64,000 bases of DNA from Candidatus Proruminimicrobium quisquiliarum (GTDB lineage Bacteria > Elusimicrobiota > Endomicrobiia > Endomicrobiales > Endomicrobiaceae): NCBI GenBank assembly GCA_018433245.1, contig JAHDRN010000014.1, positions 1 through 64,000 on the forward strand, read 5' to 3'. Shown one piece after another: positions 1-64,000 of the stretch. The notes beneath the pieces were generated by a model. The model ran no database searches. It was not told the origin of the DNA and saw only the letters and a program-made list of their open reading frames with translations. Made by a program: the position numbers and the translations under genes. Position 1 is the stretch's first letter; every line of letters starts with the position of its first letter.

Positions 1-675
<675 letters not shown>

Positions 676-827
676 ATAATTTTATAGAGTTTTGCTTAAG
701 CTCTTAATTACATTAAATAATATACTACATATATAATACATAGTATAAATACTAAACTACAAAAAAAACAACTTAGACCCTAAATTGCTTGATTGCCCCT
801 TTTACAGGGCACTTATCTGCACATTAT

Positions 828-842
828 TCAGTTTTCAAAGAC
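828..842 (-). promoter_or_regulatory. boxA antitermination element of the rrn leader
   Basis: On the minus strand the sequence GTCTTTGAAAACTGAAT resembles the rRNA boxA element (consensus TGYTCTTTGAAAA), the NusB/NusE binding site that permits antitermination in rRNA operons. It lies about 155 bases before the mature 16S 5' end and downstream of all three promoters, as expected. The assignment is by motif only. Confidence 0.7.
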
Positions 843-1011
843 CGTTTTAAAGCGAGAGAAGGATAACCCTCTTTGCCTTACTCTTACTAGCAAAGGTTTC
901 TTTCCTGCTTTAATATTAGTTTGGGTGCTTCATTTCGAAGACTTTTTTGAACCCTACTACTTTTATTGTGCCGCCTTTAAAACCGGCGACTATATTAACT
1001 TCTTGAAAAAT

Positions 1012-1040
1012 ATATTACAAAAAAAAATTTATTTTGTCAA
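1012..1040 (-). promoter_or_regulatory. rrn promoter P3 (16S-proximal)
   Basis: Minus strand: -35 TTGACA (1035-1040), 17-base spacer, -10 TAATAT (1012-1017). It is the closest of three tandem promoters to the 16S gene and lies upstream of boxA. Confidence 0.75.
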
Positions 1041-1101
1041 CTACTTTTTTTCTCGTCTAAAACTTCTGAAAGATCTATGCTTAATTTTCTAAAGTGAAAG
1101 T

Positions 1102-1130
1102 ATTCTACAACACTTTAAAAATTTTGTCAA
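1102..1130 (-). promoter_or_regulatory. rrn promoter P2
   Basis: Minus strand: -35 TTGACA (1125-1130), 17-base spacer, -10 TAGAAT (1102-1107). It lies 90 bases upstream of P3 with the same spacing geometry. Confidence 0.75.
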
Positions 1131-1178
1131 GCTTTATTTTTAACTTATTTTTTTAAAATTATTTTCTAAAGCCCGGTT

Positions 1179-1207
1179 ATGTTAACATAACTTTATTTTT
1201 TTGTCAA
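1179..1207 (-). promoter_or_regulatory. rrn promoter P1 (distal)
   Basis: Minus strand: -35 TTGACA (1202-1207), 17-base spacer, -10 TAACAT (1179-1184). The -35 box sits 8 bases beyond the lipoprotein stop codon. All three rrn promoters share an identical -35 hexamer and spacer length. Confidence 0.65.
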
Positions 1208-1214
1208 GTATTTT

Positions 1215-1616
1215 TTACAAACCAAAATATTTTTGCAATTCGGCAAAAATAAATTTTGCGAGCATGCTGTTATTTGAAATCACTTCTATCGTCGAAGTTT
1301 CATCATTCTCGCGGCGCACAAAAAAAGCAACTTCGGTAGAATCAAGACAATATTCAAACAGTACCGTAAATTTACTTGCAACGATATATTTTTTCTTTTT
1401 ACTTTCAAAATTTACGTTAAGTTTCTTTTCAAACAAAAACAATTTGCATTTATTATATGCTTTTTCAGACGGGATATTTACCTTGAAAGAAAATCTTCCC
1501 TCTTTTTCATTTTCAAAGTTTGCAATTGAATACCCCGCAAATCTTTTCGGATAATCAAAAACCGCGCATGATGTTACCGTCGATAAAAGACATAAGGCAA
1601 AAATTATTTTTTTCAT
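1215..1616 (-). CDS. small predicted lipoprotein, unknown function
   Basis: The 133-residue product starts MKKIIFALCLLSTVTSC, a short positively charged signal peptide ending in a lipobox (VTSC, Cys17), so it is probably lipidated by the Lgt/LspA pathway and held in the outer or inner membrane facing the periplasm. The mature part is a compact alpha/beta-looking domain of about 115 residues with no family I recognise. No Shine-Dalgarno precedes the ATG. A perfect TATAAT at 1626-1631 would place transcription start about 3 nt before the ATG, so the mRNA may be leaderless. It reads toward the rrn promoters, whose distal -35 begins just after its stop. Confidence 0.75.
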   Translation of the reverse strand: MKKIIFALCLLSTVTSCAVFDYPKRFAGYSIANFENEKEGRFSFKVNIPSEKAYNKCKLFLFEKKLNVNFESKKKKYIVASKFTVLFEYCLDSTEVAFFVRRENDETSTIEVISNNSMLAKFIFAELQKYFGL

Positions 1617-1625
1617 CAGTTAATG

Positions 1626-1631
1626 ATTATA
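1626..1631 (-). promoter_or_regulatory. -10 box just ahead of the lipoprotein start
   Basis: TATAAT on the minus strand, ending 9 bases before the ATG at 1616. No good -35 is seen at 17 bases (TATATT at 1649-1654). The spacing implies a leader of only a few nucleotides. Confidence 0.45.
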
Positions 1632-1731
1632 CAAAAATTATTTTAATAAATATATACACAATGAAAACGAATTGCTTTTTGCTTAAAAAGAAAATAGAAT
1701 AATGCTTAAAAGAAAAAACTCGGAGGATTTT

Positions 1732-2574
1732 ATGATAAGATTATTTTTAAGTTTTATGTTTACTTTTTTATTCTGTTTGTCGCCTTTGTTTTCTGAGTCA
1801 AAAGAAAATAGAAATTTTGCAAAAAACATTATAGAAGATATTACGGTATTTTCTCTTATAGAATCAGCATTTGAACATCCAAAAGATTTGTTTCTGTATC
1901 CGGGATCGGCGAAAGTTTTGGCGTCTTATTTGGCAAAACCAAATTCCACAAAATCAACAGTAACATTTTTTTTGGCAATAACTCCGGATTTTAAAATATT
2001 ATTTGATACAGGATCAGATCCAAACGTTTTATTAAAACGTCTTAATGAAATACAAATAAATCCCGACCAGATAAACTTTGTATGCATTACTCATATGCAT
2101 CCGGACCATATAGGCGGATTGATAAACGCAAAAGGAACTGCGGTATTTACAAATGCGGAAATATTTATACCTAAAAGAGAAGCTGACTTTAATTCAAACA
2201 ATAAAATTTTTGAAATATATGGAGATGCTATTAAAATTTTTGACACAAACGAAGAAATCATAAAGAGAGTAAAACCGATACCTGCATACGGCCATACTTC
2301 CGGCCAGACAATGTACAAAATGACAACTAAAGGGAAATCTGTTTTGTTCTGGGGCGATATTCTGCATGCTCCGGTTCAATTTTCAAAACCGGATATTTAC
2401 ACTCATTATGATAATAATCCTAAAGAGACAGTCGCTATTCGCAAAGATATTCTTGAACAGGTTTCAAAAGATAAAACTATAATAGCCGGCGTCCATATTG
2501 CATATCCGGCCTTAGGAACTGTTTCAAAAACAAAAGACGGCTATAAATTTATGCCTCTTGCGGCCGGAAAATAA
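1732..2574 (+). CDS. secreted MBL-fold metallohydrolase
   Basis: The product is a metallo-beta-lactamase-fold hydrolase of about 280 residues. The binuclear metal site is visible as HMHPDHIGG (HxHxDH), a later His in HTSGQ, Asp in WGDILHA and a final His in GVHIAYP. This pattern fits lactonase, glyoxalase II and related hydrolases rather than a specific substrate. An N-terminal signal peptide (MIRLFLSFMFTFLFCLSPLFS) places it in the periplasm. I choose the ATG at 1732, not the in-frame ATG at 1702, because CGGAGG (1721-1726) lies six bases before it and the shorter form begins directly with the signal peptide. It converges with the obgE operon. Substrate unknown. Confidence 0.85.
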   Translation: MIRLFLSFMFTFLFCLSPLFSESKENRNFAKNIIEDITVFSLIESAFEHPKDLFLYPGSAKVLASYLAKPNSTKSTVTFFLAITPDFKILFDTGSDPNVLLKRLNEIQINPDQINFVCITHMHPDHIGGLINAKGTAVFTNAEIFIPKREADFNSNNKIFEIYGDAIKIFDTNEEIIKRVKPIPAYGHTSGQTMYKMTTKGKSVLFWGDILHAPVQFSKPDIYTHYDNNPKETVAIRKDILEQVSKDKTIIAGVHIAYPALGTVSKTKDGYKFMPLAAGK

Positions 2575-2607
2575 AAAAATACCGCATGTGCCAACCTATG
2601 CAGTATT
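2573..2607 (-). terminator. rho-independent terminator of the rplU-rpmA-obgE operon
   Basis: Minus strand: a 10-base stem with one mismatch (AATACTGCAT at 2598-2607 pairing with ATGCGGTATT at 2578-2587) and a 10-base loop, followed by a T-rich run. It lies 22 bases past the obgE stop and also abuts the end of the convergent MBL gene, so it may serve both. Confidence 0.75.
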
Positions 2608-2628
2608 TACAAAACAGATGATATTTAC

Positions 2629-3882
2629 TTATTTTTGAAACTCAAATTCAAACGGGCCTATTCTTACTGTATCGCCGATCTTACAGCCTTTTTGTTCAAG
2701 AGCAAGCTCAACTCCCATTTTTTTAAGTATATTCTGGAATCTTCTAAGAGCTTCATCTTCGTTAAATTTTGTCATTTCGGCAAGCGTTTCAACTTTTTTA
2801 CCGCTTACCACAAAAATTCCGTCTTCGTCCAAATCAACTTTAAATTCAGGTTCATATATATATTTTTTGACAGGTATACTTTCAATTTCTTCGTCCTCTA
2901 TAGGCTTATTGATTAATTTATAAACATCAACAAGCAATTTGCTTATGCCGTCTTTCGTTATATTAGATATAGGATATATTTTTACGCCTTTAACTTTTGA
3001 TTTAAATTTTTTAATATTATCTTTTGCCGAACAAATATCTGTTTTATTTAAAGCTATTACCATATGTTTTTTTGACATATACTTCGAATATTTCTTTAAT
3101 TCATTTGATAAAACTTTATACGTTTTGCAAGGGTCTGTTCCGTCAAAACCGCTGACATCTATCAAATATATTAAAACTTTTGTTCTTTTTATATGGCGTA
3201 AAAATTCAAGGCCTAACCCCTTGCCTTTATGAGCTCCTTCAATAATACCGGGGATATCCGCTATTACAAATTGTTTATCGTCTATGTTTACAACACCAAG
3301 ATTAGGCTCAAGCGTCGTAAACGGATAATCTGCAATTTTAGGTCTGGCGGAACTGACAACAGACAGAAAAGTTGATTTTCCTGCATTTGGGAAACCGACA
3401 AGCCCGACATCTGCTATAAGGCGCAGCTCTAAATCTATTTCAGCTGTTTCTCCCGGCTCGCCTTTTTCGGCAATTCTCGGCACAGTATTATTATGCGTTT
3501 TAAAAGAGGCATTTCCCCTGCCGCCTCTGCCGCCTTTTGCAACAAGAATCTTTTTTCCAAGTTCCTGCAAATCTGCAAATAATTCCCCATTTTTATATAT
3601 GATAGTACCAAGCGGAACTTTTATTACTAAATCTTCTCCATAACGCCCGAATTTATCGCTGTTTTCACCCTTATTGCCGTCCTGCGCATGAAACTTAGGC
3701 CTATAGGATAAATCAAGCAGAGTAATTTTTTTATTATCTGTTTCGATATAAATATCTCCGCCTTTGCCGCCGTTGCCGCCGTTTGGACCTCCGAAAGGGA
3801 CATATTTTTCTCTTCTAAATGAAATACAGCCGTCGCCACCGCGACCGGCTGTAATAAAAATTTTTGCTTTGTCTATAAACAT
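2629..3882 (-). CDS. obgE: Obg/CgtA GTPase
   Basis: Obg is an essential GTPase that associates with the 50S subunit and couples ribosome maturation to (p)ppGpp. The 417-residue protein has all three parts: the glycine-rich Obg fold (residues 1-158, with the GGRGGRGN run), the G domain with G1 GFPNAGKS (163-170), G3 DIPGII (209-214) and G4 NKTD (279-282), and a C-terminal OCT domain (about 335-417). It is the last gene of rplU-rpmA-obgE, the order found in most bacteria, 18 bases after rpmA. The ATG lacks a good Shine-Dalgarno, so translation may depend on coupling to rpmA. Confidence 0.98.
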   Translation of the reverse strand: MFIDKAKIFITAGRGGDGCISFRREKYVPFGGPNGGNGGKGGDIYIETDNKKITLLDLSYRPKFHAQDGNKGENSDKFGRYGEDLVIKVPLGTIIYKNGELFADLQELGKKILVAKGGRGGRGNASFKTHNNTVPRIAEKGEPGETAEIDLELRLIADVGLVGFPNAGKSTFLSVVSSARPKIADYPFTTLEPNLGVVNIDDKQFVIADIPGIIEGAHKGKGLGLEFLRHIKRTKVLIYLIDVSGFDGTDPCKTYKVLSNELKKYSKYMSKKHMVIALNKTDICSAKDNIKKFKSKVKGVKIYPISNITKDGISKLLVDVYKLINKPIEDEEIESIPVKKYIYEPEFKVDLDEDGIFVVSGKKVETLAEMTKFNEDEALRRFQNILKKMGVELALEQKGCKIGDTVRIGPFEFEFQK

Positions 3883-3900
3883 GTTTTATTTTAATGCAAA

Positions 3901-4155
3901 TTAATTAGGAACAACATTAACAAAACATCTGTCGTCTGCTCTTCTAATAAACTTAACAGTTCCTGCAACTTTTGCAAATATTGTATGGTCTTTACCCATT
4001 CCAACATTTACTCCGGGATGATATTTTGTACCTCTTTGACGTACAATGATTGCGCCTGCCGGAGCCAACTGGTCTCCGTATATTTTTACTCCTAATCTCT
4101 TACCATGCGAATCTCTGCCGTTACTGCTGGACCCTTGTCCTTTTACGTGTGCCAT
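3901..4155 (-). CDS. rpmA: 50S ribosomal protein L27
   Basis: The 84-residue L27 reaches into the peptidyl-transferase centre with its N-terminal tail. The typical motifs [32 protein letters not shown] and [11 protein letters not shown] are present. The protein begins [12 protein letters not shown], so it lacks the cleaved N-terminal extension found in Firmicutes L27. A clear AGGAG precedes the ATG. It sits between rplU and obgE. Confidence 0.98.
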
Positions 4156-4180
4156 GTCTTAATCTCCTAAACTGAACTTC

Positions 4181-4495
4181 TTAAGCTTTAATGTCGGTAA
4201 TTTCTATTTCGGTAACATACTGTCTGTGTCCCTGCATTTTTTTATAACCTTTTTTAGGTCTTTTTTTAAATACAAGAACTTTCGGAAGTCTTTTTTGAGC
4301 TACTATTTTTGCTTTAACGTTTGCTCCGTTAACAGTAGGTCTTCCTATTGTTGCTTTATCACCATCAGCAATCATGAGAACCTGATCAAGAACAACTTCC
4401 TGTCCTTTTTCGGCATTCTCCAATTTTTCAACTACCACGTTCATTCCCTTCTCAACTCTGTACTGCTTTCCGCCTGTCATAATTATTGCATACAT
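4181..4495 (-). CDS. rplU: 50S ribosomal protein L21
   Basis: The 104-residue protein starts MYAIIMTGGKQYRVEKG and contains the C-terminal family signature KKRPKKGYKKMQGHRQ, matching L21, a 23S rRNA binding protein. It is the first gene of the operon with rpmA and obgE. AAGGAG lies 9 bases before the ATG, and a near-consensus promoter sits at 4521-4549. Confidence 0.98.
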   Translation of the reverse strand: MYAIIMTGGKQYRVEKGMNVVVEKLENAEKGQEVVLDQVLMIADGDKATIGRPTVNGANVKAKIVAQKRLPKVLVFKKRPKKGYKKMQGHRQYVTEIEITDIKA

Positions 4496-4523
4496 TGACT
4501 TACTCCTTTATAATCGGTATAAT
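4495..4523 (+). promoter_or_regulatory. promoter of the aminotransferase gene, overlapping the rplU start
   Basis: Plus strand: -35 TTGACT (4495-4500), 17-base spacer, -10 TATAAT (4518-4523). Its -35 touches the rplU start codon, and its -10 shares three bases with the rplU -10 on the other strand. Confidence 0.6.
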
Positions 4524-4549
4524 ATATCAAAATTTTTTTTAGATGTCAA
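4521..4549 (-). promoter_or_regulatory. promoter of rplU-rpmA-obgE
   Basis: Minus strand: -35 TTGACA (4544-4549), 17-base spacer, -10 TATATT (4521-4526), 26 bases before the rplU ATG. It faces the aminotransferase promoter, with which it overlaps. Confidence 0.75.
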
Positions 4550-4591
4550 GAAAGGTACGTAAGTGCCGGTTTTGTGTGTGAGGAATACACC

Positions 4592-5776
4592 ATGTTTTTA
4601 TCAAAAAGAGTACAGAATATCAAGCCGTCCCCCACATTAGCCATTGATGCAAAAGCTAAAGAATTGCAAGCACAGGGAATCAACGTAATAAGTTTTGGAA
4701 CAGGAGAACCTGATTTTGATACTCCGCAAAATATTAAAGATTCGGCAATCAAAGCAATAAACAGCGGATTTACAAAATATTGTCCTGTCGCCGGAACTGT
4801 TGATTTAAAAAATGCAATAATCAATAAATTAAAAACAGAAAATAATCTTGATTATGCTCAAAATGAGATAATAGTATCATGCGGAGCAAAACATTCTCTC
4901 TATAATATATTTCAAGCCGTATTTGACAATGAAGATGAAGTTATAATACCGGCTCCTTACTGGGTTTCCTATCCCGATATGGCTCTTCTTGCCGGAGCAA
5001 TTCCGATAATAGTTGCTACCGATGATAAAAATCATTTTAAGATAACCCCAAAAGCAATTGAAGGAGTTATAACATCAAAAACGAAAGCAATCATAATAAA
5101 TTCTCCGTCAAATCCTACAGGAGCGACTTATAGTCTGGAAGAACTTAAAGAAATCGCCAATATCTGCGTAAGAAATAATTTACTCATCATATCCGATGAA
5201 ATATATGAAAAACTCATTTACGGAAATTTCAAATTTGCGTCAATAGCCGAAGTCAGCCCCGAAGCAAAAGCAAGAACTTTGGTCGTAAACGGCGTTTCAA
5301 AATCGTTTGCAATGACCGGATGGAGAATAGGTTATACTGCAGGACCGAAAGAAATAATATCAGCCATGACAAACATTCAAAGCCAATCCACATCTAATCC
5401 GAATTCCATAGCATTAAAAGCCGCAACTGAAGCTTTAAACGGACCGAAAGAAGCTCTTGAAATGATGAGAGTTGAATTTGAAAAAAGAAAAAACTATATA
5501 GTTAAACGTTTAAATAAAATAGACGGAATAAATTGTCTTTCACCCGAAGGAGCTTTTTATGTATTTCCGAATATTTCAAAACTTTTGGGAAAACAATATA
5601 AAGGCAAAACCATAAATACGGACAGCGAACTTGCGGCATATTTTCTTGAACAGGCAAAAATAGCGGTTGTTCCCGGGTCTGCATTCGGAGCGCCCGGCTA
5701 TATAAGACTGTCTTATGCCACATCAATGGAAAAAATTCAAAAAGGAATTGACGCCTTGGAAAACTCGCTGAAATAA
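4592..5776 (+). CDS. aspC: aspartate-type aminotransferase (class I PLP)
   Basis: This fold-type I, PLP-dependent aminotransferase is most like the subgroup I-gamma aspartate aminotransferases. Visible motifs are GEPDFDTP near the N-terminus, NSPSNPTGATY (PLP contact), SDEIYEKLIYG, and the Schiff-base lysine in NGVSKSFAMTGWRIGY; RLSYATS near the end carries the carboxylate-binding Arg. At 394 residues it is full length. The ATG at 4592 is preferred over an in-frame GTG at 4574 because GAGGA (4580-4584) lies 7 bases before it. Exact amino-acid specificity (aspartate, or aspartate plus prephenate) cannot be read from sequence. It stands alone between its own promoter and terminator. Confidence 0.9.
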   Translation: MFLSKRVQNIKPSPTLAIDAKAKELQAQGINVISFGTGEPDFDTPQNIKDSAIKAINSGFTKYCPVAGTVDLKNAIINKLKTENNLDYAQNEIIVSCGAKHSLYNIFQAVFDNEDEVIIPAPYWVSYPDMALLAGAIPIIVATDDKNHFKITPKAIEGVITSKTKAIIINSPSNPTGATYSLEELKEIANICVRNNLLIISDEIYEKLIYGNFKFASIAEVSPEAKARTLVVNGVSKSFAMTGWRIGYTAGPKEIISAMTNIQSQSTSNPNSIALKAATEALNGPKEALEMMRVEFEKRKNYIVKRLNKIDGINCLSPEGAFYVFPNISKLLGKQYKGKTINTDSELAAYFLEQAKIAVVPGSAFGAPGYIRLSYATSMEKIQKGIDALENSLK

Positions 5777-5794
5777 TTTTTTCTTTACTGTAAT

Positions 5795-5834
5795 AAAAAA
5801 CAACAAGCGTTTTTTTTGCTCTTGTTGTTTTTTT
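5795..5834 (+). terminator. rho-independent terminator after the aminotransferase
   Basis: AACAACAAG...CTTGTTGTT stem with a short GC extension, flanked by an A-run and followed by a T-run (TTTTTTT). It begins about 20 bases past the stop codon. Confidence 0.8.
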
Positions 5835-5884
5835 ACGGCAGTCAAAATGATATAATCTTATAATACTATAAATTCGGAGGAATT

Positions 5885-6103
5885 ATGGGTAAAAAATTAG
5901 TTCGTATTCCAAAAGAAAAAATAGTCGCCGGCATAATAGCTGGCATTGCAGATTATTTTAATATTGACAGAACATTTCTAAGATTGGTTTTTATATTCAT
6001 TGTTTTAATAACGGGTTTTTTTCCTATGGTTTTACTTTATATAATCGCATATTTTATTATGCCCGTATCGGATGACACGGATTCTTCAAACTTCATAAAA
6101 TAA
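5885..6103 (+). CDS. PspC-domain small membrane protein
   Basis: The 72-residue protein matches the PspC fold: a short N-terminal segment (LVRIPKEKIVAGIIAGIADYFNID, with the usual GVxxGxAxYF pattern) followed by one hydrophobic segment (about 33-60) ending in MPVSDD. PspC proteins are inner-membrane components of phage-shock-type envelope-stress responses, but many stand-alone copies have no defined role, and no pspA/pspB lies nearby. CGGAGG precedes the ATG by five bases, and a TATAAT lies at 5851-5856. The next gene follows after six bases, so the two are probably co-transcribed. Confidence 0.85.
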   Translation: MGKKLVRIPKEKIVAGIIAGIADYFNIDRTFLRLVFIFIVLITGFFPMVLLYIIAYFIMPVSDDTDSSNFIK

Positions 6104-6109
6104 AGGCAA

Positions 6110-7168
6110 ATGAATAACAAACATATTGAAATCGCAAAAAAACTTATAGAACAATCAAACAACAGAATATTTACTGTTATAAGCGACAGTATGTCTCCGT
6201 TGATACTAAAAGGCGACAATATAATTTGCAATGCCGTTGATATTGACAAAATAAAGAAGTATTCGTTAATAGCTTTCCATAACGATTTGCACAATAAAAC
6301 CGTTCCTACCGTCCACAGAGTAATAAAGATACTCAAAACGACAAACGGCATCGCGTTAAAAACAAAAGGAGATTTAAATTCCATATGCGATAAAACATCC
6401 GTAACTCGAGACAGCCTTATAGGAGTCGTTTCAAAAATTACCGGTGACGGCAAAACAATATCTCTTGATTCCTGCTACGGAAAAACATTAAGTATTTTTT
6501 TATATTTCATTTCAAATTTTAATAATTATTTTAAGTTTATAACGTCAAAATTAAAGATTCTTTTTATGCCTGAAAAAGAGCCTGATTATAAAAATAACCT
6601 GCAAATAATACACCAATCAATTCTTATAAACACTCGGGATTGGACGAATACGGCAAAAATAAATATAGATTTACTAAAGCAATTTATTAATAAAGAAACT
6701 GAAATCTGCGATATATCCTTTGACGGCGGGTACTGCGAAGAAAGTTTTAATTTTATAAGACATGGTTTGAAAGTAGACTGCAATAAAATATCATCATTTA
6801 TTCCTTCAGACAAAAAATATGATATCGTCATCTGCTCAAAAGTGTTAAATTTGGCGGAAAATAAGCAAAAAAGACAGGAAATTTACGGTTTTATAAAACA
6901 AATTTTAAAAAAAGACGGATATATTTTATTATCCTATATAAATAAAAAAAACAACTTTATTGTTTCTCTTAAAAGACAGATATTTTCGTTGTCAAAAATT
7001 TACAATGGCCCCAAAAAAGACGATTTGATTTATAACGGTTTTTTTGTAATGAAATATCTTAACGGCAAAAATATTAAAAAAGAACTCACAGACAATGATT
7101 TTTTAATTGAGCAAAGAATTTTATCCGATAATACAGTTTCTTTATTTTTAAAACTAAATTTAAAATAA
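6110..7168 (+). CDS. S26-type signal-peptidase domain fused to a methyltransferase-like domain
   Basis: Residues 15-125 look like an S24/S26 signal-peptidase domain of the archaeal/ER (Ser-His) kind: SDSMSP with Ser27, TVHRVI with His69, and the TKGDLN..D motif. A hydrophobic stretch (about 125-150) follows. Residues 190-352 resemble a Rossmann-type SAM methyltransferase: a degenerate motif I (CDISFDGGY), then YDIVICSKVLNLAE and ILKKDGYILLSY, a typical motif IV/post-VI pattern. The protein is 352 residues and co-directional with the PspC gene. It abuts queH tail to tail with one base between. The peptidase could be inactive, and the methyltransferase glycine loop is weak, so activity of either half is inferred. 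I know of no named family with this architecture. Confidence 0.7.
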   Translation: MNNKHIEIAKKLIEQSNNRIFTVISDSMSPLILKGDNIICNAVDIDKIKKYSLIAFHNDLHNKTVPTVHRVIKILKTTNGIALKTKGDLNSICDKTSVTRDSLIGVVSKITGDGKTISLDSCYGKTLSIFLYFISNFNNYFKFITSKLKILFMPEKEPDYKNNLQIIHQSILINTRDWTNTAKINIDLLKQFINKETEICDISFDGGYCEESFNFIRHGLKVDCNKISSFIPSDKKYDIVICSKVLNLAENKQKRQEIYGFIKQILKKDGYILLSYINKKNNFIVSLKRQIFSLSKIYNGPKKDDLIYNGFFVMKYLNGKNIKKELTDNDFLIEQRILSDNTVSLFLKLNLK

Positions 7169-7169
7169 A

Positions 7170-7703
7170 TTATCTTATGCTTATCCGGCATCCGCAGTAT
7201 CTTTGGCTGTATAATCCTATTTTTTTTACGGAATTAACTCCGGCATAAAAATCCTTTCTGGGATCTATATAGATAAAATTCAATTCATATTTTTCAGCCA
7301 AACATTCAGCAATTTTTTTTATGGTTTCATGTTTCTGATACGGACTTGAAAGAAGTGTCGTTGAAAAATTATATATTGAAAGTTTCTTTGCAATTCTGGC
7401 AGTTTCTTCCAATCTGCTTTCATAGCAGTAATAACATCTGCCTTTGTCGGACTCAATAGCTTTATTAAGCCATAACTGACCGTATTTTTCTTCACTTCCG
7501 ACCCAGTCCGCTTCAATTTCTTTTGTTTCAATATCGAAAAGTTTTGAATAGGAAAGCCATGTTTGTTTTCTTAACAGATATTCTTTTTCCGGAAAAATAT
7601 TAGGATTGAACCATAAAGTCGTAATTTTATATTTATCCGCCAATAAAGGAATTGCCGAAGCCGAACACGGGGCACAACATGTATGAAGCAGCACTCTGTC
7701 CAT
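7170..7703 (-). CDS. queH: epoxyqueuosine reductase QueH
   Basis: QueH (DUF208) catalyses the last step of queuosine synthesis in tRNA, reducing epoxyqueuosine, and replaces QueG in many anaerobes. The family signature is clear: LLHTCCAPCS at residues 5-14, CYYCYESRLEETA in the middle, YAGVNSVKKIGLYSQRYCGC at the end. These Cys pairs bind an iron-sulfur cluster and a further metal. At 177 residues it has the usual length. It is the last gene of the long minus-strand operon, 31 bases after ruvB. Confidence 0.93.
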   Translation of the reverse strand: MDRVLLHTCCAPCSASAIPLLADKYKITTLWFNPNIFPEKEYLLRKQTWLSYSKLFDIETKEIEADWVGSEEKYGQLWLNKAIESDKGRCYYCYESRLEETARIAKKLSIYNFSTTLLSSPYQKHETIKKIAECLAEKYELNFIYIDPRKDFYAGVNSVKKIGLYSQRYCGCRISIR

Positions 7704-7734
7704 TTTACACCGTTAATTTTAAAACATCTATATA

Positions 7735-8760
7735 TTAAAAAAGTTCTTTTTGTTTATTTGCAGGAATCTTTAAACCAAAATGTTTATATGCCGATTCCGT
7801 TGCGATTCTTCCTCTGGGAGTTCTTGCGATAAAACCGGATTGTATCAAAAACGGTTCATAAACATCCGATATTGTATCTGCGTCTTCAGATATTGAAACT
7901 GCTATAGTATCAATTCCTACCGGGCCCCCGTCAAATTTTTCTATCATGGTTGAAAGCAGAAGCCTGTCCATTTTGTCAAGTCCGGCTTCGTCAACTCCCA
8001 GCAAATCCAATGATTCCATAGCTATCTGTTTATTTATCTTACCGCCCGTTTTAATTTCGGCGAAATCTCTGACTCTTCTTAAAAGTCTGTTAACTATTCT
8101 GGGGGTTCCCCGTGAACGCTTTGCTATTTCAAAAGCTCCGTCTTCATCAATTTCAACTTTCATTATAATGCCGGATCGTTTAACTATTTTAACAAGTTCA
8201 TTTTCGTTATAAAAATTCAGGTGTTCTATTATTCCAAATCTGTCTCTTAAAGGGCTTGATAACATTCCGGCCCTTGTAGTTGCGCCTACCAAAGTAAATT
8301 TCGGAACAGGAAGTTTTATTGTTTTTGCAGAAGGTCCCTGTCCGATAATAATATCAAGTTCAAAATCTTCCATAACGGGATAAAGAGATTCTTCAACTAA
8401 ATGGTTCATTCTGTGAATTTCGTCAATAAAAAAAATGTCTCCTTCCGAAAGATTTGTCAATATTGCCGCCAAATCACCGACTCTTTCCAAAACAGGCCCT
8501 GAGGTTGTTCTTAAATTGCCGCCTGTTTCCTTTGCTATAATATGAGCAAGAGTAGTTTTACCGAGCCCCGGAGGCGCATAAAAAAGGCAGTGATCAAGCG
8601 GTTCGTGTCTTTTTTTCGAAGCCTCAATAAAAACTTTTAAATTGTCTTTAAGTTTTTGCTGGCCTATAAAATCATCCAAACATTGAGGACGCAAAGTATT
8701 CTCAAGTTTTTCCTCTTGATTTATTTCCTGATTATCTGTAATTTTGCCATCTGTATCCAT
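7735..8760 (-). CDS. ruvB: Holliday junction branch-migration helicase RuvB
   Basis: RuvB is the AAA+ hexameric motor that drives branch migration with RuvA. The 341-residue protein has Walker [10 protein letters not shown] (62-70), Walker B with DEIH (113-116), the sensor segment [19 protein letters not shown] and the C-terminal winged helix ([15 protein letters not shown]). AAGGA lies just upstream of the ATG. It is separated from ruvA by an SGNH-type gene, an unusual insertion in a normally adjacent pair. Confidence 0.98.
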
Positions 8761-8773
8761 ATTTTCCTTATGT

Positions 8774-9838
8774 TTAGTTTTTTGCAGTAGCAGTTGATGT
8801 CGCTTGAATATGATTATACAATATTTGAGCTATTTCTTTATTAGCTTTGGCCGTAGGATGTCCATCTGGCAGTTGATATTCTTCCCTTTTTAAATAAAAG
8901 TGTGCTTTTAGAAATATAACATCAAATTTTTCTTTCATTAATTTATCTAAAATTTGTGACTGAACAACTGGCCAAGCAATTATAGTTAATTTGGAATTAT
9001 ATTTCTCTTTTATAATTTTTTCTATTTCTTTTAAAGACTGTATTTCATAATCAATATAAAATTTTTCATTATATTTATCAATTACCGGTAAAAATATCTT
9101 TCTAAATATATAACTGCGTGCAAAAATAATTTTAAATAAACCTAACGGCTGTTTAACCCTGTTATATTCACCATTTTCATATATCATATTATCTGAAGGG
9201 TCTAAAATTCTAAAATTTCTGGGAATATGATCATAAATTAGAAAATAAAAAAAATGATTTATCTTTTTATTCGGGCATAAATCATATACTAAATCATTAT
9301 TTAAAATATTTTTTGATGTGTTTATTGAATGACCTGGGATTCCGCAATTTATAACATTCGCCGTGAAATTCATTAACTTTGAAAAATAATATGTAACAGT
9401 ATTTTCATCATTTAATCCCGTCCCAAAAACAAAAGAACAACCTAAAAAAACATAAGTATTTTCGGAATTAATTTTACCTTTAGTATATCTTAATTTATTA
9501 TCATATTGAGAGTACACAACATCTTCTTCTTTTTCTAAATTATTTGTGAATCTGCGATTATTAATTCCTTTATCAAAAGTTATATTAATTGCATTAATAT
9601 TTTCTATGTGCTTTATTGTAAAAAACCAAGGAGTACTATAACTGTCCTTAAAAGATAAAATATATTCACAAATAGCTAGTGATAAAAATACCGAAAATGC
9701 TCCTAGTAAAACAATTCTAAATGTTTGTTTTTTTATATATGTAGTCAATATGAAAAATACTGTGCTGAAAAAGAAAAAAATAAATACAAATTCATAATTT
9801 AAAAATATATATGATATCGATTTTAATATATTATTCAT
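8774..9838 (-). CDS. membrane-anchored SGNH-hydrolase-like protein (copy A)
   Basis: The 354-residue product has two N-terminal hydrophobic segments (about 10-33 and 40-62) and a C-terminal domain with SGNH-hydrolase blocks: block [12 protein letters not shown] (Ser in GCS), an INCGIPGHS segment, and a terminal [13 protein letters not shown] (block V Asp-x-x-His type). Such proteins are often O-acetyl esterases or transferases acting on surface polysaccharide or lipid; the substrate is unknown. It is clearly paralogous to the gene at 12983-14116 (same blocks, same closing motif HPTAKAN, similar length). It sits between ruvA and ruvB and is more AT-rich than either. Confidence 0.75.
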
Positions 9839-9839
9839 C

Positions 9840-10445
9840 CTATAGATACTTTAAAGCTTCTTTAATTACATTCTCGACAGAAGTTTTTTCATTGTTTTTA
9901 ATTATTTTTGAAACCGCTTCTCTTGCCTGAAATTCTTTATATCCGAGAGCAATAAGACCCGCTATAGCTTCGGATATATTTTCATTAGCATCAATGCCAG
10001 ACCATTTTGCAGGATCGCTTACAATAATCCCGGATATTTTATCTTTTAATGCGGCTATAAGTTTTTCAGCCGTTTTTTTTGTAAAACCGAAAATACCTGA
10101 CAACATAGAAACATCTCTTGCCACAACCGCATTTTTAAAATCGGCAAAAGATTTTGATATTTTATCCATATATTCCATCGTTTTTTTTGCACCTGTACCG
10201 GGAACTTCATCTTTTATCAGAAGGAACATCTCTCTTTCCTCTTTTGACAAAAAACCGTAATGAGAAACAACTCCTCCGTACATACCGGTAGATTCAACGA
10301 TATAAAGTTTTATTTCATGGCCGCTCTGCGGAAGTTTTTCGCTTGATGATACCGTTATGTTTACGTCATATCCAGTACCGTTTACTTCAACTACGGCATT
10401 ATTTAAAGTTTTTAAAACTAAAGTTCCTCTGAAATAATCTATCAT
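9840..10445 (-). CDS. ruvA: Holliday junction DNA-binding protein RuvA
   Basis: RuvA forms the tetrameric platform that holds the four-way junction for RuvB. The 201-residue protein has the N-terminal OB fold (MIDYFRGTL...GTGYDVN), the helix-hairpin-helix region (about 70-140, PGTGAKKTMEYM and GIFGFTKKTAEKLI) and the C-terminal RuvB-binding UBA-like domain (ALGYKEFQAREAVSKI). Its ATG overlaps the stop of the S1 gene, so translation is coupled. Confidence 0.96.
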   Translation of the reverse strand: MIDYFRGTLVLKTLNNAVVEVNGTGYDVNITVSSSEKLPQSGHEIKLYIVESTGMYGGVVSHYGFLSKEEREMFLLIKDEVPGTGAKKTMEYMDKISKSFADFKNAVVARDVSMLSGIFGFTKKTAEKLIAALKDKISGIIVSDPAKWSGIDANENISEAIAGLIALGYKEFQAREAVSKIIKNNEKTSVENVIKEALKYL

Positions 10446-12115
10446 TATTCCTCTATTTGCTCCAATATATCGCCTAATGTCGGTTTTTCGTCATTTGAAG
10501 AGAATTGTTTTATTAATTCTCTCTCCATGGATTTTTCAAATTTCTTAATTGATATCTCAAGTTTTCTTTCTTTTGTATCGGCTTTAATTATTGTCGCTTC
10601 TATTTCTTCTCCTTCTTTCGGAAGTTCCTGTCCGCTATTCTCCATTGAAAGTTCCGTCTTTTTAAGCAGCGCTTCTATTCCTTCCTCAATTTCAACAAAA
10701 GCTCCAAACTCAAGAACTCTCTTAACTTTCCCTTTTACGGCTGTTCCCTGTTTATATTTTTTATAAGGATCCTGGCTAAGATGTTTCAATGAAAGAGCTA
10801 TTTCTTCATTCTGCGTATTTACAGACAAAACCATTACTTCCACTTCATCGCCCTTCTTTACTATATTTTCCGGATGTTTTACGCCTTTTGTCCATGAAAA
10901 ATTACTTATATGAATAAGCCCTTCTATTCCTTCGGGAAGTTTTACAAAAGCGCCAAAAGGCATTATATTTTTTACGATTCCTTTTACTTTCGTCCCGGGA
11001 GCATAATGCCTTGCGGCTTCTTCCCAAGGATTTGTATGCATTTTTTTAACAGACAGCGATATCTTTTTTGAAACTTTATCGCTTCCTATTATTTTAACTT
11101 CTAACTCTTTGCCGGCAACAACTTCTTTTTTAAACGAATTTTCACTGTCATTCCATGCATACTCGGAAGAATGCAAAAGGCCTTCAACTCCCGGTTCTAA
11201 TTCCACAAAAGCGCCGAAAGGCATTACTGACGTGACTTTCCCTTTTATTATAAGACCTTCCAAGTATTTTTCACCCGCAACATCCCACGGATTTGCCGCA
11301 AGCTGTTTCATGCTTAGTGAAATTTTCTCATTTTCTTTATCAAGCTTTATAATCTGTACTCTTACTATTTGACCTGCTTTGAGAAGATCTTCAACTTTTT
11401 TGACTTTATACCACGCAAGTTCTCCTATATGCAAAAGACCGTCTATGCCGCCTAAATCTATAAAAGCGCCGAAATTAGTTATTCTTGTAACGGCACCGTC
11501 TATAATCTGTCCTTCGGCAAGGGAATCTAAAGCCGCCTGTTTTTTTGCAAGTTTTTCATCTTCAAGAAGTTTTCTTCTTGAAAGACTTATTTTCTTATCA
11601 TCTCTGTTAAATTCAGTTATCGCAAATTCATAAGTTTTACCTACATATTTTTCGCCGTCTTTAACAAAATTGGAATCAACCTGAGATATATGCAAAAAAG
11701 CGTTTACACCTATATCTACTATAAAACCGCCCTTTACTGTTTTTAATATAGTGCCTGTGATATTTTTTTTATTTCTAAAATTTTCTTCCACTTTATCCCA
11801 TGCGGACTTTTCCATAACTTCCCTGTAAGAAAGCTCTATTTTGGGAAAAGTTCTTTTAATAAAAACTTTAACCTCGGCTCCTGTTTTAAGTTCTTTTGGA
11901 ATCTGATTTTCGGCAAATTCCGATTTTAATATAATACCGTCTGACTTCATTCCCAAATCAACCAAAAAACCGTCCGCATTTTCGGAAACTATTTTTACGC
12001 TGATTATTTCGCCTCGGTTAACTTTCATCTCGGGTCCGAGCAAATCGTCCATACTGATATTTTCGGCGTCTTCAAACACTGTTAAATTATCTAAATTATT
12101 ATTTTCTTTGTTCAC
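10445..12115 (-). CDS. rpsA: 30S ribosomal protein S1-like protein, six S1 domains
   Basis: The 556-residue protein consists of six tandem OB-fold S1 repeats (roughly residues 33-98, 115-183, 200-268, 287-355, 374-442 and 460-526), each with the GxVxxxxxFGAFVxL...GLLHxSE pattern; the first two are divergent, as in E. coli S1, where they bind the ribosome. S1 helps mRNAs dock on the 30S subunit. It follows ispH with a four-base overlap. The ispH-rpsA order is common in Clostridia and other phyla, some of which have an IspH-S1 fusion; here they are separate genes. Confidence 0.95.
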   Translation of the reverse strand: MNKENNNLDNLTVFEDAENISMDDLLGPEMKVNRGEIISVKIVSENADGFLVDLGMKSDGIILKSEFAENQIPKELKTGAEVKVFIKRTFPKIELSYREVMEKSAWDKVEENFRNKKNITGTILKTVKGGFIVDIGVNAFLHISQVDSNFVKDGEKYVGKTYEFAITEFNRDDKKISLSRRKLLEDEKLAKKQAALDSLAEGQIIDGAVTRITNFGAFIDLGGIDGLLHIGELAWYKVKKVEDLLKAGQIVRVQIIKLDKENEKISLSMKQLAANPWDVAGEKYLEGLIIKGKVTSVMPFGAFVELEPGVEGLLHSSEYAWNDSENSFKKEVVAGKELEVKIIGSDKVSKKISLSVKKMHTNPWEEAARHYAPGTKVKGIVKNIMPFGAFVKLPEGIEGLIHISNFSWTKGVKHPENIVKKGDEVEVMVLSVNTQNEEIALSLKHLSQDPYKKYKQGTAVKGKVKRVLEFGAFVEIEEGIEALLKKTELSMENSGQELPKEGEEIEATIIKADTKERKLEISIKKFEKSMERELIKQFSSNDEKPTLGDILEQIEE

Positions 12116-12990
12116 TTCTTTTTCTCCTGTTTTTTATCTTTTCGACCTGACTCACAAATTTTTTCTATTCTCCTTTTTATATTTTCTATTATCCAGTTAG
12201 GCGTTGAGGCTCCGGCCGTAATGCCTACCGTGGTTTTACTATTAAACCAAGATTTTTTTATTTCTTCAACATTTTCTATGTGATAAGTCTTTACAATTTT
12301 TGAACATATCTGATACAAACGTCTTGTGTTGCCTGAATTTTTACCGCCTATGACTATCATAATATCAACGGATTTTGCCAACCTTTCAGCAGCGCTTTGC
12401 CTGTCAAAAGTGGCCCGGCATATCGTGTTATAAATCTTAACTTTTGATATCCTTGAAATACATTCTACAATATTATTAAATTGTTTCGGACTTTGAGTAG
12501 TTTGACTAACAACGTGAATTACATCCGTTTTTCTGATTTTTTTAACATCTTTTTCCTCTTCAACAACAACGCATTTCCCTTTACCGTAGGATACCAAAGC
12601 AATAACTTCCGGATGTGTTTTTTCCCCGACAATTACAATTTGTTCGCTTTTATAACTTAATTTTTTAACTATATCCTGAGCCCTTTTTACAAAAGGGCAA
12701 GTCGCATCTATAACATCTATATTTTTTCTTTTTGACAGTTTTTCGTGAATCTTCTGTTCTATCCCGTGTGTTCTTAAAACGAGAATTCCTTTTCTTATTT
12801 TTGAATGATTCTCAATAACTTTTATCCCTTCTTTATCCAATCTTTTGACTTCCTGAGGATTATGAATCAAAGGTCCGAATGTATAAACTTTCTTATTATT
12901 GGCGGCGACTTTCTCGGCAAGCTCAATCGCTCTTTTTACGCCGAAACAAAAACCCGAGCTTTTGGCAATTTTTATTTGTTTTTTAATCAT
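12112..12990 (-). CDS. ispH: 4-hydroxy-3-methylbut-2-enyl diphosphate reductase
   Basis: IspH performs the last step of the MEP pathway, reducing HMBPP to IPP and DMAPP with a [4Fe-4S] cluster. The three cluster cysteines are in SSGFCFGVKRA, DATCPFVKRA and TICRATFDRQ; HTHPEV-type histidine segments (GEKTHPEV) and the GGKNSGNTRRLY substrate loop are present. I take the ATG at 12990, nine bases after AGAGG; an ATG two codons upstream is possible. The start overlaps the 3' end of the preceding SGNH gene, which has thus been inserted into the plsC-ispH pair without breaking coupling. Confidence 0.96.
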   Translation of the reverse strand: MIKKQIKIAKSSGFCFGVKRAIELAEKVAANNKKVYTFGPLIHNPQEVKRLDKEGIKVIENHSKIRKGILVLRTHGIEQKIHEKLSKRKNIDVIDATCPFVKRAQDIVKKLSYKSEQIVIVGEKTHPEVIALVSYGKGKCVVVEEEKDVKKIRKTDVIHVVSQTTQSPKQFNNIVECISRISKVKIYNTICRATFDRQSAAERLAKSVDIMIVIGGKNSGNTRRLYQICSKIVKTYHIENVEEIKKSWFNSKTTVGITAGASTPNWIIENIKRRIEKICESGRKDKKQEKKK

Positions 12991-14116
12991 CACCATCTGC
13001 CTCTGCAGCTATATTTTTATTTATATGATTATACAACAGTTCCGCAATTTCTTCATTTGCCTTTGCCGTAGGATGATCGTCATACGGTATTTTGTACTGG
13101 TTTTCATCTTCAAGCGGCTCAAAATAATCAGGGAGACTTATTATGTCGAATTTCTCGGACGCCAGCCTTTTTTTAAAACTCACATCAATCGAAGGCCATA
13201 CTATTATAGTAAAATCCGCCCCGTATTTTGATTTGGCCAAAGATCTTATTTCCTTCAGACTCTCAATCATATAATCTTCATAAAATCTTTCGTTCGACTG
13301 GTCTATTAAAGGCAAAAATATTTTTCTGAATATGTAACTTTTCGCAAAAATAATCTGTACCATTTCAAAAGGCTGTTTTGCCCTTGTCCATTTCCCGTCT
13401 TTATAAAGCCAGTTGTCGCTTCTGCCGTATTGTATGAAGTTAAAATTTCTCATTATCTGATCCGATATCAAAGAATAAATGAAATGTTTGTTTTTTGTTC
13501 TGCCGGCATATCTGTCAATAAGATTGCTGTTTAAAATATTCAACGAAAAATTCGTGCTTCTCCCTATCATGCCGCAGTTCAAAACATTTGATTTAAAACG
13601 CATCATTTTTGAAAAATAATACGGCAATGTCTGATCGTCATTAAGGCCTTCTCCGAAAGTGAAAGAACAGCCCAGAAAAATATAGGCATTTTTCGAGAAA
13701 AGATTGCCTTTTGTATATCTGAAAAAGGTGCCGAATACCGAATAATTCACGTCATAAATTTTATTGTATTGCTTCTTGCTTAAAAAAAGATCTTTTTCGG
13801 CTTCTTCTTTAAAAACATATCTCTTTTTTTGCCGGTCGTTTTCTTCTATATAAATTTTATGCTGAATATAAAATTTTTCTCTTTCGTCGGCAAGCTCTTT
13901 ATCTGGATCGGAATATCTGAATACGTCCATTTGAAAAGCAAGAACGATTTCAAAAAAACAAAGAACCGAAAAAACAGAAAATAAAACAAGGCAGATATTT
14001 TTCAAAAATCTTTTTTTGAAATAAAAAGACATTGCCAAAAAAATCAAACATCCGAATGAAAAAATGTATACGAAAAGATAATCCGTAATTACTTGATGCA
14101 AAAATTCAAGTTCCAT
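12983..14116 (-). CDS. membrane-anchored SGNH-hydrolase-like protein (copy B)
   Basis: The 377-residue protein is a paralogue of the copy between ruvA and ruvB. It has two N-terminal membrane segments (about 10-32 and 36-62), then SGNH blocks: FLGCSFTFGEGLND with the presumed nucleophile Ser, NCGMIGRSTN, and the closing DDHPTAKANEEIAELLYNH with the Asp/His pair. A charged insert (residues 75-115, rich in E and K) separates anchor and catalytic domain. It probably acts in the periplasm on a glycan or lipid ester, but this is inference. It lies between plsC and ispH, two bases after plsC. Confidence 0.75.
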   Translation of the reverse strand: MELEFLHQVITDYLFVYIFSFGCLIFLAMSFYFKKRFLKNICLVLFSVFSVLCFFEIVLAFQMDVFRYSDPDKELADEREKFYIQHKIYIEENDRQKKRYVFKEEAEKDLFLSKKQYNKIYDVNYSVFGTFFRYTKGNLFSKNAYIFLGCSFTFGEGLNDDQTLPYYFSKMMRFKSNVLNCGMIGRSTNFSLNILNSNLIDRYAGRTKNKHFIYSLISDQIMRNFNFIQYGRSDNWLYKDGKWTRAKQPFEMVQIIFAKSYIFRKIFLPLIDQSNERFYEDYMIESLKEIRSLAKSKYGADFTIIVWPSIDVSFKKRLASEKFDIISLPDYFEPLEDENQYKIPYDDHPTAKANEEIAELLYNHINKNIAAEADGDD

Positions 14117-14118
14117 TT

Positions 14119-14709
14119 TTATAATTCCTTGATTTTTTCCAATATTTTAAAAGACAGTTTAATATAATCTTCTTTTGTGTACTCTTTAGGCGGATATACC
14201 GGTTTGCCGTATTTTATAATTATTTGTTTAAATTTTTTCATGTTATTGGTGTTAACGATTTTGACAGGAACAACGGGAACCTGAGCAATGCAGGCAACCA
14301 TTCCGACTCCGGCTCTTGCTTTACCAATTATACCGTCTTTTGATCTTGTTCCTTCCGGAAACATTAAAAGAGCTTTTTTATTCTCAAGCAAAGAGAAAGC
14401 ATTTCTGAATGCAGACATATCCTGCATTCCTCTTTTAACCGGAAAAGCGTTTGTTCTTTTGATTAAAAAACCTAGAACAGGAATTTCAAACAATTCCTGT
14501 TTGGCCATAAAATATAAATCCTGATTCATAAAACAACCTGTTAGAGGCGGATCAAAAAAACTCATATGATTGGGAGAAATTATAACACCTGTATTTTCAG
14601 GAATATTTTCTTTACCTTCAGATTTACATCTGAATATAAAAAGAAACATTAATTTAAACAGAAATCTGCCGAAATAATATAAAACACTGCTTCCGTTTCT
14701 TATTTGCAT
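14119..14709 (-). CDS. plsC: 1-acyl-sn-glycerol-3-phosphate acyltransferase
   Basis: PlsC adds the second acyl chain to lysophosphatidic acid at the inner membrane. The 196-residue protein has an N-terminal hydrophobic segment (about 9-27), the HX4D catalytic motif NHMSFFDPP (His48, Asp53), and the glycerophosphate-binding FPEGTRSKDG. It overlaps the end of aroA by ten bases. In many genomes cmk lies between aroA and plsC; it is absent here. Confidence 0.93.
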   Translation of the reverse strand: MQIRNGSSVLYYFGRFLFKLMFLFIFRCKSEGKENIPENTGVIISPNHMSFFDPPLTGCFMNQDLYFMAKQELFEIPVLGFLIKRTNAFPVKRGMQDMSAFRNAFSLLENKKALLMFPEGTRSKDGIIGKARAGVGMVACIAQVPVVPVKIVNTNNMKKFKQIIIKYGKPVYPPKEYTKEDYIKLSFKILEKIKEL

Positions 14710-15977
14710 ATACTTTTTAAAACTTCATAGAAATTTGCAAATGATATCTGAACACAATCTGAATCAATAATTGTTGTTTGTCCTTCGGCAACAAGCCCCG
14801 CAATTGAAAGCGTCATTACAATTCTGTGGTCTTTAAAACTGTCGACATCGGTGCCTTTAAGTCTGGTTTTGCCTTTTATGATCAGTCCATCTTCCGTTTC
14901 CGTAATATCGGCTCCCATTTTTGAAAGCTGGCTGGCAACAGCTTTCAATCTGTCGCTTTCTTTTACCCGCAATTCTTTTGCGCCTGAAATAACAGTTATC
15001 CCTTCAGCCTGAGTCGCACAAAGAGCAATTATCGGGATTTCATCAATAAGAGTCGGAATTATTTTACCGCCGATTTCAGTTGCATGCAAATCGGAACTTA
15101 AAATTTCAATATCCGCGACTTCTTCGCCGGAAACAAAACTTACATCTTTGATCACTATATTTGCGCCCATATTTTTCAACACTTTTATTATTCCGCTTCT
15201 CGTTTCATTTATATTAACTTCTTTAATAGTTATTCTTGAATTTTTAACAATGAGACCCGCCGCCATGAAAAACGCAGCCGAAGAAATATCAGACGGCACT
15301 TTAATATTTTGCGCCGTTAATTTATTACATTTATGAACACTGACCGAAAGCCCTTTTTCAACAATATCCGCTCCGTATGCTTTTAACATTCTTTCGGTAT
15401 GGTCTCTTGATTTTTCCGGTTCGGTAAATTTTGTTACGCCGTCCGCATATAATCCTGCAAATAAAACGCATGATTTTACCTGAGCGCTTGCGACTTTGCT
15501 TATATAATCTATTGATTTTAAATTTTCCCCAGGATGAATTGTAAGCGGCAAATAATTATCATTTTTCGCAAAAATATTTACACCCATTTGTCTCAAAGGC
15601 TCTATTATTCTTTTCATAGGCCTTAAAGATAAACTTCCATCTCCGATTATAGTTACATTAAATTTTTGTCCCGCCAAAATACCGGCTAATAATCTTGTTG
15701 TTGTTCCTGAATTGCCGGCATCAATATCGCTGCTTGGCTTTTTCAATCCGTTTAATCCTACACCGTTAATAATCAGACGTTTGCCGTTTTGAACTATATC
15801 AACTCCCATTGATTTAAAAGCGTTAATTGTTGATATACAATCGGCGCTTTCAAGATAATTATCAATATGCGATACGCCGTTTGCCAGACAGGAAAGCATA
15901 ATTGCCCTGTGAGTAATAGACTTATCGGAAGGAACTGTTATTTCCCCTTCTAATCTGCCGATCTTATTAATTTTCAT
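14700..15977 (-). CDS. aroA: 3-phosphoshikimate 1-carboxyvinyltransferase (EPSP synthase)
   Basis: AroA joins PEP to shikimate-3-phosphate. The 425-residue protein shows the two-domain inside-out barrel signatures: VPSDKSITHRAIM at the N-terminus, DAGNSGTTTRLLAG, the LRPMKR segment, and LRVKESDRLKAVA with the catalytic region near residue 340. PEP contacts are as in class II-like enzymes. It sits in the operon DAHP synthase-tyrA-aroA and overlaps both neighbours by about ten bases. Confidence 0.97.
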   Translation of the reverse strand: MKINKIGRLEGEITVPSDKSITHRAIMLSCLANGVSHIDNYLESADCISTINAFKSMGVDIVQNGKRLIINGVGLNGLKKPSSDIDAGNSGTTTRLLAGILAGQKFNVTIIGDGSLSLRPMKRIIEPLRQMGVNIFAKNDNYLPLTIHPGENLKSIDYISKVASAQVKSCVLFAGLYADGVTKFTEPEKSRDHTERMLKAYGADIVEKGLSVSVHKCNKLTAQNIKVPSDISSAAFFMAAGLIVKNSRITIKEVNINETRSGIIKVLKNMGANIVIKDVSFVSGEEVADIEILSSDLHATEIGGKIIPTLIDEIPIIALCATQAEGITVISGAKELRVKESDRLKAVASQLSKMGADITETEDGLIIKGKTRLKGTDVDSFKDHRIVMTLSIAGLVAEGQTTIIDSDCVQISFANFYEVLKSICK

Positions 15978-16803
15978 TATTTATGCTCTTTCTTAAAAGT
16001 TTGTGAAGATTTTTTTTATTATTGAATGTATGAATAAATTTGCGCATATGGTCGCAAAATTCTTTTGTTAATTTTTGCAAATTTTTTTTATTTCCGAAAA
16101 ATATGGGGAGCCACATATCCGGAGACGACTTTGCGACTCTTGTTATGCTGCCGAATGACCCGCCGGTAATATTTTTTAACTGTTTATTTTTACTGTTTTT
16201 TTCTTTAAACATTCTAAAAAAATTGAAAGCTATTATATGCGGTAAATGACTTGTAAACGCAACAAGTTCATCATGTTTTTCGGCAGACATAAAAATAATA
16301 TTGCATCCTATATCTTTCCATATTTTCGTAATTAAGTTATTTTTTTTACCCGTAATTATAACATTTGTGTTTTTATAAAGATTTTGTTGGGCATATTGAA
16401 TTCCGTTTTTCTCTATACCGGCCATCGGGTGACAACCCACAAACAAAGGCAGATTTTTATTTTTTATGGTTAAAGCGTCTATTGTTTTTTGTATATTTAA
16501 TTTTACGCTGCCGATATCTGTTATTATTGTTTTTTTTGATACTATTTTTGCCGCTTTTTTGTACGTATCAATTACCATATCCGCCGGATAACATATAAAA
16601 ACCGCATCACAGTCTTTTATATCATTAATATTCGTAGAAAACTTGTCAACGGCTCCTTTTTGCTTCGCCGTTTTTAAATTCCGTATTTTTCTGCCAATGC
16701 CTAAAACAAAATATTCACGTTCTTTATTTATATAGACATTTCTCAATGCCATTCCTAAAGAACCGCCCATAAGTCCTACGCCTAATATTGCAACTCTTTG
16801 CAT
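15967..16803 (-). CDS. tyrA: prephenate dehydrogenase
   Basis: TyrA oxidatively decarboxylates prephenate to 4-hydroxyphenylpyruvate for tyrosine synthesis. The 278-residue protein has the NAD-binding Rossmann loop GVGLMGGSLG (7-16), the catalytic-region motif GCHPMAGIEKNG, and FTSHLPHIIAF, all typical of the family. No ACT or chorismate-mutase domain is attached. It is the second gene of the aromatic operon; its start codon overlaps the DAHP synthase stop. Confidence 0.95.
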   Translation of the reverse strand: MQRVAILGVGLMGGSLGMALRNVYINKEREYFVLGIGRKIRNLKTAKQKGAVDKFSTNINDIKDCDAVFICYPADMVIDTYKKAAKIVSKKTIITDIGSVKLNIQKTIDALTIKNKNLPLFVGCHPMAGIEKNGIQYAQQNLYKNTNVIITGKKNNLITKIWKDIGCNIIFMSAEKHDELVAFTSHLPHIIAFNFFRMFKEKNSKNKQLKNITGGSFGSITRVAKSSPDMWLPIFFGNKKNLQKLTKEFCDHMRKFIHTFNNKKNLHKLLRKSINNEN

Positions 16804-17819
16804 TAGATCTCTCTTTCTACGGCTTTTGCCAAAACCTTAAGTTCTGACATAAGTTTACTGTATTGATCCGGCAGCAGGCTTTGCGGACCGTCCGATAAGG
16901 CTTCCTCGGGTCTTGGATGTATTTCAAGAACCAAAGCATCAGCCCCGACCGCTATGCAGGCTTTCGCCATTGTAGGAACATGCTCTCTTATGCCTATACC
17001 GTGCGAAGGGTCCAAGACAATAGGTAAATGCGTCAATTTTTTTAAAACCGGAACCGCATTTAAGTCAAGCGTAAATCTTGTGGAATCTTCAAAAGTTCTT
17101 ATTCCTCTTTCGCACAACATAACGTTATAATTACCCTGTGATAAAATATATTCGGCAGAAAGAAGCAGTTCTTTAACGGTTGTAGCCATACCCCTTTTAA
17201 GCAATACCGGTTTTTTCTGCTTGCCGCATGCTTTTAACAGATCATAATTCTGAATATTTCTTGCACCTATCTGTACGATATCGCAATATTTGCTTACAAG
17301 CGGAACCTGCTCAACGGACATAGCTTCGCTTATAGTTGGCATTTTTAATTTTTTACCGGCTTCCTGAATATATTTTAATCCTTTAAGACCCAATCCCTGA
17401 AACGTATAAGGAGAAGATCTCGGCTTAAAAGCTCCGCCTCTTAAAATAGTTCCGCCCGCATTTTTAACTATTTTGCCTATTTCAAATAAAACATTCTTAC
17501 TTTCAATTGCGCACGGCCCTCCCATAATATGAACCTCTTTGCCGCCTATTTCCACGCCGTAAGGAAGTTTAATTACCGTATTCTCTTTTTTGAATTGCCT
17601 TGAAGCAAGTTTATAAGGTTTTTCTATTTCGCTTATATGATCTACTTCATCCATTGCTTCGAAATTTTCTTTATACTTTTCGGCAAATTCGCCTATCATA
17701 CCGATAATTGTAATATCAACGCCTCTTGATATATGAGGCAAATATCCGAGTTTTTTTATTTTCTCAACCACTTTTTTTTCATCTTGCTTTGTAGCTTTAT
17801 GTCTCAACGTAATAATCAT
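16803..17819 (-). CDS. aroF: 3-deoxy-7-phosphoheptulonate synthase (DAHP synthase, AroF/KDO8PS-like type)
   Basis: This enzyme condenses PEP and erythrose-4-phosphate, the first step of the shikimate pathway. The 338-residue form has an N-terminal ferredoxin-like regulatory domain (about 1-68), as in Thermotoga-type enzymes where it mediates tyrosine inhibition, and a TIM barrel with [29 protein letters not shown] and DPSHGIG. The start at 17819 is chosen because a GGGGGAT ribosome site lies 8 bases upstream; the open frame extends 26 codons further but through the promoter. It leads the long minus-strand operon. Confidence 0.95.
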
Positions 17820-17850
17820 CTTACTATCCCCCAATAAACATTTGTACCGT

Positions 17851-17879
17851 ATTATACTTTTTTTATGTCTATTACACAA
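17851..17879 (-). promoter_or_regulatory. promoter of the aro-pls-isp-rps-ruv operon
   Basis: Minus strand: -35 TTGTGT (17874-17879), 17-base spacer, -10 TATAAT (17851-17856), about 32 bases before the DAHP synthase start codon. Confidence 0.65.
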
Positions 17880-17998
17880 TCTCAATATATACTTCAAATA
17901 TTAGACAAATGCAATCAGAATTAGTAACATTTACAAGTAATAATTATAGGATAATTATTATTTTATTATATATATATTCGTTTTTGTAAATTTTAAGA

Positions 17999-19267
17999 AT
18001 GAAATCAAATAATATTATAGGTTATAAATCATTAATTTTAATTATTGCAACCGTACTATTATTAATACTCTGCACAGCTTATTTAAAAAATTCAAATCCG
18101 CCGTTATTAACCAACGATAATTTAAGGTTTATTGATTCTAATAAATATCAAATCAGATTATTAAATATATTTATTCCGTTAAACAAAAATACAAAAGAAA
18201 ACAGAAAAAACAAAGAAATTTTAGCAAAAAAATATTTTTCGGATATTATAAAATCAAAACGATTTGACAGAATATTTGAAATAGGAAACGAAATAATTAA
18301 ACAAAACAATGATATAAAATTTTTTGATCTAGGCTGGATTTCACAAGGGAAACTTCCGGAATATTTTGACAAACAAGTATTTTCCTTGAAAAATGTCGGA
18401 GAGACGATAATGTTTGAATCCGAATTGGGCTTTCATATAGTCCAACTGATGAATATAAGAAAATCTGAAAATTTTAATCCGGATGCATTCAAATACAAAG
18501 AAATGCATAAAAAAACTTATCCAAAAAAATCTTATGAAAATATGATTTTTATTAAAGGCGGCTCATTTTGGGCAGGCTCAACGGAAGAAGAAATTGATAT
18601 GAGATTAAAACTGTGTAATATATATGTCGGCAAGCATATAGGCGGTTGTTATAGAAAATGGTTCGAAGATGAAATTTTCCAGTATGCAGTAGCAAATGAT
18701 TTATATGTAGATAAATATGAAGTCACTGTTGGCAAATATAAACAATTTATATCTGAAACAGGACACAGACAGCTTCCAAAATGGGTATCCGACTATGCTC
18801 CAACCGACAATCATCCGGTAGTAGGGGTTGACTGGTATGATGCAAATGCTTATGCGAAATGGGCCGGAAAAAGACTGCCGACTCAATTTGAATGGGAATA
18901 TATTGCAAGAGGCAAAGAAAGAAGGCTTTTTCCGTGGGGTAATGAAATGCCGGATGGGACAAGAGCAAATTACAGCGATATAAATGACGCTAACTTTTGC
19001 CGTGATATAACAAATAATGACGGTTATAAATATACATCTCCCGTAGGAAATTATCCTAAAGGACAAACTCCGCACGGAGTGTTTGATATGGCAGGCAATG
19101 TACGGGAATGGACAAGTTCAGTAGAGTCAGGAACAGATAAAGCTGTCGTAAAAGGCGGTTCTTTTTCAAATGCTTATGATGATTTATGGTGTGCGGATTA
19201 CAGAATTAATGATAAAAATACTCTTGAGCCAAATCTCGGATTCAGGTGTATTTCGGATATAAAATGA
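17999..19267 (+). CDS. parvulin-like domain fused to a formylglycine-generating-enzyme (SUMF1) fold
   Basis: The 422-residue protein has an N-terminal membrane anchor (residues 9-27), then a PpiC/SurA-like parvulin domain (about 48-153; FFDLGWISQGKLPEYF and the closing ELGFHIVQLMNIR are typical), then an FGE/SUMF1-type C-lectin fold (181-421; MIFIKGGSFWAGS, DKYEVTVGKYKQF, RLPTQFEWEYIAR, GVFDMAGNVREWTSS, LGFRC). Of the cysteine pair used by true formylglycine-generating enzymes only one is seen in the expected segment (SFSNAYDDLWCADYR), so it is probably not a classical FGE. It should face the periplasm. It opens the plus-strand island; no Shine-Dalgarno precedes the ATG. Confidence 0.8.
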   Translation: MKSNNIIGYKSLILIIATVLLLILCTAYLKNSNPPLLTNDNLRFIDSNKYQIRLLNIFIPLNKNTKENRKNKEILAKKYFSDIIKSKRFDRIFEIGNEIIKQNNDIKFFDLGWISQGKLPEYFDKQVFSLKNVGETIMFESELGFHIVQLMNIRKSENFNPDAFKYKEMHKKTYPKKSYENMIFIKGGSFWAGSTEEEIDMRLKLCNIYVGKHIGGCYRKWFEDEIFQYAVANDLYVDKYEVTVGKYKQFISETGHRQLPKWVSDYAPTDNHPVVGVDWYDANAYAKWAGKRLPTQFEWEYIARGKERRLFPWGNEMPDGTRANYSDINDANFCRDITNNDGYKYTSPVGNYPKGQTPHGVFDMAGNVREWTSSVESGTDKAVVKGGSFSNAYDDLWCADYRINDKNTLEPNLGFRCISDIK

Positions 19268-20823
19268 AACCTATAAATAAACATATTTTGATTATATTTT
19301 TCTATTTTATTATTACAACATTTGCATTAGCAGGTTTTTTTATAAACTGCAAAGGTAAAATCATGGGCAATATAAATCATCCTAATGCTCAAGGTGAAAT
19401 TTTATTAACCGATATAATGAAAAATAGTCTGTGTAACTACAAAATATTGAACTGGACAAATACAAACTTCTTAAATTATCCTTACGGCGAACAATTATCA
19501 GAAACTATAAAACATACTTTTCATTTGTATATTTCCGGAACACTTGCCATATTTACAAGTACTATATCAGCTTATAATATAACATTTTTTATAATTATAT
19601 TATTGAACGCATATTCTATGTTTTTACTGGCTAATTTTATATTTAAATCGTATCGTTTATCATTTTTGGCAGGCCTATTTTATATGTTTAATATTTATTT
19701 TTTGTTAAAAATAAATATGGGTTCTCTTCATAAATCATCCATATTTTTCATTCCTCTTTATATTCTTTTTTTGCTCAAACTTGCAGATACTCCGAAAGTG
19801 TCCTATCTTATTTTAACTTTTATATTATTGATATTAAATCATTTGCAATATCCCATGTATTCGCTGTATTGTTTAATATTCAGCGTTATTTTTATAATCT
19901 ACAGATTATTAAAAAATAAAAAAATCAAAGAATTTAAATATTTTATCGCCGTTATTGTTTTGAGTTTCATTTTTCTATATTGGATAGGAGCTGTAGGCAA
20001 AATCACTACCGATATGTATTTTTATGAAAATGACCCCTGGAATCTTAATTTCATTTACCTGATAAAAAATTATCTGGCACGTCCGACAGATCTTCCCGTA
20101 GGGATATCACCTACCATTTTATTTTTGGCTTTAATAGGTTTTTTTTATACAAAAACATCCAGATTTTATTTTTTGACCTCAATATTTTTTATTATTTTGT
20201 CTTTCGGATATTTTATTACTATAGACAGTATAAAAATCCCTTTGCCTTTTTATTTTTTAACCAAATGCATAAAATTTTTCAGCGGAATGATTTTGTATGC
20301 GCCGATACGCGCTTTGCCTATGGCGTATGTATGCTTGATAATATCTGCTATTTTCGGAGTTAAAATTATATGCGATAAATTCAGCAAAAAAATTATTTAT
20401 ATAACAGCAGCGGCGTTCTTTCTTGAATTGTTTTTTTTATATCCCGAATTATTCCCGATAAAAATAACAAATATCGTTAGATACGATATAGCAGAAAAAA
20501 TTAAAAATAAAAACGGGGACATTGTATTTTTACCGTTATTTGACAATTCTAATAAAGCATTATTACACAAATCTATGTTGATTACGCTTATTGCAACAAA
20601 AAAATTGGCAAATACTTATGAAGCAGAATCATGGGTTAAAAAAATTATTGAAACTAACAAACCTTCAGCCGCCTTAAAAATATTGAAACAGCACTTGATT
20701 AAATTTATAATAATTTATACTGATTTGGAACCTTCAAATATTAACGAAAAAGCTTTAATAAACTCAATAAAAGAAAAAACGTTTCAACTGGATAAAAAAA
20801 TTATTTTATATGAAATTGATTAA
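19264..20823 (+). CDS. polytopic membrane protein, GT-C/YfhO-like
   Basis: About 519 residues with roughly 11-12 hydrophobic segments and a soluble C-terminal tail. The large first periplasmic loop (NHPNAQGEILLTDIMKN...FLNYPYGE) and overall pattern resemble YfhO-type and related GT-C glycosyltransferases, which use polyprenyl-phosphate sugars at the outer face of the inner membrane. There is no strong sequence signature, so the family call is by architecture. The start is set at the ATG overlapping the previous stop (ATGA). Confidence 0.6.
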   Translation: MKPINKHILIIFFYFIITTFALAGFFINCKGKIMGNINHPNAQGEILLTDIMKNSLCNYKILNWTNTNFLNYPYGEQLSETIKHTFHLYISGTLAIFTSTISAYNITFFIIILLNAYSMFLLANFIFKSYRLSFLAGLFYMFNIYFLLKINMGSLHKSSIFFIPLYILFLLKLADTPKVSYLILTFILLILNHLQYPMYSLYCLIFSVIFIIYRLLKNKKIKEFKYFIAVIVLSFIFLYWIGAVGKITTDMYFYENDPWNLNFIYLIKNYLARPTDLPVGISPTILFLALIGFFYTKTSRFYFLTSIFFIILSFGYFITIDSIKIPLPFYFLTKCIKFFSGMILYAPIRALPMAYVCLIISAIFGVKIICDKFSKKIIYITAAAFFLELFFLYPELFPIKITNIVRYDIAEKIKNKNGDIVFLPLFDNSNKALLHKSMLITLIATKKLANTYEAESWVKKIIETNKPSAALKILKQHLIKFIIIYTDLEPSNINEKALINSIKEKTFQLDKKIILYEID

Positions 20824-21853
20824 AACATTTTTATTATTATTTATAATTATGCTATACGCATCCGATTTGTTTGCGGATAAATATAATCTGCCGTACGATT
20901 TTATGGATATAGTTAATAATAAATTCCCTTACACAAATCATATCCGACATGTTTCAGGAGGAAGTAAAGACAGAGAAACAACAATGAAAACTATTAAAAG
21001 ATATCCGGTCATAATGATTTGCGGAAACAGAAGAACAAAAGAAGACTGGTTTGGAAAAAATACCGGCAATGCCGATAAAAAAAACAACAATGTATATAAA
21101 ATGTTTTTATCAAACGGATTTAACGAATCTGAATTATGGACGTATTCTTATGTTGCAAATGAAAATGAAGAAATGAAAAACATTGAGGAATTGACCGACA
21201 GTTTACGAGTTTTTATATACGGAATTCTTTTCTATACCGGAGCGACTAAAGTTCAAATACTGGCTCATGGAGAAGGCGGAGTATTAGCTTTTGAAACTAT
21301 AAGAAAATATAATATTTATAACCTTGTGGCTACAATGGTATTTATCGGATCTCCTTTTCACAGCAGTTCAATATACAGCTATTATAAAGCCATTCAGGGA
21401 TATCCTGTGCATGCAAATCTTGCTCCGGGTTCTGATTTCTTGGAAGAACTATTGTTTTTAACAGAAACTCCTCACAGTGATAAAATTGAATATATTACAA
21501 TTTATTCTGATAATGATGAGTATTACAGAAATAACAGAACATCTCCCGTTCTAAAAGGAGCAAAAAACATAGCTATTGATTATTTAGATCATGACGGACT
21601 AAGAGCATCATCCGAAAGTTTTCAAAAATATTATAAATTTTTAAATAAAAAAGCATTAAAATATAATCCAAAAAAAGATTTTGACAAAGATGGATTTATG
21701 GATATTAAAAAAGGTGGCAATGATTGCGATGACAATAACTCTAAAATCTATCCGGGGGCATTTGAAATTGAAGATGACAATATTGATCAAGATTGCAACT
21801 TCAGAGACAAAAATTCACTTGGCGGGAAAGATTGTGAAATTTTAATAAAATGA
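20810..21853 (+). CDS. secreted lipase-fold protein lacking the catalytic serine, with MopE-type metal-binding tail
   Basis: A signal peptide (1-22, ending DLFA) leads into an alpha/beta-hydrolase domain (about 65-280) resembling triacylglycerol lipases. The nucleophile elbow reads AHGEGG (152-157) where GHSxGG is expected, so Ser is replaced by Gly154; the acid (Asp234/236 region) and His261 (DHDG) are still there. Residues 290-331 form a calcium/copper-type motif (DFDKDGF...GGNDCDDNNSKIYPGAFE...DQDC) of the MopE kind. It may bind a lipid or protein rather than hydrolyse one. It overlaps the previous gene by 14 bases and the next by four. Confidence 0.75.
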   Translation: MKLIKTFLLLFIIMLYASDLFADKYNLPYDFMDIVNNKFPYTNHIRHVSGGSKDRETTMKTIKRYPVIMICGNRRTKEDWFGKNTGNADKKNNNVYKMFLSNGFNESELWTYSYVANENEEMKNIEELTDSLRVFIYGILFYTGATKVQILAHGEGGVLAFETIRKYNIYNLVATMVFIGSPFHSSSIYSYYKAIQGYPVHANLAPGSDFLEELLFLTETPHSDKIEYITIYSDNDEYYRNNRTSPVLKGAKNIAIDYLDHDGLRASSESFQKYYKFLNKKALKYNPKKDFDKDGFMDIKKGGNDCDDNNSKIYPGAFEIEDDNIDQDCNFRDKNSLGGKDCEILIK

Positions 21854-23610
21854 AAAATACAATTAAATTTGATTTTACTCCCGTTTATATATCAATTGTG
21901 ACGTTTATAGTGCTATATTTACTAATGCCTAAATGGATTTATAGCCCAATTGCATTGACTGATACAGATCCATGGCTTCAAATTGGTTATTTTTTAGATT
22001 ATAAATTAATGTCTCACGTCTATTATAACGAGCATTTTAAAGATATAATATCTACTAATTTGTTAGGCATATTATTTTATAAAACATATACTCCGTTTTT
22101 AGCTAATTTACTGCTGAAATTTTTTAGATTTTTAATATTTGGATACTTTATTTATTCTACAACTAAATTTGAAATCAATAAAAAAACTGCAATTTTAACT
22201 TTGTGTGTGTCTCTGACTTCATATACTGTTTTGATTGCTTTTGGAGGCGATTATACAGATGGGTGGATAGTTTTCTATTTAACTGCAACCATATATTCGT
22301 TATTTAAAGCATATCGAATTTCTAATGTTAAAATTCTATGGCTTATTCTATCGGGAATATTTTGTTGTTTAATGATAGGGGCCGGATTTCAAAGCTTAAT
22401 CTATACAATATCTTTGTTTTTAATGTTAATACTATTAGAATATAAAAGAAACTTCAAGTTTAAATTATTATCAATGCATTATTTATATCCAATTATAGGT
22501 TGTTTAATTTGTTTTTGCATTTTAAATCTTGTTAATTACCTATACATAGGTGATTTCTGGTATTGCAAAAACTCAATAATAAGAGCACTATCTTTTGTAG
22601 GAGAACATAGATGGCATGGCTCAATGAATATTTTAAGTAAAAATAATATTTTATTTGCTATATGTATTTTATTTATTGCAACCTTTACTTATTTAAAGAA
22701 TGTATTTAAATTTGAACATTTTACTAATTTTGATTTTATTATTCTAATTACTACTTGGATAAATATAATAATTATGTTTTTTCTGGAAATTTTTTTTAAA
22801 CAGGAATTAATATCAAATATAAATTATTTTAATCACATAATACCTTTTATTATATTACTTTATGCTACTTATGTTATAAAATATTTATCTGAATTAAATA
22901 AAAATTTAAATTATATCTTTATGCTGGCTATAGTATTTTATTTTTGCATCATATGGTATATGCCCGGTCCTTTCTTTATTCCAGAATTTTTTCCAAGCAA
23001 ATTAACATCTATAGGCAGAAATATTTTTATGTCTTATCCAGTAATATATGATATATATATATATATTGGGATACTATTAATATTTGCCTGTTATTTTTTA
23101 TTTAGTAATTTTAAAAAATATTTCAAATTTATTTTATTTTTGATGTTAATTATACTTTTTAACTTTACCCCATTTGTGTACACACTAAAAAATGAAAGTT
23201 CTGTGCAATTTAAACACATTTCAGGAAAAGATTTTTTTGAATCCGTTGTTGATTGGTTCCATTATAGCAATAAAATAAATAAAAAAAGAAAAAAAGTGTT
23301 TTGGTATAATGAAAAAAAAGACACCTATATTAAAACTTGTTTAGGTGTTTCCAACTCTAAGAAAGGAGTTTTTGATATTTCTATGCCTTATCTTAATATT
23401 TCTACAAATGCCTTTAAAGATAAAATGAAATATTTAAATCAGCCGGGCTTTATTATCACCATATTATGCAGTGATAAAAATGATGCCATATTAGCTAAAC
23501 AAATTTTAGAAAAAAACAATAAAAAAGTTTCTTTAATTAATGAAAAAGAATTTTTAGGCAAATGTTTTAAAATTTTTATTATTGAATACAAAATTAATAA
23601 CGATAAATAA
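21850..23610 (+). CDS. GT-C-like membrane protein (paralogue 1)
   Basis: The 586-residue protein has about a dozen membrane segments and a soluble C-terminal region (about 455-586). After the first segment comes LTDTDPWLQIGYF, an Asp-x-Asp in the first periplasmic loop as in GT-C glycosyltransferases. It is paralogous to the protein at 33048-34790: MPKWIYSPI versus MPNWIYNPI, DTDPW versus DSDTW, and SGKDFFESVVDWF versus SGKNMLAATKQWF. Likely role: transfer of a lipid-linked sugar to a surface molecule (inferred). It is among the most AT-rich genes in the window. Confidence 0.65.
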   Translation: MKNTIKFDFTPVYISIVTFIVLYLLMPKWIYSPIALTDTDPWLQIGYFLDYKLMSHVYYNEHFKDIISTNLLGILFYKTYTPFLANLLLKFFRFLIFGYFIYSTTKFEINKKTAILTLCVSLTSYTVLIAFGGDYTDGWIVFYLTATIYSLFKAYRISNVKILWLILSGIFCCLMIGAGFQSLIYTISLFLMLILLEYKRNFKFKLLSMHYLYPIIGCLICFCILNLVNYLYIGDFWYCKNSIIRALSFVGEHRWHGSMNILSKNNILFAICILFIATFTYLKNVFKFEHFTNFDFIILITTWINIIIMFFLEIFFKQELISNINYFNHIIPFIILLYATYVIKYLSELNKNLNYIFMLAIVFYFCIIWYMPGPFFIPEFFPSKLTSIGRNIFMSYPVIYDIYIYIGILLIFACYFLFSNFKKYFKFILFLMLIILFNFTPFVYTLKNESSVQFKHISGKDFFESVVDWFHYSNKINKKRKKVFWYNEKKDTYIKTCLGVSNSKKGVFDISMPYLNISTNAFKDKMKYLNQPGFIITILCSDKNDAILAKQILEKNNKKVSLINEKEFLGKCFKIFIIEYKINNDK

Positions 23611-23611
23611 A

Positions 23612-25006
23612 ATGAATATATTATTTATAAGATGCAACGAAAATTTAGAAAAAATCAACAGTGAAACAAATATTACCGGTATTTATCCTCCTTTGGCAAT
23701 AGCTTATATCTCGGCATATATAAAAGCAAATTGCACGGATGTGAGCATCTCTTTTTTGGACGCACATTTAAATAAATTGAATGAAAAAAAAACTGTTTCC
23801 TATTTTAAAAAAAATAAATATGACATCTATTTTTTGCAGGCATATTCTTTAAGTTGGTATAGTGTATTAAAAACAGCCAAAATCATACGAAAAAACACTG
23901 AAAATGCATTTATAGTTGTGGGTGGCCCTCAAATTACGGCATACCCGCAAGAATCAATGGAAACAGGATTGTTTGATATGGGCATTGTCGGTGAAGCAGA
24001 AGAAATTAGCGAAAAAATAGTAAATTGTTTTAATACAGAAAAGATTAATTCTATTGAAGGCACAATATTAAATATTAAAGGCAAAATAATCACAAATAAG
24101 TATCAACCTCTTCTTGATGACATAAATCTGCTCCCTTTTCCGGATTTTGATTTAATAAATAACAACTATTTTTCTTTGACTGTTCAAAAACCGTTTGCAA
24201 CAATGATAACAAGCAGAGGGTGTTGTTATAATTGTTCTTTTTGTTCACAAATATACAACGGAAATAAAATAAGATATCGTACACCTGAAAACGTTGCAGA
24301 TGAGATAGAGATTTATGTTAAAAAATATAGAGTAAAAGAAATCATTTTTTTTGACGAAACTTTTACTTTTGATAAAAACAGGGTTATTGATATTTGTAAT
24401 GAAATAATAAAAAGAAATTTAAAATTTATTTTCAATATAAGAACAAGAGTCGATAAAATTGACGAAGAAATACTCATTAAACTTAAAGAAGCCGGATGCT
24501 CTACAATCCATATGGGGATAGAATCGGCTTCAGACAAAACTTTACAAAATATGAATAAGGGAATTACTGTTAAAACTATAAAAAACGCCGTTGATTTGTG
24601 TAAAAAAAGCGGAATTTTTACAAGGGGTTACTTTATATTGGGATATCCCGGAGAAACAAAAGAAGATATGCTGAACACTATAAATTTTTCAAAGAAACTG
24701 AATTTGGATTTAGCAAGTTTTACGATAGCGATACCAAATCCAAAAACATTGCTTTATGACATTGCCATAAATGAAAAATATATAAAGTACGATTATTGGA
24801 AAGAGTTCTCTTTGGGTATGGAAAAAAATCAAGTACCTTATTTCTGCAATCAAATTATAACTAAAAAATTTTTAGAAAAAGTGCTTAAAAAAGCTTATTT
24901 TTCTTTTTATTGCCGTTTAAATTTTATATTAAAAAAATTATTTTTTATAAAATTGTATATAATACGGAATATATTTACTCTTTTATACTATAGAATAATA
25001 AAGTAA
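23612..25006 (+). CDS. B12-binding-domain radical SAM protein 1
   Basis: The 464-residue protein belongs to the cobalamin-dependent radical SAM class (BchE/HpnJ-like). Residues 1-150 form the B12-type Rossmann domain (YPPLAIAYISAYI; VVGGPQITAYPQ; GEAEE); there is no DxHxxG motif, as in many of this class. The radical SAM barrel carries Cys204, Cys208 and Cys211 (CCYNCSFC), FFDETFTFDK, and HMGIESASDKTLQNMNKGIT. Such enzymes methylate or ring-close unactivated carbons, or rearrange skeletons, in lipids and pigments. I set the start at the ATG one base after the previous stop; an in-frame ATG ten codons earlier overlaps that gene. Confidence 0.9.
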   Translation: MNILFIRCNENLEKINSETNITGIYPPLAIAYISAYIKANCTDVSISFLDAHLNKLNEKKTVSYFKKNKYDIYFLQAYSLSWYSVLKTAKIIRKNTENAFIVVGGPQITAYPQESMETGLFDMGIVGEAEEISEKIVNCFNTEKINSIEGTILNIKGKIITNKYQPLLDDINLLPFPDFDLINNNYFSLTVQKPFATMITSRGCCYNCSFCSQIYNGNKIRYRTPENVADEIEIYVKKYRVKEIIFFDETFTFDKNRVIDICNEIIKRNLKFIFNIRTRVDKIDEEILIKLKEAGCSTIHMGIESASDKTLQNMNKGITVKTIKNAVDLCKKSGIFTRGYFILGYPGETKEDMLNTINFSKKLNLDLASFTIAIPNPKTLLYDIAINEKYIKYDYWKEFSLGMEKNQVPYFCNQIITKKFLEKVLKKAYFSFYCRLNFILKKLFFIKLYIIRNIFTLLYYRIIK

Positions 25007-25015
25007 TCCATTATT

Positions 25016-26548
25016 ATGAAACAAAAATTTAATGTTTTATTAATTAATCCTTATATGGGTTTTAAAATCGGTGATTTTTACAGACCGCTGAGCGAACCTC
25101 TTGGATTATTATATATAGCTTCATATATGAAACAAAAATCCGACAAATATAATATAAAGATTCTTGATTTGTATGCGCTTAATCCAGTTAAACATAAAAG
25201 AGAAGGCTTTGATGATAAATTTTATTTTGGACTGACGGAACGGAATAAAATAACGGAATTAGTACAAAATTTTTCGCCGGATATTATAGGCATAAGCTCT
25301 CAATTTACTGGTTATGCCGAATACGCCATCGAAACCGCCAAAACAGTCAAAGAATCTATGCCATCCGTGCCTGTTGTAATCGGAGGCGCACATGCCACAT
25401 TTTTTGCCGAAAATATTTTAAATAAATATAATTTTGTTGATTTTATCATACGAGGTGAAGGCGAAATCTCATTTTTTGAATTATGCGAAACTATCAGAAC
25501 AAAATCCGAAATAAAAAATATATCAGGAATCACTTACAGAGCGCAAGATAATCGTATAATTTCAAATAAAAACCGTGAACCCGTTGACAATTTGGATGAA
25601 TTTAAAATTCCTGAAAGAACTTTGATTGACATGAATAAATATTTTGATATTAGCAGTGATGTCTTTCCGGGAAGCTGCGGATATCCTGTTGCAACCATGG
25701 TATTGTCCAGAGGATGTAAATTCAATTGTATTTTTTGCAGTACAAAAAATATGTGGGCAAATAAATGGAGAGGACGTTCTTATGATTCAATTATAAATGA
25801 AATAGAATACTTAATCGGTAACTTTAACGTAAAAGAAATAGCTTTTGTAGACGATCAAATTCTTGGAGACAAGAATTGGTTTGAAGAATTATTGGATATA
25901 ATTATTTTAAAAAAATTTGAAATAACATTTCAGATTATAAACGGATTAAGCGTATGGTTAATCGACAATAATCTACTATTAAAAATGAAAAAGGCCGGGT
26001 TTTATAAAATTGCATTGCCTATAGATACGGGAAATCCAAACACATTGAAGTATATTAACAAACAACAAATAAATTTGACAGATATCAAAAAAATCATAGA
26101 GACTGTTCACAAATTCGGTTTCTTTTCCAGTGCAAATTTTTTAATCGGATTCCCGTATGAAACTGAAAGTGAAATAAATAAAACTGTTAAATTCGCATAT
26201 ACCTGCGGAGTCGACATTATCTATTTCTTTATTGCAAAAATGCATGCCGGATCAGATATGTATGATAAATGTCCAGATATAAAATTATTGGAAAATATCG
26301 AAACAAGCGGGAGTTGGGCAAATGTCACAAACAGTTCTTTAACAATATCTTCCGAAAAATTGAGCGCTATTTTATCCAAAGCACAAAAATATTATTTTAT
26401 TCACAAATGTATTTTTTTGTTTAATCCGGTCAATTTTTATAAACATATTTTCTTCAAAATGATACGCATAAAAAATTATATACTGGTTTTTAAATTTTTA
26501 AAATTCAAAATACAAAATATACTAAAAAAATATTCGCCGGAATATTAA
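25016..26548 (+). CDS. B12-binding-domain radical SAM protein 2
   Basis: 510 residues: B12-type domain (about 5-165; PLGLLYIASYM, VVIGGAHATFFAEN, RGEGE) and a radical SAM barrel with Cys234, Cys238 and Cys241 (CKFNCIFC), AFVDDQILGDKNWF, and a later FLIGFPYETESEI motif. The C-terminal 100 residues are basic and hydrophobic and may touch the membrane. It follows the previous gene after nine bases without a ribosome site. Substrate unknown; the family includes BchE, the HpnJ hopanoid enzyme and P-methylases. Confidence 0.9.
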   Translation: MKQKFNVLLINPYMGFKIGDFYRPLSEPLGLLYIASYMKQKSDKYNIKILDLYALNPVKHKREGFDDKFYFGLTERNKITELVQNFSPDIIGISSQFTGYAEYAIETAKTVKESMPSVPVVIGGAHATFFAENILNKYNFVDFIIRGEGEISFFELCETIRTKSEIKNISGITYRAQDNRIISNKNREPVDNLDEFKIPERTLIDMNKYFDISSDVFPGSCGYPVATMVLSRGCKFNCIFCSTKNMWANKWRGRSYDSIINEIEYLIGNFNVKEIAFVDDQILGDKNWFEELLDIIILKKFEITFQIINGLSVWLIDNNLLLKMKKAGFYKIALPIDTGNPNTLKYINKQQINLTDIKKIIETVHKFGFFSSANFLIGFPYETESEINKTVKFAYTCGVDIIYFFIAKMHAGSDMYDKCPDIKLLENIETSGSWANVTNSSLTISSEKLSAILSKAQKYYFIHKCIFLFNPVNFYKHIFFKMIRIKNYILVFKFLKFKIQNILKKYSPEY

Positions 26549-28090
26549 ATGCCAAACAAAAAAATGAAAACAAAAATATTATTCATATCAATGTACGGTA
26601 TAGAAAATAATGCCGCCAGATTATTTTCCGCAATTCTTAAAAATAATAATTATGATCCCGAAATTATATTTTTTAAAAATTGGAAAAATAATAATATTAA
26701 AGAACCGACATCTTTAGAATTTAACTTATTATTCGGGGAAATCGCAAAAATCAAACCAGATATCATAGGAATAAGTTTTGGAAGCCCGTACTTTAACATT
26801 GTCAAAAACATATCACATCGTATAAAACAAGAATTTAAAAATATATATCTGGTTTTTGGCGGCATACACGCGACTACTACACCGGAAGACTGTATACCGC
26901 ATTGTGACGCGTTATGTATAGGCGAAGGTGATGAAGTTTTTCCGGAATTTGTAAAAAAATTTGATTCAAAAGATGATTTTACGGATACACCCAATTTTTG
27001 GTTTAACACCAAAGAGCAGATAATTAAAAATGAATTGGCTCCGTTGGTTAAAAATTTGGATGAATTGCCTTTTAAAGATTTGTCAGACGATAGAAAATAC
27101 TATATAGATTACAATAAAATTTATTACGGCGATCCCATTTTAAAGATTAAAGAATTCAGAATTTCCGCATCAAGAGGATGTTTGTACAGATGCGCTTATT
27201 GTTACAACAGCATTCTAAGCAAAATATATCCCGAAGAAAGTCAATATTACAGAATACGGTCGGTTGAAAACGTTATTACTGAGATTCTATATGCAAAAAA
27301 ACATTTCAAATCCGTTAAAAGAATCAAATTTGACGATGATACTTTTATATCAGATGCCGGATGGGTAGATGAATTCTGCGAAAAATATAAGAATCTGATT
27401 AACATTCCGTTTGATATTATGCTTTCCCCTAATATGCTTAATTACGAAAATCTGAAAAAATTAAAAAATGCCGGACTTGTCAGGGTTCAAATGGGAATTG
27501 AAGGCGCTTCCGCAAAAGAAAATACTGAAAATTATAACAGAGCATTTTTTAAGGATAAAATTCACAATTTCTCAATTGAAAATAAAAAATTAAAATTAGA
27601 TGTTGTTTATGATATTATAATAGATAATCCTCTGACCAAAGAAAGCGAAAAAGAAGAATTATTTTTGTTTCTGTTAGATTTAAAAAGCAATTTTAAATTA
27701 TTTATGTATTCTCTTGCATTTTTTCCAAAAACGCTTATTACGGAAACTTTTTTAAAGAACGGACTTATAACCGCCGATGACATTGAAGGCAATAACACAA
27801 AATGTTTTTATCAGTTCAGAGCAAGTTTTGATTATCCGAGAACAAAAACCGAATTATTTTATTTTTGCATGTTTGTGCTGGCATCAAAATCTTTTATTTC
27901 AAAAACGATTAAAACATATATTTTTTATTCGCCTTTTTTCAGAAAAAATATTGGACTTACGGTTTTGATCGCAAAAATATGCAATTTAATGACTATCAGC
28001 CTGATTTTTGTTAAAATGTTTGTAAACGGAGAATTGTCTGCCGTCAAACTGAGAGAATACGGCACTTTTAAGAAAATATTAACCCAATAA
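26549..28090 (+). CDS. B12-binding-domain radical SAM protein 3
   Basis: 513 residues with B12-type domain (about 8-150; FGGIHATTTPED, GEGDEVFPEF) and radical SAM site Cys211, Cys215, Cys218 (CLYRCAYC), IKFDDDTFISD and RVQMGIEGASAKE. Its first codon follows the previous stop with no gap. The C-terminal part (about 400-513) is hydrophobic. This is the most divergent of the six B12-type enzymes in the island (NRAF replaces the usual NKxxT segment after the SAM barrel GIEG motif). Confidence 0.9.
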   Translation: MPNKKMKTKILFISMYGIENNAARLFSAILKNNNYDPEIIFFKNWKNNNIKEPTSLEFNLLFGEIAKIKPDIIGISFGSPYFNIVKNISHRIKQEFKNIYLVFGGIHATTTPEDCIPHCDALCIGEGDEVFPEFVKKFDSKDDFTDTPNFWFNTKEQIIKNELAPLVKNLDELPFKDLSDDRKYYIDYNKIYYGDPILKIKEFRISASRGCLYRCAYCYNSILSKIYPEESQYYRIRSVENVITEILYAKKHFKSVKRIKFDDDTFISDAGWVDEFCEKYKNLINIPFDIMLSPNMLNYENLKKLKNAGLVRVQMGIEGASAKENTENYNRAFFKDKIHNFSIENKKLKLDVVYDIIIDNPLTKESEKEELFLFLLDLKSNFKLFMYSLAFFPKTLITETFLKNGLITADDIEGNNTKCFYQFRASFDYPRTKTELFYFCMFVLASKSFISKTIKTYIFYSPFFRKNIGLTVLIAKICNLMTISLIFVKMFVNGELSAVKLREYGTFKKILTQ

Positions 28091-28096
28091 ATTTAT

Positions 28097-29683
28097 ATGA
28101 ACAAAAAAACATTGATTCTTTTATTATCCTTGACTGCAATTTATATTATCGGGAATTTAATATGGTATCAAATAAACAAACCTATATTTATGTTGCAGCC
28201 GGAAAGCGCATTATATTTTCTTGATATTTTAAATCCCGTTCTTTTTTCGCAAATTCATCCGCCTTTGCTGCCTTTGATTATGAAATTCCTGTTTTATGTT
28301 TTCGGCATACATAATTATGCCACAATCTATATGTCTGTAAACATTATTTTTTTTATAATATCTCTTTTCTTTATATATAAAATCGGAGAAAAAATAAACG
28401 GTATATCCTGCGGGCGGATATCAATGATTTTGTTTTCATCCGTTCCCGCAATTTACGGATTATCAAGATTTTACGGAAGGCAGGATTTTCACATAATATC
28501 GGTTTTGCTTATGGGCATATATTTTTTAATCGCATCAGATTTTTTCAAAAACCAAAAATGGACGATTTTTTATGCGGTCAGTCTTGGAACGGGATTACTG
28601 TTAAGAGAAACTTTTCTTGGTTTTGCAATGCCGTTTCTTTTATTTTTCATAGTTTTGGCCATTTCACGCGGAATAAAAAAATCTCAAATCTGCAATTTGA
28701 CTATTATGGCAGTAATTTCTTTTGTGCTGTATGCATTCCAATTTACTCAAAAATTGAAATTTTCATTACTATATACCCCGTTTATGGAACAGAAAAATTA
28801 TGAAACTTTTTTTTCTAAAATTCATACGATAGTAGGAGGCTTAAGCGAAAATATATTGGCGCTGCCTTTATTTTTGCTTCTGGTTTTCTCAATAATTTTT
28901 ATATTTTTCAGAAAAAAGCATAAAGACACTTTAATAATTATGCTTTTATGCGGATTAATAATTCCGATTATTGTCGCACTTGTTATTCCGCATCACAAAC
29001 AACAGGTATATATGGTTCCTTTGATTCCGACAATTATATTATTAATTTCAACGGTTGTTTCTTATTTAAAAATCAACATCAGAAGGATATTGCTCATTTT
29101 ATTTATTGCCGTCTCTTTTTTGCAATATATTGAATTATCATACGGAGCTAAAATATGGTTTTGTGATTATAAATTTAAATTTAACGATAAATTTTCTTTT
29201 AAATACTTCAACAAATATGATGACAATATCATGTTTTACGACATAAAAAAACGCGCTCCATATGTTGCTTTGCTGGAATATCTAAAATATACAGAAAACA
29301 AAAAAACTTTAATACTTGCTGAAAATTATGAAAATGCCGATTATGTTTTACAAACTCTGCGCGCATTTATTCTTTTGAACGGATTTGACAATATAATTGT
29401 CAACAGTTCGATTCTAAATTTATATTTGCCGGTTTACAGCAGAGATTTAATGCATTACAAATTCATTATTGATTTAAGAACTTATAACGATTTTAACAGA
29501 GAATACGGAGATCTGTCAGATAATATCAATGAACATAAATATATCAATAATTTCTATATACCAACAAAAGATGAATTTTTAAATAAATATAACTCTTTTT
29601 GGGCTATGTATGATAAAACGGAATATAGTAATATCAACATTAAAAATATGAAAATATATAAATTAAAGGATACTGCTTTATAA
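28097..29683 (+). CDS. ArnT/PMT-like GT-C glycosyltransferase
   Basis: The 528-residue protein has about 11-12 membrane segments. The early loop (QPESALYFLDILNPVLFSQIHPPLLPLIMKF), containing the HPPLxP motif, is characteristic of GT39/GT83-type enzymes (dolichyl-phosphate-mannose and ArnT families), which move a sugar from a polyprenyl phosphate to protein or lipid on the periplasmic side. A soluble tail of about 150 residues follows. Neighbours upstream are three B12 radical SAM genes and downstream a sugar-type aminotransferase, consistent with glycolipid assembly. Donor and acceptor cannot be read. Confidence 0.75.
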   Translation: MNKKTLILLLSLTAIYIIGNLIWYQINKPIFMLQPESALYFLDILNPVLFSQIHPPLLPLIMKFLFYVFGIHNYATIYMSVNIIFFIISLFFIYKIGEKINGISCGRISMILFSSVPAIYGLSRFYGRQDFHIISVLLMGIYFLIASDFFKNQKWTIFYAVSLGTGLLLRETFLGFAMPFLLFFIVLAISRGIKKSQICNLTIMAVISFVLYAFQFTQKLKFSLLYTPFMEQKNYETFFSKIHTIVGGLSENILALPLFLLLVFSIIFIFFRKKHKDTLIIMLLCGLIIPIIVALVIPHHKQQVYMVPLIPTIILLISTVVSYLKINIRRILLILFIAVSFLQYIELSYGAKIWFCDYKFKFNDKFSFKYFNKYDDNIMFYDIKKRAPYVALLEYLKYTENKKTLILAENYENADYVLQTLRAFILLNGFDNIIVNSSILNLYLPVYSRDLMHYKFIIDLRTYNDFNREYGDLSDNINEHKYINNFYIPTKDEFLNKYNSFWAMYDKTEYSNINIKNMKIYKLKDTAL

Positions 29684-30903
29684 TGAAACAAAATATAAAA
29701 TTCTATCCGTCTTTTAAATTAAATATAAACTGGACAGATTTACTTTTATCGTTTAAAAATTTATTTTTAAATAACAATGAGAATACTTCAAATTATTTTA
29801 AAGAATATATTAAAAAAAAGTATGTTATAGAAGTTCCGTCTTCCAGATGGGGACTGGTTTTTTTATTAAAAGCTTTAAATTTAGAAAATAACAGCGAGAT
29901 TATAATACCGGCATATACTTATTTTGCCGTACCTTCTGCCGTTGTAAGAGCAGGATATATTCCTGTTTTTGTAGATATAGAAAAAAATGGAGTAAATATA
30001 GATACGAACAAAATCGAATCTGCAATAACGCGAAATACCAAAGTCATAATCGCAACGCATTTATGCGGGTTACCGTGTAATTTAGATAAAATCAAAGAGA
30101 TTTCAGAAAAATATAACCTTATTATTGTAGAAGATTGTGCTCAGGCTTTCGGCGCTAAATACAATGGTAATTTTGTAGGAAATTTTTCTAAAGTTTCTTA
30201 TTATTCTTTCAGTATAACAAAAAATTTAACAATGTTGAGAGGCGGTATTATCGCTACCGATGATGAGTCATTAGCATCAAAAATTAAACTTGAAACTGAT
30301 AAAATGCTTCGTTTCACAAGAATGCAAATCTTTAAAGATTTTTTAAAAGCAATGATTATGAAAATTGCAACTTCAAAAATAATTACGCCCTTTACATGTA
30401 TATTTTTTTATTTATTTTCTTTGGTTAAAATTGATATTGCGAAAATGATATTTAAAGAAAAAGCAATATTACTGCCAAATTCTTCCCCAAAATACGGAAA
30501 CTTAAATCATTGCCAAAAAAAACTTGCTGAACGGCAATTGAAAAATTTTAGTAACAGTTGCAATATTAAACAAAAAAACGGAAAATTATTTTATCGGCTA
30601 CTGCAAAATATAAAACATATTGAAACTCCGCATTTTTTGGATAATTGCGAAAATATATTTTCGGGTTTACCTATATTTATTAAAAATAAAGAAACTGCAA
30701 GAATAAAATTACTGGCTAAAGGAATTGATACCTCTACGGGATTTGTACAAAACTGCGCAGATATTGAGGAATTTAAACAATATATAAGTGTTGATTACCC
30801 AAATGCCTCGAGAGCAGAAAAAGAGTTGCTTTATTTTATATCTTCTGATTCAATAAAAAATCAGGATATTGAATATATAACGGATATTTTAAAAAAATTA
30901 TGA
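29683..30903 (+). CDS. DegT/DnrJ/EryC1/StrS-family aminotransferase
   Basis: A PLP enzyme of the sugar-aminotransferase family, 406 residues. Motifs seen: IIPAYTYFAVPSAVVRAGYIPVFVDI, THLCGLPCNLDKI, VEDCAQAFGAKY (Asp151 to PLP pyridine N) and SFSITKNLTMLRGG with the presumed Schiff-base Lys180. Members make amino sugars such as perosamine, bacillosamine precursors or 3-amino sugars, though some act on other ketones. An insert at about 210-255 contains a hydrophobic stretch (ITPFTCIFFYLFSLV), unusual for the family and suggesting membrane association. Start overlaps the previous stop (TAATG); end overlaps the next start (ATGA). Confidence 0.88.
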   Translation: MKQNIKFYPSFKLNINWTDLLLSFKNLFLNNNENTSNYFKEYIKKKYVIEVPSSRWGLVFLLKALNLENNSEIIIPAYTYFAVPSAVVRAGYIPVFVDIEKNGVNIDTNKIESAITRNTKVIIATHLCGLPCNLDKIKEISEKYNLIIVEDCAQAFGAKYNGNFVGNFSKVSYYSFSITKNLTMLRGGIIATDDESLASKIKLETDKMLRFTRMQIFKDFLKAMIMKIATSKIITPFTCIFFYLFSLVKIDIAKMIFKEKAILLPNSSPKYGNLNHCQKKLAERQLKNFSNSCNIKQKNGKLFYRLLQNIKHIETPHFLDNCENIFSGLPIFIKNKETARIKLLAKGIDTSTGFVQNCADIEEFKQYISVDYPNASRAEKELLYFISSDSIKNQDIEYITDILKKL

Positions 30904-32318
30904 AAATTTTTCTTATCAATCCTCCTATATTATCAGTTAATCCGGTTATATCAAACCTTTTTTTTAATTCACCGCCTCTAGGGATTTTATATATTGCGGC
31001 TGTTTTGGAAAAAAACAATATTGAAGTACACGTTATAGATGCCGCTCTTGAAAGCATGTCTTTTAAAAATATCATCGAAAAAATTGAATTTGACAGTCCC
31101 GATATAGTAGGAATTACTTCTACTACTTTTTCTTTTTCGAGTGCAAAAAATCTTGCCTCAATAATAAAAAAAATAAACCCTGAAATAAAAATAATTATAG
31201 GAGGATCCCATGCCAGTGCCGTTGGAGAGGATGCACTTAATGACACAGATTTTGATTTTGCTGTTATCGGCGAAGGGGAATTTACATTTCTGGAACTTAT
31301 CCAAAATATTAACAAAGGCTTTGATTTTATAAAAAATATTAAAGGTATCGTATATAGAGATGTTAACAACAACATTAGAAAAACTCTGCCGCGCCCGCTT
31401 ATAGAAAATTTAGATATTTTACCTTTTCCGGCAAGACATTTAATCCCGATACATAAATATAAACCTCAGCCTAACGATAAAAGAGATATCCCTAAAATAA
31501 GCTTAATTTCCAGCAGAGGATGTCCGTATAATTGTATTTTTTGCGGTAAAAGCGTTTTTGGCACTTCGTACAGATCATTTTCTCCTGAATATATCGTTTC
31601 CGAAATGAAAAGCGTAATAAAACAATTCGGAGCAAAAGATATAGCATTTATAGATTCATTATTTACCGTTTCAATCGAAAGAGTAGAAAAAATATGCAGA
31701 GAAATATTAAAAAATAAACTAAACATTCCATGGACTTGTACAATAAGGGCAAATATTATAAAAGATAAAAGCATACTAAAACTTATGAAAGAAAGCGGAT
31801 GCTGGAGAATAAGAATCGGCATTGAAAGCGGAAATGAAAATATATTAAAACTAATAAATAAAGAATTAGATTTGAAACATTTAAAAAAAGTTATATCGTG
31901 GGCTGATGAAACAGAACTGCAGCCTAAAGGTTTTTTTATGATAGGACATTTCACTGAGAATATAAATACTATAAAAGACAGTATCAGGCTTGCAAAAAGT
32001 CTGCCTCTTAAAGACATAACTATTCAGATTAACACACCTTTGCCCAACACCGAACAATTCAAAATGTGCAAAAATTATGGTAACCTATCCGCTGATTCAA
32101 ACAAGTGCTCATTATTTAAACCGATATTTACTCCGACTGATTTATCAACAGAAGAGCTTGAATACTGGTTTAAGAGATTTTATAGAGAATTTTATCTAAG
32201 ACCTGTCGTTTTTTTCAGACATTTAAAAACTATCCGAAATTTTAACGATATTATAAAATACATTAAAGCTTTAAATTTAATAATATATTTATTTTTCATA
32301 AACAGGAGAATAAAATAG
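30900..32318 (+). CDS. B12-binding-domain radical SAM protein 4
   Basis: 472 residues: B12-type domain (1-150; PPLGILYIAAVLEKNN, IIGGSHASAVGED, GEGEFTFLEL) and radical SAM site Cys208, Cys212, Cys215 (CPYNCIFC), AFIDSLFTVSIERV and RIGIESGNENILKLINKEL. It is followed directly by a PP-loop ATPase, whose GTG start shares the G of this gene's TAG stop. The last 20 codons plus the PP-loop ribosome site recur as a relic at 36432-36493, so this gene pair was once duplicated. Confidence 0.9.
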   Translation: MKIFLINPPILSVNPVISNLFFNSPPLGILYIAAVLEKNNIEVHVIDAALESMSFKNIIEKIEFDSPDIVGITSTTFSFSSAKNLASIIKKINPEIKIIIGGSHASAVGEDALNDTDFDFAVIGEGEFTFLELIQNINKGFDFIKNIKGIVYRDVNNNIRKTLPRPLIENLDILPFPARHLIPIHKYKPQPNDKRDIPKISLISSRGCPYNCIFCGKSVFGTSYRSFSPEYIVSEMKSVIKQFGAKDIAFIDSLFTVSIERVEKICREILKNKLNIPWTCTIRANIIKDKSILKLMKESGCWRIRIGIESGNENILKLINKELDLKHLKKVISWADETELQPKGFFMIGHFTENINTIKDSIRLAKSLPLKDITIQINTPLPNTEQFKMCKNYGNLSADSNKCSLFKPIFTPTDLSTEELEYWFKRFYREFYLRPVVFFRHLKTIRNFNDIIKYIKALNLIIYLFFINRRIK

Positions 32319-33058
32319 TGAATCAAGCATCAGAAACGGCAATAATGTTCACAGGCGGACTTGATTCTACGGCTGTTGCATGTGAATTATTGAATCGAAA
32401 TCAAAAACTTCATCTTTTAACTTTCAATAACGGTATTTGTATACGCCTGTCAAAGGCCGCCGACAGAGCCGATGAATTGTCAAAAATATTCGGCAAAGAA
32501 AACATCAAACATGTAAGCATTGATTCGCGTAAAACCATGAAATTTTTAAATGATAATTCAAAAAAAATCATTAATAAATATAAATCCCCGCTTATCTTTG
32601 ATTTAATATGCAGATTTTCAATGGAAATTAATACAATAATATACTGCAAAAAAAATAATATTAAAACTGTGGCAGACGGCAACAATGCGGCGCAAGGGCA
32701 AATATTTATACAACAAAAACAATATTTGGACATAGTGGATGATTTTTATAATCAATATGGCATTATTTCTCTTCACCCTGTTTACAGTGCGCAAACAAGA
32801 AATATAAATCTTAAATTTTTATCTGAAAACGGATTAGACAAAGGAAATAAATTATTTGAAAAACTTAACATCTCATCACAATTGCTTAATCAGCCTTTTT
32901 GTTTTTGGGCTCCTGTGTCATTTTTATTTACATCTCCTTTGCGAAAATTAGGTTTTGAAAAATTATTTGGATTGCCGCTTGAAAAAGCAATTGATATACG
33001 CAAAAAACTTAATGATACTGCAAAACTCTATATTCGGGATAAGCTGTATGACAAATAA
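32318..33058 (+). CDS. PP-loop (N-type ATP pyrophosphatase) protein, copy 1
   Basis: The 246-residue protein has the PP-loop FTGGLDST (residues 11-18) used to adenylate a substrate before amide, thiol or nitrile formation. Overall it recalls QueC/ExsB and the sugar-amidation enzymes, but the QueC four-cysteine zinc site is missing, so it is not 7-cyano-deazaguanine synthase. Conserved blocks shared with copy 2 include SPLI.DLICRF, VADGNN.AQ and NQPFCFWAPVSFLFTSPLRKLGFEK. Start is GTG with AGGAG about ten bases upstream. Possible role: amidation or amidination of a sugar or acid in the island product (inferred). Confidence 0.8.
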   Translation: MNQASETAIMFTGGLDSTAVACELLNRNQKLHLLTFNNGICIRLSKAADRADELSKIFGKENIKHVSIDSRKTMKFLNDNSKKIINKYKSPLIFDLICRFSMEINTIIYCKKNNIKTVADGNNAAQGQIFIQQKQYLDIVDDFYNQYGIISLHPVYSAQTRNINLKFLSENGLDKGNKLFEKLNISSQLLNQPFCFWAPVSFLFTSPLRKLGFEKLFGLPLEKAIDIRKKLNDTAKLYIRDKLYDK

Positions 33059-34790
33059 AATTTACCGCTATTTTTCAAAAGTTGACTACACTCCATTTAT
33101 AGTAACATCTTTTATTTTCTTTTTACTTTTAATATTAATGCCAAATTGGATCTATAATCCTATAGGCAAACATGACAGTGATACGTGGTTGTATACAGGC
33201 TTTTTATTTAATTATAAGCTCATGTATACACTATACCCCTATTCACACGTTACAGATGCCATATCTATAAATATTCCAGGACATTTATTTTACGAAATAC
33301 TGCCTGTTTTTTATGCAAATTTTACTCTTAAACTAACAAAATTTATTATATTCGGGTCTTTTCTATACCATACAATCAAATTAAAAATAAACCAACGAAC
33401 CGCATTATGGACATTAATCATATCATTATTTTATTTCGGCACTTTGGTTGCATTTTCATCGGATTATTCAGACGGTTGGTTAGCGATGTATATAATGGGA
33501 GCAATCTATTTTTTGCTGAAATCCGATTATTGTTGGGAACATATAAATATTTTCATATCAGGAACTATATTTGCAATTGCCATTGGAGCTTCTGCTCAGG
33601 CTTTTGTATATATCCCAAGCATGTTTTTAATACTATTATTTAAAGAGTTTTTTAATAAAACCGAATGGATCCAAATTTTATATAAAATTTTTATTTTTTC
33701 TATCGGAATTATTATCGGAATTGGAATTTTATATTTAGCATATTTTAATATTACCGGAAATTTTGCACTTTTTGGCAATTCCATAAACAGGGCAGAAATT
33801 TTTCTGAACTCAGGAAGATGGTTTGGCCCTTTAAATATTTATTTAAAAAATAATTTATTATTTACAATAATCTTGTTATTTTCTTCGGTTTATATATATA
33901 TTAAGTCAAAATACATTAAAAATGATTTGAATATATTAATCTTTATTTCCCTTATTACAAATATCATAGCACTTTCATATATGGAATTTATAAACAAACA
34001 AGAAACTCTTTCTTGTTTAGTATATTACAATGCTATTTTACCTTTCATTTTAATTTTATTTGCCGTAAATATTAATTATTTCCTGAAATTGAACAAACTT
34101 AATTTGAAAGATTATATTATTTTAACCGCTATGTTATTTTTAAGTTGTTTAATTCTATATATGCCTGTTTATAAAACTGTTTTAGACCAAGCATCTATGA
34201 TAATGATGTCTTTTGAAAATCCGATGCCTTTAATTTATCCTTTTGTTAAATTTCAATTTTTAATTATATTTGCGGTTTGTTTTGCAACCGGCGTCTTTTT
34301 AACACAAAAAAAATACCTGAGAATTTATATTTTTTATATTTTTATTATTTTATTAAATTTCACAATATGGAATGACTGGATACGCAATGACAAATATTCA
34401 GATCAATTTTCCGGCAAAAATATGCTTGCGGCGACAAAACAATGGTTCGATTATATGAATAAATGCGATCCAAAAAGAAATAAAAATATTTTCATTTTCA
34501 ATGAAGAAAAAGATACAATAATAAAAAATTTATTGTGTGTGTCAAACCTTAAAGAACCGGTTGCGGATATACAAATACCGAACATTGAATCAAGAAGTGA
34601 CATATTCTATTGTTTAAATTTAACTTTTTTAGGATCTGATATATCTATTTTACACAAAACAATAGAAAATTGCAGAATTTACGGCAAACAATTTCATTAC
34701 GAAAATACAGAAGTTTTCGTAAGCGATAATATAAAATTTCATATTGTAAGATTGTATGATAAAAATAAAAAAAAAGATATTGAAGAATAA
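33048..34790 (+). CDS. GT-C-like membrane protein (paralogue 2)
   Basis: About 580 residues, a dozen membrane segments and a soluble tail. It has HDSDTWLYTGF in the first periplasmic loop (Asp-x-Asp, GT-C-like) and aligns along its length with the protein at 21850-23610. The ATG at 33048 overlaps the end of the PP-loop gene by 11 bases and gives an N-terminus matching the paralogue (DYTPFIV versus DFTPVYI); an in-frame ATG at 32955 would add 31 residues from within the previous gene and is rejected. Confidence 0.68.
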   Translation: MTNKIYRYFSKVDYTPFIVTSFIFFLLLILMPNWIYNPIGKHDSDTWLYTGFLFNYKLMYTLYPYSHVTDAISINIPGHLFYEILPVFYANFTLKLTKFIIFGSFLYHTIKLKINQRTALWTLIISLFYFGTLVAFSSDYSDGWLAMYIMGAIYFLLKSDYCWEHINIFISGTIFAIAIGASAQAFVYIPSMFLILLFKEFFNKTEWIQILYKIFIFSIGIIIGIGILYLAYFNITGNFALFGNSINRAEIFLNSGRWFGPLNIYLKNNLLFTIILLFSSVYIYIKSKYIKNDLNILIFISLITNIIALSYMEFINKQETLSCLVYYNAILPFILILFAVNINYFLKLNKLNLKDYIILTAMLFLSCLILYMPVYKTVLDQASMIMMSFENPMPLIYPFVKFQFLIIFAVCFATGVFLTQKKYLRIYIFYIFIILLNFTIWNDWIRNDKYSDQFSGKNMLAATKQWFDYMNKCDPKRNKNIFIFNEEKDTIIKNLLCVSNLKEPVADIQIPNIESRSDIFYCLNLTFLGSDISILHKTIENCRIYGKQFHYENTEVFVSDNIKFHIVRLYDKNKKKDIEE

Positions 34791-34819
34791 AATATAAAAC
34801 TATATACAGAACAAAATTT

Positions 34820-35401
34820 ATGACAACTAATATTATAAAAGCACAAATTTCGGATATAAACATACTGGTTGATATGCATATAAGGCATATTGGCGATTCT
34901 TTTTTTTCATATCTAGGCAAAAAATTTTTAAGAATCATATATGCTGAATTAATATTTTCAAAATATGCATCAACTTATGTATATATTAATGACGGACATA
35001 TAATAGGATACATTTCATTCATTTTAAATAAAAAATTGTTATTTATAAAAATTTTATTTACAAAAAGTTTTGTAATTTTATTTTCTTTAAATTTTATTTC
35101 ATTTTTAAAATGCATATTTTACTTTTTCAGCAGCATAGGCTATATAATAAAAAAACAATATTGCAAATCTGAACTTTTGTTTATTGCAGTGAATGATGAT
35201 TATAAAAAAAACGGTATCGGCTCCAAATTGGTTGATTTTGCAGAAACAATTATAAAGCAAAATAACATATATAAAGTACAAGTTTCAATAAATGACGAAA
35301 ACATCATATCACAGATTCTCATAAAGAATAAAAAATATATTTTTTACAGAATAATAAATTTTTACGGTAAAAAAATGAATATGTATTACAAACAATTATG
35401 A
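34820..35401 (+). CDS. GNAT-family N-acetyltransferase
   Basis: The 193-residue protein has the GNAT acetyl-CoA-binding segment FIAVNDDYKKNGIGSKLVDFAE (about 115-136), with the x-x-N-G-I-G pyrophosphate loop, preceded by a GYISFIL beta-strand. A hydrophobic insert (about 68-100, ILFTKSFVILFSLNFISFL) is unusual and suggests membrane contact. With the DegT aminotransferase nearby it could N-acetylate an amino sugar, but the acceptor is unknown. Ends in ATGA overlap with the next gene. Confidence 0.78.
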   Translation: MTTNIIKAQISDINILVDMHIRHIGDSFFSYLGKKFLRIIYAELIFSKYASTYVYINDGHIIGYISFILNKKLLFIKILFTKSFVILFSLNFISFLKCIFYFFSSIGYIIKKQYCKSELLFIAVNDDYKKNGIGSKLVDFAETIIKQNNIYKVQVSINDENIISQILIKNKKYIFYRIINFYGKKMNMYYKQL

Positions 35402-36372
35402 ATTTAAAATATTTATTGAATTTAATTTCGGCATTATTGCTAAAAAATAAACCTGTTTTTGCCCATTACGCCGTTACACACAGATGCAATTTAAAATGCG
35501 CTATATGCAATAACGGCTGTATCTGCAATCCGGAAAATGAACTAAATCTTGAAGAAATAAACTCATTGGCGCGATTTCTCAAAAAAAGAGGAATAGGTCT
35601 GGTAAGTTTTGGCGGTGGAGAACCGTTTATGAGATCAGATATTATAGATATCGTAAAAATATTTGCAAAAAATAAAATAAAAACGCAAATATTGACCAAT
35701 ACTCTAAATATTTCAGATAATCAAATAAATCAAATGCTGAAAATTAAATATTTTAACGGTCTGTCTATATCGTTGCATACATTTTCAGAAAAAACTTCAT
35801 TGGAATTTTATAACGATAAAAATCTGTTTAAAAAAATACTTGAAAATATCAATAATCTCTCAATTTTCTTGAAAAAAAACAAAATTCTTTTAAATACAGT
35901 AATATCGCCTCTGAATATTGACGAAATATACGATATTGCCGCATTCGCTAAAACTAATAATTTAAAAATTTCTTTTTTGCCTATAGAAGCAAACAACAAC
36001 ATAGCTTTAAAATTTAAAGAATCCGACTTTAAAAAGATAGATACATTATATGATTTTTTAATTGCAGAAAATAAAAAATATAATTATATTTTTAATTCTT
36101 CTCAATTTTTAGAAATGTCAAAACGATATCAAAAAGGTATCCAAAGCCAACAACATTGTCATGCCGGAAAATTATATATTTCAATCAATCCCGACGGCAA
36201 TATTGCTCCGTGCCACAAATATCATACACATGTCAGGAACAAATTTAATCCTATTTCAAATAAGGATAAGAACTGTGCAGATTGTATGAGACCGTGCTGG
36301 ATAGAAATTTCAAATTTCTTTACAAATAAAAAATCTTTCTTTGAGCGAATAAAAAAATTTATACCAAATTAA
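35398..36372 (+). CDS. radical SAM protein with SPASM-like C-terminal Cys cluster (1)
   Basis: 324 residues; radical SAM site Cys30, Cys34, Cys37 (CNLKCAIC) followed by further cysteines (NNGCIC), SFGGGEPFMRSD, and a C-terminal SPASM-like region (HCHAGKLYISINPDGNIAPCHKY...CADCMRPCW) expected to bind auxiliary [4Fe-4S] clusters. This family includes PqqE- and AnSME-like enzymes for peptides, but members also act on small molecules; no precursor peptide or PqqD/RRE gene is visible here. It ends the first run before the relic segment. Confidence 0.88.
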   Translation: MNLKYLLNLISALLLKNKPVFAHYAVTHRCNLKCAICNNGCICNPENELNLEEINSLARFLKKRGIGLVSFGGGEPFMRSDIIDIVKIFAKNKIKTQILTNTLNISDNQINQMLKIKYFNGLSISLHTFSEKTSLEFYNDKNLFKKILENINNLSIFLKKNKILLNTVISPLNIDEIYDIAAFAKTNNLKISFLPIEANNNIALKFKESDFKKIDTLYDFLIAENKKYNYIFNSSQFLEMSKRYQKGIQSQQHCHAGKLYISINPDGNIAPCHKYHTHVRNKFNPISNKDKNCADCMRPCWIEISNFFTNKKSFFERIKKFIPN

Positions 36373-36431
36373 TATATACGCATAATAATATTGTATTTAT
36401 TACAAAAAATAAGTAAACTTATTCACAGATA

Positions 36432-36493
36432 AAAATATATTAAAGCTTTCAACTTGATAATATATTTATTTTCATAAACAGGAGAATAAATGT
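36432..36493 (+). pseudogene. relic of the 3' end of a B12 radical SAM gene
   Basis: These about 60 bases match 32255-32317, the last 20 codons of B12 radical SAM protein 4 plus the ribosome site of the PP-loop gene. Read in frame they still give K-Y-I-K-A-F-N-L-I-I-Y-L-F (copy 1: KYIKALNLIIYLF), then one T is lost and a stop follows. The differences are mostly silent or conservative, so the sequence was coding after the duplication and decayed later. Upstream (36373-36431) I see only AT-rich sequence. Confidence 0.7.
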
Positions 36494-37228
36494 ATGTATC
36501 AAGAAAAAGAAACAGCAATAATGTTTACCGGAGGGCAGGATTCAACAGCTGCCGCGTGTGCGTTGTTGAAAGAAGGGCACAAACTCCACCTATTGTCATT
36601 TAACAACGGACTCTGCGTCCGTTTGTACAAACCGGCCGAAAGGGTAAAAGAATTAAAGAATTTTTTCGGGAACGACAAAGTTATCCATAATTTAATTAAT
36701 TCCCAAGAAGCAATGAAATTCTTAAAAAGCAAATCAACAAAATTTTTCAAGAAGTACAGATCCCCTCTTATTTTGGATCTTATATGCCGATTCGCAATGG
36801 AAATGAATACGATAGTATACTGCAAGAAAAACAATGTTCCTTCGGTAGCAGACGGGAACAATATTGCTCAAAATCAAATTTTTATGCAACAAAAGGAATA
36901 TCTTGACGTATCGGACGCTTTTTACGGGCAATTCGGCATAGAATCGCTTCATCCTGTATTTTTCAGTTCTACGACAAGAGAAACAAATCTTAAAATTCTT
37001 GGAGAATACGGGTTCAACGAAGGGCATAAATGTTTTGAAAAATTAAATATTTCTTCTCAAATGCTCAATCAGCCTTTTTGTTTTTGGGCTCCCGTATCAT
37101 TTTTATTTACATCTCCTTTGCGAAAACTTGGATTTGAAAAAATATTGGGATTAAAAACACAAGATGCCATTGAAATACGTAAAACTCTTCAGGAATATGC
37201 CAAAAAATATATTGAAGAACGTATATAA
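36494..37228 (+). CDS. PP-loop (N-type ATP pyrophosphatase) protein, copy 2
   Basis: A 244-residue paralogue of the protein at 32318-33058: FTGGQDST (PP-loop), SPLILDLICRFAMEMNTIVYCKKNN, VADGNN, and an almost identical 3' block NQPFCFWAPVSFLFTSPLRKLGFEK, conserved even at nucleotide level. GGAG lies nine bases before the ATG at 36494; another ATG at 36490 is out of frame. The two copies differ enough elsewhere to have distinct substrates. It is followed by a terminator and ends the first run of the island. Confidence 0.8.
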   Translation: MYQEKETAIMFTGGQDSTAAACALLKEGHKLHLLSFNNGLCVRLYKPAERVKELKNFFGNDKVIHNLINSQEAMKFLKSKSTKFFKKYRSPLILDLICRFAMEMNTIVYCKKNNVPSVADGNNIAQNQIFMQQKEYLDVSDAFYGQFGIESLHPVFFSSTTRETNLKILGEYGFNEGHKCFEKLNISSQMLNQPFCFWAPVSFLFTSPLRKLGFEKILGLKTQDAIEIRKTLQEYAKKYIEERI

Positions 37229-37236
37229 TTTACGAT

Positions 37237-37270
37237 TAACGGCGGCACAAAACCGCCGTTATTATTTCTT
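37237..37270 (+). terminator. rho-independent terminator between the two island operons
   Basis: Stem TAACGGCGG/CCGCCGTTA with a 7-base loop, followed by a T-rich tail (TTATTTCTTT). It begins nine bases after the stop of PP-loop copy 2 and is the only GC-rich hairpin in this part of the island. Confidence 0.75.
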
Positions 37271-37277
37271 TAAAATA

Positions 37278-37306
37278 TTGATTAAAATATAAAATATATT
37301 TAAAAT
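37278..37306 (+). promoter_or_regulatory. promoter of the second island operon
   Basis: -35 TTGATT (37278-37283), 17-base spacer, -10 TAAAAT (37301-37306). The GTG start at 37313 lies six bases past the -10, so transcription would start at or next to the initiation codon (leaderless). Confidence 0.5.
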
Positions 37307-37312
37307 ATAAAA

Positions 37313-38704
37313 GTGAAAAAAATATTACTTTTAACAACCCCTGTAAAAAATTCCATAAATATAGAATTATCCGAAAATGTTTCAAAAAATACGGGAATTT
37401 TACCGCCTCTCGGGCTGTTATATATAGGCTCTTACATAAGAGAGCAATTTAAAGACAATATTAAAATAAAAATTTTTGACTGTCATAATAAAGATTATCC
37501 GGAATTGACATCTTTTTTACAATCCTATAAACCTGATATTATAGGAATCAGCGCTTTTACCCACAGTCTCAAAGACGTAATCTTAACGGCAAAAACTATA
37601 AAAGAAAAACTGCCTCAGTCTCTTATATGTATAGGCGGTCCGCATGCAAATAATTTTTCCAAACAACTTGCCGAATTAAATATATGCGATATTGTTATCG
37701 GACAGAACGGTGAGCAAATCTTTTCGGAAATAATTAAAACTGTTCTAAATAAAGGTAATTTTCATGATGTTAAAGGAATATATTTAAACGGTTTTTTTAC
37801 CGGAGACAGAAACGGGAATACCGTCAAATTAGATGATTTGCCTTTTCCCGCGCTGGATTTATATGATTTTAAAAAAAATGAGTATATCTTAGATTGTAAA
37901 AGCCCTATGACAACGATGATATCCGCCAAAGGATGCAGAAACAATTGTTATTTTTGCAATACACCCAAAGATATTGAAATACGCTCAATTAAAAGTCTTA
38001 TAAATGAAATTTTATATTATAAATCACACGGAATAAAAGAAATACATTTCGTAGATGACACATTCAATATTACGGATTCTCGTTTATATGACTTTAGCAA
38101 TGCTCTTCTTGATAACGGAATAAAATTGTCATGGAGCTGCAGATTAAGAGTTGATAAACTCACGTTTAAAGATTTGAAACTGGCAAAAAAAGCCGGCTGT
38201 CATACTATTCATTTCGGAGTTGAAACTTCAACAAACGAGGGTTTAAAAATGCTTAATAAAAATATAACAATTAAACAGGTAGAAAACGCTTTTTTATATG
38301 CACACAAAGCTAAAATACGGACTATGGGATATTTTATGATAGGATTGCCTTTTGAAAAAAATCCAGAATCCGTCATTAATACACTGAATTTTGCAAAAAA
38401 GCTCAAATGCAGCTATGCGTTATTTAATATTTTTGTACCATTTCCGAATACTTATTTGTATAATAAAGCGTTAGCTAAGGGACTTATAAAAGAATCCGAA
38501 TGGAATGAATATATTTCCGGAAAAAATTTTAATTTTATACCGCCTGTTTGGAGCGAATATTTTTGCAGAAAAGATTTAACTGTGTTATTAAGAAAAGTAA
38601 ATAAAGATTTCTACTTTGACATTAATTATATTATAAGATTTTTGTCGGAACTTAAAAATTATCATTTTCCTTTAAGAAAATTTAAAGCATTTTTAGGCAT
38701 ATAA
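37313..38704 (+). CDS. B12-binding-domain radical SAM protein 5
   Basis: 463 residues, GTG start. B12-type domain (1-150; LPPLGLLYIGSYI, ICIGGPHANNFSKQ) and radical SAM site Cys208, Cys212, Cys215 (CRNNCYFC), HFVDDTFNITDSRL and HFGVETSTNEGLKMLNKNIT. It resembles protein 6 (43177-44616) most closely: both share the CNTP/CNTY...IEIRS/YESRS and FVPFPNT/FSPYPDT segments. First gene of the second operon. Confidence 0.9.
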   Translation: MKKILLLTTPVKNSINIELSENVSKNTGILPPLGLLYIGSYIREQFKDNIKIKIFDCHNKDYPELTSFLQSYKPDIIGISAFTHSLKDVILTAKTIKEKLPQSLICIGGPHANNFSKQLAELNICDIVIGQNGEQIFSEIIKTVLNKGNFHDVKGIYLNGFFTGDRNGNTVKLDDLPFPALDLYDFKKNEYILDCKSPMTTMISAKGCRNNCYFCNTPKDIEIRSIKSLINEILYYKSHGIKEIHFVDDTFNITDSRLYDFSNALLDNGIKLSWSCRLRVDKLTFKDLKLAKKAGCHTIHFGVETSTNEGLKMLNKNITIKQVENAFLYAHKAKIRTMGYFMIGLPFEKNPESVINTLNFAKKLKCSYALFNIFVPFPNTYLYNKALAKGLIKESEWNEYISGKNFNFIPPVWSEYFCRKDLTVLLRKVNKDFYFDINYIIRFLSELKNYHFPLRKFKAFLGI

Positions 38705-40027
38705 ATGAAAAACAAAAAAATTATTATTATAGGTGCGGGAATCACGGGGCTTGTAACTGCTTACGAGTTATTGAAACAGGGACATAAAGTTGTCATCATA
38801 GAAAAAGAAGCAGATGTAGGAGGTCTTGCCAGAAGTTTTAAATATGATGATATGATTTTTGACATCGGCCCTCACAGATTTTTCTCCGATCAAACAACAA
38901 TAAACTCTTACATAAAAAATATCTTAAACTGTGATTTTTTCAAAATTTCACGTTTAAGTGCAGTTTTTTTTGAAGGTAAATATTATAAATGGCCTATAAG
39001 TTTTCTTTCTATATTTAAAATGTCGTTTAAAAACATAATGTCAATAATATTTGATTTATTATTTTTAAAAATGAAACACGCAAATAATTACAAGGAATAT
39101 GTGGAGAATAAATACGGCAAAACTCTTTATAAAATATTTTTCAAAGGATATACCGAAAAATTTTTTGATATAGACGCAAAACAAATACATCAAATGTGGG
39201 CGCAGGAAAGCATCAACAGAGTTCTTATAGTAAAAAAAACCAATAATATTCTCGGACTTATAAAATATTTTTTAAAGAGTAATTTTTCTCGGGAGAAAAA
39301 ATTTATATACCCTAAAACCGGAGGAATTCAAGTTTTTTCGCAAAATCTTAAAGAAAAAATAACCGCTTTAGGCGGAGAATTTGAATTAAATGCCGATATT
39401 CAAGAAGTTCAGATAACAAATAATTCGGCAGTTGCGGTTAAAACAAAAAAAAATGTTTATGAATCCGATATTGTGGTATGGACTGCGCCTTTGACTGCTT
39501 TATGCAAAATTATGAATATTGCCACAGAGCTTAAATACAGAAATTTAATTATTTTTAATTATATTATTAAAAAAATTGATAAAAAGTATGCCGTTAACAA
39601 TTACCAATGGTGTTATTTTGGAGACAGAAATATAACATTAAACAGGACATCAAAACCTATGTTATTTTCAAAAAATAATATCAACCATAAATATGATTCT
39701 GTCTGCGTTGAAGTTTCATGTTCTCAAAATGATTCTTTCTGGGATACTCCGGAAATATTAAAAACTAAAATAACATCCGAACTTCTTCAGCTTAACGTTA
39801 TTTCATCGGAAACTGACGTTGTAAATATTTTTGCCGAAAAAATTGAAAATGTTTATCCCGTATATACTTTAAATTTTGAAAATGATTTAAATATAGTAAA
39901 AAACAAAATTGCAAATATAAATAATTTATATCTTGCAGGCAGAAGCGGTTTATTTTGGTACAACAATATGGATGATTCCATAGAAAACGGCTTGGATATA
40001 TCAAAAAAAATAAATGAAACAACTTAG
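38705..40027 (+). CDS. FAD-dependent oxidoreductase (amine-oxidase/UDP-galactopyranose-mutase-like)
   Basis: 440 residues. The N-terminal dinucleotide motif IIIIGAGITGLVTAYELL (5-22), IIEKEADVGGLARSF and DIGPHRFFSD are typical of the amine-oxidase superfamily branch containing protoporphyrinogen oxidase, phytoene desaturases and UDP-galactopyranose-mutase-like proteins; the closing GRSGLFWYNNMDDSIENG binds FAD. It could desaturate or isomerise a lipid or a sugar. It sits beside a Tes-like radical SAM gene and a UbiUV-like pair, which favours a lipid or quinone-like substrate (inferred). Overlaps the next gene by 14 bases. Confidence 0.85.
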   Translation: MKNKKIIIIGAGITGLVTAYELLKQGHKVVIIEKEADVGGLARSFKYDDMIFDIGPHRFFSDQTTINSYIKNILNCDFFKISRLSAVFFEGKYYKWPISFLSIFKMSFKNIMSIIFDLLFLKMKHANNYKEYVENKYGKTLYKIFFKGYTEKFFDIDAKQIHQMWAQESINRVLIVKKTNNILGLIKYFLKSNFSREKKFIYPKTGGIQVFSQNLKEKITALGGEFELNADIQEVQITNNSAVAVKTKKNVYESDIVVWTAPLTALCKIMNIATELKYRNLIIFNYIIKKIDKKYAVNNYQWCYFGDRNITLNRTSKPMLFSKNNINHKYDSVCVEVSCSQNDSFWDTPEILKTKITSELLQLNVISSETDVVNIFAEKIENVYPVYTLNFENDLNIVKNKIANINNLYLAGRSGLFWYNNMDDSIENGLDISKKINETT

Positions 40028-41348
40028 AACAACCTCCAGCATTTGCCCTAAATGTTTTAATCCGGTTAAAGCTTTTATTGCCGAAGATGCCGGCGCCGTT
40101 TATTTGTTAAAAGAATGCAAAGAACACGGAAAATTTAGACTATTATTATCATCTGAACCGGATTATTATCTTGAACTATATGACTTTTTCTTTGATATTA
40201 TGCAACCGGAACATAAACAAAATGATTTTATTTTGCACTTAACAAATAAGTGTAATTTAAATTGTCCCATTTGTCTGGCAAACGCAAATGAATATAACGA
40301 TGACTATCCTGCTGACAAATTAAAACAATTTTTATCAAAAGCAACAGAAAAGAAAAAAATTGACATTATGGGCGCAGAACCGACAATGAGAGATGATATT
40401 TTCAATATTATTAAAATCGTCAAACAATTCAACCATGTATGCGCGCTGCACACAAACGGAATCAAATTATCCGATTATAAATATTGTGAAAATTTAAAAA
40501 ACGCGGGACTTGATGAAATTCATTTACAATACGATACTTTTAATAAAAAAACCGATATAAAAATCCGAGGTACTGATTTAACTGCCGTAAAAAACCAAAC
40601 ATTATCAAATCTTGAAAAATTAAATTTTTCAACAGATATAGTTATGACCGTACTAAAAGGCATAAACGAATCCGAAATAAAAGATATTTTTAACTTTTTT
40701 TCAAAGAAAAAATTTGTTAAAGAAATATTTTTTCTCGGGCACAGGCTGCTTGGGAAAACGCACCAAAACGATACTTCAACATGCATGATGCCGGACGAGG
40801 TTTTGGATTTTACGATAAAAAATGCCGCTATCAGCCTTACCAGACAAAATATGAAAATATTTCAAAAACTGTATTTTACAATGTTATCTCTGTTTTCCAA
40901 AAGAAAATGTTTTTATATACATCATTATCTTTATTTTAGGCATAAAGATTCTGTTATGCCTATAGATAAAATTTTAAATATGAGTTTTTTAGATAAAATT
41001 TTAAATCTATACCGGAAGATTTATCGCAAGAATAAATTGTCGGCAAAAGTTTTTATACTGTCAATGGTGCCGTTTACTTTCAGGATATCTCAATATTTGC
41101 CGTCTTTGGCGTTTGCCTCATTTTCTTATTTATTAAATTTTATTACGGCATTTAATTTATCAAAACTGTCAAATAAATTTTTATTAATAGGATTTATTAC
41201 GGCATGCGATCCTTATTCATACGACGAAAAAATATCCGCCAATTGCGGCAAGGGCGTTATTTCGGCTATAAGAGGAATAAGCGACAACGGAGCTTTTGAT
41301 AATATTCGCAGGGATATGAAAAACAATGAAAATATTAGCGCCGATTAA
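40014..41348 (+). CDS. tetraether-synthase-like (Tes/MJ0619-type) radical SAM protein
   Basis: 444 residues. The N-terminus carries a small metal-binding module CPKC (11-14) ... LLKECKEHGKFR (Cys35), then the radical SAM site Cys80, Cys84, Cys87 (CNLNCPIC), IMGAEPTMRDDI and LHTNGIKL. This layout is that of the MJ0619 family, which includes the archaeal tetraether/macrocyclic archaeol synthase joining lipid tails; bacterial relatives are largely uncharacterised. The C-terminal third is basic and hydrophobic, as for membrane-lipid enzymes. Substrate inferred, not shown. Overlaps both neighbours. Confidence 0.75.
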   Translation: MKQLRTTSSICPKCFNPVKAFIAEDAGAVYLLKECKEHGKFRLLLSSEPDYYLELYDFFFDIMQPEHKQNDFILHLTNKCNLNCPICLANANEYNDDYPADKLKQFLSKATEKKKIDIMGAEPTMRDDIFNIIKIVKQFNHVCALHTNGIKLSDYKYCENLKNAGLDEIHLQYDTFNKKTDIKIRGTDLTAVKNQTLSNLEKLNFSTDIVMTVLKGINESEIKDIFNFFSKKKFVKEIFFLGHRLLGKTHQNDTSTCMMPDEVLDFTIKNAAISLTRQNMKIFQKLYFTMLSLFSKRKCFYIHHYLYFRHKDSVMPIDKILNMSFLDKILNLYRKIYRKNKLSAKVFILSMVPFTFRISQYLPSLAFASFSYLLNFITAFNLSKLSNKFLLIGFITACDPYSYDEKISANCGKGVISAIRGISDNGAFDNIRRDMKNNENISAD

Positions 41349-42393
41349 TTCTATTTCAGACGTTGAGCCTGTTATAAAAGCCGGCGCAACCGAACTTTTT
41401 TGCGGTATTATTCCAAAAACATGGAATGACAAATACGGCAGTACGGTTTCGCCGAACAGAAGAGAATGGGCAAGCGCAAATATTACCGCATATGAACAAT
41501 TAAACGACATAGTTGAACTTGCGCATAAACTTAACGGTCAGATATTTTTAACTTTAAACGCTTTGTACGTTGATGAACAAAAAGACTTATTGGACGACAT
41601 AATCAAAAATGCCGTAAAATGCAAAGTTGACGCTTTTATTGTCGCCGATATCGGTCTAATCTACAAATTAAAATCAATGAATCTAAAACAGGAAATCCAT
41701 ATAAGCACCGGAGGGACGACTTTTAATTCCCATACCGCAAAATTCTATGAAAATTTAGATATACAACGAATCACTTTCCCCAGACATGTGCAGCCCGAAC
41801 AAATGAAAGCTATCGTTTCCGAAACCAAAAACATCAAATATGAAGTATTCATATTAAACAGCGGGTGCAAAAACGTAGACGGATATTGCACTTTTTTACA
41901 CGGCATGAAAGAACAGAAAAACGGATATATCTGGAAATTTTTAAAAAAAGCGAATTTTGACAGACTTGTCTTAAGAATTCTGCATAGTTTGCCGCAGGAT
42001 ATATCAAATAAAATAAATTTTTCATGTTCCGGCGTGGACAGCCCGTGCTTAATGAAATATGATTTCAATATATTACCAAAAAACAATACGATTAAAACGG
42101 ATATATTATCAAAAAATTTAAAATCATTTTTCAGTCTCATGTCGGGTGTTGATCCTTGCGGAGCGTGCAGAATAAAAGAATTCAACGATATCGGAATCCA
42201 CAGTTTAAAAATCGTCGGTAGAAATTATTCAAAAAATAAAAAAGTTAAGGATGTTTTATTTATCGGCGATATTATCAAAAAACTTGGCGATAATTTAAAT
42301 GATGATGATTTTAAACGATACATTAAAAAACAATATAAATATTATTACGGATTAAATTGTCAAAAGTTATGTTATTATCCTTATGAAAATTGA
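41326..42393 (+). CDS. U32-family protein, UbiU-like
   Basis: 355 residues of the peptidase-U32 family. N-terminus MKILAPINSISDVEPVIKAGATELFCG is the family opening. A C-x6-C pair (GCKNVDGYC, near residue 190) plus DSPC and DPCGAC fit the four-cysteine [4Fe-4S] site of UbiU, which with UbiV performs O2-independent hydroxylation in ubiquinone synthesis. There is no ubiquinone gene here, so a different ring or chain is probably hydroxylated (inferred). Its start lies 23 bases inside the preceding gene, and it overlaps the UbiV-like partner by 11 bases. Confidence 0.8.
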   Translation: MKILAPINSISDVEPVIKAGATELFCGIIPKTWNDKYGSTVSPNRREWASANITAYEQLNDIVELAHKLNGQIFLTLNALYVDEQKDLLDDIIKNAVKCKVDAFIVADIGLIYKLKSMNLKQEIHISTGGTTFNSHTAKFYENLDIQRITFPRHVQPEQMKAIVSETKNIKYEVFILNSGCKNVDGYCTFLHGMKEQKNGYIWKFLKKANFDRLVLRILHSLPQDISNKINFSCSGVDSPCLMKYDFNILPKNNTIKTDILSKNLKSFFSLMSGVDPCGACRIKEFNDIGIHSLKIVGRNYSKNKKVKDVLFIGDIIKKLGDNLNDDDFKRYIKKQYKYYYGLNCQKLCYYPYEN

Positions 42394-43180
42394 AAAAGCG
42401 GTTTTTATCAACAAAATTGACGATCTGCCAATCTCTCTCGCTTATGACAGAGTATATTACGGTCATGAATTTTGCGAATATTTGCTGCCTTCCGAAAATG
42501 AATTTAAACATATTTTGGATTTTGTTATTGCAAATAACTTACCTTTTACTTTTGTTACACCCACTATAAGCAACGATAAAATAAATTTACTTGACAAACT
42601 AACAGATACCGCGGCAGAAAAAGCCGCCGTATTAAATAAATTTGAAATAGTGGTTAATGATTTCGGAGTTTTAAGGCTTATCAGTCAAAAAAATATTCAA
42701 AGTACGGTAATAGCGGCAGGCCGGTTAATGACAAAGCAAAAAAGAGATCCTAGAATAAAATATATTTCTGCTCTTTCCGAAAGCGCAAAAAATTATTATA
42801 TGAGTTTTTCTCTGGATTCTGAGGCTTCTTCAGATTTTATTAAAGATTTTAACATACAAAGATTTGAACTTGATAATGTTGCGCAGGGAATTATCAGACA
42901 ATCAAAAACACCTGCTTCTCTATATACGCCTTTCTGTTATATATCTACGACAAAACTGTGTTATCTGGCGCAGGCCGATAAAAAAGAACGTTATCTTAGA
43001 CAAAAATGCGGGTGTTTTATGGAATGTCAGAATTATGACGTTTATATGAAAAATGATAAAATGAAAACGGATCTTTATTTGAAAGGCAATACTATTTTTT
43101 ACAGGAATGATGTTTTGCCCCAAAATTTACAAAATACTTATATTGACAGAATAGTAATCACCGAGAATATATTGAAATGA
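42383..43180 (+). CDS. U32-family protein, UbiV-like partner
   Basis: 265 residues, shorter than UbiU as UbiV is. A cysteine at position 31 (YYGHEFCEYLLP) corresponds to the N-terminal cluster Cys of UbiV, and three more lie in TTKLCYLA and CGCFMEC near residues 193-217. This is the pattern expected for the UbiV [4Fe-4S] cluster. The pair probably forms a heterodimer (known for E. coli UbiUV). Overlaps the next gene by four bases. Confidence 0.75.
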   Translation: MKIEKAVFINKIDDLPISLAYDRVYYGHEFCEYLLPSENEFKHILDFVIANNLPFTFVTPTISNDKINLLDKLTDTAAEKAAVLNKFEIVVNDFGVLRLISQKNIQSTVIAAGRLMTKQKRDPRIKYISALSESAKNYYMSFSLDSEASSDFIKDFNIQRFELDNVAQGIIRQSKTPASLYTPFCYISTTKLCYLAQADKKERYLRQKCGCFMECQNYDVYMKNDKMKTDLYLKGNTIFYRNDVLPQNLQNTYIDRIVITENILK

Positions 43181-44616
43181 AAATTATATTAATAAATCCC
43201 GTAATTAAAGATAAAATCTGGGCCGGAATTCCAAAAAATTGCAGCGAAGATATTTTTCTTTTCCCGCCTTTGGGTCTTATGTACATACAATCATATCTGG
43301 ATAAATTTTCTCATCATGAAACAAAAATCATAGATGCTCTGGCGGATAATATTTCGTATGATGAATTAAAAACAAAAGTTGAAGAATTTATGCCGGATAT
43401 TGTCGGTATAACCGTATTAACTCACAATCTCAAATCTGTTTCAAAAACAATAAAAGCGTTAAAAACAATTAAACAAAAATTTCACATAACAATAGGCGGT
43501 CCGCATATTACCGCATATCCAAAAGAAAGTTTAATGCTGAAAGGCGTTGACAGCGCTTTATCGGGATACAGTGAGAAAAGTTTTAAAGATCTTGCCGATG
43601 CTATTGAACAAAATAAAGATTTAAAAACGGTAGACGGCATAATACTGAAAAACGGCGAAAATATTTATATCAATGAAAAAAAACAAAATCTGCCGCTTGA
43701 CAATCTGCCTTTTCCCGACAGGATTAAAAACGATTTTAAAAAGTATTATACTCCCGCAACTCAGACGGCAAAAATAACTACTATCATAAGCGGAAGAGGA
43801 TGCCCTCAAAGATGCACTTTTTGCAATACATATCAAAAATACGAATCACGCTCGGCCGCCAACATAGTGGACGAAATGCAGCACTGCAAAGAAATCGGCA
43901 TTGAAGAAATATATTTTATAGACGACACATTCAACGTAACGGTTGAACGCGTTGCCGATATTGCAAATGAGATATTAAAGAGAAATCTCAAAATCAAATG
44001 GGGTTTTAAAGGCAGATGCGATAAAATCAACGATGAAATATTGCAGCTTATCAAAAAGGCAGGCTGCGTAAAAATACATTTCGGCGTTGAAACAGGCTCT
44101 GATTACGGGTTAAAAGAACTTAATAAAAAAATAACTCTTGACCAAATCAAACAGACCTTTAAACTTACAAAAAAACACGGAATAAGAACAATCGCCTTTT
44201 TTATGATCGGATGCCCTCACGATAAAACCCGAGATGATATTTTAAATACAATAAATTTTTCGCTTAAAATAAAAGCAGATTATGCGGTATTTGCCGTATT
44301 TTCTCCTTATCCGGACACCGTTTCTTATAAAAATGCTCTTGAAAAAGGTATAATTAAAAAAGATCTATGGGAAGAATTTCTTATAAATCCGGAATCTGAA
44401 ATTATGCCCGATACATGCTGGGAAGAACATTTTAAAAAAGAAGAATTGTTTGATTTTTTAAAATTGTCACACAGAAAATTTTATTTCAGGCCTTTTTATG
44501 TTTTAAAAACAATGCTTTCAACCCACAGTTTTTTTGAATTTAAAAAAATGATTGACGGCGGAATATCTCTTTTAAAAATAGAGTTTTTAAATAAAAAAAA
44601 GAAGAATATACTATGA
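43177..44616 (+). CDS. B12-binding-domain radical SAM protein 6
   Basis: 479 residues. B12-type domain (1-150; FPPLGLMYIQSYL, TIGGPHITAYPKES) and radical SAM site Cys209, Cys213, Cys216 (CPQRCTFC), YFIDDTFNVTVERV, HFGVETGSDYGLKELNKKIT. Close to protein 5 in motifs and length. Start overlaps the UbiV-like stop and its end overlaps the methyltransferase start (ATGA), so the three are translationally coupled. Confidence 0.9.
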   Translation: MKIILINPVIKDKIWAGIPKNCSEDIFLFPPLGLMYIQSYLDKFSHHETKIIDALADNISYDELKTKVEEFMPDIVGITVLTHNLKSVSKTIKALKTIKQKFHITIGGPHITAYPKESLMLKGVDSALSGYSEKSFKDLADAIEQNKDLKTVDGIILKNGENIYINEKKQNLPLDNLPFPDRIKNDFKKYYTPATQTAKITTIISGRGCPQRCTFCNTYQKYESRSAANIVDEMQHCKEIGIEEIYFIDDTFNVTVERVADIANEILKRNLKIKWGFKGRCDKINDEILQLIKKAGCVKIHFGVETGSDYGLKELNKKITLDQIKQTFKLTKKHGIRTIAFFMIGCPHDKTRDDILNTINFSLKIKADYAVFAVFSPYPDTVSYKNALEKGIIKKDLWEEFLINPESEIMPDTCWEEHFKKEELFDFLKLSHRKFYFRPFYVLKTMLSTHSFFEFKKMIDGGISLLKIEFLNKKKKNIL

Positions 44617-45170
44617 ATAATACCATTACGTTTAAAGATATGCTTAGAATTTTGGCAAGAAGAGAATTTTATATTGATATGCTTGTATTTTTTCTCATAT
44701 GCGTACCGTGTGTTTTGCTGTTCTTGTTTGGAATAAGAATGTTTGAAAATTATATAAATATAGGACAATTTATACATTATCCTTACAATCTTTTATTTTT
44801 TCTTTTGTTTTCACCGTCAGGATTTTTGTTTATATGGTATTCTTACACATATTTGATTATATACGGGGAAGGCAGCCCGTGTCCGCAAATAGGCGGAACG
44901 ACAAAACTTGTTACCGTAGGTCCTTATGCTTATGTAAGACACCCTTCTGTTATAGGAAAATTTTTCGGAGTGCTGGGAGTCGGTTTTTTATCCGGGTCTC
45001 CGATATTTGTTTTTATTGTTATTCCTATACTCACAATATGGTCCGCTTACTATAACAGATTTATACAGGAAAAATATACCGAAGAGAAATTCGGACAGGC
45101 TTACGCCGAATACAGAAAAGGTACTCCTATGTTTATCCCAAATTTTAGAAAAAAAGTTACATGCAAATAA
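44613..45170 (+). CDS. isoprenylcysteine carboxyl methyltransferase-like membrane protein
   Basis: 185 residues with about four membrane segments. The SAM-binding signature of the ICMT/PEMT group, GPYAYVRHPSVIGKFFGVLGVG (about 107-128), and a C-terminal YxxFIQEKYTEEKFGQAYAEYRKGTP are clear. Bacterial members methylate small hydrophobic molecules or lipids; actual isoprenylcysteine substrates are not expected. It supports a lipid-like product of the island. Confidence 0.85.
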   Translation: MNNTITFKDMLRILARREFYIDMLVFFLICVPCVLLFLFGIRMFENYINIGQFIHYPYNLLFFLLFSPSGFLFIWYSYTYLIIYGEGSPCPQIGGTTKLVTVGPYAYVRHPSVIGKFFGVLGVGFLSGSPIFVFIVIPILTIWSAYYNRFIQEKYTEEKFGQAYAEYRKGTPMFIPNFRKKVTCK

Positions 45171-45184
45171 ACGGATTTTATTAA

Positions 45185-46219
45185 ATGAACTTTAGATTAT
45201 TCAACAGATATTATGGTTTACTGGCACGTTCCAGGTACGGTTTGGATATTGCGCCGAGGGCCATGTTAAATTATTTAGCCTATACTATCCGCCCTTATCC
45301 TGTTATATTAACTGAAAATTATTCTTTCCCGATTCTATCAATATATGTAACAAAGAGATGTAATTTACATTGTAAATTCTGCCATGCGGACAAAATAAAA
45401 GAAAATTCCCAAAAAGATGAATTTGAATTAACCCCGTCTCAGTATGAAAAAATATTAAAACATCCTCTTGTAAAAAATACTTTGGTTTCTTTTTTTTGCG
45501 GCGGCGAACCGCTTTTAAATAATGATATTGAAGAATTAATAAAATTATCAAAGAAAAACGGAAAAATACCAACGCTTGCCACTAATGCAATTTTATTGGG
45601 CAGACAATGGGATATGCTTTTAAAAGCCGGCATAGCCGATATTCAAATCTCAATAAACGACAGCACAATGGATATAATCGGAAAAGACATAAAACATATT
45701 AATGAAGAAATGCCGTTGAACGCTTCTTATGTTCTTTTGCGATCAGATTTTGAAAAAAATAAAGATAAATTAGAAAATATTGTAAATTTCGCCGGCGAAT
45801 CCGGTTTTAAAAATTTTAAATTCAATCTTTGCGTTTCAAATAAACATAATAATTTTTTAAATGAAGATTTGACTGAATATAATTTTGCCGAATATAACAC
45901 ATTTAAAAGTAAAATATTAAAAAAATATAAAAATATTTCCATATATTTCCCGGATATTGTCACCAACAACAAGAAAAAAAATTGCAGGATATCATGGCAC
46001 ACTTTATTACTGGATGCCGCAGGTAATTTTGGTTTTTGCTGTGCATATCATCCTGATTCAGAAACCGGAATGAATATATTTTCAGAAAATTGGAGAGATT
46101 TGATAAATAATCCGACTTTTTGCGAAGTAAGAAAGAATCTGCTGGCAAAAGATGATAAAATGCCTGATTTTTGTAAAGGATGCTTCCATTTGCACGGTTC
46201 ATACGGTTCTGATATATAA
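45185..46219 (+). CDS. radical SAM protein with SPASM-like C-terminal Cys cluster (2)
   Basis: 344 residues. Radical SAM site Cys59, Cys63, Cys66 (CNLHCKFC), FFCGGEPLLNNDI, and C-terminal CRISWHTLLLDAAGNFGFCCAYH...CKGCFHLHG, a SPASM/Twitch-type auxiliary-cluster region. It is related to the protein at 35398 but in a different subfamily. Last gene of the island; a hairpin follows about 75 bases downstream. Confidence 0.87.
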   Translation: MNFRLFNRYYGLLARSRYGLDIAPRAMLNYLAYTIRPYPVILTENYSFPILSIYVTKRCNLHCKFCHADKIKENSQKDEFELTPSQYEKILKHPLVKNTLVSFFCGGEPLLNNDIEELIKLSKKNGKIPTLATNAILLGRQWDMLLKAGIADIQISINDSTMDIIGKDIKHINEEMPLNASYVLLRSDFEKNKDKLENIVNFAGESGFKNFKFNLCVSNKHNNFLNEDLTEYNFAEYNTFKSKILKKYKNISIYFPDIVTNNKKKNCRISWHTLLLDAAGNFGFCCAYHPDSETGMNIFSENWRDLINNPTFCEVRKNLLAKDDKMPDFCKGCFHLHGSYGSDI

Positions 46220-46242
46220 AAGCTACAATCAAACTTACTAAG

Positions 46243-46271
46243 TTGCTAAAAATACTTAAAAATGATAAAAT
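46243..46271 (+). promoter_or_regulatory. candidate promoter of porGDAB
   Basis: -35 TTGCTA (46243-46248), 17-base spacer, -10 TAAAAT (46266-46271). It leaves a leader of about 115 nt that would include the hairpin at 46295-46318. The rest of the 175-base gap is AT-rich without other signal. Confidence 0.4.
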
Positions 46272-46294
46272 TCTTAGATTAATAGTATTTAAAT

Positions 46295-46318
46295 AACAGT
46301 AAATTTTTTATTACTGTT
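46295..46318 (+). terminator. hairpin between the island and por operon
   Basis: Perfect 8-base stem AACAGTAA/TTACTGTT with an 8-base loop, followed by GTATATTTATTTTA. It can be the terminator of the island, or a leader structure if the por promoter at 46243-46271 is used. It is AT-rich and so weak. Confidence 0.5.
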
Positions 46319-46394
46319 GTATATTTATTTTACCTTATTTTTTGAAACCTTTTAATAAACACAAAGTTGTTAAAATATATAAAGGAGCAAAAAC

Positions 46395-46964
46395 ATGATT
46401 GAAGTTCGTTGGCATGGTCGCGGCGGTCAAGGTGCAAAAACTGCGGCATTGCTGTTTGGAGAAGCCGTACTTGCAACAGGAAAGTATATACAAGCTTTCC
46501 CGGAATATGGGCCTGAAAGAATGGGCGCACCTGTTCAGTCTTTCAACAGAATCAGTGATCATCCTATCACTATACACTCCGGCATCACAGATCCTAATTT
46601 CGTTGTAATTCTTGATCCTACTCTTATGGAAACTGTGAACGTAGTCGAAGGAATAGGTCCGGAAGGAAAAGTTATCGTTAACACATCTTTTTCATCAGAA
46701 GAAATTGCAAAAAAGCTCGGAATAAACAAATCGCAGGTTTTCGTCGTAAACGCAAGTCAGATAGCTCAGGAAACAATAGGAATGAATATTCCTAATACTC
46801 CTATGCTCGGCGCGTTGGTAAAAGTTATAGGAAATCTTGATCTTAACGGTGTTTTAGAAGACACAAAAAAGAAACTTGAAGTAAAATTCCGTCACAAACC
46901 TCAGGTTATTGACGGTAATATCGCTTGCATAAAAAGAGCTTTTGATGAAGTTAAAAATTCTTAA
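46395..46964 (+). CDS. porG: pyruvate:ferredoxin oxidoreductase, gamma subunit
   Basis: 189 residues. The N-terminal MIEVRWHGRGGQGAKTAALLFGEAV and FPEYGPERMGAPVQSF blocks identify the gamma (catalytic-domain III) subunit of the four-subunit 2-oxoacid:ferredoxin oxidoreductases. The complex oxidises pyruvate to acetyl-CoA and CO2, reducing ferredoxin in the cytoplasm. AAAGGAGC precedes the ATG. First of porG-porD-porA-porB, the usual order. Confidence 0.95.
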   Translation: MIEVRWHGRGGQGAKTAALLFGEAVLATGKYIQAFPEYGPERMGAPVQSFNRISDHPITIHSGITDPNFVVILDPTLMETVNVVEGIGPEGKVIVNTSFSSEEIAKKLGINKSQVFVVNASQIAQETIGMNIPNTPMLGALVKVIGNLDLNGVLEDTKKKLEVKFRHKPQVIDGNIACIKRAFDEVKNS

Positions 46965-46978
46965 TTGAGGTATATATC

Positions 46979-47290
46979 GTGAAAAAAGAAGAAAAAAAAT
47001 TAACAGCAGCAGAGCTTCCGGCAGGCGGCATTTTAGAAGCCGGAACAGCTCAAAATTTCAAAACCGGTTCTTGGAGATCTCTAAGACCTGTTTGGAATAA
47101 AGATAAATGTATACACTGCTTAACATGCTGGATATATTGTCCCGATTCGGCCATTAAAATTGCTCCGGATGAAAAGAAAACAACAGTTGTTACAGGTATA
47201 GATTATGATTTTTGTAAAGGTTGTGGAATTTGCGCAAGAGAATGTCCTGACAAAATTAAAGCAATAACAATGGAAGAAGAAAAGAAATAA
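46979..47290 (+). CDS. porD: pyruvate:ferredoxin oxidoreductase, delta (ferredoxin) subunit
   Basis: 103 residues with two [4Fe-4S] motifs: CIHCLTCWIYCPD (about 42-54) and CKGCGICARECPD (about 80-92). It relays electrons from the TPP site to external ferredoxin. GTG start with GAGG nine bases upstream. Fifteen bases separate it from porG and 25 from porA. Confidence 0.95.
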   Translation: MKKEEKKLTAAELPAGGILEAGTAQNFKTGSWRSLRPVWNKDKCIHCLTCWIYCPDSAIKIAPDEKKTTVVTGIDYDFCKGCGICARECPDKIKAITMEEEKK

Positions 47291-47315
47291 CAAATTTTAA
47301 ATGAGGTAAAAATAA

Positions 47316-48518
47316 ATGGTAAAAGCAATATATCCTAAGGGAAAAATAGTAGCAAAAACCGGCAATGAGGTTATGGCAGAAGCTATGAGACAAATCTCAC
47401 CGGATGTTGTTGCTGCTTATCCTATTACACCTGCAACAGAAATCGTACAGATTTTTTCTCAATTCGTTGCAGACGGAAAAGTACCAACAGAATATGTAGC
47501 AGTAGAAAGTGAACATTCGGCAATGTCAGCGACAATAGGAGCATCCGTAGCCGGCGCAAGAGCAATGACAGGAACCTCATCACAAGGTTTAGCCTTGATG
47601 TGGGAAATGCTCTATATAGCAGCAGGCTTGAGACTTCCTATAGTTATGGCAGAAGTCAACAGAGCATTATCGGCACCTATCAATATTCACGGAGACCAAT
47701 CAGACACAATGGGCGCAAGAGATGCAGGCTGGATTCAAATTTATTCTGAAAATTCACAGGAATCATATGACAATATGATACAAGCAGTCAAAATTGCTGA
47801 AAAAGCAAAGCTGCCTACAATGGTTACAACTGACGGTTTTATTATTTCTCATTGTATGGAAGTTGTTGAGGTCTATCCTGATGAAGACGTAAAAGCATTT
47901 GTCGGAGAATACAAACCTGAAAGAGCATTACTTGATTACAAAAAACCTTTTACATTAGGCGCTATTGAACTTCAGGATTATTATTTTGAACACAGATGGC
48001 AGTTGGCGGAAGGCATGAGAAATGCAAAGCAGATAGTACTTGATGTTGCAAAAGAATTTAAAAATAAATTCGGAAGAGAATACGGTTTTTACGAAAAATA
48101 CAAAATGGATGATGCTGAAGTTGCAATAGTAACAATCGGTTCTGCAGCAGGAACAACTAAATTTGTTATAGATGAGTTGAGAGAAAAGGGAATTAAAGCT
48201 GGCCTTATAAAAATAAGAGTATACAGACCTTTCCCTGCAGATGAAATAGCAAAAGATTTGGCTAAAGTAAAAGCTTTTGCCGTTCTTGACAGAGCAGACT
48301 CTTGCTCGGGAAATTTTGCTCCGGTTTATCTGGACGTAGTTTCAGCTCTTTTTGCAAATGGAATTAATATCAAGTCAGAAAATTATGTTTACGGTTTAGG
48401 CGGCAGAGAAATTTCAACAGAACATATTGCAGAAGTTTATACAAAGCTTGATAAGATTGCAAAAAATCAAGTTGCACCGTCAAAAACAGTCGAATACATT
48501 AACGTAAGAATAAAATAA
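47316..48518 (+). CDS. porA: pyruvate:ferredoxin oxidoreductase, alpha subunit
   Basis: 400 residues. VVAAYPITPATEIVQ (pyruvate/TPP pyrimidine domain), YVAVESEHSAMSATIGASVAGARAMTGTSSQGLALMWE and NIHGDQSDTMGARDAGWIQ are diagnostic of the alpha subunit. C-terminal RVYRPFPADEI and AVLDRADSCS are also typical. The gene is less AT-rich than the island and has conventional ribosome spacing (GAGGT). Confidence 0.96.
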   Translation: MVKAIYPKGKIVAKTGNEVMAEAMRQISPDVVAAYPITPATEIVQIFSQFVADGKVPTEYVAVESEHSAMSATIGASVAGARAMTGTSSQGLALMWEMLYIAAGLRLPIVMAEVNRALSAPINIHGDQSDTMGARDAGWIQIYSENSQESYDNMIQAVKIAEKAKLPTMVTTDGFIISHCMEVVEVYPDEDVKAFVGEYKPERALLDYKKPFTLGAIELQDYYFEHRWQLAEGMRNAKQIVLDVAKEFKNKFGREYGFYEKYKMDDAEVAIVTIGSAAGTTKFVIDELREKGIKAGLIKIRVYRPFPADEIAKDLAKVKAFAVLDRADSCSGNFAPVYLDVVSALFANGINIKSENYVYGLGGREISTEHIAEVYTKLDKIAKNQVAPSKTVEYINVRIK

Positions 48519-48537
48519 GTTTTGGGAGATATATAAA

Positions 48538-49473
48538 ATGGCAAATCTAAAAGAATTAAGTAAAAATGCCGAAAGATTGACGGGTGGACATCGTCTTTGC
48601 GCAGGGTGCGGAGCAGGTACTGTAGCAAGACAAACCCTTCTTGCTGCCGGCGATAAACCTGTTGTTGTTGTAAGTGCAACCGGATGTTTGGAAGTTTCAA
48701 CGACAATATTTCCTTATTCAGCATGGAAAACTCCTTTCTTCCACAGCGCTTTTGAAAACTCTGCTGCAACTGCAAGCGGTATAGAAGCTGCATATGTAAG
48801 CTTAAAGAAACAAGGCAAATTAGCAGATGATATCCGTTTTGTTGCATTTGGCGGAGACGGCGGAACTTATGATATCGGACTTCAGTCTCTTTCAGGCGCA
48901 ATGGAAAGAGGACACAGATTGCTTTATGTCTGCTACAATAATGAAGCATACATGAATACCGGCATTCAAAGAAGCAGCGCAACACCTCAGGGTGCAAGCG
49001 CAACAACATCTCCGGTAGGTAAAGTTAAACAAGGCAAAGAACAACATAAGAAAGATCTTACGGCAATAATGGTTGCACATAATATTCCTTATGCCGCACA
49101 AGCTGTTATAGGTAACTGGAATGATTATGTAACAAAAGTTCAAAAAGCTCTTGATACGGATGGCCCTGCATTTATTAATGTAATGACGCCTTGCAGGCTC
49201 GGCTGGGGTTGCAAACCTGAAGATTCAATGGAAATGGTAAGACTTGCAGTTGATACATGTATCTGGCCTGTTTACGAAGTAGTAAACGGAGTTTATAAAT
49301 TAACAATGAAACCTAGAGGCGGCGAAAAGAAACCTGTAATAGAATTCTTTAAAAACCAAGTTAGATTCAAACATTTGTTAAAACCTGAAAATGCAGAATT
49401 ATTGGCTTCCATACAGGCTGATGTTGATGCTAAGTGGAATAAAATATTGGCTCTCTGCGGAGAAACAAAGTAA
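48538..49473 (+). CDS. porB: pyruvate:ferredoxin oxidoreductase, beta subunit
   Basis: 311 residues, the TPP-binding subunit. GHRLCAGCGAG gives two ligands of the proximal [4Fe-4S] cluster, with further Cys in CNNEAYMNTG and the late CRLGWGCKPE; the TPP-Mg motif is FGGDGGTYDIGLQSLSGAMERG. TGGGAGA precedes the ATG. Followed by a bidirectional terminator. Confidence 0.96.
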   Translation: MANLKELSKNAERLTGGHRLCAGCGAGTVARQTLLAAGDKPVVVVSATGCLEVSTTIFPYSAWKTPFFHSAFENSAATASGIEAAYVSLKKQGKLADDIRFVAFGGDGGTYDIGLQSLSGAMERGHRLLYVCYNNEAYMNTGIQRSSATPQGASATTSPVGKVKQGKEQHKKDLTAIMVAHNIPYAAQAVIGNWNDYVTKVQKALDTDGPAFINVMTPCRLGWGCKPEDSMEMVRLAVDTCIWPVYEVVNGVYKLTMKPRGGEKKPVIEFFKNQVRFKHLLKPENAELLASIQADVDAKWNKILALCGETK

Positions 49474-49491
49474 TTAAGTTTAATAAACAAT

Positions 49492-49531
49492 AAAAAAAGG
49501 CGGAAGAGTGTAATTGCTCTTCCGTCTTTTT
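49492..49531. terminator. bidirectional terminator between porB and the OMP gene
   Basis: A-run, stem GGCGGAAGAG/CTCTTCCGTC (one G-U pair) with an 8-base loop, T-run. The A- and T-runs on both flanks allow termination of porB (plus) and of the convergent outer-membrane protein gene (minus). Confidence 0.85.
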
Positions 49532-49572
49532 ATTTATTTAAAGCAAAACAAACAACCGTTTTTATTTATAAA

Positions 49573-50325
49573 TTAAAAAGTAATCCTTGCACCTATTTTA
49601 GGTACAAAACTGTTCATCTGAGGTTCACTAACATATAAATAATCAACTCCGAAATCTATACTAAGCCCTATAGGAATATTGATACTTGAACCTAAATAAA
49701 TACCACCTGCAAAAGATGACCCGCTATCAGTAGTTACAACATGTGTAATGTTATTTTTATAATTATTTGTCCACATATTTAACCCGGCTCCGCCGCCTAT
49801 ATAAAGTGCGAAATACTTGTATGAAACAAAATCATAGAAAACATTTGCCATAACAGCCTTATTCTCTATTGAAGCAGTACTGTCTGCAATTATAAACAAA
49901 ACATCTGATACTGTTGCTCTGGACTGATAATCTAACTCAAATCTTGTTCTTTCTTTTTTTACGCCTGCTGCAAAATTAAACATTCCTTGAAATCCTGAGA
50001 ATTTTGATGTTTCACCTTGATACTTAATATCAAATCCGGTATATGTAAAACCCATATCCATTCTTATGTAAGGATGATATCTGCTCTTTTTAGATTCTTC
50101 TTGCTGTTTCGGTTGCTCTTTTACTTGTGCTATTTCTTGAGTTTGAAGTTTCACAGGTTCTTGTTGTGCAGATAAACTTTCTTGTTGAGTCTGCACTGTT
50201 GCAGTTTCTTCTGATAGAACAACACTTTGCTGATCTGTATTTTGAGTAACAACTTCTTCTGCAATAACAACCGAGCAAATGCAAAATACAAAAAATGCTA
50301 CTAAGATAAGTGCCGTTTTTTTCAT
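49573..50325 (-). CDS. outer-membrane beta-barrel protein
   Basis: 250 residues: signal peptide (1-22, ending VVIA/EE), a Gln/Glu/Thr-rich linker (about 23-80), then alternating amphipathic strands (YHPYIRMDMGFTYTGFDI, FALYIGGGAGLNMW, SIDFGVDYLYVSE) ending in ITF with the C-terminal Phe favoured by the BAM machinery. It looks like a small eight-stranded barrel of the OmpA/OMP_b-brl group. AAGGAG lies eight bases before the ATG. Function unknown; the linker may span the periplasm or interact with peptidoglycan. Confidence 0.8.
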   Translation of the reverse strand: MKKTALILVAFFVFCICSVVIAEEVVTQNTDQQSVVLSEETATVQTQQESLSAQQEPVKLQTQEIAQVKEQPKQQEESKKSRYHPYIRMDMGFTYTGFDIKYQGETSKFSGFQGMFNFAAGVKKERTRFELDYQSRATVSDVLFIIADSTASIENKAVMANVFYDFVSYKYFALYIGGGAGLNMWTNNYKNNITHVVTTDSGSSFAGGIYLGSSINIPIGLSIDFGVDYLYVSEPQMNSFVPKIGARITF

Positions 50326-50381
50326 GCAAAAACTCCTTTTGTTTCAAATATTTTACTGCAAACCCACTATTTTATTGAGTT

Positions 50382-51908
50382 TTATTCCCACTCAATTGTT
50401 GATGGTGGTTTTTGTGAAATATCATAAACAACTCTGTTGGCGCCTCTTACTTCGTTAATTATTCTGCTTGAAATTCTGCCGAGAATATCATAAGGAAGTT
50501 TGACCCAGTCAGCCGTCATTGCATCTTCCGAATTAACAGCCCTTACGACTATAACATATTCATAAGTTCTTTTATCTCCCATTACTCCTACTGTTTTTAC
50601 GGGAAGTATCACGGCAAATGACTGCCATATTTTTTCATATAAACCGGCCTTTCTTATTTCTTCGTCTACTATGGCGTCGGCTTCTTTAACTATTCTTAAT
50701 TTTTCTTCTGTTATTTCTCCCAATGTTCTTACTGCAAGCCCCGGGCCCGGAAAAGGCTGCCGGTTTATAATTTCAGCAGGTACTTTAAGTTCTCTTCCTA
50801 AAATTCTTACTTCATCTTTAAATAAAGATTTTAAAGGCTCAACAAGTTTCATCTTCATTTTTTCAGGCAGTCCGCCGACATTGTGGTGGCTCTTTATAGT
50901 TACGCCTGCTCCGTGCGTTGCGCTTTCAATAACATCGGGATAAATAGTTCCCTGAAGAAGAAAATCTATTCCTTTGAGTTTTTTTGCTTCGCGGTCAAAA
51001 ACTTCTATAAAAGTATGGCCGATGATTTTTCTTTTCAGCTCGGGATCGGTAACGCCTTTAAGTTTATTTAAAAATATTTTTTTTGCATCAACTATTATTA
51101 AATTTTTACCGAATTTAGGCCCGAAAACTTTTTTAACTCTTTCAGTTTCTCCGAGTTTCTGTAGTCCGTGATCAACATAAACACAGACTAGTTTTTTACC
51201 TATTGCTCTATAAAGCATTATGGCCGCAACAGAAGAATCTACACCTCCCGAAAGAGCGCACAAAACTTTACTGTTTCCGACCTGTTTTTTTATTCTTCCG
51301 ATTTCATCTTTTATATATGACTTCATCGTCCAATCTTTTTTCAATTTACATATTTTAAATAAAAAATTATCAAGAATCTTTTTACCGAAAGGTGAATGTT
51401 TTACTTCGGGATGGAACTGGACTCCGTAAATATTGTTTTTTGCATCGACTATCGCCGCCCGAGGACAATTTTTAGAACTTGCTATATTTATAAAGCCTTT
51501 GGGAATTTTTGAAAGTTTGTCACCGTGGCTCATCCATACAGGCATTTTCTTATCAAGCCCGTCAAAAAGAAGATTTTTTCCTTTTACGGTTATATCTGCA
51601 AAACCGAATTCTCTGTTTTTTGAAGGATGAACTTTCCCGCCGAAATTTTCGGCTATCAGCTGCATACCGTAGCATATTCCAAGAATCGGAACTCCCGTTT
51701 TCCAGACATCGTCACAAGGCCACGGAGCTTCTTTTTCATAGACGCTGGCATGTCCGCCTGAAAGAATTATGCCTTTAACGTCTTTTATATGCGCTATTTC
51801 GTTTATATTTTTTGTGCCGGGATATATTTCACAATAAACTTGCGCTTCTCTTATTCTTCTTGCTATAAGCTGAGTATACTGCGAACCGAAATCCAAAATC
51901 AGTATCAT
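50382..51908 (-). CDS. guaA: GMP synthase (glutamine-hydrolysing)
   Basis: GuaA converts XMP to GMP. The 508-residue protein has the class I amidotransferase domain (DFGSQYTQLIARRIRE; GICYGMQLIAENFGG with the nucleophile Cys; FHPEVKHSPFG with His/Glu), the ATP-pyrophosphatase domain (ALSGGVDSSVAA) and the dimerisation domain (RQPFPGPGLAVR). The ATG at 51908 follows AAGGAG by six bases; the open frame runs 31 codons further upstream, into a palindromic element, and is not used. Confidence 0.97.
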   Translation of the reverse strand: MILILDFGSQYTQLIARRIREAQVYCEIYPGTKNINEIAHIKDVKGIILSGGHASVYEKEAPWPCDDVWKTGVPILGICYGMQLIAENFGGKVHPSKNREFGFADITVKGKNLLFDGLDKKMPVWMSHGDKLSKIPKGFINIASSKNCPRAAIVDAKNNIYGVQFHPEVKHSPFGKKILDNFLFKICKLKKDWTMKSYIKDEIGRIKKQVGNSKVLCALSGGVDSSVAAIMLYRAIGKKLVCVYVDHGLQKLGETERVKKVFGPKFGKNLIIVDAKKIFLNKLKGVTDPELKRKIIGHTFIEVFDREAKKLKGIDFLLQGTIYPDVIESATHGAGVTIKSHHNVGGLPEKMKMKLVEPLKSLFKDEVRILGRELKVPAEIINRQPFPGPGLAVRTLGEITEEKLRIVKEADAIVDEEIRKAGLYEKIWQSFAVILPVKTVGVMGDKRTYEYVIVVRAVNSEDAMTADWVKLPYDILGRISSRIINEVRGANRVVYDISQKPPSTIEWE

Positions 51909-51978
51909 AATGTCTCCTTTATAAACGAATATGTATTTATTAATTTTTTTATTTACTATGCGTCTTTGCCGTAAAAGG

Positions 51979-52081
51979 CTTAAAAGTTTTGAGCGAAACA
52001 AACAATTTTCAAGTTGAGGTGTACAAAAGTGAAACGGTACATAAAATTTGAAAATTGAAAGTTGCAGCCAAAACTTTTAAG
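51979..52081. repeat. about 100-bp three-tier palindromic element
   Basis: Nested inverted repeats: outer 13-base perfect arm CTTAAAAGTTTTG (51979-51991) with its complement at 52069-52081; middle 10-base arm CAATTTTCAA (52003-52012) with 52048-52057; inner TGTAC/GTACA (52020-52024 / 52037-52041). The internal loops between outer and middle arms are symmetric (11 bases each side). No T-run follows on either strand, so it is not a standard terminator. It lies between gatB and guaA and looks like a MITE/REP-type element or a structured guaA leader. Confidence 0.7.
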
Positions 52082-52094
52082 TCGCTATAAATAT

Positions 52095-53555
52095 TTATTG
52101 TTTTAACAAATCTATTAAAATCTTATTTACCATCTGCGGATTAGCTTTTCCTTTTGACTTTTTCATAACCAATCCGACTATTGCGCCGATCGCTCTTTCT
52201 TTACCGGCTTTATATTCCTCAACTATTTTCGGACTTTCCGCAACAGCTTCTTTGCATATAGCCACAATAGCGCCTTCATCCGAAATCTGGACAAGTCCTT
52301 TTTCTTTTACGACCGTATCGGGATCTTTTCCGTCGTTAAACATATCTTCAAAAACCATTTTCGCAATTTTGCCGGAAATAGTTCCTTTTATTATCAAAGC
52401 AACAAGCGTCCCGAGATTTTCGGCTTTTACCGGAGATTCTTTTATAGTAAGTTTTGCGCTGTTAAGTTTGCCGAGAAGTTCCGTTGTTATCCAGTTTGCT
52501 ATCTGTTTTCCTGAATTATCAGACTGTTTGGAAGCCGTCTCAAGGGCAGTTTCATAATAATCGGCAAGCGCTTTATCCGAGATAATAACATTTGCATCAT
52601 ATTGTGATAATCCGCATTCCGAAATAAGCCTTTGTTTTCTTTTTTCAGGAAGTTCCGGAATATCTTTTTTTATTTTATTAATAAAATCATCGTCTAAAAT
52701 TACAGGAACCAGATCAGGATCGGGAAAATATCTGTAATCATGCGCGTTTTCTTTTGAACGCATTGATTTTGTAACTTTTTCGTCGGGATCCCAAGTTCTT
52801 GTTTCCTGCACTATTTTACCGCCGTTTTCAACAACTTCTATTTGTCTTTGGATTTCATAAACTAAAGCTTCTTCAACTCCTGAAATCGTATTCATATTTT
52901 TTAATTCTGCTTTTGTTCCGAATTCTTTCTGCCCTACAGGCCTTATGCTGACGTTTGCGTCGCATCTGAATTTTCCTTCTTCCATATTGCAGTCTGAAGT
53001 TTCAAGATACTCTATAAGGCTTTTTAAAGCCGTAAGATAAGCTGCCGCATCCTGCGGAGTTCTCATATCAGGCTCTGAAACTATTTCCATAAGAGGAATG
53101 CCTGTTCTGTTATAATCGGCCAATGAATAGTCAAGTTTTTTCATTCCTATATCATGAACAAGTTTGCCTGCATCTTCTTCAAGATGAATTCTTGTTATGC
53201 CTATTGTTTTTACACCGCCGTCAACAGATATATTCAATTTGCCGTGCTCTGCAAAAGGAAGATCATACTGCGATATTTGGTAGTTTTTCGGAAGGTCGGG
53301 ATAAAAATACTGTTTTCTGGCAAAAACCGATTTTTTGTTTATTCTGCATTCCAAAGCAAGACCTGTTCTGACCAAAAGTTCCACGGCTTTTTTATTGAGA
53401 ACCGGAAGAACTCCGGGCTGTCCCGTGCATACCGGACAAATATTCGTATTAGGCTGAGAATGAAAATCCGTTGAGCAATTGCAGAAAACTTTCGTATCGG
53501 TTTTTATCTGCGAATGAACTTCAAGTCCTATAACTGCTTCATATTTAGCGTTCAT
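52095..53555 (-). CDS. gatB: Asp-tRNA(Asn)/Glu-tRNA(Gln) amidotransferase subunit B
   Basis: GatB binds the misacylated tRNA and phosphorylates it for amidation. The 486-residue protein begins [21 protein letters not shown] and has the zinc-type CNCS...CPVC motif, [24 protein letters not shown] and the C-terminal YqeY-like helical tail domain. Third of gatC-gatA-gatB. Presence of GatCAB implies tRNA-dependent Gln and/or Asn formation. Confidence 0.97.
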
Positions 53556-53557
53556 AA

Positions 53558-55018
53558 TTATATCCTCGGAAATTGTTTGTGAAAATCAGTCGCCTGCTGA
53601 TATTTATAGGCGACGTTAAACATTTTTTCTTCATCAAAATATTTAGACAAAAGCTGCATCCCCAACGGAATACCTTCTTTTGAAAATCCGCACGGCACAG
53701 ACATTCCGGCAACGCCGGCTAAATTACATGATATCGTAAAAATATCGGATAAATACATCTGCAAAGGATCTGAGCTTTTTTCGCCTATTTTAAAAGCAGG
53801 AGTCGGAGCCGAAGGCGTCATTATAATATCAACTTTTTCGTACGCTTTTTCAAAATCCTGTTTGATTAAAGTTCTTACTTTCTGCGCTTTGCCGTAATAT
53901 GCGTCGTAATAACCGGCTGATAAAGCGTATGTCCCCAGCATTATTCTTCTTTTTACTTCAGGACCGAATCCCTGTCCTCTTGATTTTTTATATTCGTCTG
54001 ATAAATTATCGCATTCGGCTCTAAAGCCGTATCTTACTCCGTCATATCTTGCAAGGTTTGCCGAAGCTTCGCTACAGCATATTATGTAATAAACGGCTAT
54101 TGCATAATCAGTGTGAGGAAGCGATATTTCAACAATATCGCATCCGAGACTTTTATAAATTTTGATGGTTTCGTCTATAGATTTTTTAACGTCTGTATCA
54201 AGTCCGTCTATAAAATATTCTTTCGGAAGTCCTATTTTTAAACCTTTTAAATCTTTATTTATATTTTTAACATAGTCCGGAACTTCTTTGTTTATTGAAG
54301 TTGAATCTTTCTTATCATAACCGGCTATAACATTTAAAAGAAGCGCCGAATCTTCAACCGTTTTTGACATAGGCCCTATTTGGTCAAGAGAAGAAGCAAA
54401 AGCGACTGCTCCGAATCTGCTGACTCTTCCGTACGTCGGTTTTACACCTACAATTCCGCAGCAGCTTGCCGGCTGTCTGATTGAGCCACCCGTATCTGTC
54501 CCGAGCGCCAAAGGAGCCGTCATTGCTCCTACCGCCGATGCGCTTCCGCCTGAAGAACCGCCCGGAATACGTTCGGTATCCCACGGATTTTTTGTAGTAA
54601 AGAAAGCCGAGTTTTCAGTTGATGATCCCATTGCAAACTCATCAAGATTTGTTTTTCCTACAAATACGGCTCCGGAATTTTTTAATTTTTCTATGACTGT
54701 CGCATCGTAAGGAGCAATATAATTTTCAAGTATCTTTGAAGATGCCGTCATTCTTAAATTTTTTATTAGTATATTATCTTTAATAGCTATAGGAACACCT
54801 TCCAAAGCGCCCGTTTCTTTGCCTGAAGCTATTTTTTCGTCGCTGGCTTTAGCCTGCGCCATAGCGTATTCTTCCGTTATTTCCATATACGCTTTTATTT
54901 TAGAATCCGTTTCTTTTGCTCTTTTTATAAAAGCCTGCACGACTTCCGCGCTTTTTAACTGCTTTGTTTTTATTTTTTCCGCAAGTTCAGTTGCGGTCAT
55001 TTTAATTATTTCGTTCAT
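53558..55018 (-). CDS. gatA: Asp-tRNA(Asn)/Glu-tRNA(Gln) amidotransferase subunit A
   Basis: GatA is the glutaminase of the complex and a member of the amidase-signature family. The catalytic triad is visible: Lys80 (GVPIAIKDN), Ser155 ([10 protein letters not shown]) and Ser179 ([11 protein letters not shown]). Length (486) is normal. It lies two bases upstream of gatB and 25 bases after gatC. Confidence 0.97.
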
Positions 55019-55043
55019 TTTTTAGCCTTTTTGATTTTATGTT

Positions 55044-55346
55044 TTAGTCTTCCATATCCATAACTTTTTCAACTTTAAAAAACATGCCGTCTTTAGCGGG
55101 CGCATTTTTAAAAATCGATTCTATAGTTTGTTCGCTGCTTTTAACGACGGTATCTTCTCTCCAAACATTCTCGCCTGAAAACCCGTGGCTTGTCGGCTCA
55201 ATTTTGGAAGTGTCGACTTCCTTAATTTTATCGACATAACCGAGAATAGAAGCAAGCTGTTCCGTCAGTTTTTCTTCTTCTTTTTGTTCAAACTCAAGCC
55301 TTGCAAGAGCCGCAACATAATCAACGTCTTTCTTTGATATCTTCAT
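55044..55346 (-). CDS. gatC: Asp-tRNA(Asn)/Glu-tRNA(Gln) amidotransferase subunit C
   Basis: The 100-residue GatC wraps GatA and GatB together. MKISKKDVDYVAALARLEFEQKEEEKL and SILGYVDKIKEVDTSKIEPTSH are the family hallmarks. ATG at 55346, six bases after GGGAG, is preferred over a TTG one codon earlier. Confidence 0.95.
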   Translation of the reverse strand: MKISKKDVDYVAALARLEFEQKEEEKLTEQLASILGYVDKIKEVDTSKIEPTSHGFSGENVWREDTVVKSSEQTIESIFKNAPAKDGMFFKVEKVMDMED

Positions 55347-55396
55347 CAAAAACTCCCTTCAATATCTGATATTTTTTAATTATACAAAAAATAAAT

Positions 55397-56743
55397 TCAA
55401 TTTATAAGCTTTTTTATCGTTTCTGCGAGATTATTTGCTATCATCTTATTCCCTAAATCCGTGCAATGGCCGAAATCACCGGCAAATAAATCTTTAAATA
55501 TGTCGCTTATTTTTTGTGTTTTAAAGGCCTCTTTAAAAATTTTTTCATTATTTACAAAATAAACTTCGGAATAATTTTCAAGGACTATCTGCAATTGTTC
55601 AACCGGCCTCACGGGATATTGCATTGCAACAAGTTTAATCTTTTTTTCTCTGCATATTTCTGCCAGTCTGCAATAATTTTCAGCCGTCATCTCCGGAATG
55701 TTTTTCATAAGATAATTTTTTGACATATTCAAATATTTATCGGCAGTCTTATAATTTTTACTTTCTATGAGAAGCGTTGCATTACTCCCCAATATCCTGT
55801 CTGCATACGGAGTCTTTTCAGTTATCTCAGCCGAATAAAGCTGTTCCGCTATCGATTTAACAAAATCATTCATTTCAAGTTCAACAAATAAATGTGTATG
55901 TGATATAAAGGCCCACGGGTCCTGCTCATATATTTGTTTAAAAAAAGTTTTATCCGTAACCGGAAAGAGTTTTTCTATCATCAAACGGTTTTTGTTTTGT
56001 GCAAGAATAAATAAAATTGCATTTATATCATAATACGGGTCTTTTTTTATGGCTTCAAGAACAAGTTGTTCGGCTCTTTTTAAATATTTTTTAGCTTCTT
56101 CTGTTTCAAAACCGGCTTTTTTTGCTTTTATAACATATGCTCTTGTAAGTATTTTTGTTATTTTAATATTATTACCGTTGTTTTTATTCAATAATGATTC
56201 AAAAATATTTATACTTTCGTCATATTGCTGGATATCAAACAACTTGTTCGCAAAATTAAAATCCGTTTGAAATCCGTCGTTATTTTTATCGTTTATACTT
56301 TTACGGTTGTTTAAATGCTGTTTAATTAAAAAAAATAATTTCTGAAGTTTAAAATATCTTTTCTTCAAACCTATAACATCAGAATTGCCGTCATTAATTC
56401 CCATCATCGCAACTATAATATCCGGTTTAATCTCTTTTATCTCTAATTCTATATTATTAATAATGCATGCGGTATTTGTAGCTCTTACGCCTTTATCTAT
56501 TACAGTCACTTTTTTTGTTATGTTATGTTTGGAAAGCGCCTTTTTTAAAAACTTAGGCCATTGTCCGTCGGTAGTTGATTCTCCGAGACACAATATTGTT
56601 ATTGAATCTTTTTCACTTAATTTTCTGTTTATTGAATAGTTTTTATAGTATTTAACAAAGACAGATACTGACTGCAGAAATAATTCAAATACCGCCAAAC
56701 TTATTATTAAACCAAAAAAAATCAATAAGATTTTTTTGAACAT
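55397..56743 (-). CDS. SGNH/GDSL-hydrolase-like protein with TPR-like insert
   Basis: 448 residues with an N-terminal membrane segment (about 5-25). SGNH blocks: ITILCLGESTTDGQWP (block I, Ser), MMGINDGNSD (block III, Asn) and the late GHCTDLGNKMIANNL (His). Between them (about 165-330) is a helical region resembling tetratricopeptide repeats (FDIQQYDESINIFESLL; AKKYLKRAEQLVLEAIKKDP). This fits a periplasmic esterase or acyl-transferase partner on a surface glycan. It is only distantly like the two SGNH proteins in the ruv/isp operon. It sits between hisF and gatC. Confidence 0.75.
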   Translation of the reverse strand: MFKKILLIFFGLIISLAVFELFLQSVSVFVKYYKNYSINRKLSEKDSITILCLGESTTDGQWPKFLKKALSKHNITKKVTVIDKGVRATNTACIINNIELEIKEIKPDIIVAMMGINDGNSDVIGLKKRYFKLQKLFFLIKQHLNNRKSINDKNNDGFQTDFNFANKLFDIQQYDESINIFESLLNKNNGNNIKITKILTRAYVIKAKKAGFETEEAKKYLKRAEQLVLEAIKKDPYYDINAILFILAQNKNRLMIEKLFPVTDKTFFKQIYEQDPWAFISHTHLFVELEMNDFVKSIAEQLYSAEITEKTPYADRILGSNATLLIESKNYKTADKYLNMSKNYLMKNIPEMTAENYCRLAEICREKKIKLVAMQYPVRPVEQLQIVLENYSEVYFVNNEKIFKEAFKTQKISDIFKDLFAGDFGHCTDLGNKMIANNLAETIKKLIN

Positions 56744-56744
56744 T

Positions 56745-57497
56745 CTATCTTACTTCAATATTATTTTTTCTCATATATTTTTTTAAATCTGAGATTGAAA
56801 GTTCTTTAAAATGAAAAAGAGAGGCGGCAAGCACTGCCGATGCTCCTTTATTGCATACGTCGACAAAATGTTCTTTTTTACCTGCTCCGCCGGAAGCTAT
56901 AACAGGCACATTAACGGCATTTGTAACTTTCTGCATTAGTTCCAAATCATATCCGTCTTTCGTTCCGTCTCTGTCCATACTGGTAAGAAGGATTTCGCCT
57001 GCTCCGAGTTTTACTACTATTTTTGCCCATTCTATAACGTCAAGATTTTTTTTAGTTCTTCCGCCGTGCGTATAAACAGACCAGCTTTTGCCGTCTCTTT
57101 TTGCATCTATGGCTACTACTATGCACTGGCTTCCGAATTTTTTGCTTCCGCTTGATATCAATTGCGGATTTTCAACTGCCGAAGTGTTTATTGATATCTT
57201 ATCTGCGCCTGCTTTTAAAAGTTTTCTCATATCGTCAACCGTTCTTATTCCGCCGCCTACCGTAAGCGGTATAAAAACCTGTTCTGCAGTCTGTCTGACC
57301 ACTTCAAACGTAATATCACGTTTATCGGAAGAAGCCGTTATATCCAAAAAAACAAGTTCGTCGGCCCCTTCTTTATTGTATCTTTTTGCTATTTCTACCG
57401 GGTCTCCGGCGTCGCGCAGATCTATAAAATTGGTCCCTTTAACAACTCTTCCTGCATTAACGTCAAGACACGGTATTACTCTAATTGCCGATGACAT
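56745..57497 (-). CDS. hisF: imidazole glycerol phosphate synthase subunit HisF
   Basis: HisF, the cyclase of IGP synthase, is a TIM barrel of 250 residues: [20 protein letters not shown] (Asp9-type catalytic residue), [34 protein letters not shown] (second catalytic Asp) and [11 protein letters not shown] place the start at 57497, which removes seven residues lying inside hisH. Overlaps hisH by 17 bases. No other his genes are in the window. Confidence 0.96.
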
Positions 57498-58134
57498 CTG
57501 ATTTAACCTTTTTAACAAAATTTTTAAGAAGCATAAGCCCGTCAGTTGAACTTTTTTCCGGATGAAACTGACATGCCCATATATTTTTTACCGCTACTGA
57601 AGAACAGAAATTCAAACCGTAATCAGTATAAGTCGCTATAACTTTTTTATCGTCGGGACAGCAGTAATACGAATGCACAAAATAAAAATACGTTTCATTT
57701 TTTATTTTACCGTACATATCTTTTGCATATGGAGTTTTTGTTATTTGCACACGGTTCCAGCACATATGCGGAATTATCAGTTTTTTTGCTTTTGAAGATT
57801 TGAATTTTTTAACCGTTCCTTTTATTATATCCAGTCCTTTATGTTCGCCTTCTTCATAGCTTTTGGTAAATAAAAGCTGAAACCCGAGACAAATCCCCAA
57901 AAACATCTTTCCTGCATCTGTATGTTTTTTTATTGCTTTATCGAATTTTTTTTCTTTTAATATTTCAATCGCAGGTGCAAAAGAACCTACTCCCGGCAGA
58001 ACGACAGCTTTATAATTTTCAAGCTGTTTTGCTTCAGTTATTATTTCGACATCGGCGCCGCAAAGCTCAAGCGCTTTTGAAACGCTTCTTAAATTGCCCA
58101 TGCCGTAATCTATTATGGCTATTTTAGGATTCAT
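57481..58134 (-). CDS. hisH: imidazole glycerol phosphate synthase subunit HisH
   Basis: HisH is the glutaminase partner of HisF. The 217-residue class I amidotransferase has [33 protein letters not shown] (nucleophile Cys) and CQFHPEKSS (His/Glu). Some HisH/HisF pairs separated from other his genes instead serve surface amino-sugar amidation (WbpG-type partners), but both proteins here look canonical. Start overlaps the glmS stop. Confidence 0.93.
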
Positions 58135-59957
58135 TCTACCGTTACCGACTTTGCAAGATTTCTCGGCTGGTCAACATCGCAGCCGCGCATCGTTGAAACA
58201 TAATAAGCAAAAAGCTGTAAAGGAATAACGTTTATTACAGGCGAGAAAATCTCGTCAGTTTCGGGAACTTCTATCCTGTAATCCGCTTTTTTTGCGATTT
58301 CTTTATCATCGGCGTTTACAATCGCTATTATTTTGGCTCCTCTTGCTTTTGCTTCCTCGATATTGCTTAAAACTTTTTCGTAAATTTTGCTCTTTGTAGC
58401 TATAACCATGACCGGCATCGTTTCGTCTATCAAAGCGATAGGTCCGTGTTTCATCTCGCCTGCTGCATAGCCTTCGGCATAAATATAAGAAATTTCTTTT
58501 AATTTCAAAGCACCCTCAAGAGCTATCGGATAATTTAAATTTCTTGCAAGATATATAAATTGTTTTTTGGCGTGAAATTCTTTTGCTATTTTTTTTATAG
58601 CATCTGCCTGTTTGAGACATTCCGTAACTTTTACAGGAAGATCCCACAAATATTTAACGAGAGTTTCAAGTTTATCTTTTGAAATAGTATCAAGTTTAGT
58701 CGCAAAATCAAGAGCAATAAGATATAAAACGGTAAGCTGGCCCGTAAAAGCTTTTGTTGATGCTACTCCTATTTCGGGTCCGCAGTGCGTATACAAAACG
58801 TTATCGGCTTCTCTGCTTATGCTTGAACCTACTACGTTACATATTGCAAGGGTTTTTGAACCTCTCTGCTTTGCAAGCCTTAATGCTGCAAGCGTATCTG
58901 CCGTTTCTCCGGACTGTGAAATAAATATTACAAGCGTTTTTTCGTTTATTACATGATCTCTGTATCTGAATTCAGAAGCTATATCAACTTCTGTCGGTAT
59001 CACTGTAAGGCTTTCCAAAACAAATTTTGCCGTAAGCCCGGCATGATAAGAAGTTCCGCATGCTATGATATATATTTTTGAAATTTCTTTTAAGTAATCT
59101 TTGGTAATATTTATTCCGTCAAGAAGAACCGTATTTTGTTCCGAAGAAAGTCTTCCTCTGAAAGTATCCAAAATAGTCTGAGGCTGTTCGTAAATTTCTT
59201 TAAGCATAAAATGCTTATAACCGGCTTTTTCGGCCTGCACAGCGTTCCATAATATTTTTTGAGTTTCTCTTTTTACTTCTTTGCCGCCGTTAAATATTTT
59301 TATTGAATCTTTTTTTATTTCGCAGATATCTCCGTTTTCAAGAAAAATGAAATCTCTGGCGTAATTTAAAAGAGCCGATACATCCGACGCTATATAATTT
59401 TCGTCTTTACCTTTTGCAACTACAAGAGGCGCATCGTAACGCGCGACTATAAGCCTTTCCGGCTCATCGGCGCATATAACGGCAAGGGCATAAGCTCCGC
59501 GGACTTCTTTCAAAGCCGATTTAACGGCTTCCAAAACGTCTTTCTTATAATATTTTTCTATTAAGTGGGCTATTACTTCCGTATCTGTTTCCGATTTAAA
59601 AATATGTCCTTCGGAAATAAGCTGTTTTTTTATTGAGACGTAGTTTTCTATTATCCCGTTATGCACAACAACTATTTTCCCGCTGCAGTCGGTATGCGGA
59701 TGGGCGTTTTCTTCGCAGGGTTTTCCGTGCGTAGCCCATCTCGTATGGCCTATTCCGTTATTTCCGGAAATAGGATTGGTTTCAAGATTTGCTTTTAGAT
59801 TTTTTAATTTGCCGACGCTTCTTCTTGTAAGTATTTCATTTTTTGATATTACTGCAATACCTGCAGAATCATATCCGCGGTATTCTAATTTTTCAAGACC
59901 GTTATATATGACTTCAGCAGAATTTTTTGAACCGATGTATCCGACTATTCCGCACAT
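58131..59957 (-). CDS. glmS: glutamine-fructose-6-phosphate aminotransferase (isomerising)
   Basis: GlmS makes glucosamine-6-phosphate, the entry to peptidoglycan and LPS sugars. The 608-residue protein begins MCGIVGYIGSKN with the Ntn nucleophile Cys, has RWATHGKP and two SIS domains (CGTSYHAG; SQSGETADTLAALRLAK), ending LAKSVTVE. The start at 59957 is fixed by the need for Cys at position 2 and by GAAGGTG upstream. No glmS ribozyme is present in the short leader. Confidence 0.98.
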   Translation of the reverse strand: MCGIVGYIGSKNSAEVIYNGLEKLEYRGYDSAGIAVISKNEILTRRSVGKLKNLKANLETNPISGNNGIGHTRWATHGKPCEENAHPHTDCSGKIVVVHNGIIENYVSIKKQLISEGHIFKSETDTEVIAHLIEKYYKKDVLEAVKSALKEVRGAYALAVICADEPERLIVARYDAPLVVAKGKDENYIASDVSALLNYARDFIFLENGDICEIKKDSIKIFNGGKEVKRETQKILWNAVQAEKAGYKHFMLKEIYEQPQTILDTFRGRLSSEQNTVLLDGINITKDYLKEISKIYIIACGTSYHAGLTAKFVLESLTVIPTEVDIASEFRYRDHVINEKTLVIFISQSGETADTLAALRLAKQRGSKTLAICNVVGSSISREADNVLYTHCGPEIGVASTKAFTGQLTVLYLIALDFATKLDTISKDKLETLVKYLWDLPVKVTECLKQADAIKKIAKEFHAKKQFIYLARNLNYPIALEGALKLKEISYIYAEGYAAGEMKHGPIALIDETMPVMVIATKSKIYEKVLSNIEEAKARGAKIIAIVNADDKEIAKKADYRIEVPETDEIFSPVINVIPLQLFAYYVSTMRGCDVDQPRNLAKSVTVE

Positions 59958-59995
59958 AAAAACACCTTCTTGGCGCAAATTTAATTTACTCTGAA

Positions 59996-60024
59996 AATAT
60001 ATCAAATTCCAATGATTTCTTCAA
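59996..60024 (-). promoter_or_regulatory. promoter of glmS-hisH-hisF
   Basis: Minus strand: -35 TTGAAG (60019-60024), 17-base spacer, -10 TATATT (59996-60001), about 38 bases before the glmS ATG. Confidence 0.6.
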
Positions 60025-60032
60025 ATACGGTA

Positions 60033-60061
60033 TTGACAATGCCGACCAGTTAGTATAATAT
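60033..60061 (+). promoter_or_regulatory. promoter of the DGC-motif gene
   Basis: -35 TTGACA (60033-60038), 17-base spacer, -10 TAATAT (60056-60061). An overlapping TATAAT at 60054-60059 would leave a 15-base spacer. It is back to back with the glmS promoter, eight bases apart. Confidence 0.65.
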
Positions 60062-60090
60062 TTTGTTGCTGTAAGTATTTGAGAGGACAA

Positions 60091-60426
60091 ATGAAACAAA
60101 AACTTTTTTTCCCGTGCGCATGCGGTTCAAATGCCGGAATGCTCACTTATGAAATTTCAAAAAAACTTAAAGAATCAGGTTTTTCCGATATGGAATCGGT
60201 TGCAAAATTATCGGTTGAAATAGGCGCGACGGTAAATAACGCAAAAATCTCGGAAAGCATCGCGCTTGACGGATGCAGAGTATGCTGCGCAAAAAAAGCG
60301 CTTGAATCAAAAGGTGTCAATCCGAAATCAATAGTTTTAACTGACCTTGGCGTAATCAAAGGAAAAACGCCTGTCAGCCAAGAAGTTTTGGAAGATTTGA
60401 TAAAAAGGATAAAAGAAAATTTATAA
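60091..60426 (+). CDS. small DGC-motif metal-binding protein
   Basis: 111 residues. MKQKLFFPCACGSNAGMLTYEI at the start and LDGCRVCCAKKALE (DGC motif) in the middle match the DGC-domain family of putative zinc- or iron-sulfur-binding proteins found mainly in anaerobes. Role unknown; such genes often neighbour redox and metal genes. ATG at 60091 follows GAGAGG by four bases; four upstream codons in frame are not used. Confidence 0.75.
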   Translation: MKQKLFFPCACGSNAGMLTYEISKKLKESGFSDMESVAKLSVEIGATVNNAKISESIALDGCRVCCAKKALESKGVNPKSIVLTDLGVIKGKTPVSQEVLEDLIKRIKENL

Positions 60427-60475
60427 TTTATTTTTTCTTTTAAAAAATTCTCTTTCACTGCCGCTTATTCCGGTT

Positions 60476-60955
60476 ATGGCTGCCGCTTTTATTTTAAAAA
60501 AAACGGCTTTAAATACGGACTCCTATCTTTTTTTTATAAAAGGACTCGTATGGTTTTATCTTGTTTTTTTTATAATTCCCAATATAAAATCAAAATATTT
60601 CGAATATCCGAAAGCTTTTAAATTTTTAAAACAGTATCTGCTTGCCGTAACGGCTTTTTTTATTTTTTATGAAAACTCCGCGCTTTTGGCAAAAATGCCA
60701 AAAATTGAATTTATTATTTTTATATCGGCTGTTTTAATATGGATTGTTTTTTTGATTATTTTCAATAAGAAAATTAACTTCAATTTAAACACAGTCTCGT
60801 TTTGTTTTGAAATTATTTTAATCTTATCGCTGATTATTTTCGGCATAAAATCGCAGATAACTTTTTATATCTTGTCGGCTGCCGCTTTTGACTTTTTATA
60901 TACTGCGTGTTTTTTTGCTGCCGCAAATCATTTCAATAAAAAACATCTTTACTGA
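60476..60955 (+). CDS. small integral membrane protein, unknown; start uncertain
   Basis: 159 residues as drawn, with four or five hydrophobic segments and a lysine-rich end (NHFNKKHLY). The frame is open from 60413, and the residues just before the first ATG (LKNSLSLPLIPV) continue the first membrane segment, but no ATG, GTG or TTG with a ribosome site is found there, so either a rare start codon is used or the 5' end has been damaged. It overlaps the 3' end of the convergent MATE gene by seven bases. Confidence 0.55.
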   Translation: MAAAFILKKTALNTDSYLFFIKGLVWFYLVFFIIPNIKSKYFEYPKAFKFLKQYLLAVTAFFIFYENSALLAKMPKIEFIIFISAVLIWIVFLIIFNKKINFNLNTVSFCFEIILILSLIIFGIKSQITFYILSAAAFDFLYTACFFAAANHFNKKHLY

Positions 60956-62349
60956 TTCATTTCTATAACACGCATATTTTTCCATTTTCCGCCGTAATAT
61001 CTTAAAACAAAAATTACGGTTATCGTAACGCTGTATGAAAGCATTATGCTCCAGTAGAGATAAACGTTATGTATATTGAATACTGAATTTAAAAGATATA
61101 ACGGAATTACGACTATTCCGAGCGCCGACAAAATAAGAGTTTTCATTACAAAAGCCGTATCTCCGGCTCCTTTTATTCCAAATGAAAAAATAAAACAAAC
61201 GGGATCGCAAAAAGCGTATATTATAAGAAATACCAGAAGATTATTTATTACGGGCTTCAATTCCGCTATGACAGTTCCTGCATAACCTTCCACAAAAAAA
61301 TATACGAGATAATCCATGAAAAAAATGTATATTAAAATAACAAGACAGCTTTGAATCAAAGCTATATGAAAGCCGGAATAAACGCTGCGCTCGGCAAGAA
61401 AAACATTGTTTCTGCCGAGATTCTGACCGACAAGAATCGCGGTCGTTATGCCAAGCCCTATAAGAGGCGTAAAAACAAGCATATTGATATTGATAAGAAT
61501 GGTAGTGGCCGTAAGAGCAGTTATTCCTATTTTTCCTATCATAAATATAAAAAAAGTCCATCCGAATATATCAAAGAAAAGCTGGACTCCGTTGGCAAAT
61601 CCGTATTTTAAAAGCCTGTTCATAAATTCGAAATCAAGATCAAATATTTTTGTATTAAAAAGCATTGCATTATTTTTTCTAAGTATCAAAAATGTATATA
61701 TAAACAGCATAATAAAAGATGAGATAAGCGTGGCAATGCCGGCTCCTTTTATGCCCATTGACGGAAATCCGAATTTTCCGAATATAAATATATAATCAAA
61801 AATCACGTTAAAAAATATTGCCGCAATATTTACGAGCACTATCACTTTCGTTTTGCCCTGTCCGGCATAAAAACCTGCAAACGCCGTTGACGCTATTACC
61901 GGAAAAGCTCCGTAACATAAAAGCTGAAAATAAATTATTTCATACTTCATAATTTCAGGGTCATGTCCTATAAGAGCAAATATCGAACCTGAAAAAAAAG
62001 AAAGAATAAAAAGAATAAACGCTCCTATAAAAGACATATAAACTGCCTGCCATACTGCCGGACCTATTTTTGAATAATCTTCTTTCCCGTAATACTGGGC
62101 AACAAAAACATCAACGTAGCTTATAGTTCCTATAAATAAACCCATTATCGTAAAATTTAAAAGGCCTGCCGGAAGCGAAGCCGCAAGCTCAACCTGAGAA
62201 TGCCACGACAAAAACATTCTGTTTATAAACTGCTGCACGGACGTCAGACCCGTAGATATAATAAGAGGAATCGCTATATTAAGAAATTCTCCGTATCCGG
62301 CGCGGCATTTGTATCTTTTGATAAGTTTTTTAATAATTTTTGAAAACAT
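60949..62349 (-). CDS. MATE-family efflux transporter
   Basis: 466 residues with 12 membrane segments in two related halves, as in NorM/DinF-type MATE transporters; segments such as SYVDVFVAQYYGKEDY, AGFYAGQGKTKVIVLV and ILVGQNLGRNN carry the usual Gln/Asn and Gly patterns. They export drugs or metabolites using H+ or Na+. Substrate not predictable. No Shine-Dalgarno is obvious before the ATG. Confidence 0.88.
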   Translation of the reverse strand: MFSKIIKKLIKRYKCRAGYGEFLNIAIPLIISTGLTSVQQFINRMFLSWHSQVELAASLPAGLLNFTIMGLFIGTISYVDVFVAQYYGKEDYSKIGPAVWQAVYMSFIGAFILFILSFFSGSIFALIGHDPEIMKYEIIYFQLLCYGAFPVIASTAFAGFYAGQGKTKVIVLVNIAAIFFNVIFDYIFIFGKFGFPSMGIKGAGIATLISSFIMLFIYTFLILRKNNAMLFNTKIFDLDFEFMNRLLKYGFANGVQLFFDIFGWTFFIFMIGKIGITALTATTILININMLVFTPLIGLGITTAILVGQNLGRNNVFLAERSVYSGFHIALIQSCLVILIYIFFMDYLVYFFVEGYAGTVIAELKPVINNLLVFLIIYAFCDPVCFIFSFGIKGAGDTAFVMKTLILSALGIVVIPLYLLNSVFNIHNVYLYWSIMLSYSVTITVIFVLRYYGGKWKNMRVIEMNQ

Positions 62350-62414
62350 GGCAGATATTAAAGCAAAATAATTAAATAGTATAAAGTTTTTTATAACGGA
62401 GATTTTTGTTTCTG

Positions 62415-63086
62415 TTATTTTTTGTCAGACAGCAGTGTAAACTTATTTTTATGAAATTCCAGTATTTTCTCGTCTTTAAGTTTTGACAGTTCGTTTGACA
62501 TTGCGCTTCTGTCTACGCACAAATAATCTGCAAGCTCCTGTCTGTCAAAAGGAATTTCAAAAGAATCATTTTTTGCCTGTTCGGCCTGTTCCGACAAAAA
62601 GGAAAGAATTTTTTCGCGCGTGTTTCTTTTTACAAGATGTTCCATTTTACGCAAAAGTTTCAAATTATTATTTGCAAGAATTTTTACCATATTGTCTATA
62701 AGATAAGAATGAAACTTACAGCTGCTTGAACAGACCGTTATAATTTTTTTGTAATTTACAAAAAGGATCTTTGTATTTTCACATGCTACAACGCTTATAG
62801 GCAGCTTTGAAGTCTCGGAGCAGGAAAAAGCCTCTCCGAATACTTTTCCGCTTTCGGCTTTTGATATTATGGAACGGTTTCCCCAGTAATCCTCTTTTAT
62901 TATGTTTACGCTTCCCGATAAAACTATTCCGACCTCGGTAATTTTATCTTCTATATCCCAAATATAATCGTCTTTTTTATAAGAAAACTCTCTTGCCGAA
63001 AGACATGACAGTATGGCAGACAACTCATTATCTTTGATTCTGTTAAAAAGCGGAACTTTTTTTAATATTTCAATGTATTCTTTCAT
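62415..63086 (-). CDS. Crp/Fnr-family transcription regulator (HcpR-like by context)
   Basis: 224 residues. A cyclic-nucleotide-binding-type beta-roll (about 8-120; SGSVNIIKEDYWGNRSII, SGKVFGEAF) and a C-terminal winged helix with PFDRQELADYLCVDRSAMSNELSKL as recognition helix. There is no N-terminal FNR Cys cluster. It is divergent from a ferredoxin-hcp operon, the usual setting of HcpR-type regulators of the nitrosative-stress response. I start at 63086 because MKEYIEILKKVPLF is a normal family N-terminus; in-frame starts at 63122 and 63164 also exist and none has a clear ribosome site. Confidence 0.82.
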   Translation of the reverse strand: MKEYIEILKKVPLFNRIKDNELSAILSCLSAREFSYKKDDYIWDIEDKITEVGIVLSGSVNIIKEDYWGNRSIISKAESGKVFGEAFSCSETSKLPISVVACENTKILFVNYKKIITVCSSSCKFHSYLIDNMVKILANNNLKLLRKMEHLVKRNTREKILSFLSEQAEQAKNDSFEIPFDRQELADYLCVDRSAMSNELSKLKDEKILEFHKNKFTLLSDKK

Positions 63087-63105
63087 AAATTTAGAATTTT
63101 TATTT

Positions 63106-63121
63106 TGTTGTAAAAACAACA
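63106..63121. promoter_or_regulatory. 16-bp palindromic operator near the Crp/Fnr gene
   Basis: TGTTGT-AAAA-ACAACA is a perfect inverted repeat with the N4 spacing of Crp/Fnr-family sites (compare FNR TTGAT-N4-ATCAA). It lies about 20 bases past the TATAAT at 63141-63146 on the minus strand, in the leader of the regulator gene, where binding would repress the gene. Confidence 0.6.
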
Positions 63122-63140
63122 TACTTGCAAAAGTGATTTT

Positions 63141-63146
63141 ATTATA
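63141..63146 (-). promoter_or_regulatory. -10 box of the Crp/Fnr regulator gene
   Basis: Minus strand TATAAT. The hexamer 17 bases upstream (CTTTCT at 63164-63169) is a poor -35. Confidence 0.4.
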
Positions 63147-63214
63147 ATTATTACGCAAAAGCAAGAAAGCGGATGTAAAACGGATTAGATATATTGTAAT
63201 ATAGGAGGTATAAA

Positions 63215-63898
63215 ATGATAAGAAAAATCATTAAAATTGATCAGTCCAAATGTAACGGCTGCGGATTATGCGTCCAAGCCTGCCATGAAGGCGCAATAGG
63301 AATGGTTGACGGAAAAGCGCAGTTAATGCGCGATGATTACTGCGACGGATTGGGAGACTGCCTGCCGGCATGCCCGACGGGAGCAATATCTTTTGTTGAG
63401 CGCGAGGCTGCAGCTTATAACGAAGAAGCCGTCATAAAAAACAAATCGGAAAAACAAAAAAAAGAAAAACAGCCTTGCGGCTGTTCCGGAAGCGCTCCGA
63501 TTTTTAAAAAATCAAAAGACAATGAAAAAGATTTCTACCAGTGGCCCGTGCAAATTAAACTTGTTCCGGTTTCAGCTCCGTTTTTTAACGGAACGGACCT
63601 TGTAGTCGCAGCTGACTGCGCGGCTTTTACCTACGCTCAATTTCACGAACAATTCAGAAAAAACAAAGCGGTAGTAATAGGATGTCCGAAGCTGGATGAC
63701 GGAGACTATACAGACAAACTTACGGATATTTTAGCCAACAATAACGTTAAAAGTCTTACTATAGTCCGTATGGAAGTTCCCTGTTGCGGAGGAATAGAAC
63801 ATGCTGCAAAAACAGCTCTAAAAGACAGCGGAAAATTTATTCCCTGGCAGGTTGTTACAATTTCAACAGACGGAAAAATATTAAACGGAGGATTTTAA
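63215..63898 (+). CDS. 4Fe-4S ferredoxin-domain protein, Hcp partner
   Basis: 227 residues. Two ferredoxin clusters lie at the N-terminus (CNGCGLCVQACHEGA and CDGLGDCLPACPTGA), then a charged linker with CGCSG, and a C-terminal domain of unknown type containing AADCAAF, GCPKLDD and VPCCGGIEHAA. Proteins of this form stand next to hcp in many anaerobes and probably feed it electrons. AGGAGG lies six bases before the ATG, and the next gene follows in two bases. No -35 is evident, only a TATATT at 63190-63195, so activation by a regulator is plausible. Confidence 0.85.
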   Translation: MIRKIIKIDQSKCNGCGLCVQACHEGAIGMVDGKAQLMRDDYCDGLGDCLPACPTGAISFVEREAAAYNEEAVIKNKSEKQKKEKQPCGCSGSAPIFKKSKDNEKDFYQWPVQIKLVPVSAPFFNGTDLVVAADCAAFTYAQFHEQFRKNKAVVIGCPKLDDGDYTDKLTDILANNNVKSLTIVRMEVPCCGGIEHAAKTALKDSGKFIPWQVVTISTDGKILNGGF

Positions 63899-63899
63899 A

Positions 63900-64000
63900 A
63901 TGAATCAGATGTTTTGTTTTCAGTGTGAACAAACAGCAGGATCCGTAGGATGTAAAGGACAGGCCGGCGTATGCGGGAAACCGGCAAACGTAGCAAATAT
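63900..64000 (+). CDS. hcp: hydroxylamine reductase / hybrid cluster protein (5' part)
   Basis: The first 33 residues (MNQMFCFQCEQTAGSVGCKG...) match the N-terminal Cys cluster of Hcp, C-x2-C-x8-C-x6-C here, binding the proximal [4Fe-4S] cluster. Hcp reduces NO (and hydroxylamine in vitro) and is part of nitrosative-stress defence. GGAG lies eight bases before the ATG. The gene runs off the right edge. Confidence 0.93.
   Translation, partial: MNQMFCFQCEQTAGSVGCKGQAGVCGKPANVAN

Follow-up and report, generated by a model that had tools for sequence, protein, structure and literature searches.

Classical S26 signal peptidases carry an N-terminal transmembrane anchor that places the domain on the export side. 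In RiPP pathways the leader-peptide protease is often the missing step, and the protease B2 of the lasso peptides belongs to the transglutaminase-like family. In lasso-peptide systems B2 acts on a leader held by a PqqD-like protein, B1 (PMC5067487), and fusions of RREs with glycosyltransferases have been reported by RRE-Finder (PMC7470986). The locus considered here lies in a 64,000-nucleotide stretch of DNA from an Elusimicrobiota genome (the whole of it referred to as the window). It encodes a real, conserved protein in which a signal peptidase-like domain of the S26B type is joined to a methyltransferase-fold domain. With about an even chance of being right, we propose that this S26B peptidase works in the cytosol, probably in association with the membrane, and cleaves a peptide bound to PqqD, the methyltransferase remnant serving as a docking or structural module.

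A conserved peptidase/methyltransferase-fold fusion

The fusion gene codes, in this order, for an S26B-type peptidase domain, a weakly hydrophobic linker and a degenerate class I methyltransferase-fold domain. It follows pspC after a gap of 6 bp, a conserved neighbour that is present also where the fusion is absent, and the other genes around it are housekeeping only.

5885..6103, + strand: pspC, 72 aa (Pfam PspC, 65.4 bits; synteny)
6110..7168, + strand: fusion gene, 352 aa, ATG at 6110 to stop at 7168 (ORF, family matches, homologous single ORFs in relatives)
6152..6442, + strand: S26B/archaeal-type signal peptidase domain, residues 15–111 (TIGR02228 and SEC11A/SEC11C matches)
6455..6604, + strand: fast-evolving linker with a weak hydrophobic segment, residues 116–165 (dN/dS; hydropathy)
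6605..7165, + strand: degenerate class I methyltransferase-fold domain, residues 166–352, with family-invariant Trp178, Glu211 and Arg217 (Pfam, alignments, hhalign, spacing)

A sequence-only reading of this DNA had proposed such a joining of domains, leaving room for a sequence error should the homologues exist only as separate proteins. The same fusion, searched for in other genomes, was recovered as a single ORF in five members of the window's family f1, probably the Endomicrobiaceae (G001, G011, G020, G028 and G008), and in three other families of the same order (G061, G062 and G064), and split across two contigs in G024 (family f1, genus g9). Together with the window's own genome this makes ten carriers in a 96-genome class search, several of the compared genomes being drafts. 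Since the identical one-ORF layout recurs in four families of one Elusimicrobia order, a sequencing error or frameshift as the origin of the fusion is ruled out. The C-terminal domain was never found outside the fusion among 150 genomes of the phylum. Scans for close relatives returned only the gene's own record from genome contigs and none from viral contigs, and in a plasmid tblastn search with the fusion protein the only matches, confined to the S26 domain, were to signal peptidase I of haloarchaea. The earlier remark that no described family has this architecture agrees with the open-access literature, where no published S26–methyltransferase fusion or S26–PqqD pairing was found, although this is weak evidence of novelty.

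Fourteen residues are invariant in the nine full-length proteins (alignment A1): S27, M28, L31, D36, H69, R70, T85, G87, D88, D94, G105, W178, E211 and R217. Between the window protein and its nearest relative (L002), dN/dS is 0.12 for the peptidase, 0.085 for the C-terminal domain and 0.38 for the linker, with dS near saturation; over close pairs the linker lies at ~0.35–0.38, as against 0.09–0.22 for the two domains. These ratios indicate purifying selection on both halves, and strong selection on the C-terminal one. As the latter is as constrained as the peptidase, it must serve some purpose, most likely not methylation.

A conserved peptidase site and an eroded cofactor site

The N-terminal piece scores 57.3 bits against NCBIfam TIGR02228 (sigpep_I_arch; curated cut-off 51.85). 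Its best matches among solved structures are human SEC11A and SEC11C (E ~1e-5), in alignments covering S27, H69 and the TKGD..D94 stretch.

6188..6190, + strand: Ser27 codon, predicted nucleophile (invariant in A1; pairs with the SGSM motif of SEC11A)
6314..6316, + strand: His69 codon, predicted general base (invariant in A1; pairs with VHRV of SEC11A)
6362..6391, + strand: TKGDLNSICD, residues 85–94, with invariant acids Asp88 and Asp94 (T85, G87, D88 and D94 invariant in A1)

The peptidase site read earlier from Ser27 (SDSM), His69 (VHRV) and TKGD (85–88) thus lies where it was placed, and S27, H69, D88 and D94 are kept in nine proteins down to 20% identity.

The C-terminal half presents a different picture. 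Its fold was assigned by sequence comparison, an AlphaFold2 run with two sequences having given a model of mean pLDDT 34.5 that was not used. Pfam Methyltransf_31 matches at 27.5 bits (cut-off 27) over profile positions 61–124 only, the earlier part of the profile remaining unmatched. An hhalign comparison between a profile of nine C-terminal halves and one of Elusimicrobia methyltransferases is considerably stronger (probability 96.7%, E=4e-10), with shuffled controls scoring at most 16 and most individual real methyltransferases 30–59. The Rossmann methyltransferase fold suggested for this half is therefore upheld at the level of sequence profiles, and two elements of it can be located:

6710..6742, + strand: SAM motif I remnant D-I-S-F-D-G-G-Y-C-E-E, residues 201–211 (alignments A1 and A2; hhalign to methyltransferase motif I)
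6818..6835, + strand: strand beta-4, YDIVIC, residues 237–242 (Methyltransf_31 match; spacing)

Strand beta-4 begins 52–58 residues past motif I in intact methyltransferases, but in the fusion family only 23–28 residues past the '..EE' end of the motif I remnant (27–32 past its last Gly position), and just 25 residues past the remnant in the window protein. All members of the family thus lack some 25 residues ahead of beta-4, comprising helix C and strand 3, which follow motif I and complete the SAM pocket. The SAM loop described earlier as weak is indeed so, reading DISFDGG instead of D-x-G-x-G-x-G with D in place of a glycine. In eight members the first glycine of the motif is replaced by Ser or His, with G-x-G kept in those other than the window protein, and in L007 the motif is unrecognisable. 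The strand-2 acid is absent in most members and is K in the window protein. The METHYLTRANSFERASE half is hence degenerate, having probably lost its cofactor site, and is probably not a working methyltransferase. The earlier interpretation as a modification enzyme is not supported, since every member of the family has lost, or keeps only in degraded form, the SAM-binding half of the fold (strand 3 with its neighbouring helix, the glycines of motif I and the acid of strand 2). Catalysis would therefore most likely reside in the peptidase half only.

A methyltransferase half devoid of catalytic features invites the thought that both halves are inert, the protein being a scaffold associated with PqqD to which peptides or glycan enzymes would bind at the membrane. 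Elsewhere in the phylum S26 domains are found joined to beta-helix-like repeats and to glycosyltransferases, as a binding module might be, but invariance of the peptidase Ser, His and Asp at 20% identity would be unexpected in a mere scaffold, and we consider this reading unlikely. The view of the sequence-only reading, a bifunctional enzyme whose peptidase half trims and whose methyltransferase half methylates the same peptide or lipid via SAM, can draw on the class I methyltransferase fold itself, on the acidic residue and two motif I glycines that most members retain (DISFGGG, ELHMGTG), and on L022/L083, 524 aa long and of the same class, in which an S26 domain is joined to an intact methyltransferase. 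Set against the loss of helix C and strand 3, the substitutions in the window protein and the missing motif I of L007, it seems to us quite unlikely. Moreover, the C-terminal domain resembles L022 no more than it does other methyltransferases, so that the fusion with an intact methyltransferase may have arisen separately; a shared origin of the two was considered and not established, the domain being no closer to L022 than to L068.

A hydrophobic segment had been noted between the two halves, and this description suits several of the more distant members, in which the segment is clearly hydrophobic (1.6–2.1), but not the window protein or its nearest relative, in which no 19-residue window of the ~125–150 segment exceeds a mean hydropathy of 1.1. 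At the N-terminus, alignment and a hydropathy scan revealed no hydrophobic segment or transmembrane anchor in any of the nine fusions, residues 1–20 being non-hydrophobic and followed at once by the catalytic domain in each of them. A soluble S24/S26-like domain without such an anchor, followed by a fast-evolving linker, recalls the LexA/UmuD-like (S24) autoproteases, in which case a signal-triggered cut in the protein's own linker would free the C-terminal domain; the Pfam S24 and S26 models score almost equally on the peptidase domain, both below cut-off. The S24-type Ser-Lys dyad is nevertheless missing, an invariant His (VHRV) occupying the base position, and signal peptidases, which use a Ser/His site, are the nearest families. 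Across the nine proteins of A1 the linker shows no conserved motif for cleavage, and the stand-alone S26 relatives found beside PqqD have nothing to free, leaving self-cleavage improbable.

Co-occurrence with PqqD

In the window's family the fusion is accompanied, at an unlinked site, by a separate gene for a PqqD protein (PF05402, 47.6 bits; 90 aa), which in the window's genome is found at G000:C31:157091, heading two surA-like genes and pdxA. A high-scoring PqqD occurs in exactly six of the 77 f1 genomes (G000, G001, G011, G020, G024 and G028), and every one of these has the fusion. Six of the seven f1 fusion carriers therefore also have PqqD, the seventh being G008, a 78% complete genome with a divergent fusion copy and no detectable PqqD; in another family, G062 (99% complete) likewise has the fusion without detectable PqqD. 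The chance of all six PqqD genomes falling among seven carriers of 77 is ~3e-8, by hand arithmetic that ignores relatedness, which weakens the figure. Genus g9 offers a closer comparison. In its carriers G024 and G028 the fusion directly follows pspC, whereas in G009, G018 and G036 pspC is followed by yfcE after a gap of ~12 bp, the fusion site being empty, and these three genomes also have no PqqD ahead of the surA-like gene. On a tree built from two genes, fusion and PqqD seem to have been lost in parallel several times, some of its branch support being low and G034 being placed by a paralogue, and the independent events behind the co-occurrence within f1 are few. Genus g9 has, in addition, a weaker type of PqqD (L113, L114) that is independent of the fusion; it is a protein of ~146 aa encoded between a kinase-like ORF and GT2 genes (L113 1674–2111, L114 5205–5639).

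In the window's family neither the fusion nor PqqD has a gene for a substrate peptide, a radical-SAM enzyme or a glycosyltransferase beside it, and no precursor-like candidate was found near the window's fusion gene or its PqqD. Farther along, the window holds a dense radical-SAM run (23582–46216), with six genes for proteins with B12-binding domains, three others, a U32 peptidase and further ORFs between, possibly a surface-glycan or peptide cluster. Paralogous membrane proteins sharing a 'YxFLGCSFxFGxGxN' motif, SGNH-hydrolase-like by eye, are encoded in the window (8774–9838 and 12983–14116) and also near the PqqD locus of relatives (L109 18607–19686, L110 7557–8408).

In other families the two components meet in cis. 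PqqD lies directly before the fusion in G061 (L084), where the order (some names by eye, here and in the next two clusters) is GT2-PqqD, two B12-radical-SAM genes, PqqD, fusion and a SPASM radical SAM. In G064 (L087) it lies two genes before the fusion, several B12-radical-SAM genes being followed by PqqD, GT2, fusion and radical SAM; one of these B12-radical-SAM genes, when tested, had TIGR03975 (RiPP C-methyltransferase) as its nearest NCBIfam model, below cut-off. In G075 (L083) PqqD shares a contig with the related S26–methyltransferase protein, in the order PqqD, GT2-PqqD, methyltransferase, GT1, the protein joining S26 to an intact methyltransferase, and an ABC exporter. Unfused S26 genes of 116–157 aa are found in four further stretches, accompanied by radical-SAM genes and either PqqD (L086 and L091) or weaker PqqD-like matches (L090 and L093). 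Overall, PqqD-like sequences (E<0.001) occur in 10 of 13 Elusimicrobia stretches of ~8–20 kb around S26-domain genes. A search of 15 stretches for short ORFs that resemble precursors, in having both a ribosome-binding site and the motif [YFW]xxPx[LIVM], gave three intergenic matches, all in PqqD–S26 clusters (L083, L084 and L086), the L086 ORF lying ~10 bp before the S26 gene.

Several features of these and other stretches may be recorded in their own right. L083 1384–2574 and L084 2857–4050 each encode a family 2 glycosyltransferase that ends in a PqqD domain scoring above the Pfam cut-off. The cassettes at L086 6210–9132 and L091 5130–8651 consist of a P-loop kinase-like ORF (by eye), PqqD, a radical SAM and a small S26-like peptidase; a giant secreted protein comes next in both, and the cassette of L086, but not of L091, includes a precursor-like 50-aa ORF (...KKPYKKPNIVSEKIIETAALACGKC...). 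In other Elusimicrobia an S26-like domain is fused via a hydrophobic segment to long beta-helix-like repeats (L024, L026, L028, L031, L032 and L037), whereas the cluster around the fusion in L087 encodes a beta-helix protein by a gene of its own.

That the PqqD link reflects shared ancestry only, the protein being a minor signal peptidase paralogue, would fit the patchiness of the fusion–PqqD pair and its concentration in three related genera, but is the least likely reading in view of the precise co-absence of the unlinked genes within genus g9 and the independent physical linkage of PqqD and S26 genes in several other families.

Proposed function and relation to known systems

The fusion comes and goes with a separate PqqD gene, which suggests the trimming of a carrier-bound ribosomal peptide. 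In the peptidase mechanism we favour, a PqqD-type peptide chaperone would bind a ribosomally made peptide or protein and present it as substrate; the S26B domain, located in the cytosol and perhaps in contact with the membrane via the linker, would cut it with Ser27, His69 and Asp; and the methyltransferase-derived domain, its SAM-binding part lost, would dock the substrate or a partner, or be structural. The cutting, the PqqD-bound substrate, the cytosolic location and the role of the C-terminal domain are what we infer from the comparisons above. More tentatively, the pair may represent a two-gene Elusimicrobia system, in which PqqD hands a ribosomal peptide to an S26B protease with a repurposed dock and of which one family keeps two unlinked genes without the radical-SAM tailoring cluster. 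If the proposal is correct, an S26B protease tied to PqqD, both adjacent and in trans, would be a new marker for genome mining, and the ER/archaeal signal-peptidase family would extend to cytosolic peptide maturation. A methyltransferase fold under strong selection after loss of its SAM half offers a testable case of an enzyme repurposed as a scaffold.

Compared with known systems, the protein shares with the S26B signal peptidases (SEC11A/SEC11C, archaeal signal peptidase I and Bacillus SipW; TIGR02228) the domain size and the Ser/His/Asp motifs (SxSM, VHRV, TKGDxN...D), but differs in its unanchored N-terminus, its degenerate methyltransferase fold and its genomic link to PqqD. Strands 4–5 of class I SAM methyltransferases (Pfam Methyltransf_31/23, UbiG-like) and their helices align with the C-terminal half, from which the strand 3 region is deleted and in which motif I is eroded. 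The proposed logic is that of lasso-peptide B1/B2 (PMC5067487), a PqqD-type protein holding the leader and a separate protease cutting it. Here the protease would be S26B-like, B2 being of a different family, and reading through the clusters brought no lasso cyclase to light. The PqqD/RRE–radical-SAM RiPP systems have the same PqqD, and their radical-SAM/SPASM enzymes and GT2-PqqD fusions stand beside distant members of the fusion family, whereas the window's family keeps only PqqD and the fusion, at unlinked sites.

Follow-up and report, generated by a model that had tools for sequence, protein, structure and literature searches.

The window analysed here, a 64,000-nucleotide stretch of DNA from Candidatus Proruminimicrobium quisquiliarum (GCA_018433245.1, JAHDRN010000014.1:1-64000), belongs to an oxygen-avoiding, uncultured member of the Endomicrobiaceae (Elusimicrobiota). 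It contains an island of 23 open reading frames (17999-46219), all on the plus strand and mostly overlapping or less than 30 nt apart. The island is flanked by housekeeping genes, with a shikimate operon and a POR operon that look like ordinary core metabolism. Pfam and motif searches identified nine radical SAM proteins, each with a CX3CX2C motif, and six of these (g05, g06, g07, g10, g16 and g21) match the B12-binding domain PF02310. These counts, like the extent of the island and its overlapping same-strand runs, agree with a preliminary description of the locus. Pfam matches were likewise obtained for the U32/UbiU protein, DegT, GNAT, FAD oxidoreductase, PEMT/ICMT-type methyltransferase and parvulin-FGE fusion, the last five as that description had listed them. 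Six of the 17 PF02310 matches in the genome fall within the 1.5% of its length occupied by the island, for which a Poisson estimate gives ~3e-7; the co-occurrence of the genes across phyla is stronger evidence still against chance. No published description of the cluster was found in the literature.

Both PF02310 and PF04055 are matched by B12a (g05, 23582..25006, likely start ATG near 23612), B12b (g06, 25016..26548), B12c (g07, 26549..28090, with a hydrophobic C-terminal segment), B12e (g16, 37313..38704) and B12f (g21, 43177..44616), and PF02310 by B12d (g10, 30900..32318). A phylogeny of the six enzymes, which the preliminary description had proposed as a check, resolved at least four orthologous clades, at least three of them in both Elusimicrobiota and Omnitrophota. 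The B12a clade includes Omnitrophota orthologues (SH-aLRT 99), the B12c clade comprises 12 rows (SH-aLRT 100), and B12e forms a clade paralogous to B12f (SH-aLRT 99 for the B12e/f clade). B12c is 39-48% identical in Omnitrophota and 43% in genome G143; B12d, the best conserved core gene, is 48-51% identical in both. B12b is confined here to the genus of the window, and in the tree only the orthologue from the congener G001 lies close to it. None of the island's radical SAM proteins, with or without B12-binding domain, reached an NCBIfam equivalog cut-off: HpnJ and BchE were the top NCBIfam matches of several B12-binding enzymes, far below the curated cut-offs, and the best score on TIGR04072 (ladderane-type lipid enzymes) was 147.9 bits (g21) against a cut-off of 360. 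The nearest solved structure to B12d is AprD4 (6fd2).

Three further radical SAM genes complete the set. The core protein g14 (35398..36372, PF04055) has a SPASM-like C-terminal Cys set, and C30/C34/C37 together with C254, C272, C293, C296 and C300 are invariant among its orthologues. The island's last gene, g23 (45185..46219, PF04055 and PF13186), encodes a radical SAM/SPASM protein that is 84% identical in G001 and has full-length relatives (31-34%) outside this cluster in G015 and G010, two genomes of the family. For g18 (40014..41348) the nearest solved structure is the tetraether synthase Tes (7tol, E 4e-45), a similarity that the preliminary description missed; on the Tes family NF045702 it scores 152.7 bits, below the curated cut-off of 450. 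The protein carries a rubredoxin-type Zn/Fe site (CX2CX20CX2H; C11X2C14X20C35X2H38) that is invariant in all eight orthologues, and three conserved C-terminal Cys (C299, C398 and C411) in addition to the radical SAM motif; in Tes, a catalytic [4Fe-4S] cluster lies in the C-terminal part.

Adjoining g18 is a pair of U32-type genes with four Cys each, as in UbiU/UbiV. The UbiU-like iron-sulphur protein g19 (41326..42393, PF01136), a candidate subunit of an O2-independent hydroxylase, is 40-47% identical in clusters of both phyla with its Cys invariant, and scores 77.2 bits on the UbiU equivalog NF047963 (cut-off 440). Its partner g20 (42383..43180) has no Pfam match; the UbiV-like assignment, also made in the preliminary description, follows the Cys pattern C31..C193..C211..C215, a far-upstream Cys plus three, and the gene adjoins UbiU in most clusters. 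For the two PP-loop ATPases, g11 (32318..33058) and g15 (36494..37228, 64% identical to g11), Pfam matches are weak and the fold match is good, with YcfA as nearest solved structure. Both carry an SGG(x)DS motif; PP-loop residues G13, G14, D16 and S17 are invariant, as is C110, which in the alignment to 9kq6 matches C113, the catalytic Cys of YcfA. A g11 orthologue in Omnitrophota genome G613 is 42% identical. At loci L040, L041 and L043 a class V PLP-like ORF follows the PP-loop gene; the island has the DegT gene g09. The FAD protein g17 (38705..40027, PF01593) is PRK07208-like (below the NF005548 cut-off) and 35-40% identical in clusters, and its nearest solved relative, over the full length, is UDP-galactopyranose mutase (4dsg, E 5e-22). 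Neither this resemblance nor the YcfA-like chemistry was recognized in the preliminary description.

The DegT/DnrJ PLP-dependent transferase g09 (29683..30903, PF01041) is 28-39% identical in the G143 and Omnitrophota clusters and has a hydrophobic stretch near residues 214-260, found inside the PLP fold in most orthologues. The GNAT acyltransferase g13 (34820..35401, PF00583; 27-32% identical in clusters of both phyla) has a hydrophobic segment at residues 73-103. Such segments in the B12c, DegT, Tes-like and GNAT proteins are moderate and not present in every orthologue. The PEMT/ICMT-type membrane methyltransferase g22 (44613..45170, PF04191 and PF04140) is 56% identical in G613 and 39% in G506. 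Four proteins had been proposed to be GT-C-like; this holds for g08 (28097..29683), which matches the PMT_2 profile (PF13231, E 2.7e-10) and, weakly, NF047440 (LA_3751-like), and firm evidence was not obtained for the other three. Among these, g02 (GTC1, 19246..20823, likely start ATG near 19264) has ~10 hydrophobic segments, no Pfam match, a weak match by hhalign to the PMT_2 group (probability 33%) and a 31% relative in G613, and is a possible GT-C. The polytopic paralogues g04 (GTC2, 21850..23610) and g12 (GTC4, 32955..34790, likely start ATG near 33048), 38% identical to each other, have no GT-C homology detectable by profile comparison, and g04 has no Pfam match. At the island's start, g01 (17999..19267) joins a signal anchor to parvulin (PPIase, PF00639) and FGE-sulfatase-type (PF03781) domains; it is 77% identical in G001 (dN/dS 0.11) and 44% in G613, where it adjoins the lipase gene. 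That lipase, g03 in the island (20810..21853, PF01674 and PF11617), is exported, bears a C-terminal MopE-type motif and is indeed serine-less: in the nucleophile elbow of the Lipase_2 fold AHGEGG replaces AHSxGG, with the same change in G001 and, in another phylum, G613.

A core of seven genes, encoding Tes-like g18, UbiU g19, UbiV g20, B12c, B12d, g14 and GNAT g13, is found again in seven genomes of Omnitrophota and in a distant class of Elusimicrobiota, usually accompanied by FAD protein g17, DegT g09 and B12a/B12f. Core clusters are present in six of these Omnitrophota, and in G528 the cluster is split over two contigs; G143 (65% GC) holds at least 11 island families within a 21.5-kb stretch. 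UbiU and B12d orthologues mark the identical 10 of 629 genomes (7 of 334 Omnitrophota and 3 of ~295 Elusimicrobiota), and six of the seven positive Omnitrophota have a Tes orthologue. The Tes-like gene lies directly upstream of UbiU in the window, G506, G613, G518, G572, G597 and G528; it is absent in G001 and G295 and therefore not essential to the core. The clusters are patchily distributed, occurring in ~1-2% of the genomes of either phylum. Their genes are shuffled in order between the two phyla, which a concatenated tree separates with 99/99 support. Around the core lies a lineage-specific periphery of parvulin-FGE, serine-less lipase, PEMT/ICMT, PP-loop ATPases and polytopic membrane proteins; G613 has FGE, lipase and ICMT genes along with the core, and the other clusters lack equivalents of B12b, g23 and the g04/g12 paralogues. 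Arrays of Tes-like and B12c-like genes occur in other Omnitrophota. Several Omnitrophota clusters have GT2-type sequences nearby and that of G295 an ABC-2-type exporter pair, both assigned from sequence starts only, and IorAB-like genes lie inside the clusters of G613, G518 and G572.

The gene order in relatives had also been suggested as a check, and in the congener G001 19 of the 23 genes retain their place and order. These 19 are 64-90% identical to those of the window (dN/dS 0.05-0.21), with dS within the range of the flanks, and the island is under purifying selection throughout. The polytopic membrane genes g04 and g12, PP-loop gene g15 and g18 are missing from G001; these four, absent together, may represent an optional branch.

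The preliminary description had read the island as a single pathway, a reading said to fail if homologues were scattered or if the radical SAM proteins fell into unrelated known pathways. Neither was found: the core is a physical cluster in two phyla, and no B12-binding radical SAM protein reached any equivalog cut-off. Taken together, a single system is well supported, and the island probably encodes one pathway for an unusual membrane-linked molecule. To a model in which a membrane-bound lipid first has its carbon skeleton remodelled anaerobically and is then built up into a glycolipid, we assign, from the predicted enzymes, about an even chance. Here the B12-binding enzymes would rearrange sp3 carbons in the chain or head of the lipid, for instance by methylating or cyclising them, g18, like tetraether synthase, would link a chain carbon through a C-C (or C-S) bond, and the UbiU/UbiV-like pair would hydroxylate without O2. 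DegT and GNAT could install an amino group and then acylate it, a PP-loop enzyme could activate a carbonyl so that sulphur or nitrogen can be inserted, and g22 could methylate the product, which would cross the membrane to be glycosylated by one or more GT-C enzymes; the exported FGE and lipase-fold proteins would act in the envelope. No fatty-acid, isoprenoid or ACP genes occur in the island, and the lipid substrate must therefore come from elsewhere. An envelope lipid, as earlier suggested, is plausible: Tes-like g18, the precedent of UbiUV, the PEMT/ICMT enzyme and hydrophobic segments in some enzymes point to it. The order of steps previously given was unsupported and invented, and the amino-sugar decoration was only a guess, because the cluster DegT is of a divergent type, most copies having the hydrophobic stretch.

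Sugar chemistry would also account for DegT and GNAT, for the UDP-galactopyranose-mutase fold and for the resemblance of B12d to AprD4. A less probable but serious candidate product is a sugar or surface glycan that has been heavily modified and resembles an O-antigen or an aminoglycoside. B12-binding and AprD4-like radical SAM enzymes would methylate, deoxygenate or epimerise a glycan or a sugar nucleotide. An N-acyl amino sugar would come from DegT and GNAT and a furanose from the mutase-like protein, with GT-C enzymes polymerising or attaching it; the best solved matches of B12d and the FAD protein, the PMT_2 protein, the nearby GT2-type sequences and the G295 exporter pair all suit such a route. 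Against it, the Tes-like, UbiUV-like and PEMT/ICMT enzymes indicate lipids, Pfam searches of the island gave neither a 4,6-dehydratase nor an epimerase for sugar nucleotides, DegT has its hydrophobic stretch and, on our reading of the alignment, one substrate Arg of the T. cruzi mutase (R176) does not align in g17. It is unlikely that the island makes a secreted small molecule, or a natural product containing sulphur, that originates from an aryl compound or an amino acid. In such a route the YcfA-like enzyme, together with UbiUV, 2-oxoacid:ferredoxin oxidoreductases and precursors derived from shikimate, would give a thioamide or aromatic compound tailored by radical SAM enzymes. The YcfA-like proteins, the class V PLP-like ORFs, the IorAB-like genes and the flanking shikimate and POR operons are consistent with this, but those operons resemble ordinary core metabolism, peptide, polyketide and exporter genes are lacking from the island, and many of the encoded proteins belong to the envelope or membrane.

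That several unrelated small pathways gathered at one permissive site is quite improbable. The shuffled order, the four genes missing in G001 and the families without counterpart elsewhere would suit such an assembly, whereas the recurrence of at least 10 families together across phyla, the identical UbiU and B12d genome sets, the co-travelling FGE, lipase and ICMT genes in G613 and the purifying selection argue for one system; for the core this explanation is largely refuted, and for g06, g23, g04 and g12 it is possible. Hopanoids, named in the preliminary description among the known targets of B12 radical SAM enzymes, are excluded as a general substrate or common product, since neither the window genome (G000) nor G001 nor any of six Omnitrophota has a squalene-hopene cyclase; among the genomes tested only G143 has one. 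A variant hopanoid or ladderane pathway is accordingly very improbable: its HpnJ, BchE and TIGR04072 matches (up to 148 bits) are all far below curated cut-offs, and no ACP, ketosynthase or similar genes were found in the island.

Returning to the lipid model, we speculate, with considerable doubt, that the core makes a new anaerobic lipid class common to Elusimicrobiota and Omnitrophota. The Tes-like enzyme would couple or close hydrocarbon chains, several dedicated B12-radical SAM enzymes and the UbiUV-type hydroxylase would decorate them without O2, and the YcfA-like enzyme would add sulphur (thioamide or thioester) before amidation and glycosylation; the Tes-like/B12c-like arrays of Omnitrophota would be an elaborated form. 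For many bacterial biomarker lipids, membrane-spanning and branched tetraether-type lipids included, the responsible enzymes are known only in part. Bacterial Tes homologues have no confirmed function, as a survey of the Black Sea noted (PMC11868695). A Tes-like enzyme is now placed, in named phyla, within a conserved set of defined genes, partnered by O2-independent hydroxylase-like and B12-radical SAM proteins, so that one can ask concretely which lipid depends on it. The UbiUV-like pair would extend U32-type hydroxylation to a new class of substrate.

Compared with known systems, g08 matches the PMT_2/LA_3751-type GT-C enzymes, to which g02 is weakly related and g04/g12 have no detectable relationship. 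While g17 aligns with UDP-galactopyranose mutase over its full length, it scores 59 bits on TIGR00031 (cut-off 304) and is closer to PRK07208, a family without assigned function. The YcfA enzyme of 6-thioguanine/thioamide biosynthesis (9KQ6/9KQ7) resembles g11/g15 (Foldseek E 8e-12, hmmsearch E 1.6e-23), but the genomic setting differs, there is no NUDIX partner, and the PLP partner, if any, would be DegT-type. The B12 proteins share the PF02310 plus PF04055 layout of the AprD4/HpnJ/BchE/TIGR04072 group and differ in standing, as at least four orthologous clades below equivalog level that occur together within one cluster. UbiUV has as its substrate an isoprenoid-quinone precursor in the membrane (PMC6747719), and a role of prephenate in its hydroxylation is proposed only (PMC10470549). 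From the same source for the Cys motifs (PMC6747719), g19 keeps the UbiU CX6C and g20 the UbiV-type distal Cys plus three, whereas the spacings differ (CX6CX52CX36C against CX6CX16CX38C in E. coli UbiU; CX17CX3C against CXnCX12CX3C in UbiV), and UbiT/SCP2 or ubiquinone genes were not found in the island. With the archaeal tetraether synthase Tes/GDGT-MAS (MJ0619, 7TOL/7TOM), g18 shares the CX3CX2C motif and an identical rubredoxin spacing (PMC9433317). It differs in that the region of the N-terminal auxiliary [4Fe-4S] site (CX3CX2C..H; C73, C77, C80 and His) is missing in all eight orthologues, most of which have a hydrophobic stretch before the C-terminal Cys pair, and in that g18 sits in a bacterial cluster of ~20 genes.

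The island at positions 17999-46219 of the window, itself part of contig C6 in an Endomicrobiaceae (Elusimicrobiota) genome, contains all 23 ORFs of the preliminary description, each on the + strand and each confirmed at the level of its family. Its nine radical SAM genes comprise six B12-type and three other members, and CX3CX2C is retained in all of them. Four membrane proteins had been described as GT-C-like; this assignment holds for g08, which is backed by a profile, but the other three lack such backing. In particular, hhalign gave no match between g04/g12 and GT-C, and the AlphaFold model for these proteins had a mean pLDDT of 37, too low for use, with shallow alignments behind the structure prediction. 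The lipase-fold protein g03 (20810-21853) encodes Glu where the nucleophile Ser of Lipase_2 is expected, as do its counterparts in the same-genus genome G001 and in Omnitrophota genome G613, and it is probably an envelope protein that is non-hydrolytic or of altered mechanism.

The GC content of the island is 24-33%, compared to 29-38% (mostly 34-38%) on both sides. Housekeeping genes lie to the left (RuvAB, S1, LytB, prephenate dehydrogenase and DAHP synthase), while a 2-oxoacid:ferredoxin oxidoreductase operon, followed by GuaA and GatAB, lies to the right. The shikimate-pathway genes (DAHP synthase and prephenate dehydrogenase, 12112-17897) adjoin the island divergently. U32 hydroxylases have been proposed to take their oxygen from prephenate; the location of these genes beside the island is probably coincidental.

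The gene order recurs in a related genome, G001, where a PP-loop search detected an island with identical neighbours and unchanged order, minus g04, g12, g15 and g18. The 19 genes common to both genomes have dN/dS values of 0.05-0.21 and dS within the range of the flanking genes, indicating an island long established in the genus and subject to purifying selection. A g18-type search of 60 relatives returned the window copy as the sole orthologue in the family, the remaining matches being distant radical SAM proteins. Because Tes-UbiU adjacency is kept in Omnitrophota, a loss of g18 in G001 is more probable than a gain by the window lineage, and its joint loss with g15, g04 and g12 suggests that these genes form an optional branch.

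Counterparts of the cluster were found well beyond the genus. A 21.5-kb stretch of G143, a genome with 65% GC from another class of Elusimicrobiota, encodes the FAD protein, UbiU, UbiV, B12c, B12d, GNAT, g14, PP-loop, Tes-like, B12f and DegT proteins, together with a further radical SAM protein (rSAM-X) and three paralogous membrane proteins. Core clusters are also present in seven Omnitrophota genomes (G295, G506, G613, G518, G572, G597 and G528, the last split over two contigs inside UbiU), and G613 has additional counterparts of FGE (44%), lipase (47%), ICMT (56%), PP-loop (42%) and g02 (31%). Orthologues were called by gaps in bit score among draft or metagenome assemblies. On this basis, UbiU orthologues (at least 365 bits, next 255; the G528 copy is truncated where its contig stops) and B12d orthologues (at least 609 bits, next 489) each occur in 7 of 334 Omnitrophota genomes, an identical set for both, and six of these seven hold Tes-like orthologues (at least 489 bits). 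Among approximately 295 Elusimicrobiota genomes, both UbiU and B12d orthologues occur only in the window genome, G001 and G143. Given the identical genome sets, a random pile-up of genes was rejected as the origin of the core; the odds of the coincidence in Omnitrophota alone are ~1e-14 by simple combinatorics, a value that is indicative only, since thresholds were set post hoc and related genomes are not independent. The core cluster was not found at lower-tier UbiU loci in five genomes (G427, G428, G477, G563 and G616), thus UbiU homologues by themselves are not diagnostic. A literature search for this cluster found no description of it.

rSAM-X, which is missing from the window island, is conserved adjoining Tes/UbiU in Omnitrophota clusters, and an unlinked homologue (41%) is located elsewhere in the window genome (contig C10, 5980-6951). 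The 2-oxoacid:ferredoxin oxidoreductase operon (46395-49473) immediately 3′ of the island is 91-96% identical in G001, and IorAB-like oxidoreductases occur within the G613, G518 and G572 clusters; a common link of these genes with the cluster is possible, as is coincidence. The GT2, ABC-2 exporter, IorAB and SGNH neighbours in Omnitrophota were named from sequence starts or weak matches rather than profiles.

A concatenated tree of UbiU, B12c, B12d and g14 placed the two phyla apart (support 99/99). This split is more consistent with ancient inheritance followed by many losses, or with a single early transfer, than with recent exchange on repeated occasions. In a B12-radical SAM tree (quick LG+G4, with some long branches), clades a, c, d and e/f each contained window and Omnitrophota members, indicating that several distinct B12-radical SAM steps are conserved together.

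Chances appear even that the product of the island is a lipid or glycolipid. A membrane substrate is favoured by the Tes-like, UbiUV-like and PEMT/ICMT enzymes, and by hydrophobic stretches in normally soluble enzymes. These stretches (the B12c C-terminus in most orthologues, DegT ~214-260, Tes-like near residue 350 and GNAT 73-103) are moderate and not universal. A glycan product is rather unlikely; DegT, GNAT, the AprD4-like enzyme, the UGM-like fold and PMT_2 would also suit glycan chemistry. Hopanoid was rejected as the shared product because squalene-hopene cyclase is absent from the window genome, G001 and the six Omnitrophota genomes searched, G143 alone having it, and assignment to known radical SAM equivalogs was rejected because none reached the cut-off. 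Within the favoured lipid or glycolipid reading, the order of pathway steps and the amino sugar proposed in the preliminary description found no direct support.

The UbiU/UbiV-like pair (g19/g20) carries at least four invariant Cys in each protein; the prototype of hydroxylases that act independently of O2 is UbiUV (PMC6747719). A PDB search with g19 identified no solved relative. Two more such pairs are present in the window genome (contig C31, 188-194 kb; contig C6, 92-94 kb), one of them adjoining B12-radical SAM, radical SAM and carbamoyltransferase-like genes; the C31-type arrangement recurs in Praeruminimicrobium (G011). Both pairs were rejected as parts of the island system and represent another U32 set.

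Searching with a g18 profile also revealed 15-20 kb arrays in Omnitrophota G454, G438, G457 and G461, composed of alternating Tes-like (several) and B12c-like (~4-7) genes plus one g09-like DegT; further matches occur in G520, G576 and G451. The arrays are distinct from the present cluster and apparently undescribed, and their gene content supports a putative working link of Tes-like, B12c-like and DegT proteins.

Among solved structures, AprD4 is nearest to g10 (B12d) and UDP-galactopyranose mutase is nearest to g17. The invariant C110 of the PP-loop pair g11/g15 aligns with C113 of YcfA, a residue we take to be important for that enzyme. YcfA, the ATPase for the thioamide-forming step on the way to 6-thioguanine (background in PMC6225789), is nearest to the pair both by predicted fold and by sequence. 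Three other loci (in Halobacteriovorax, bacterium 8_bin.41 and Halobacteriovoraceae) have a YcfA-like PP-loop gene, then a gene for a small protein with Cys residues and a PLP-like ORF of class V (cysteine-desulfurase type), possibly a sulphur-insertion module; SGNH-like proteins lie nearby, and B12-radical SAM proteins also occur in the bacterium 8_bin.41 locus.

The nearest solved relative of g18 is the archaeal tetraether synthase Tes (7tol, E 4e-45). Its score is well under the Tes equivalog cut-off, so g18 is Tes-like rather than Tes. Conserved in 8/8 g18 orthologues are the radical SAM motif and, in the C-terminal part, three Cys (C299, C398 and C411), and one further Cys in the seven others is His243 in the window copy. 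While all eight lack the N-terminal auxiliary cluster site of Tes, all eight share with it the exact rubredoxin-type motif CX2CX20CX2H.
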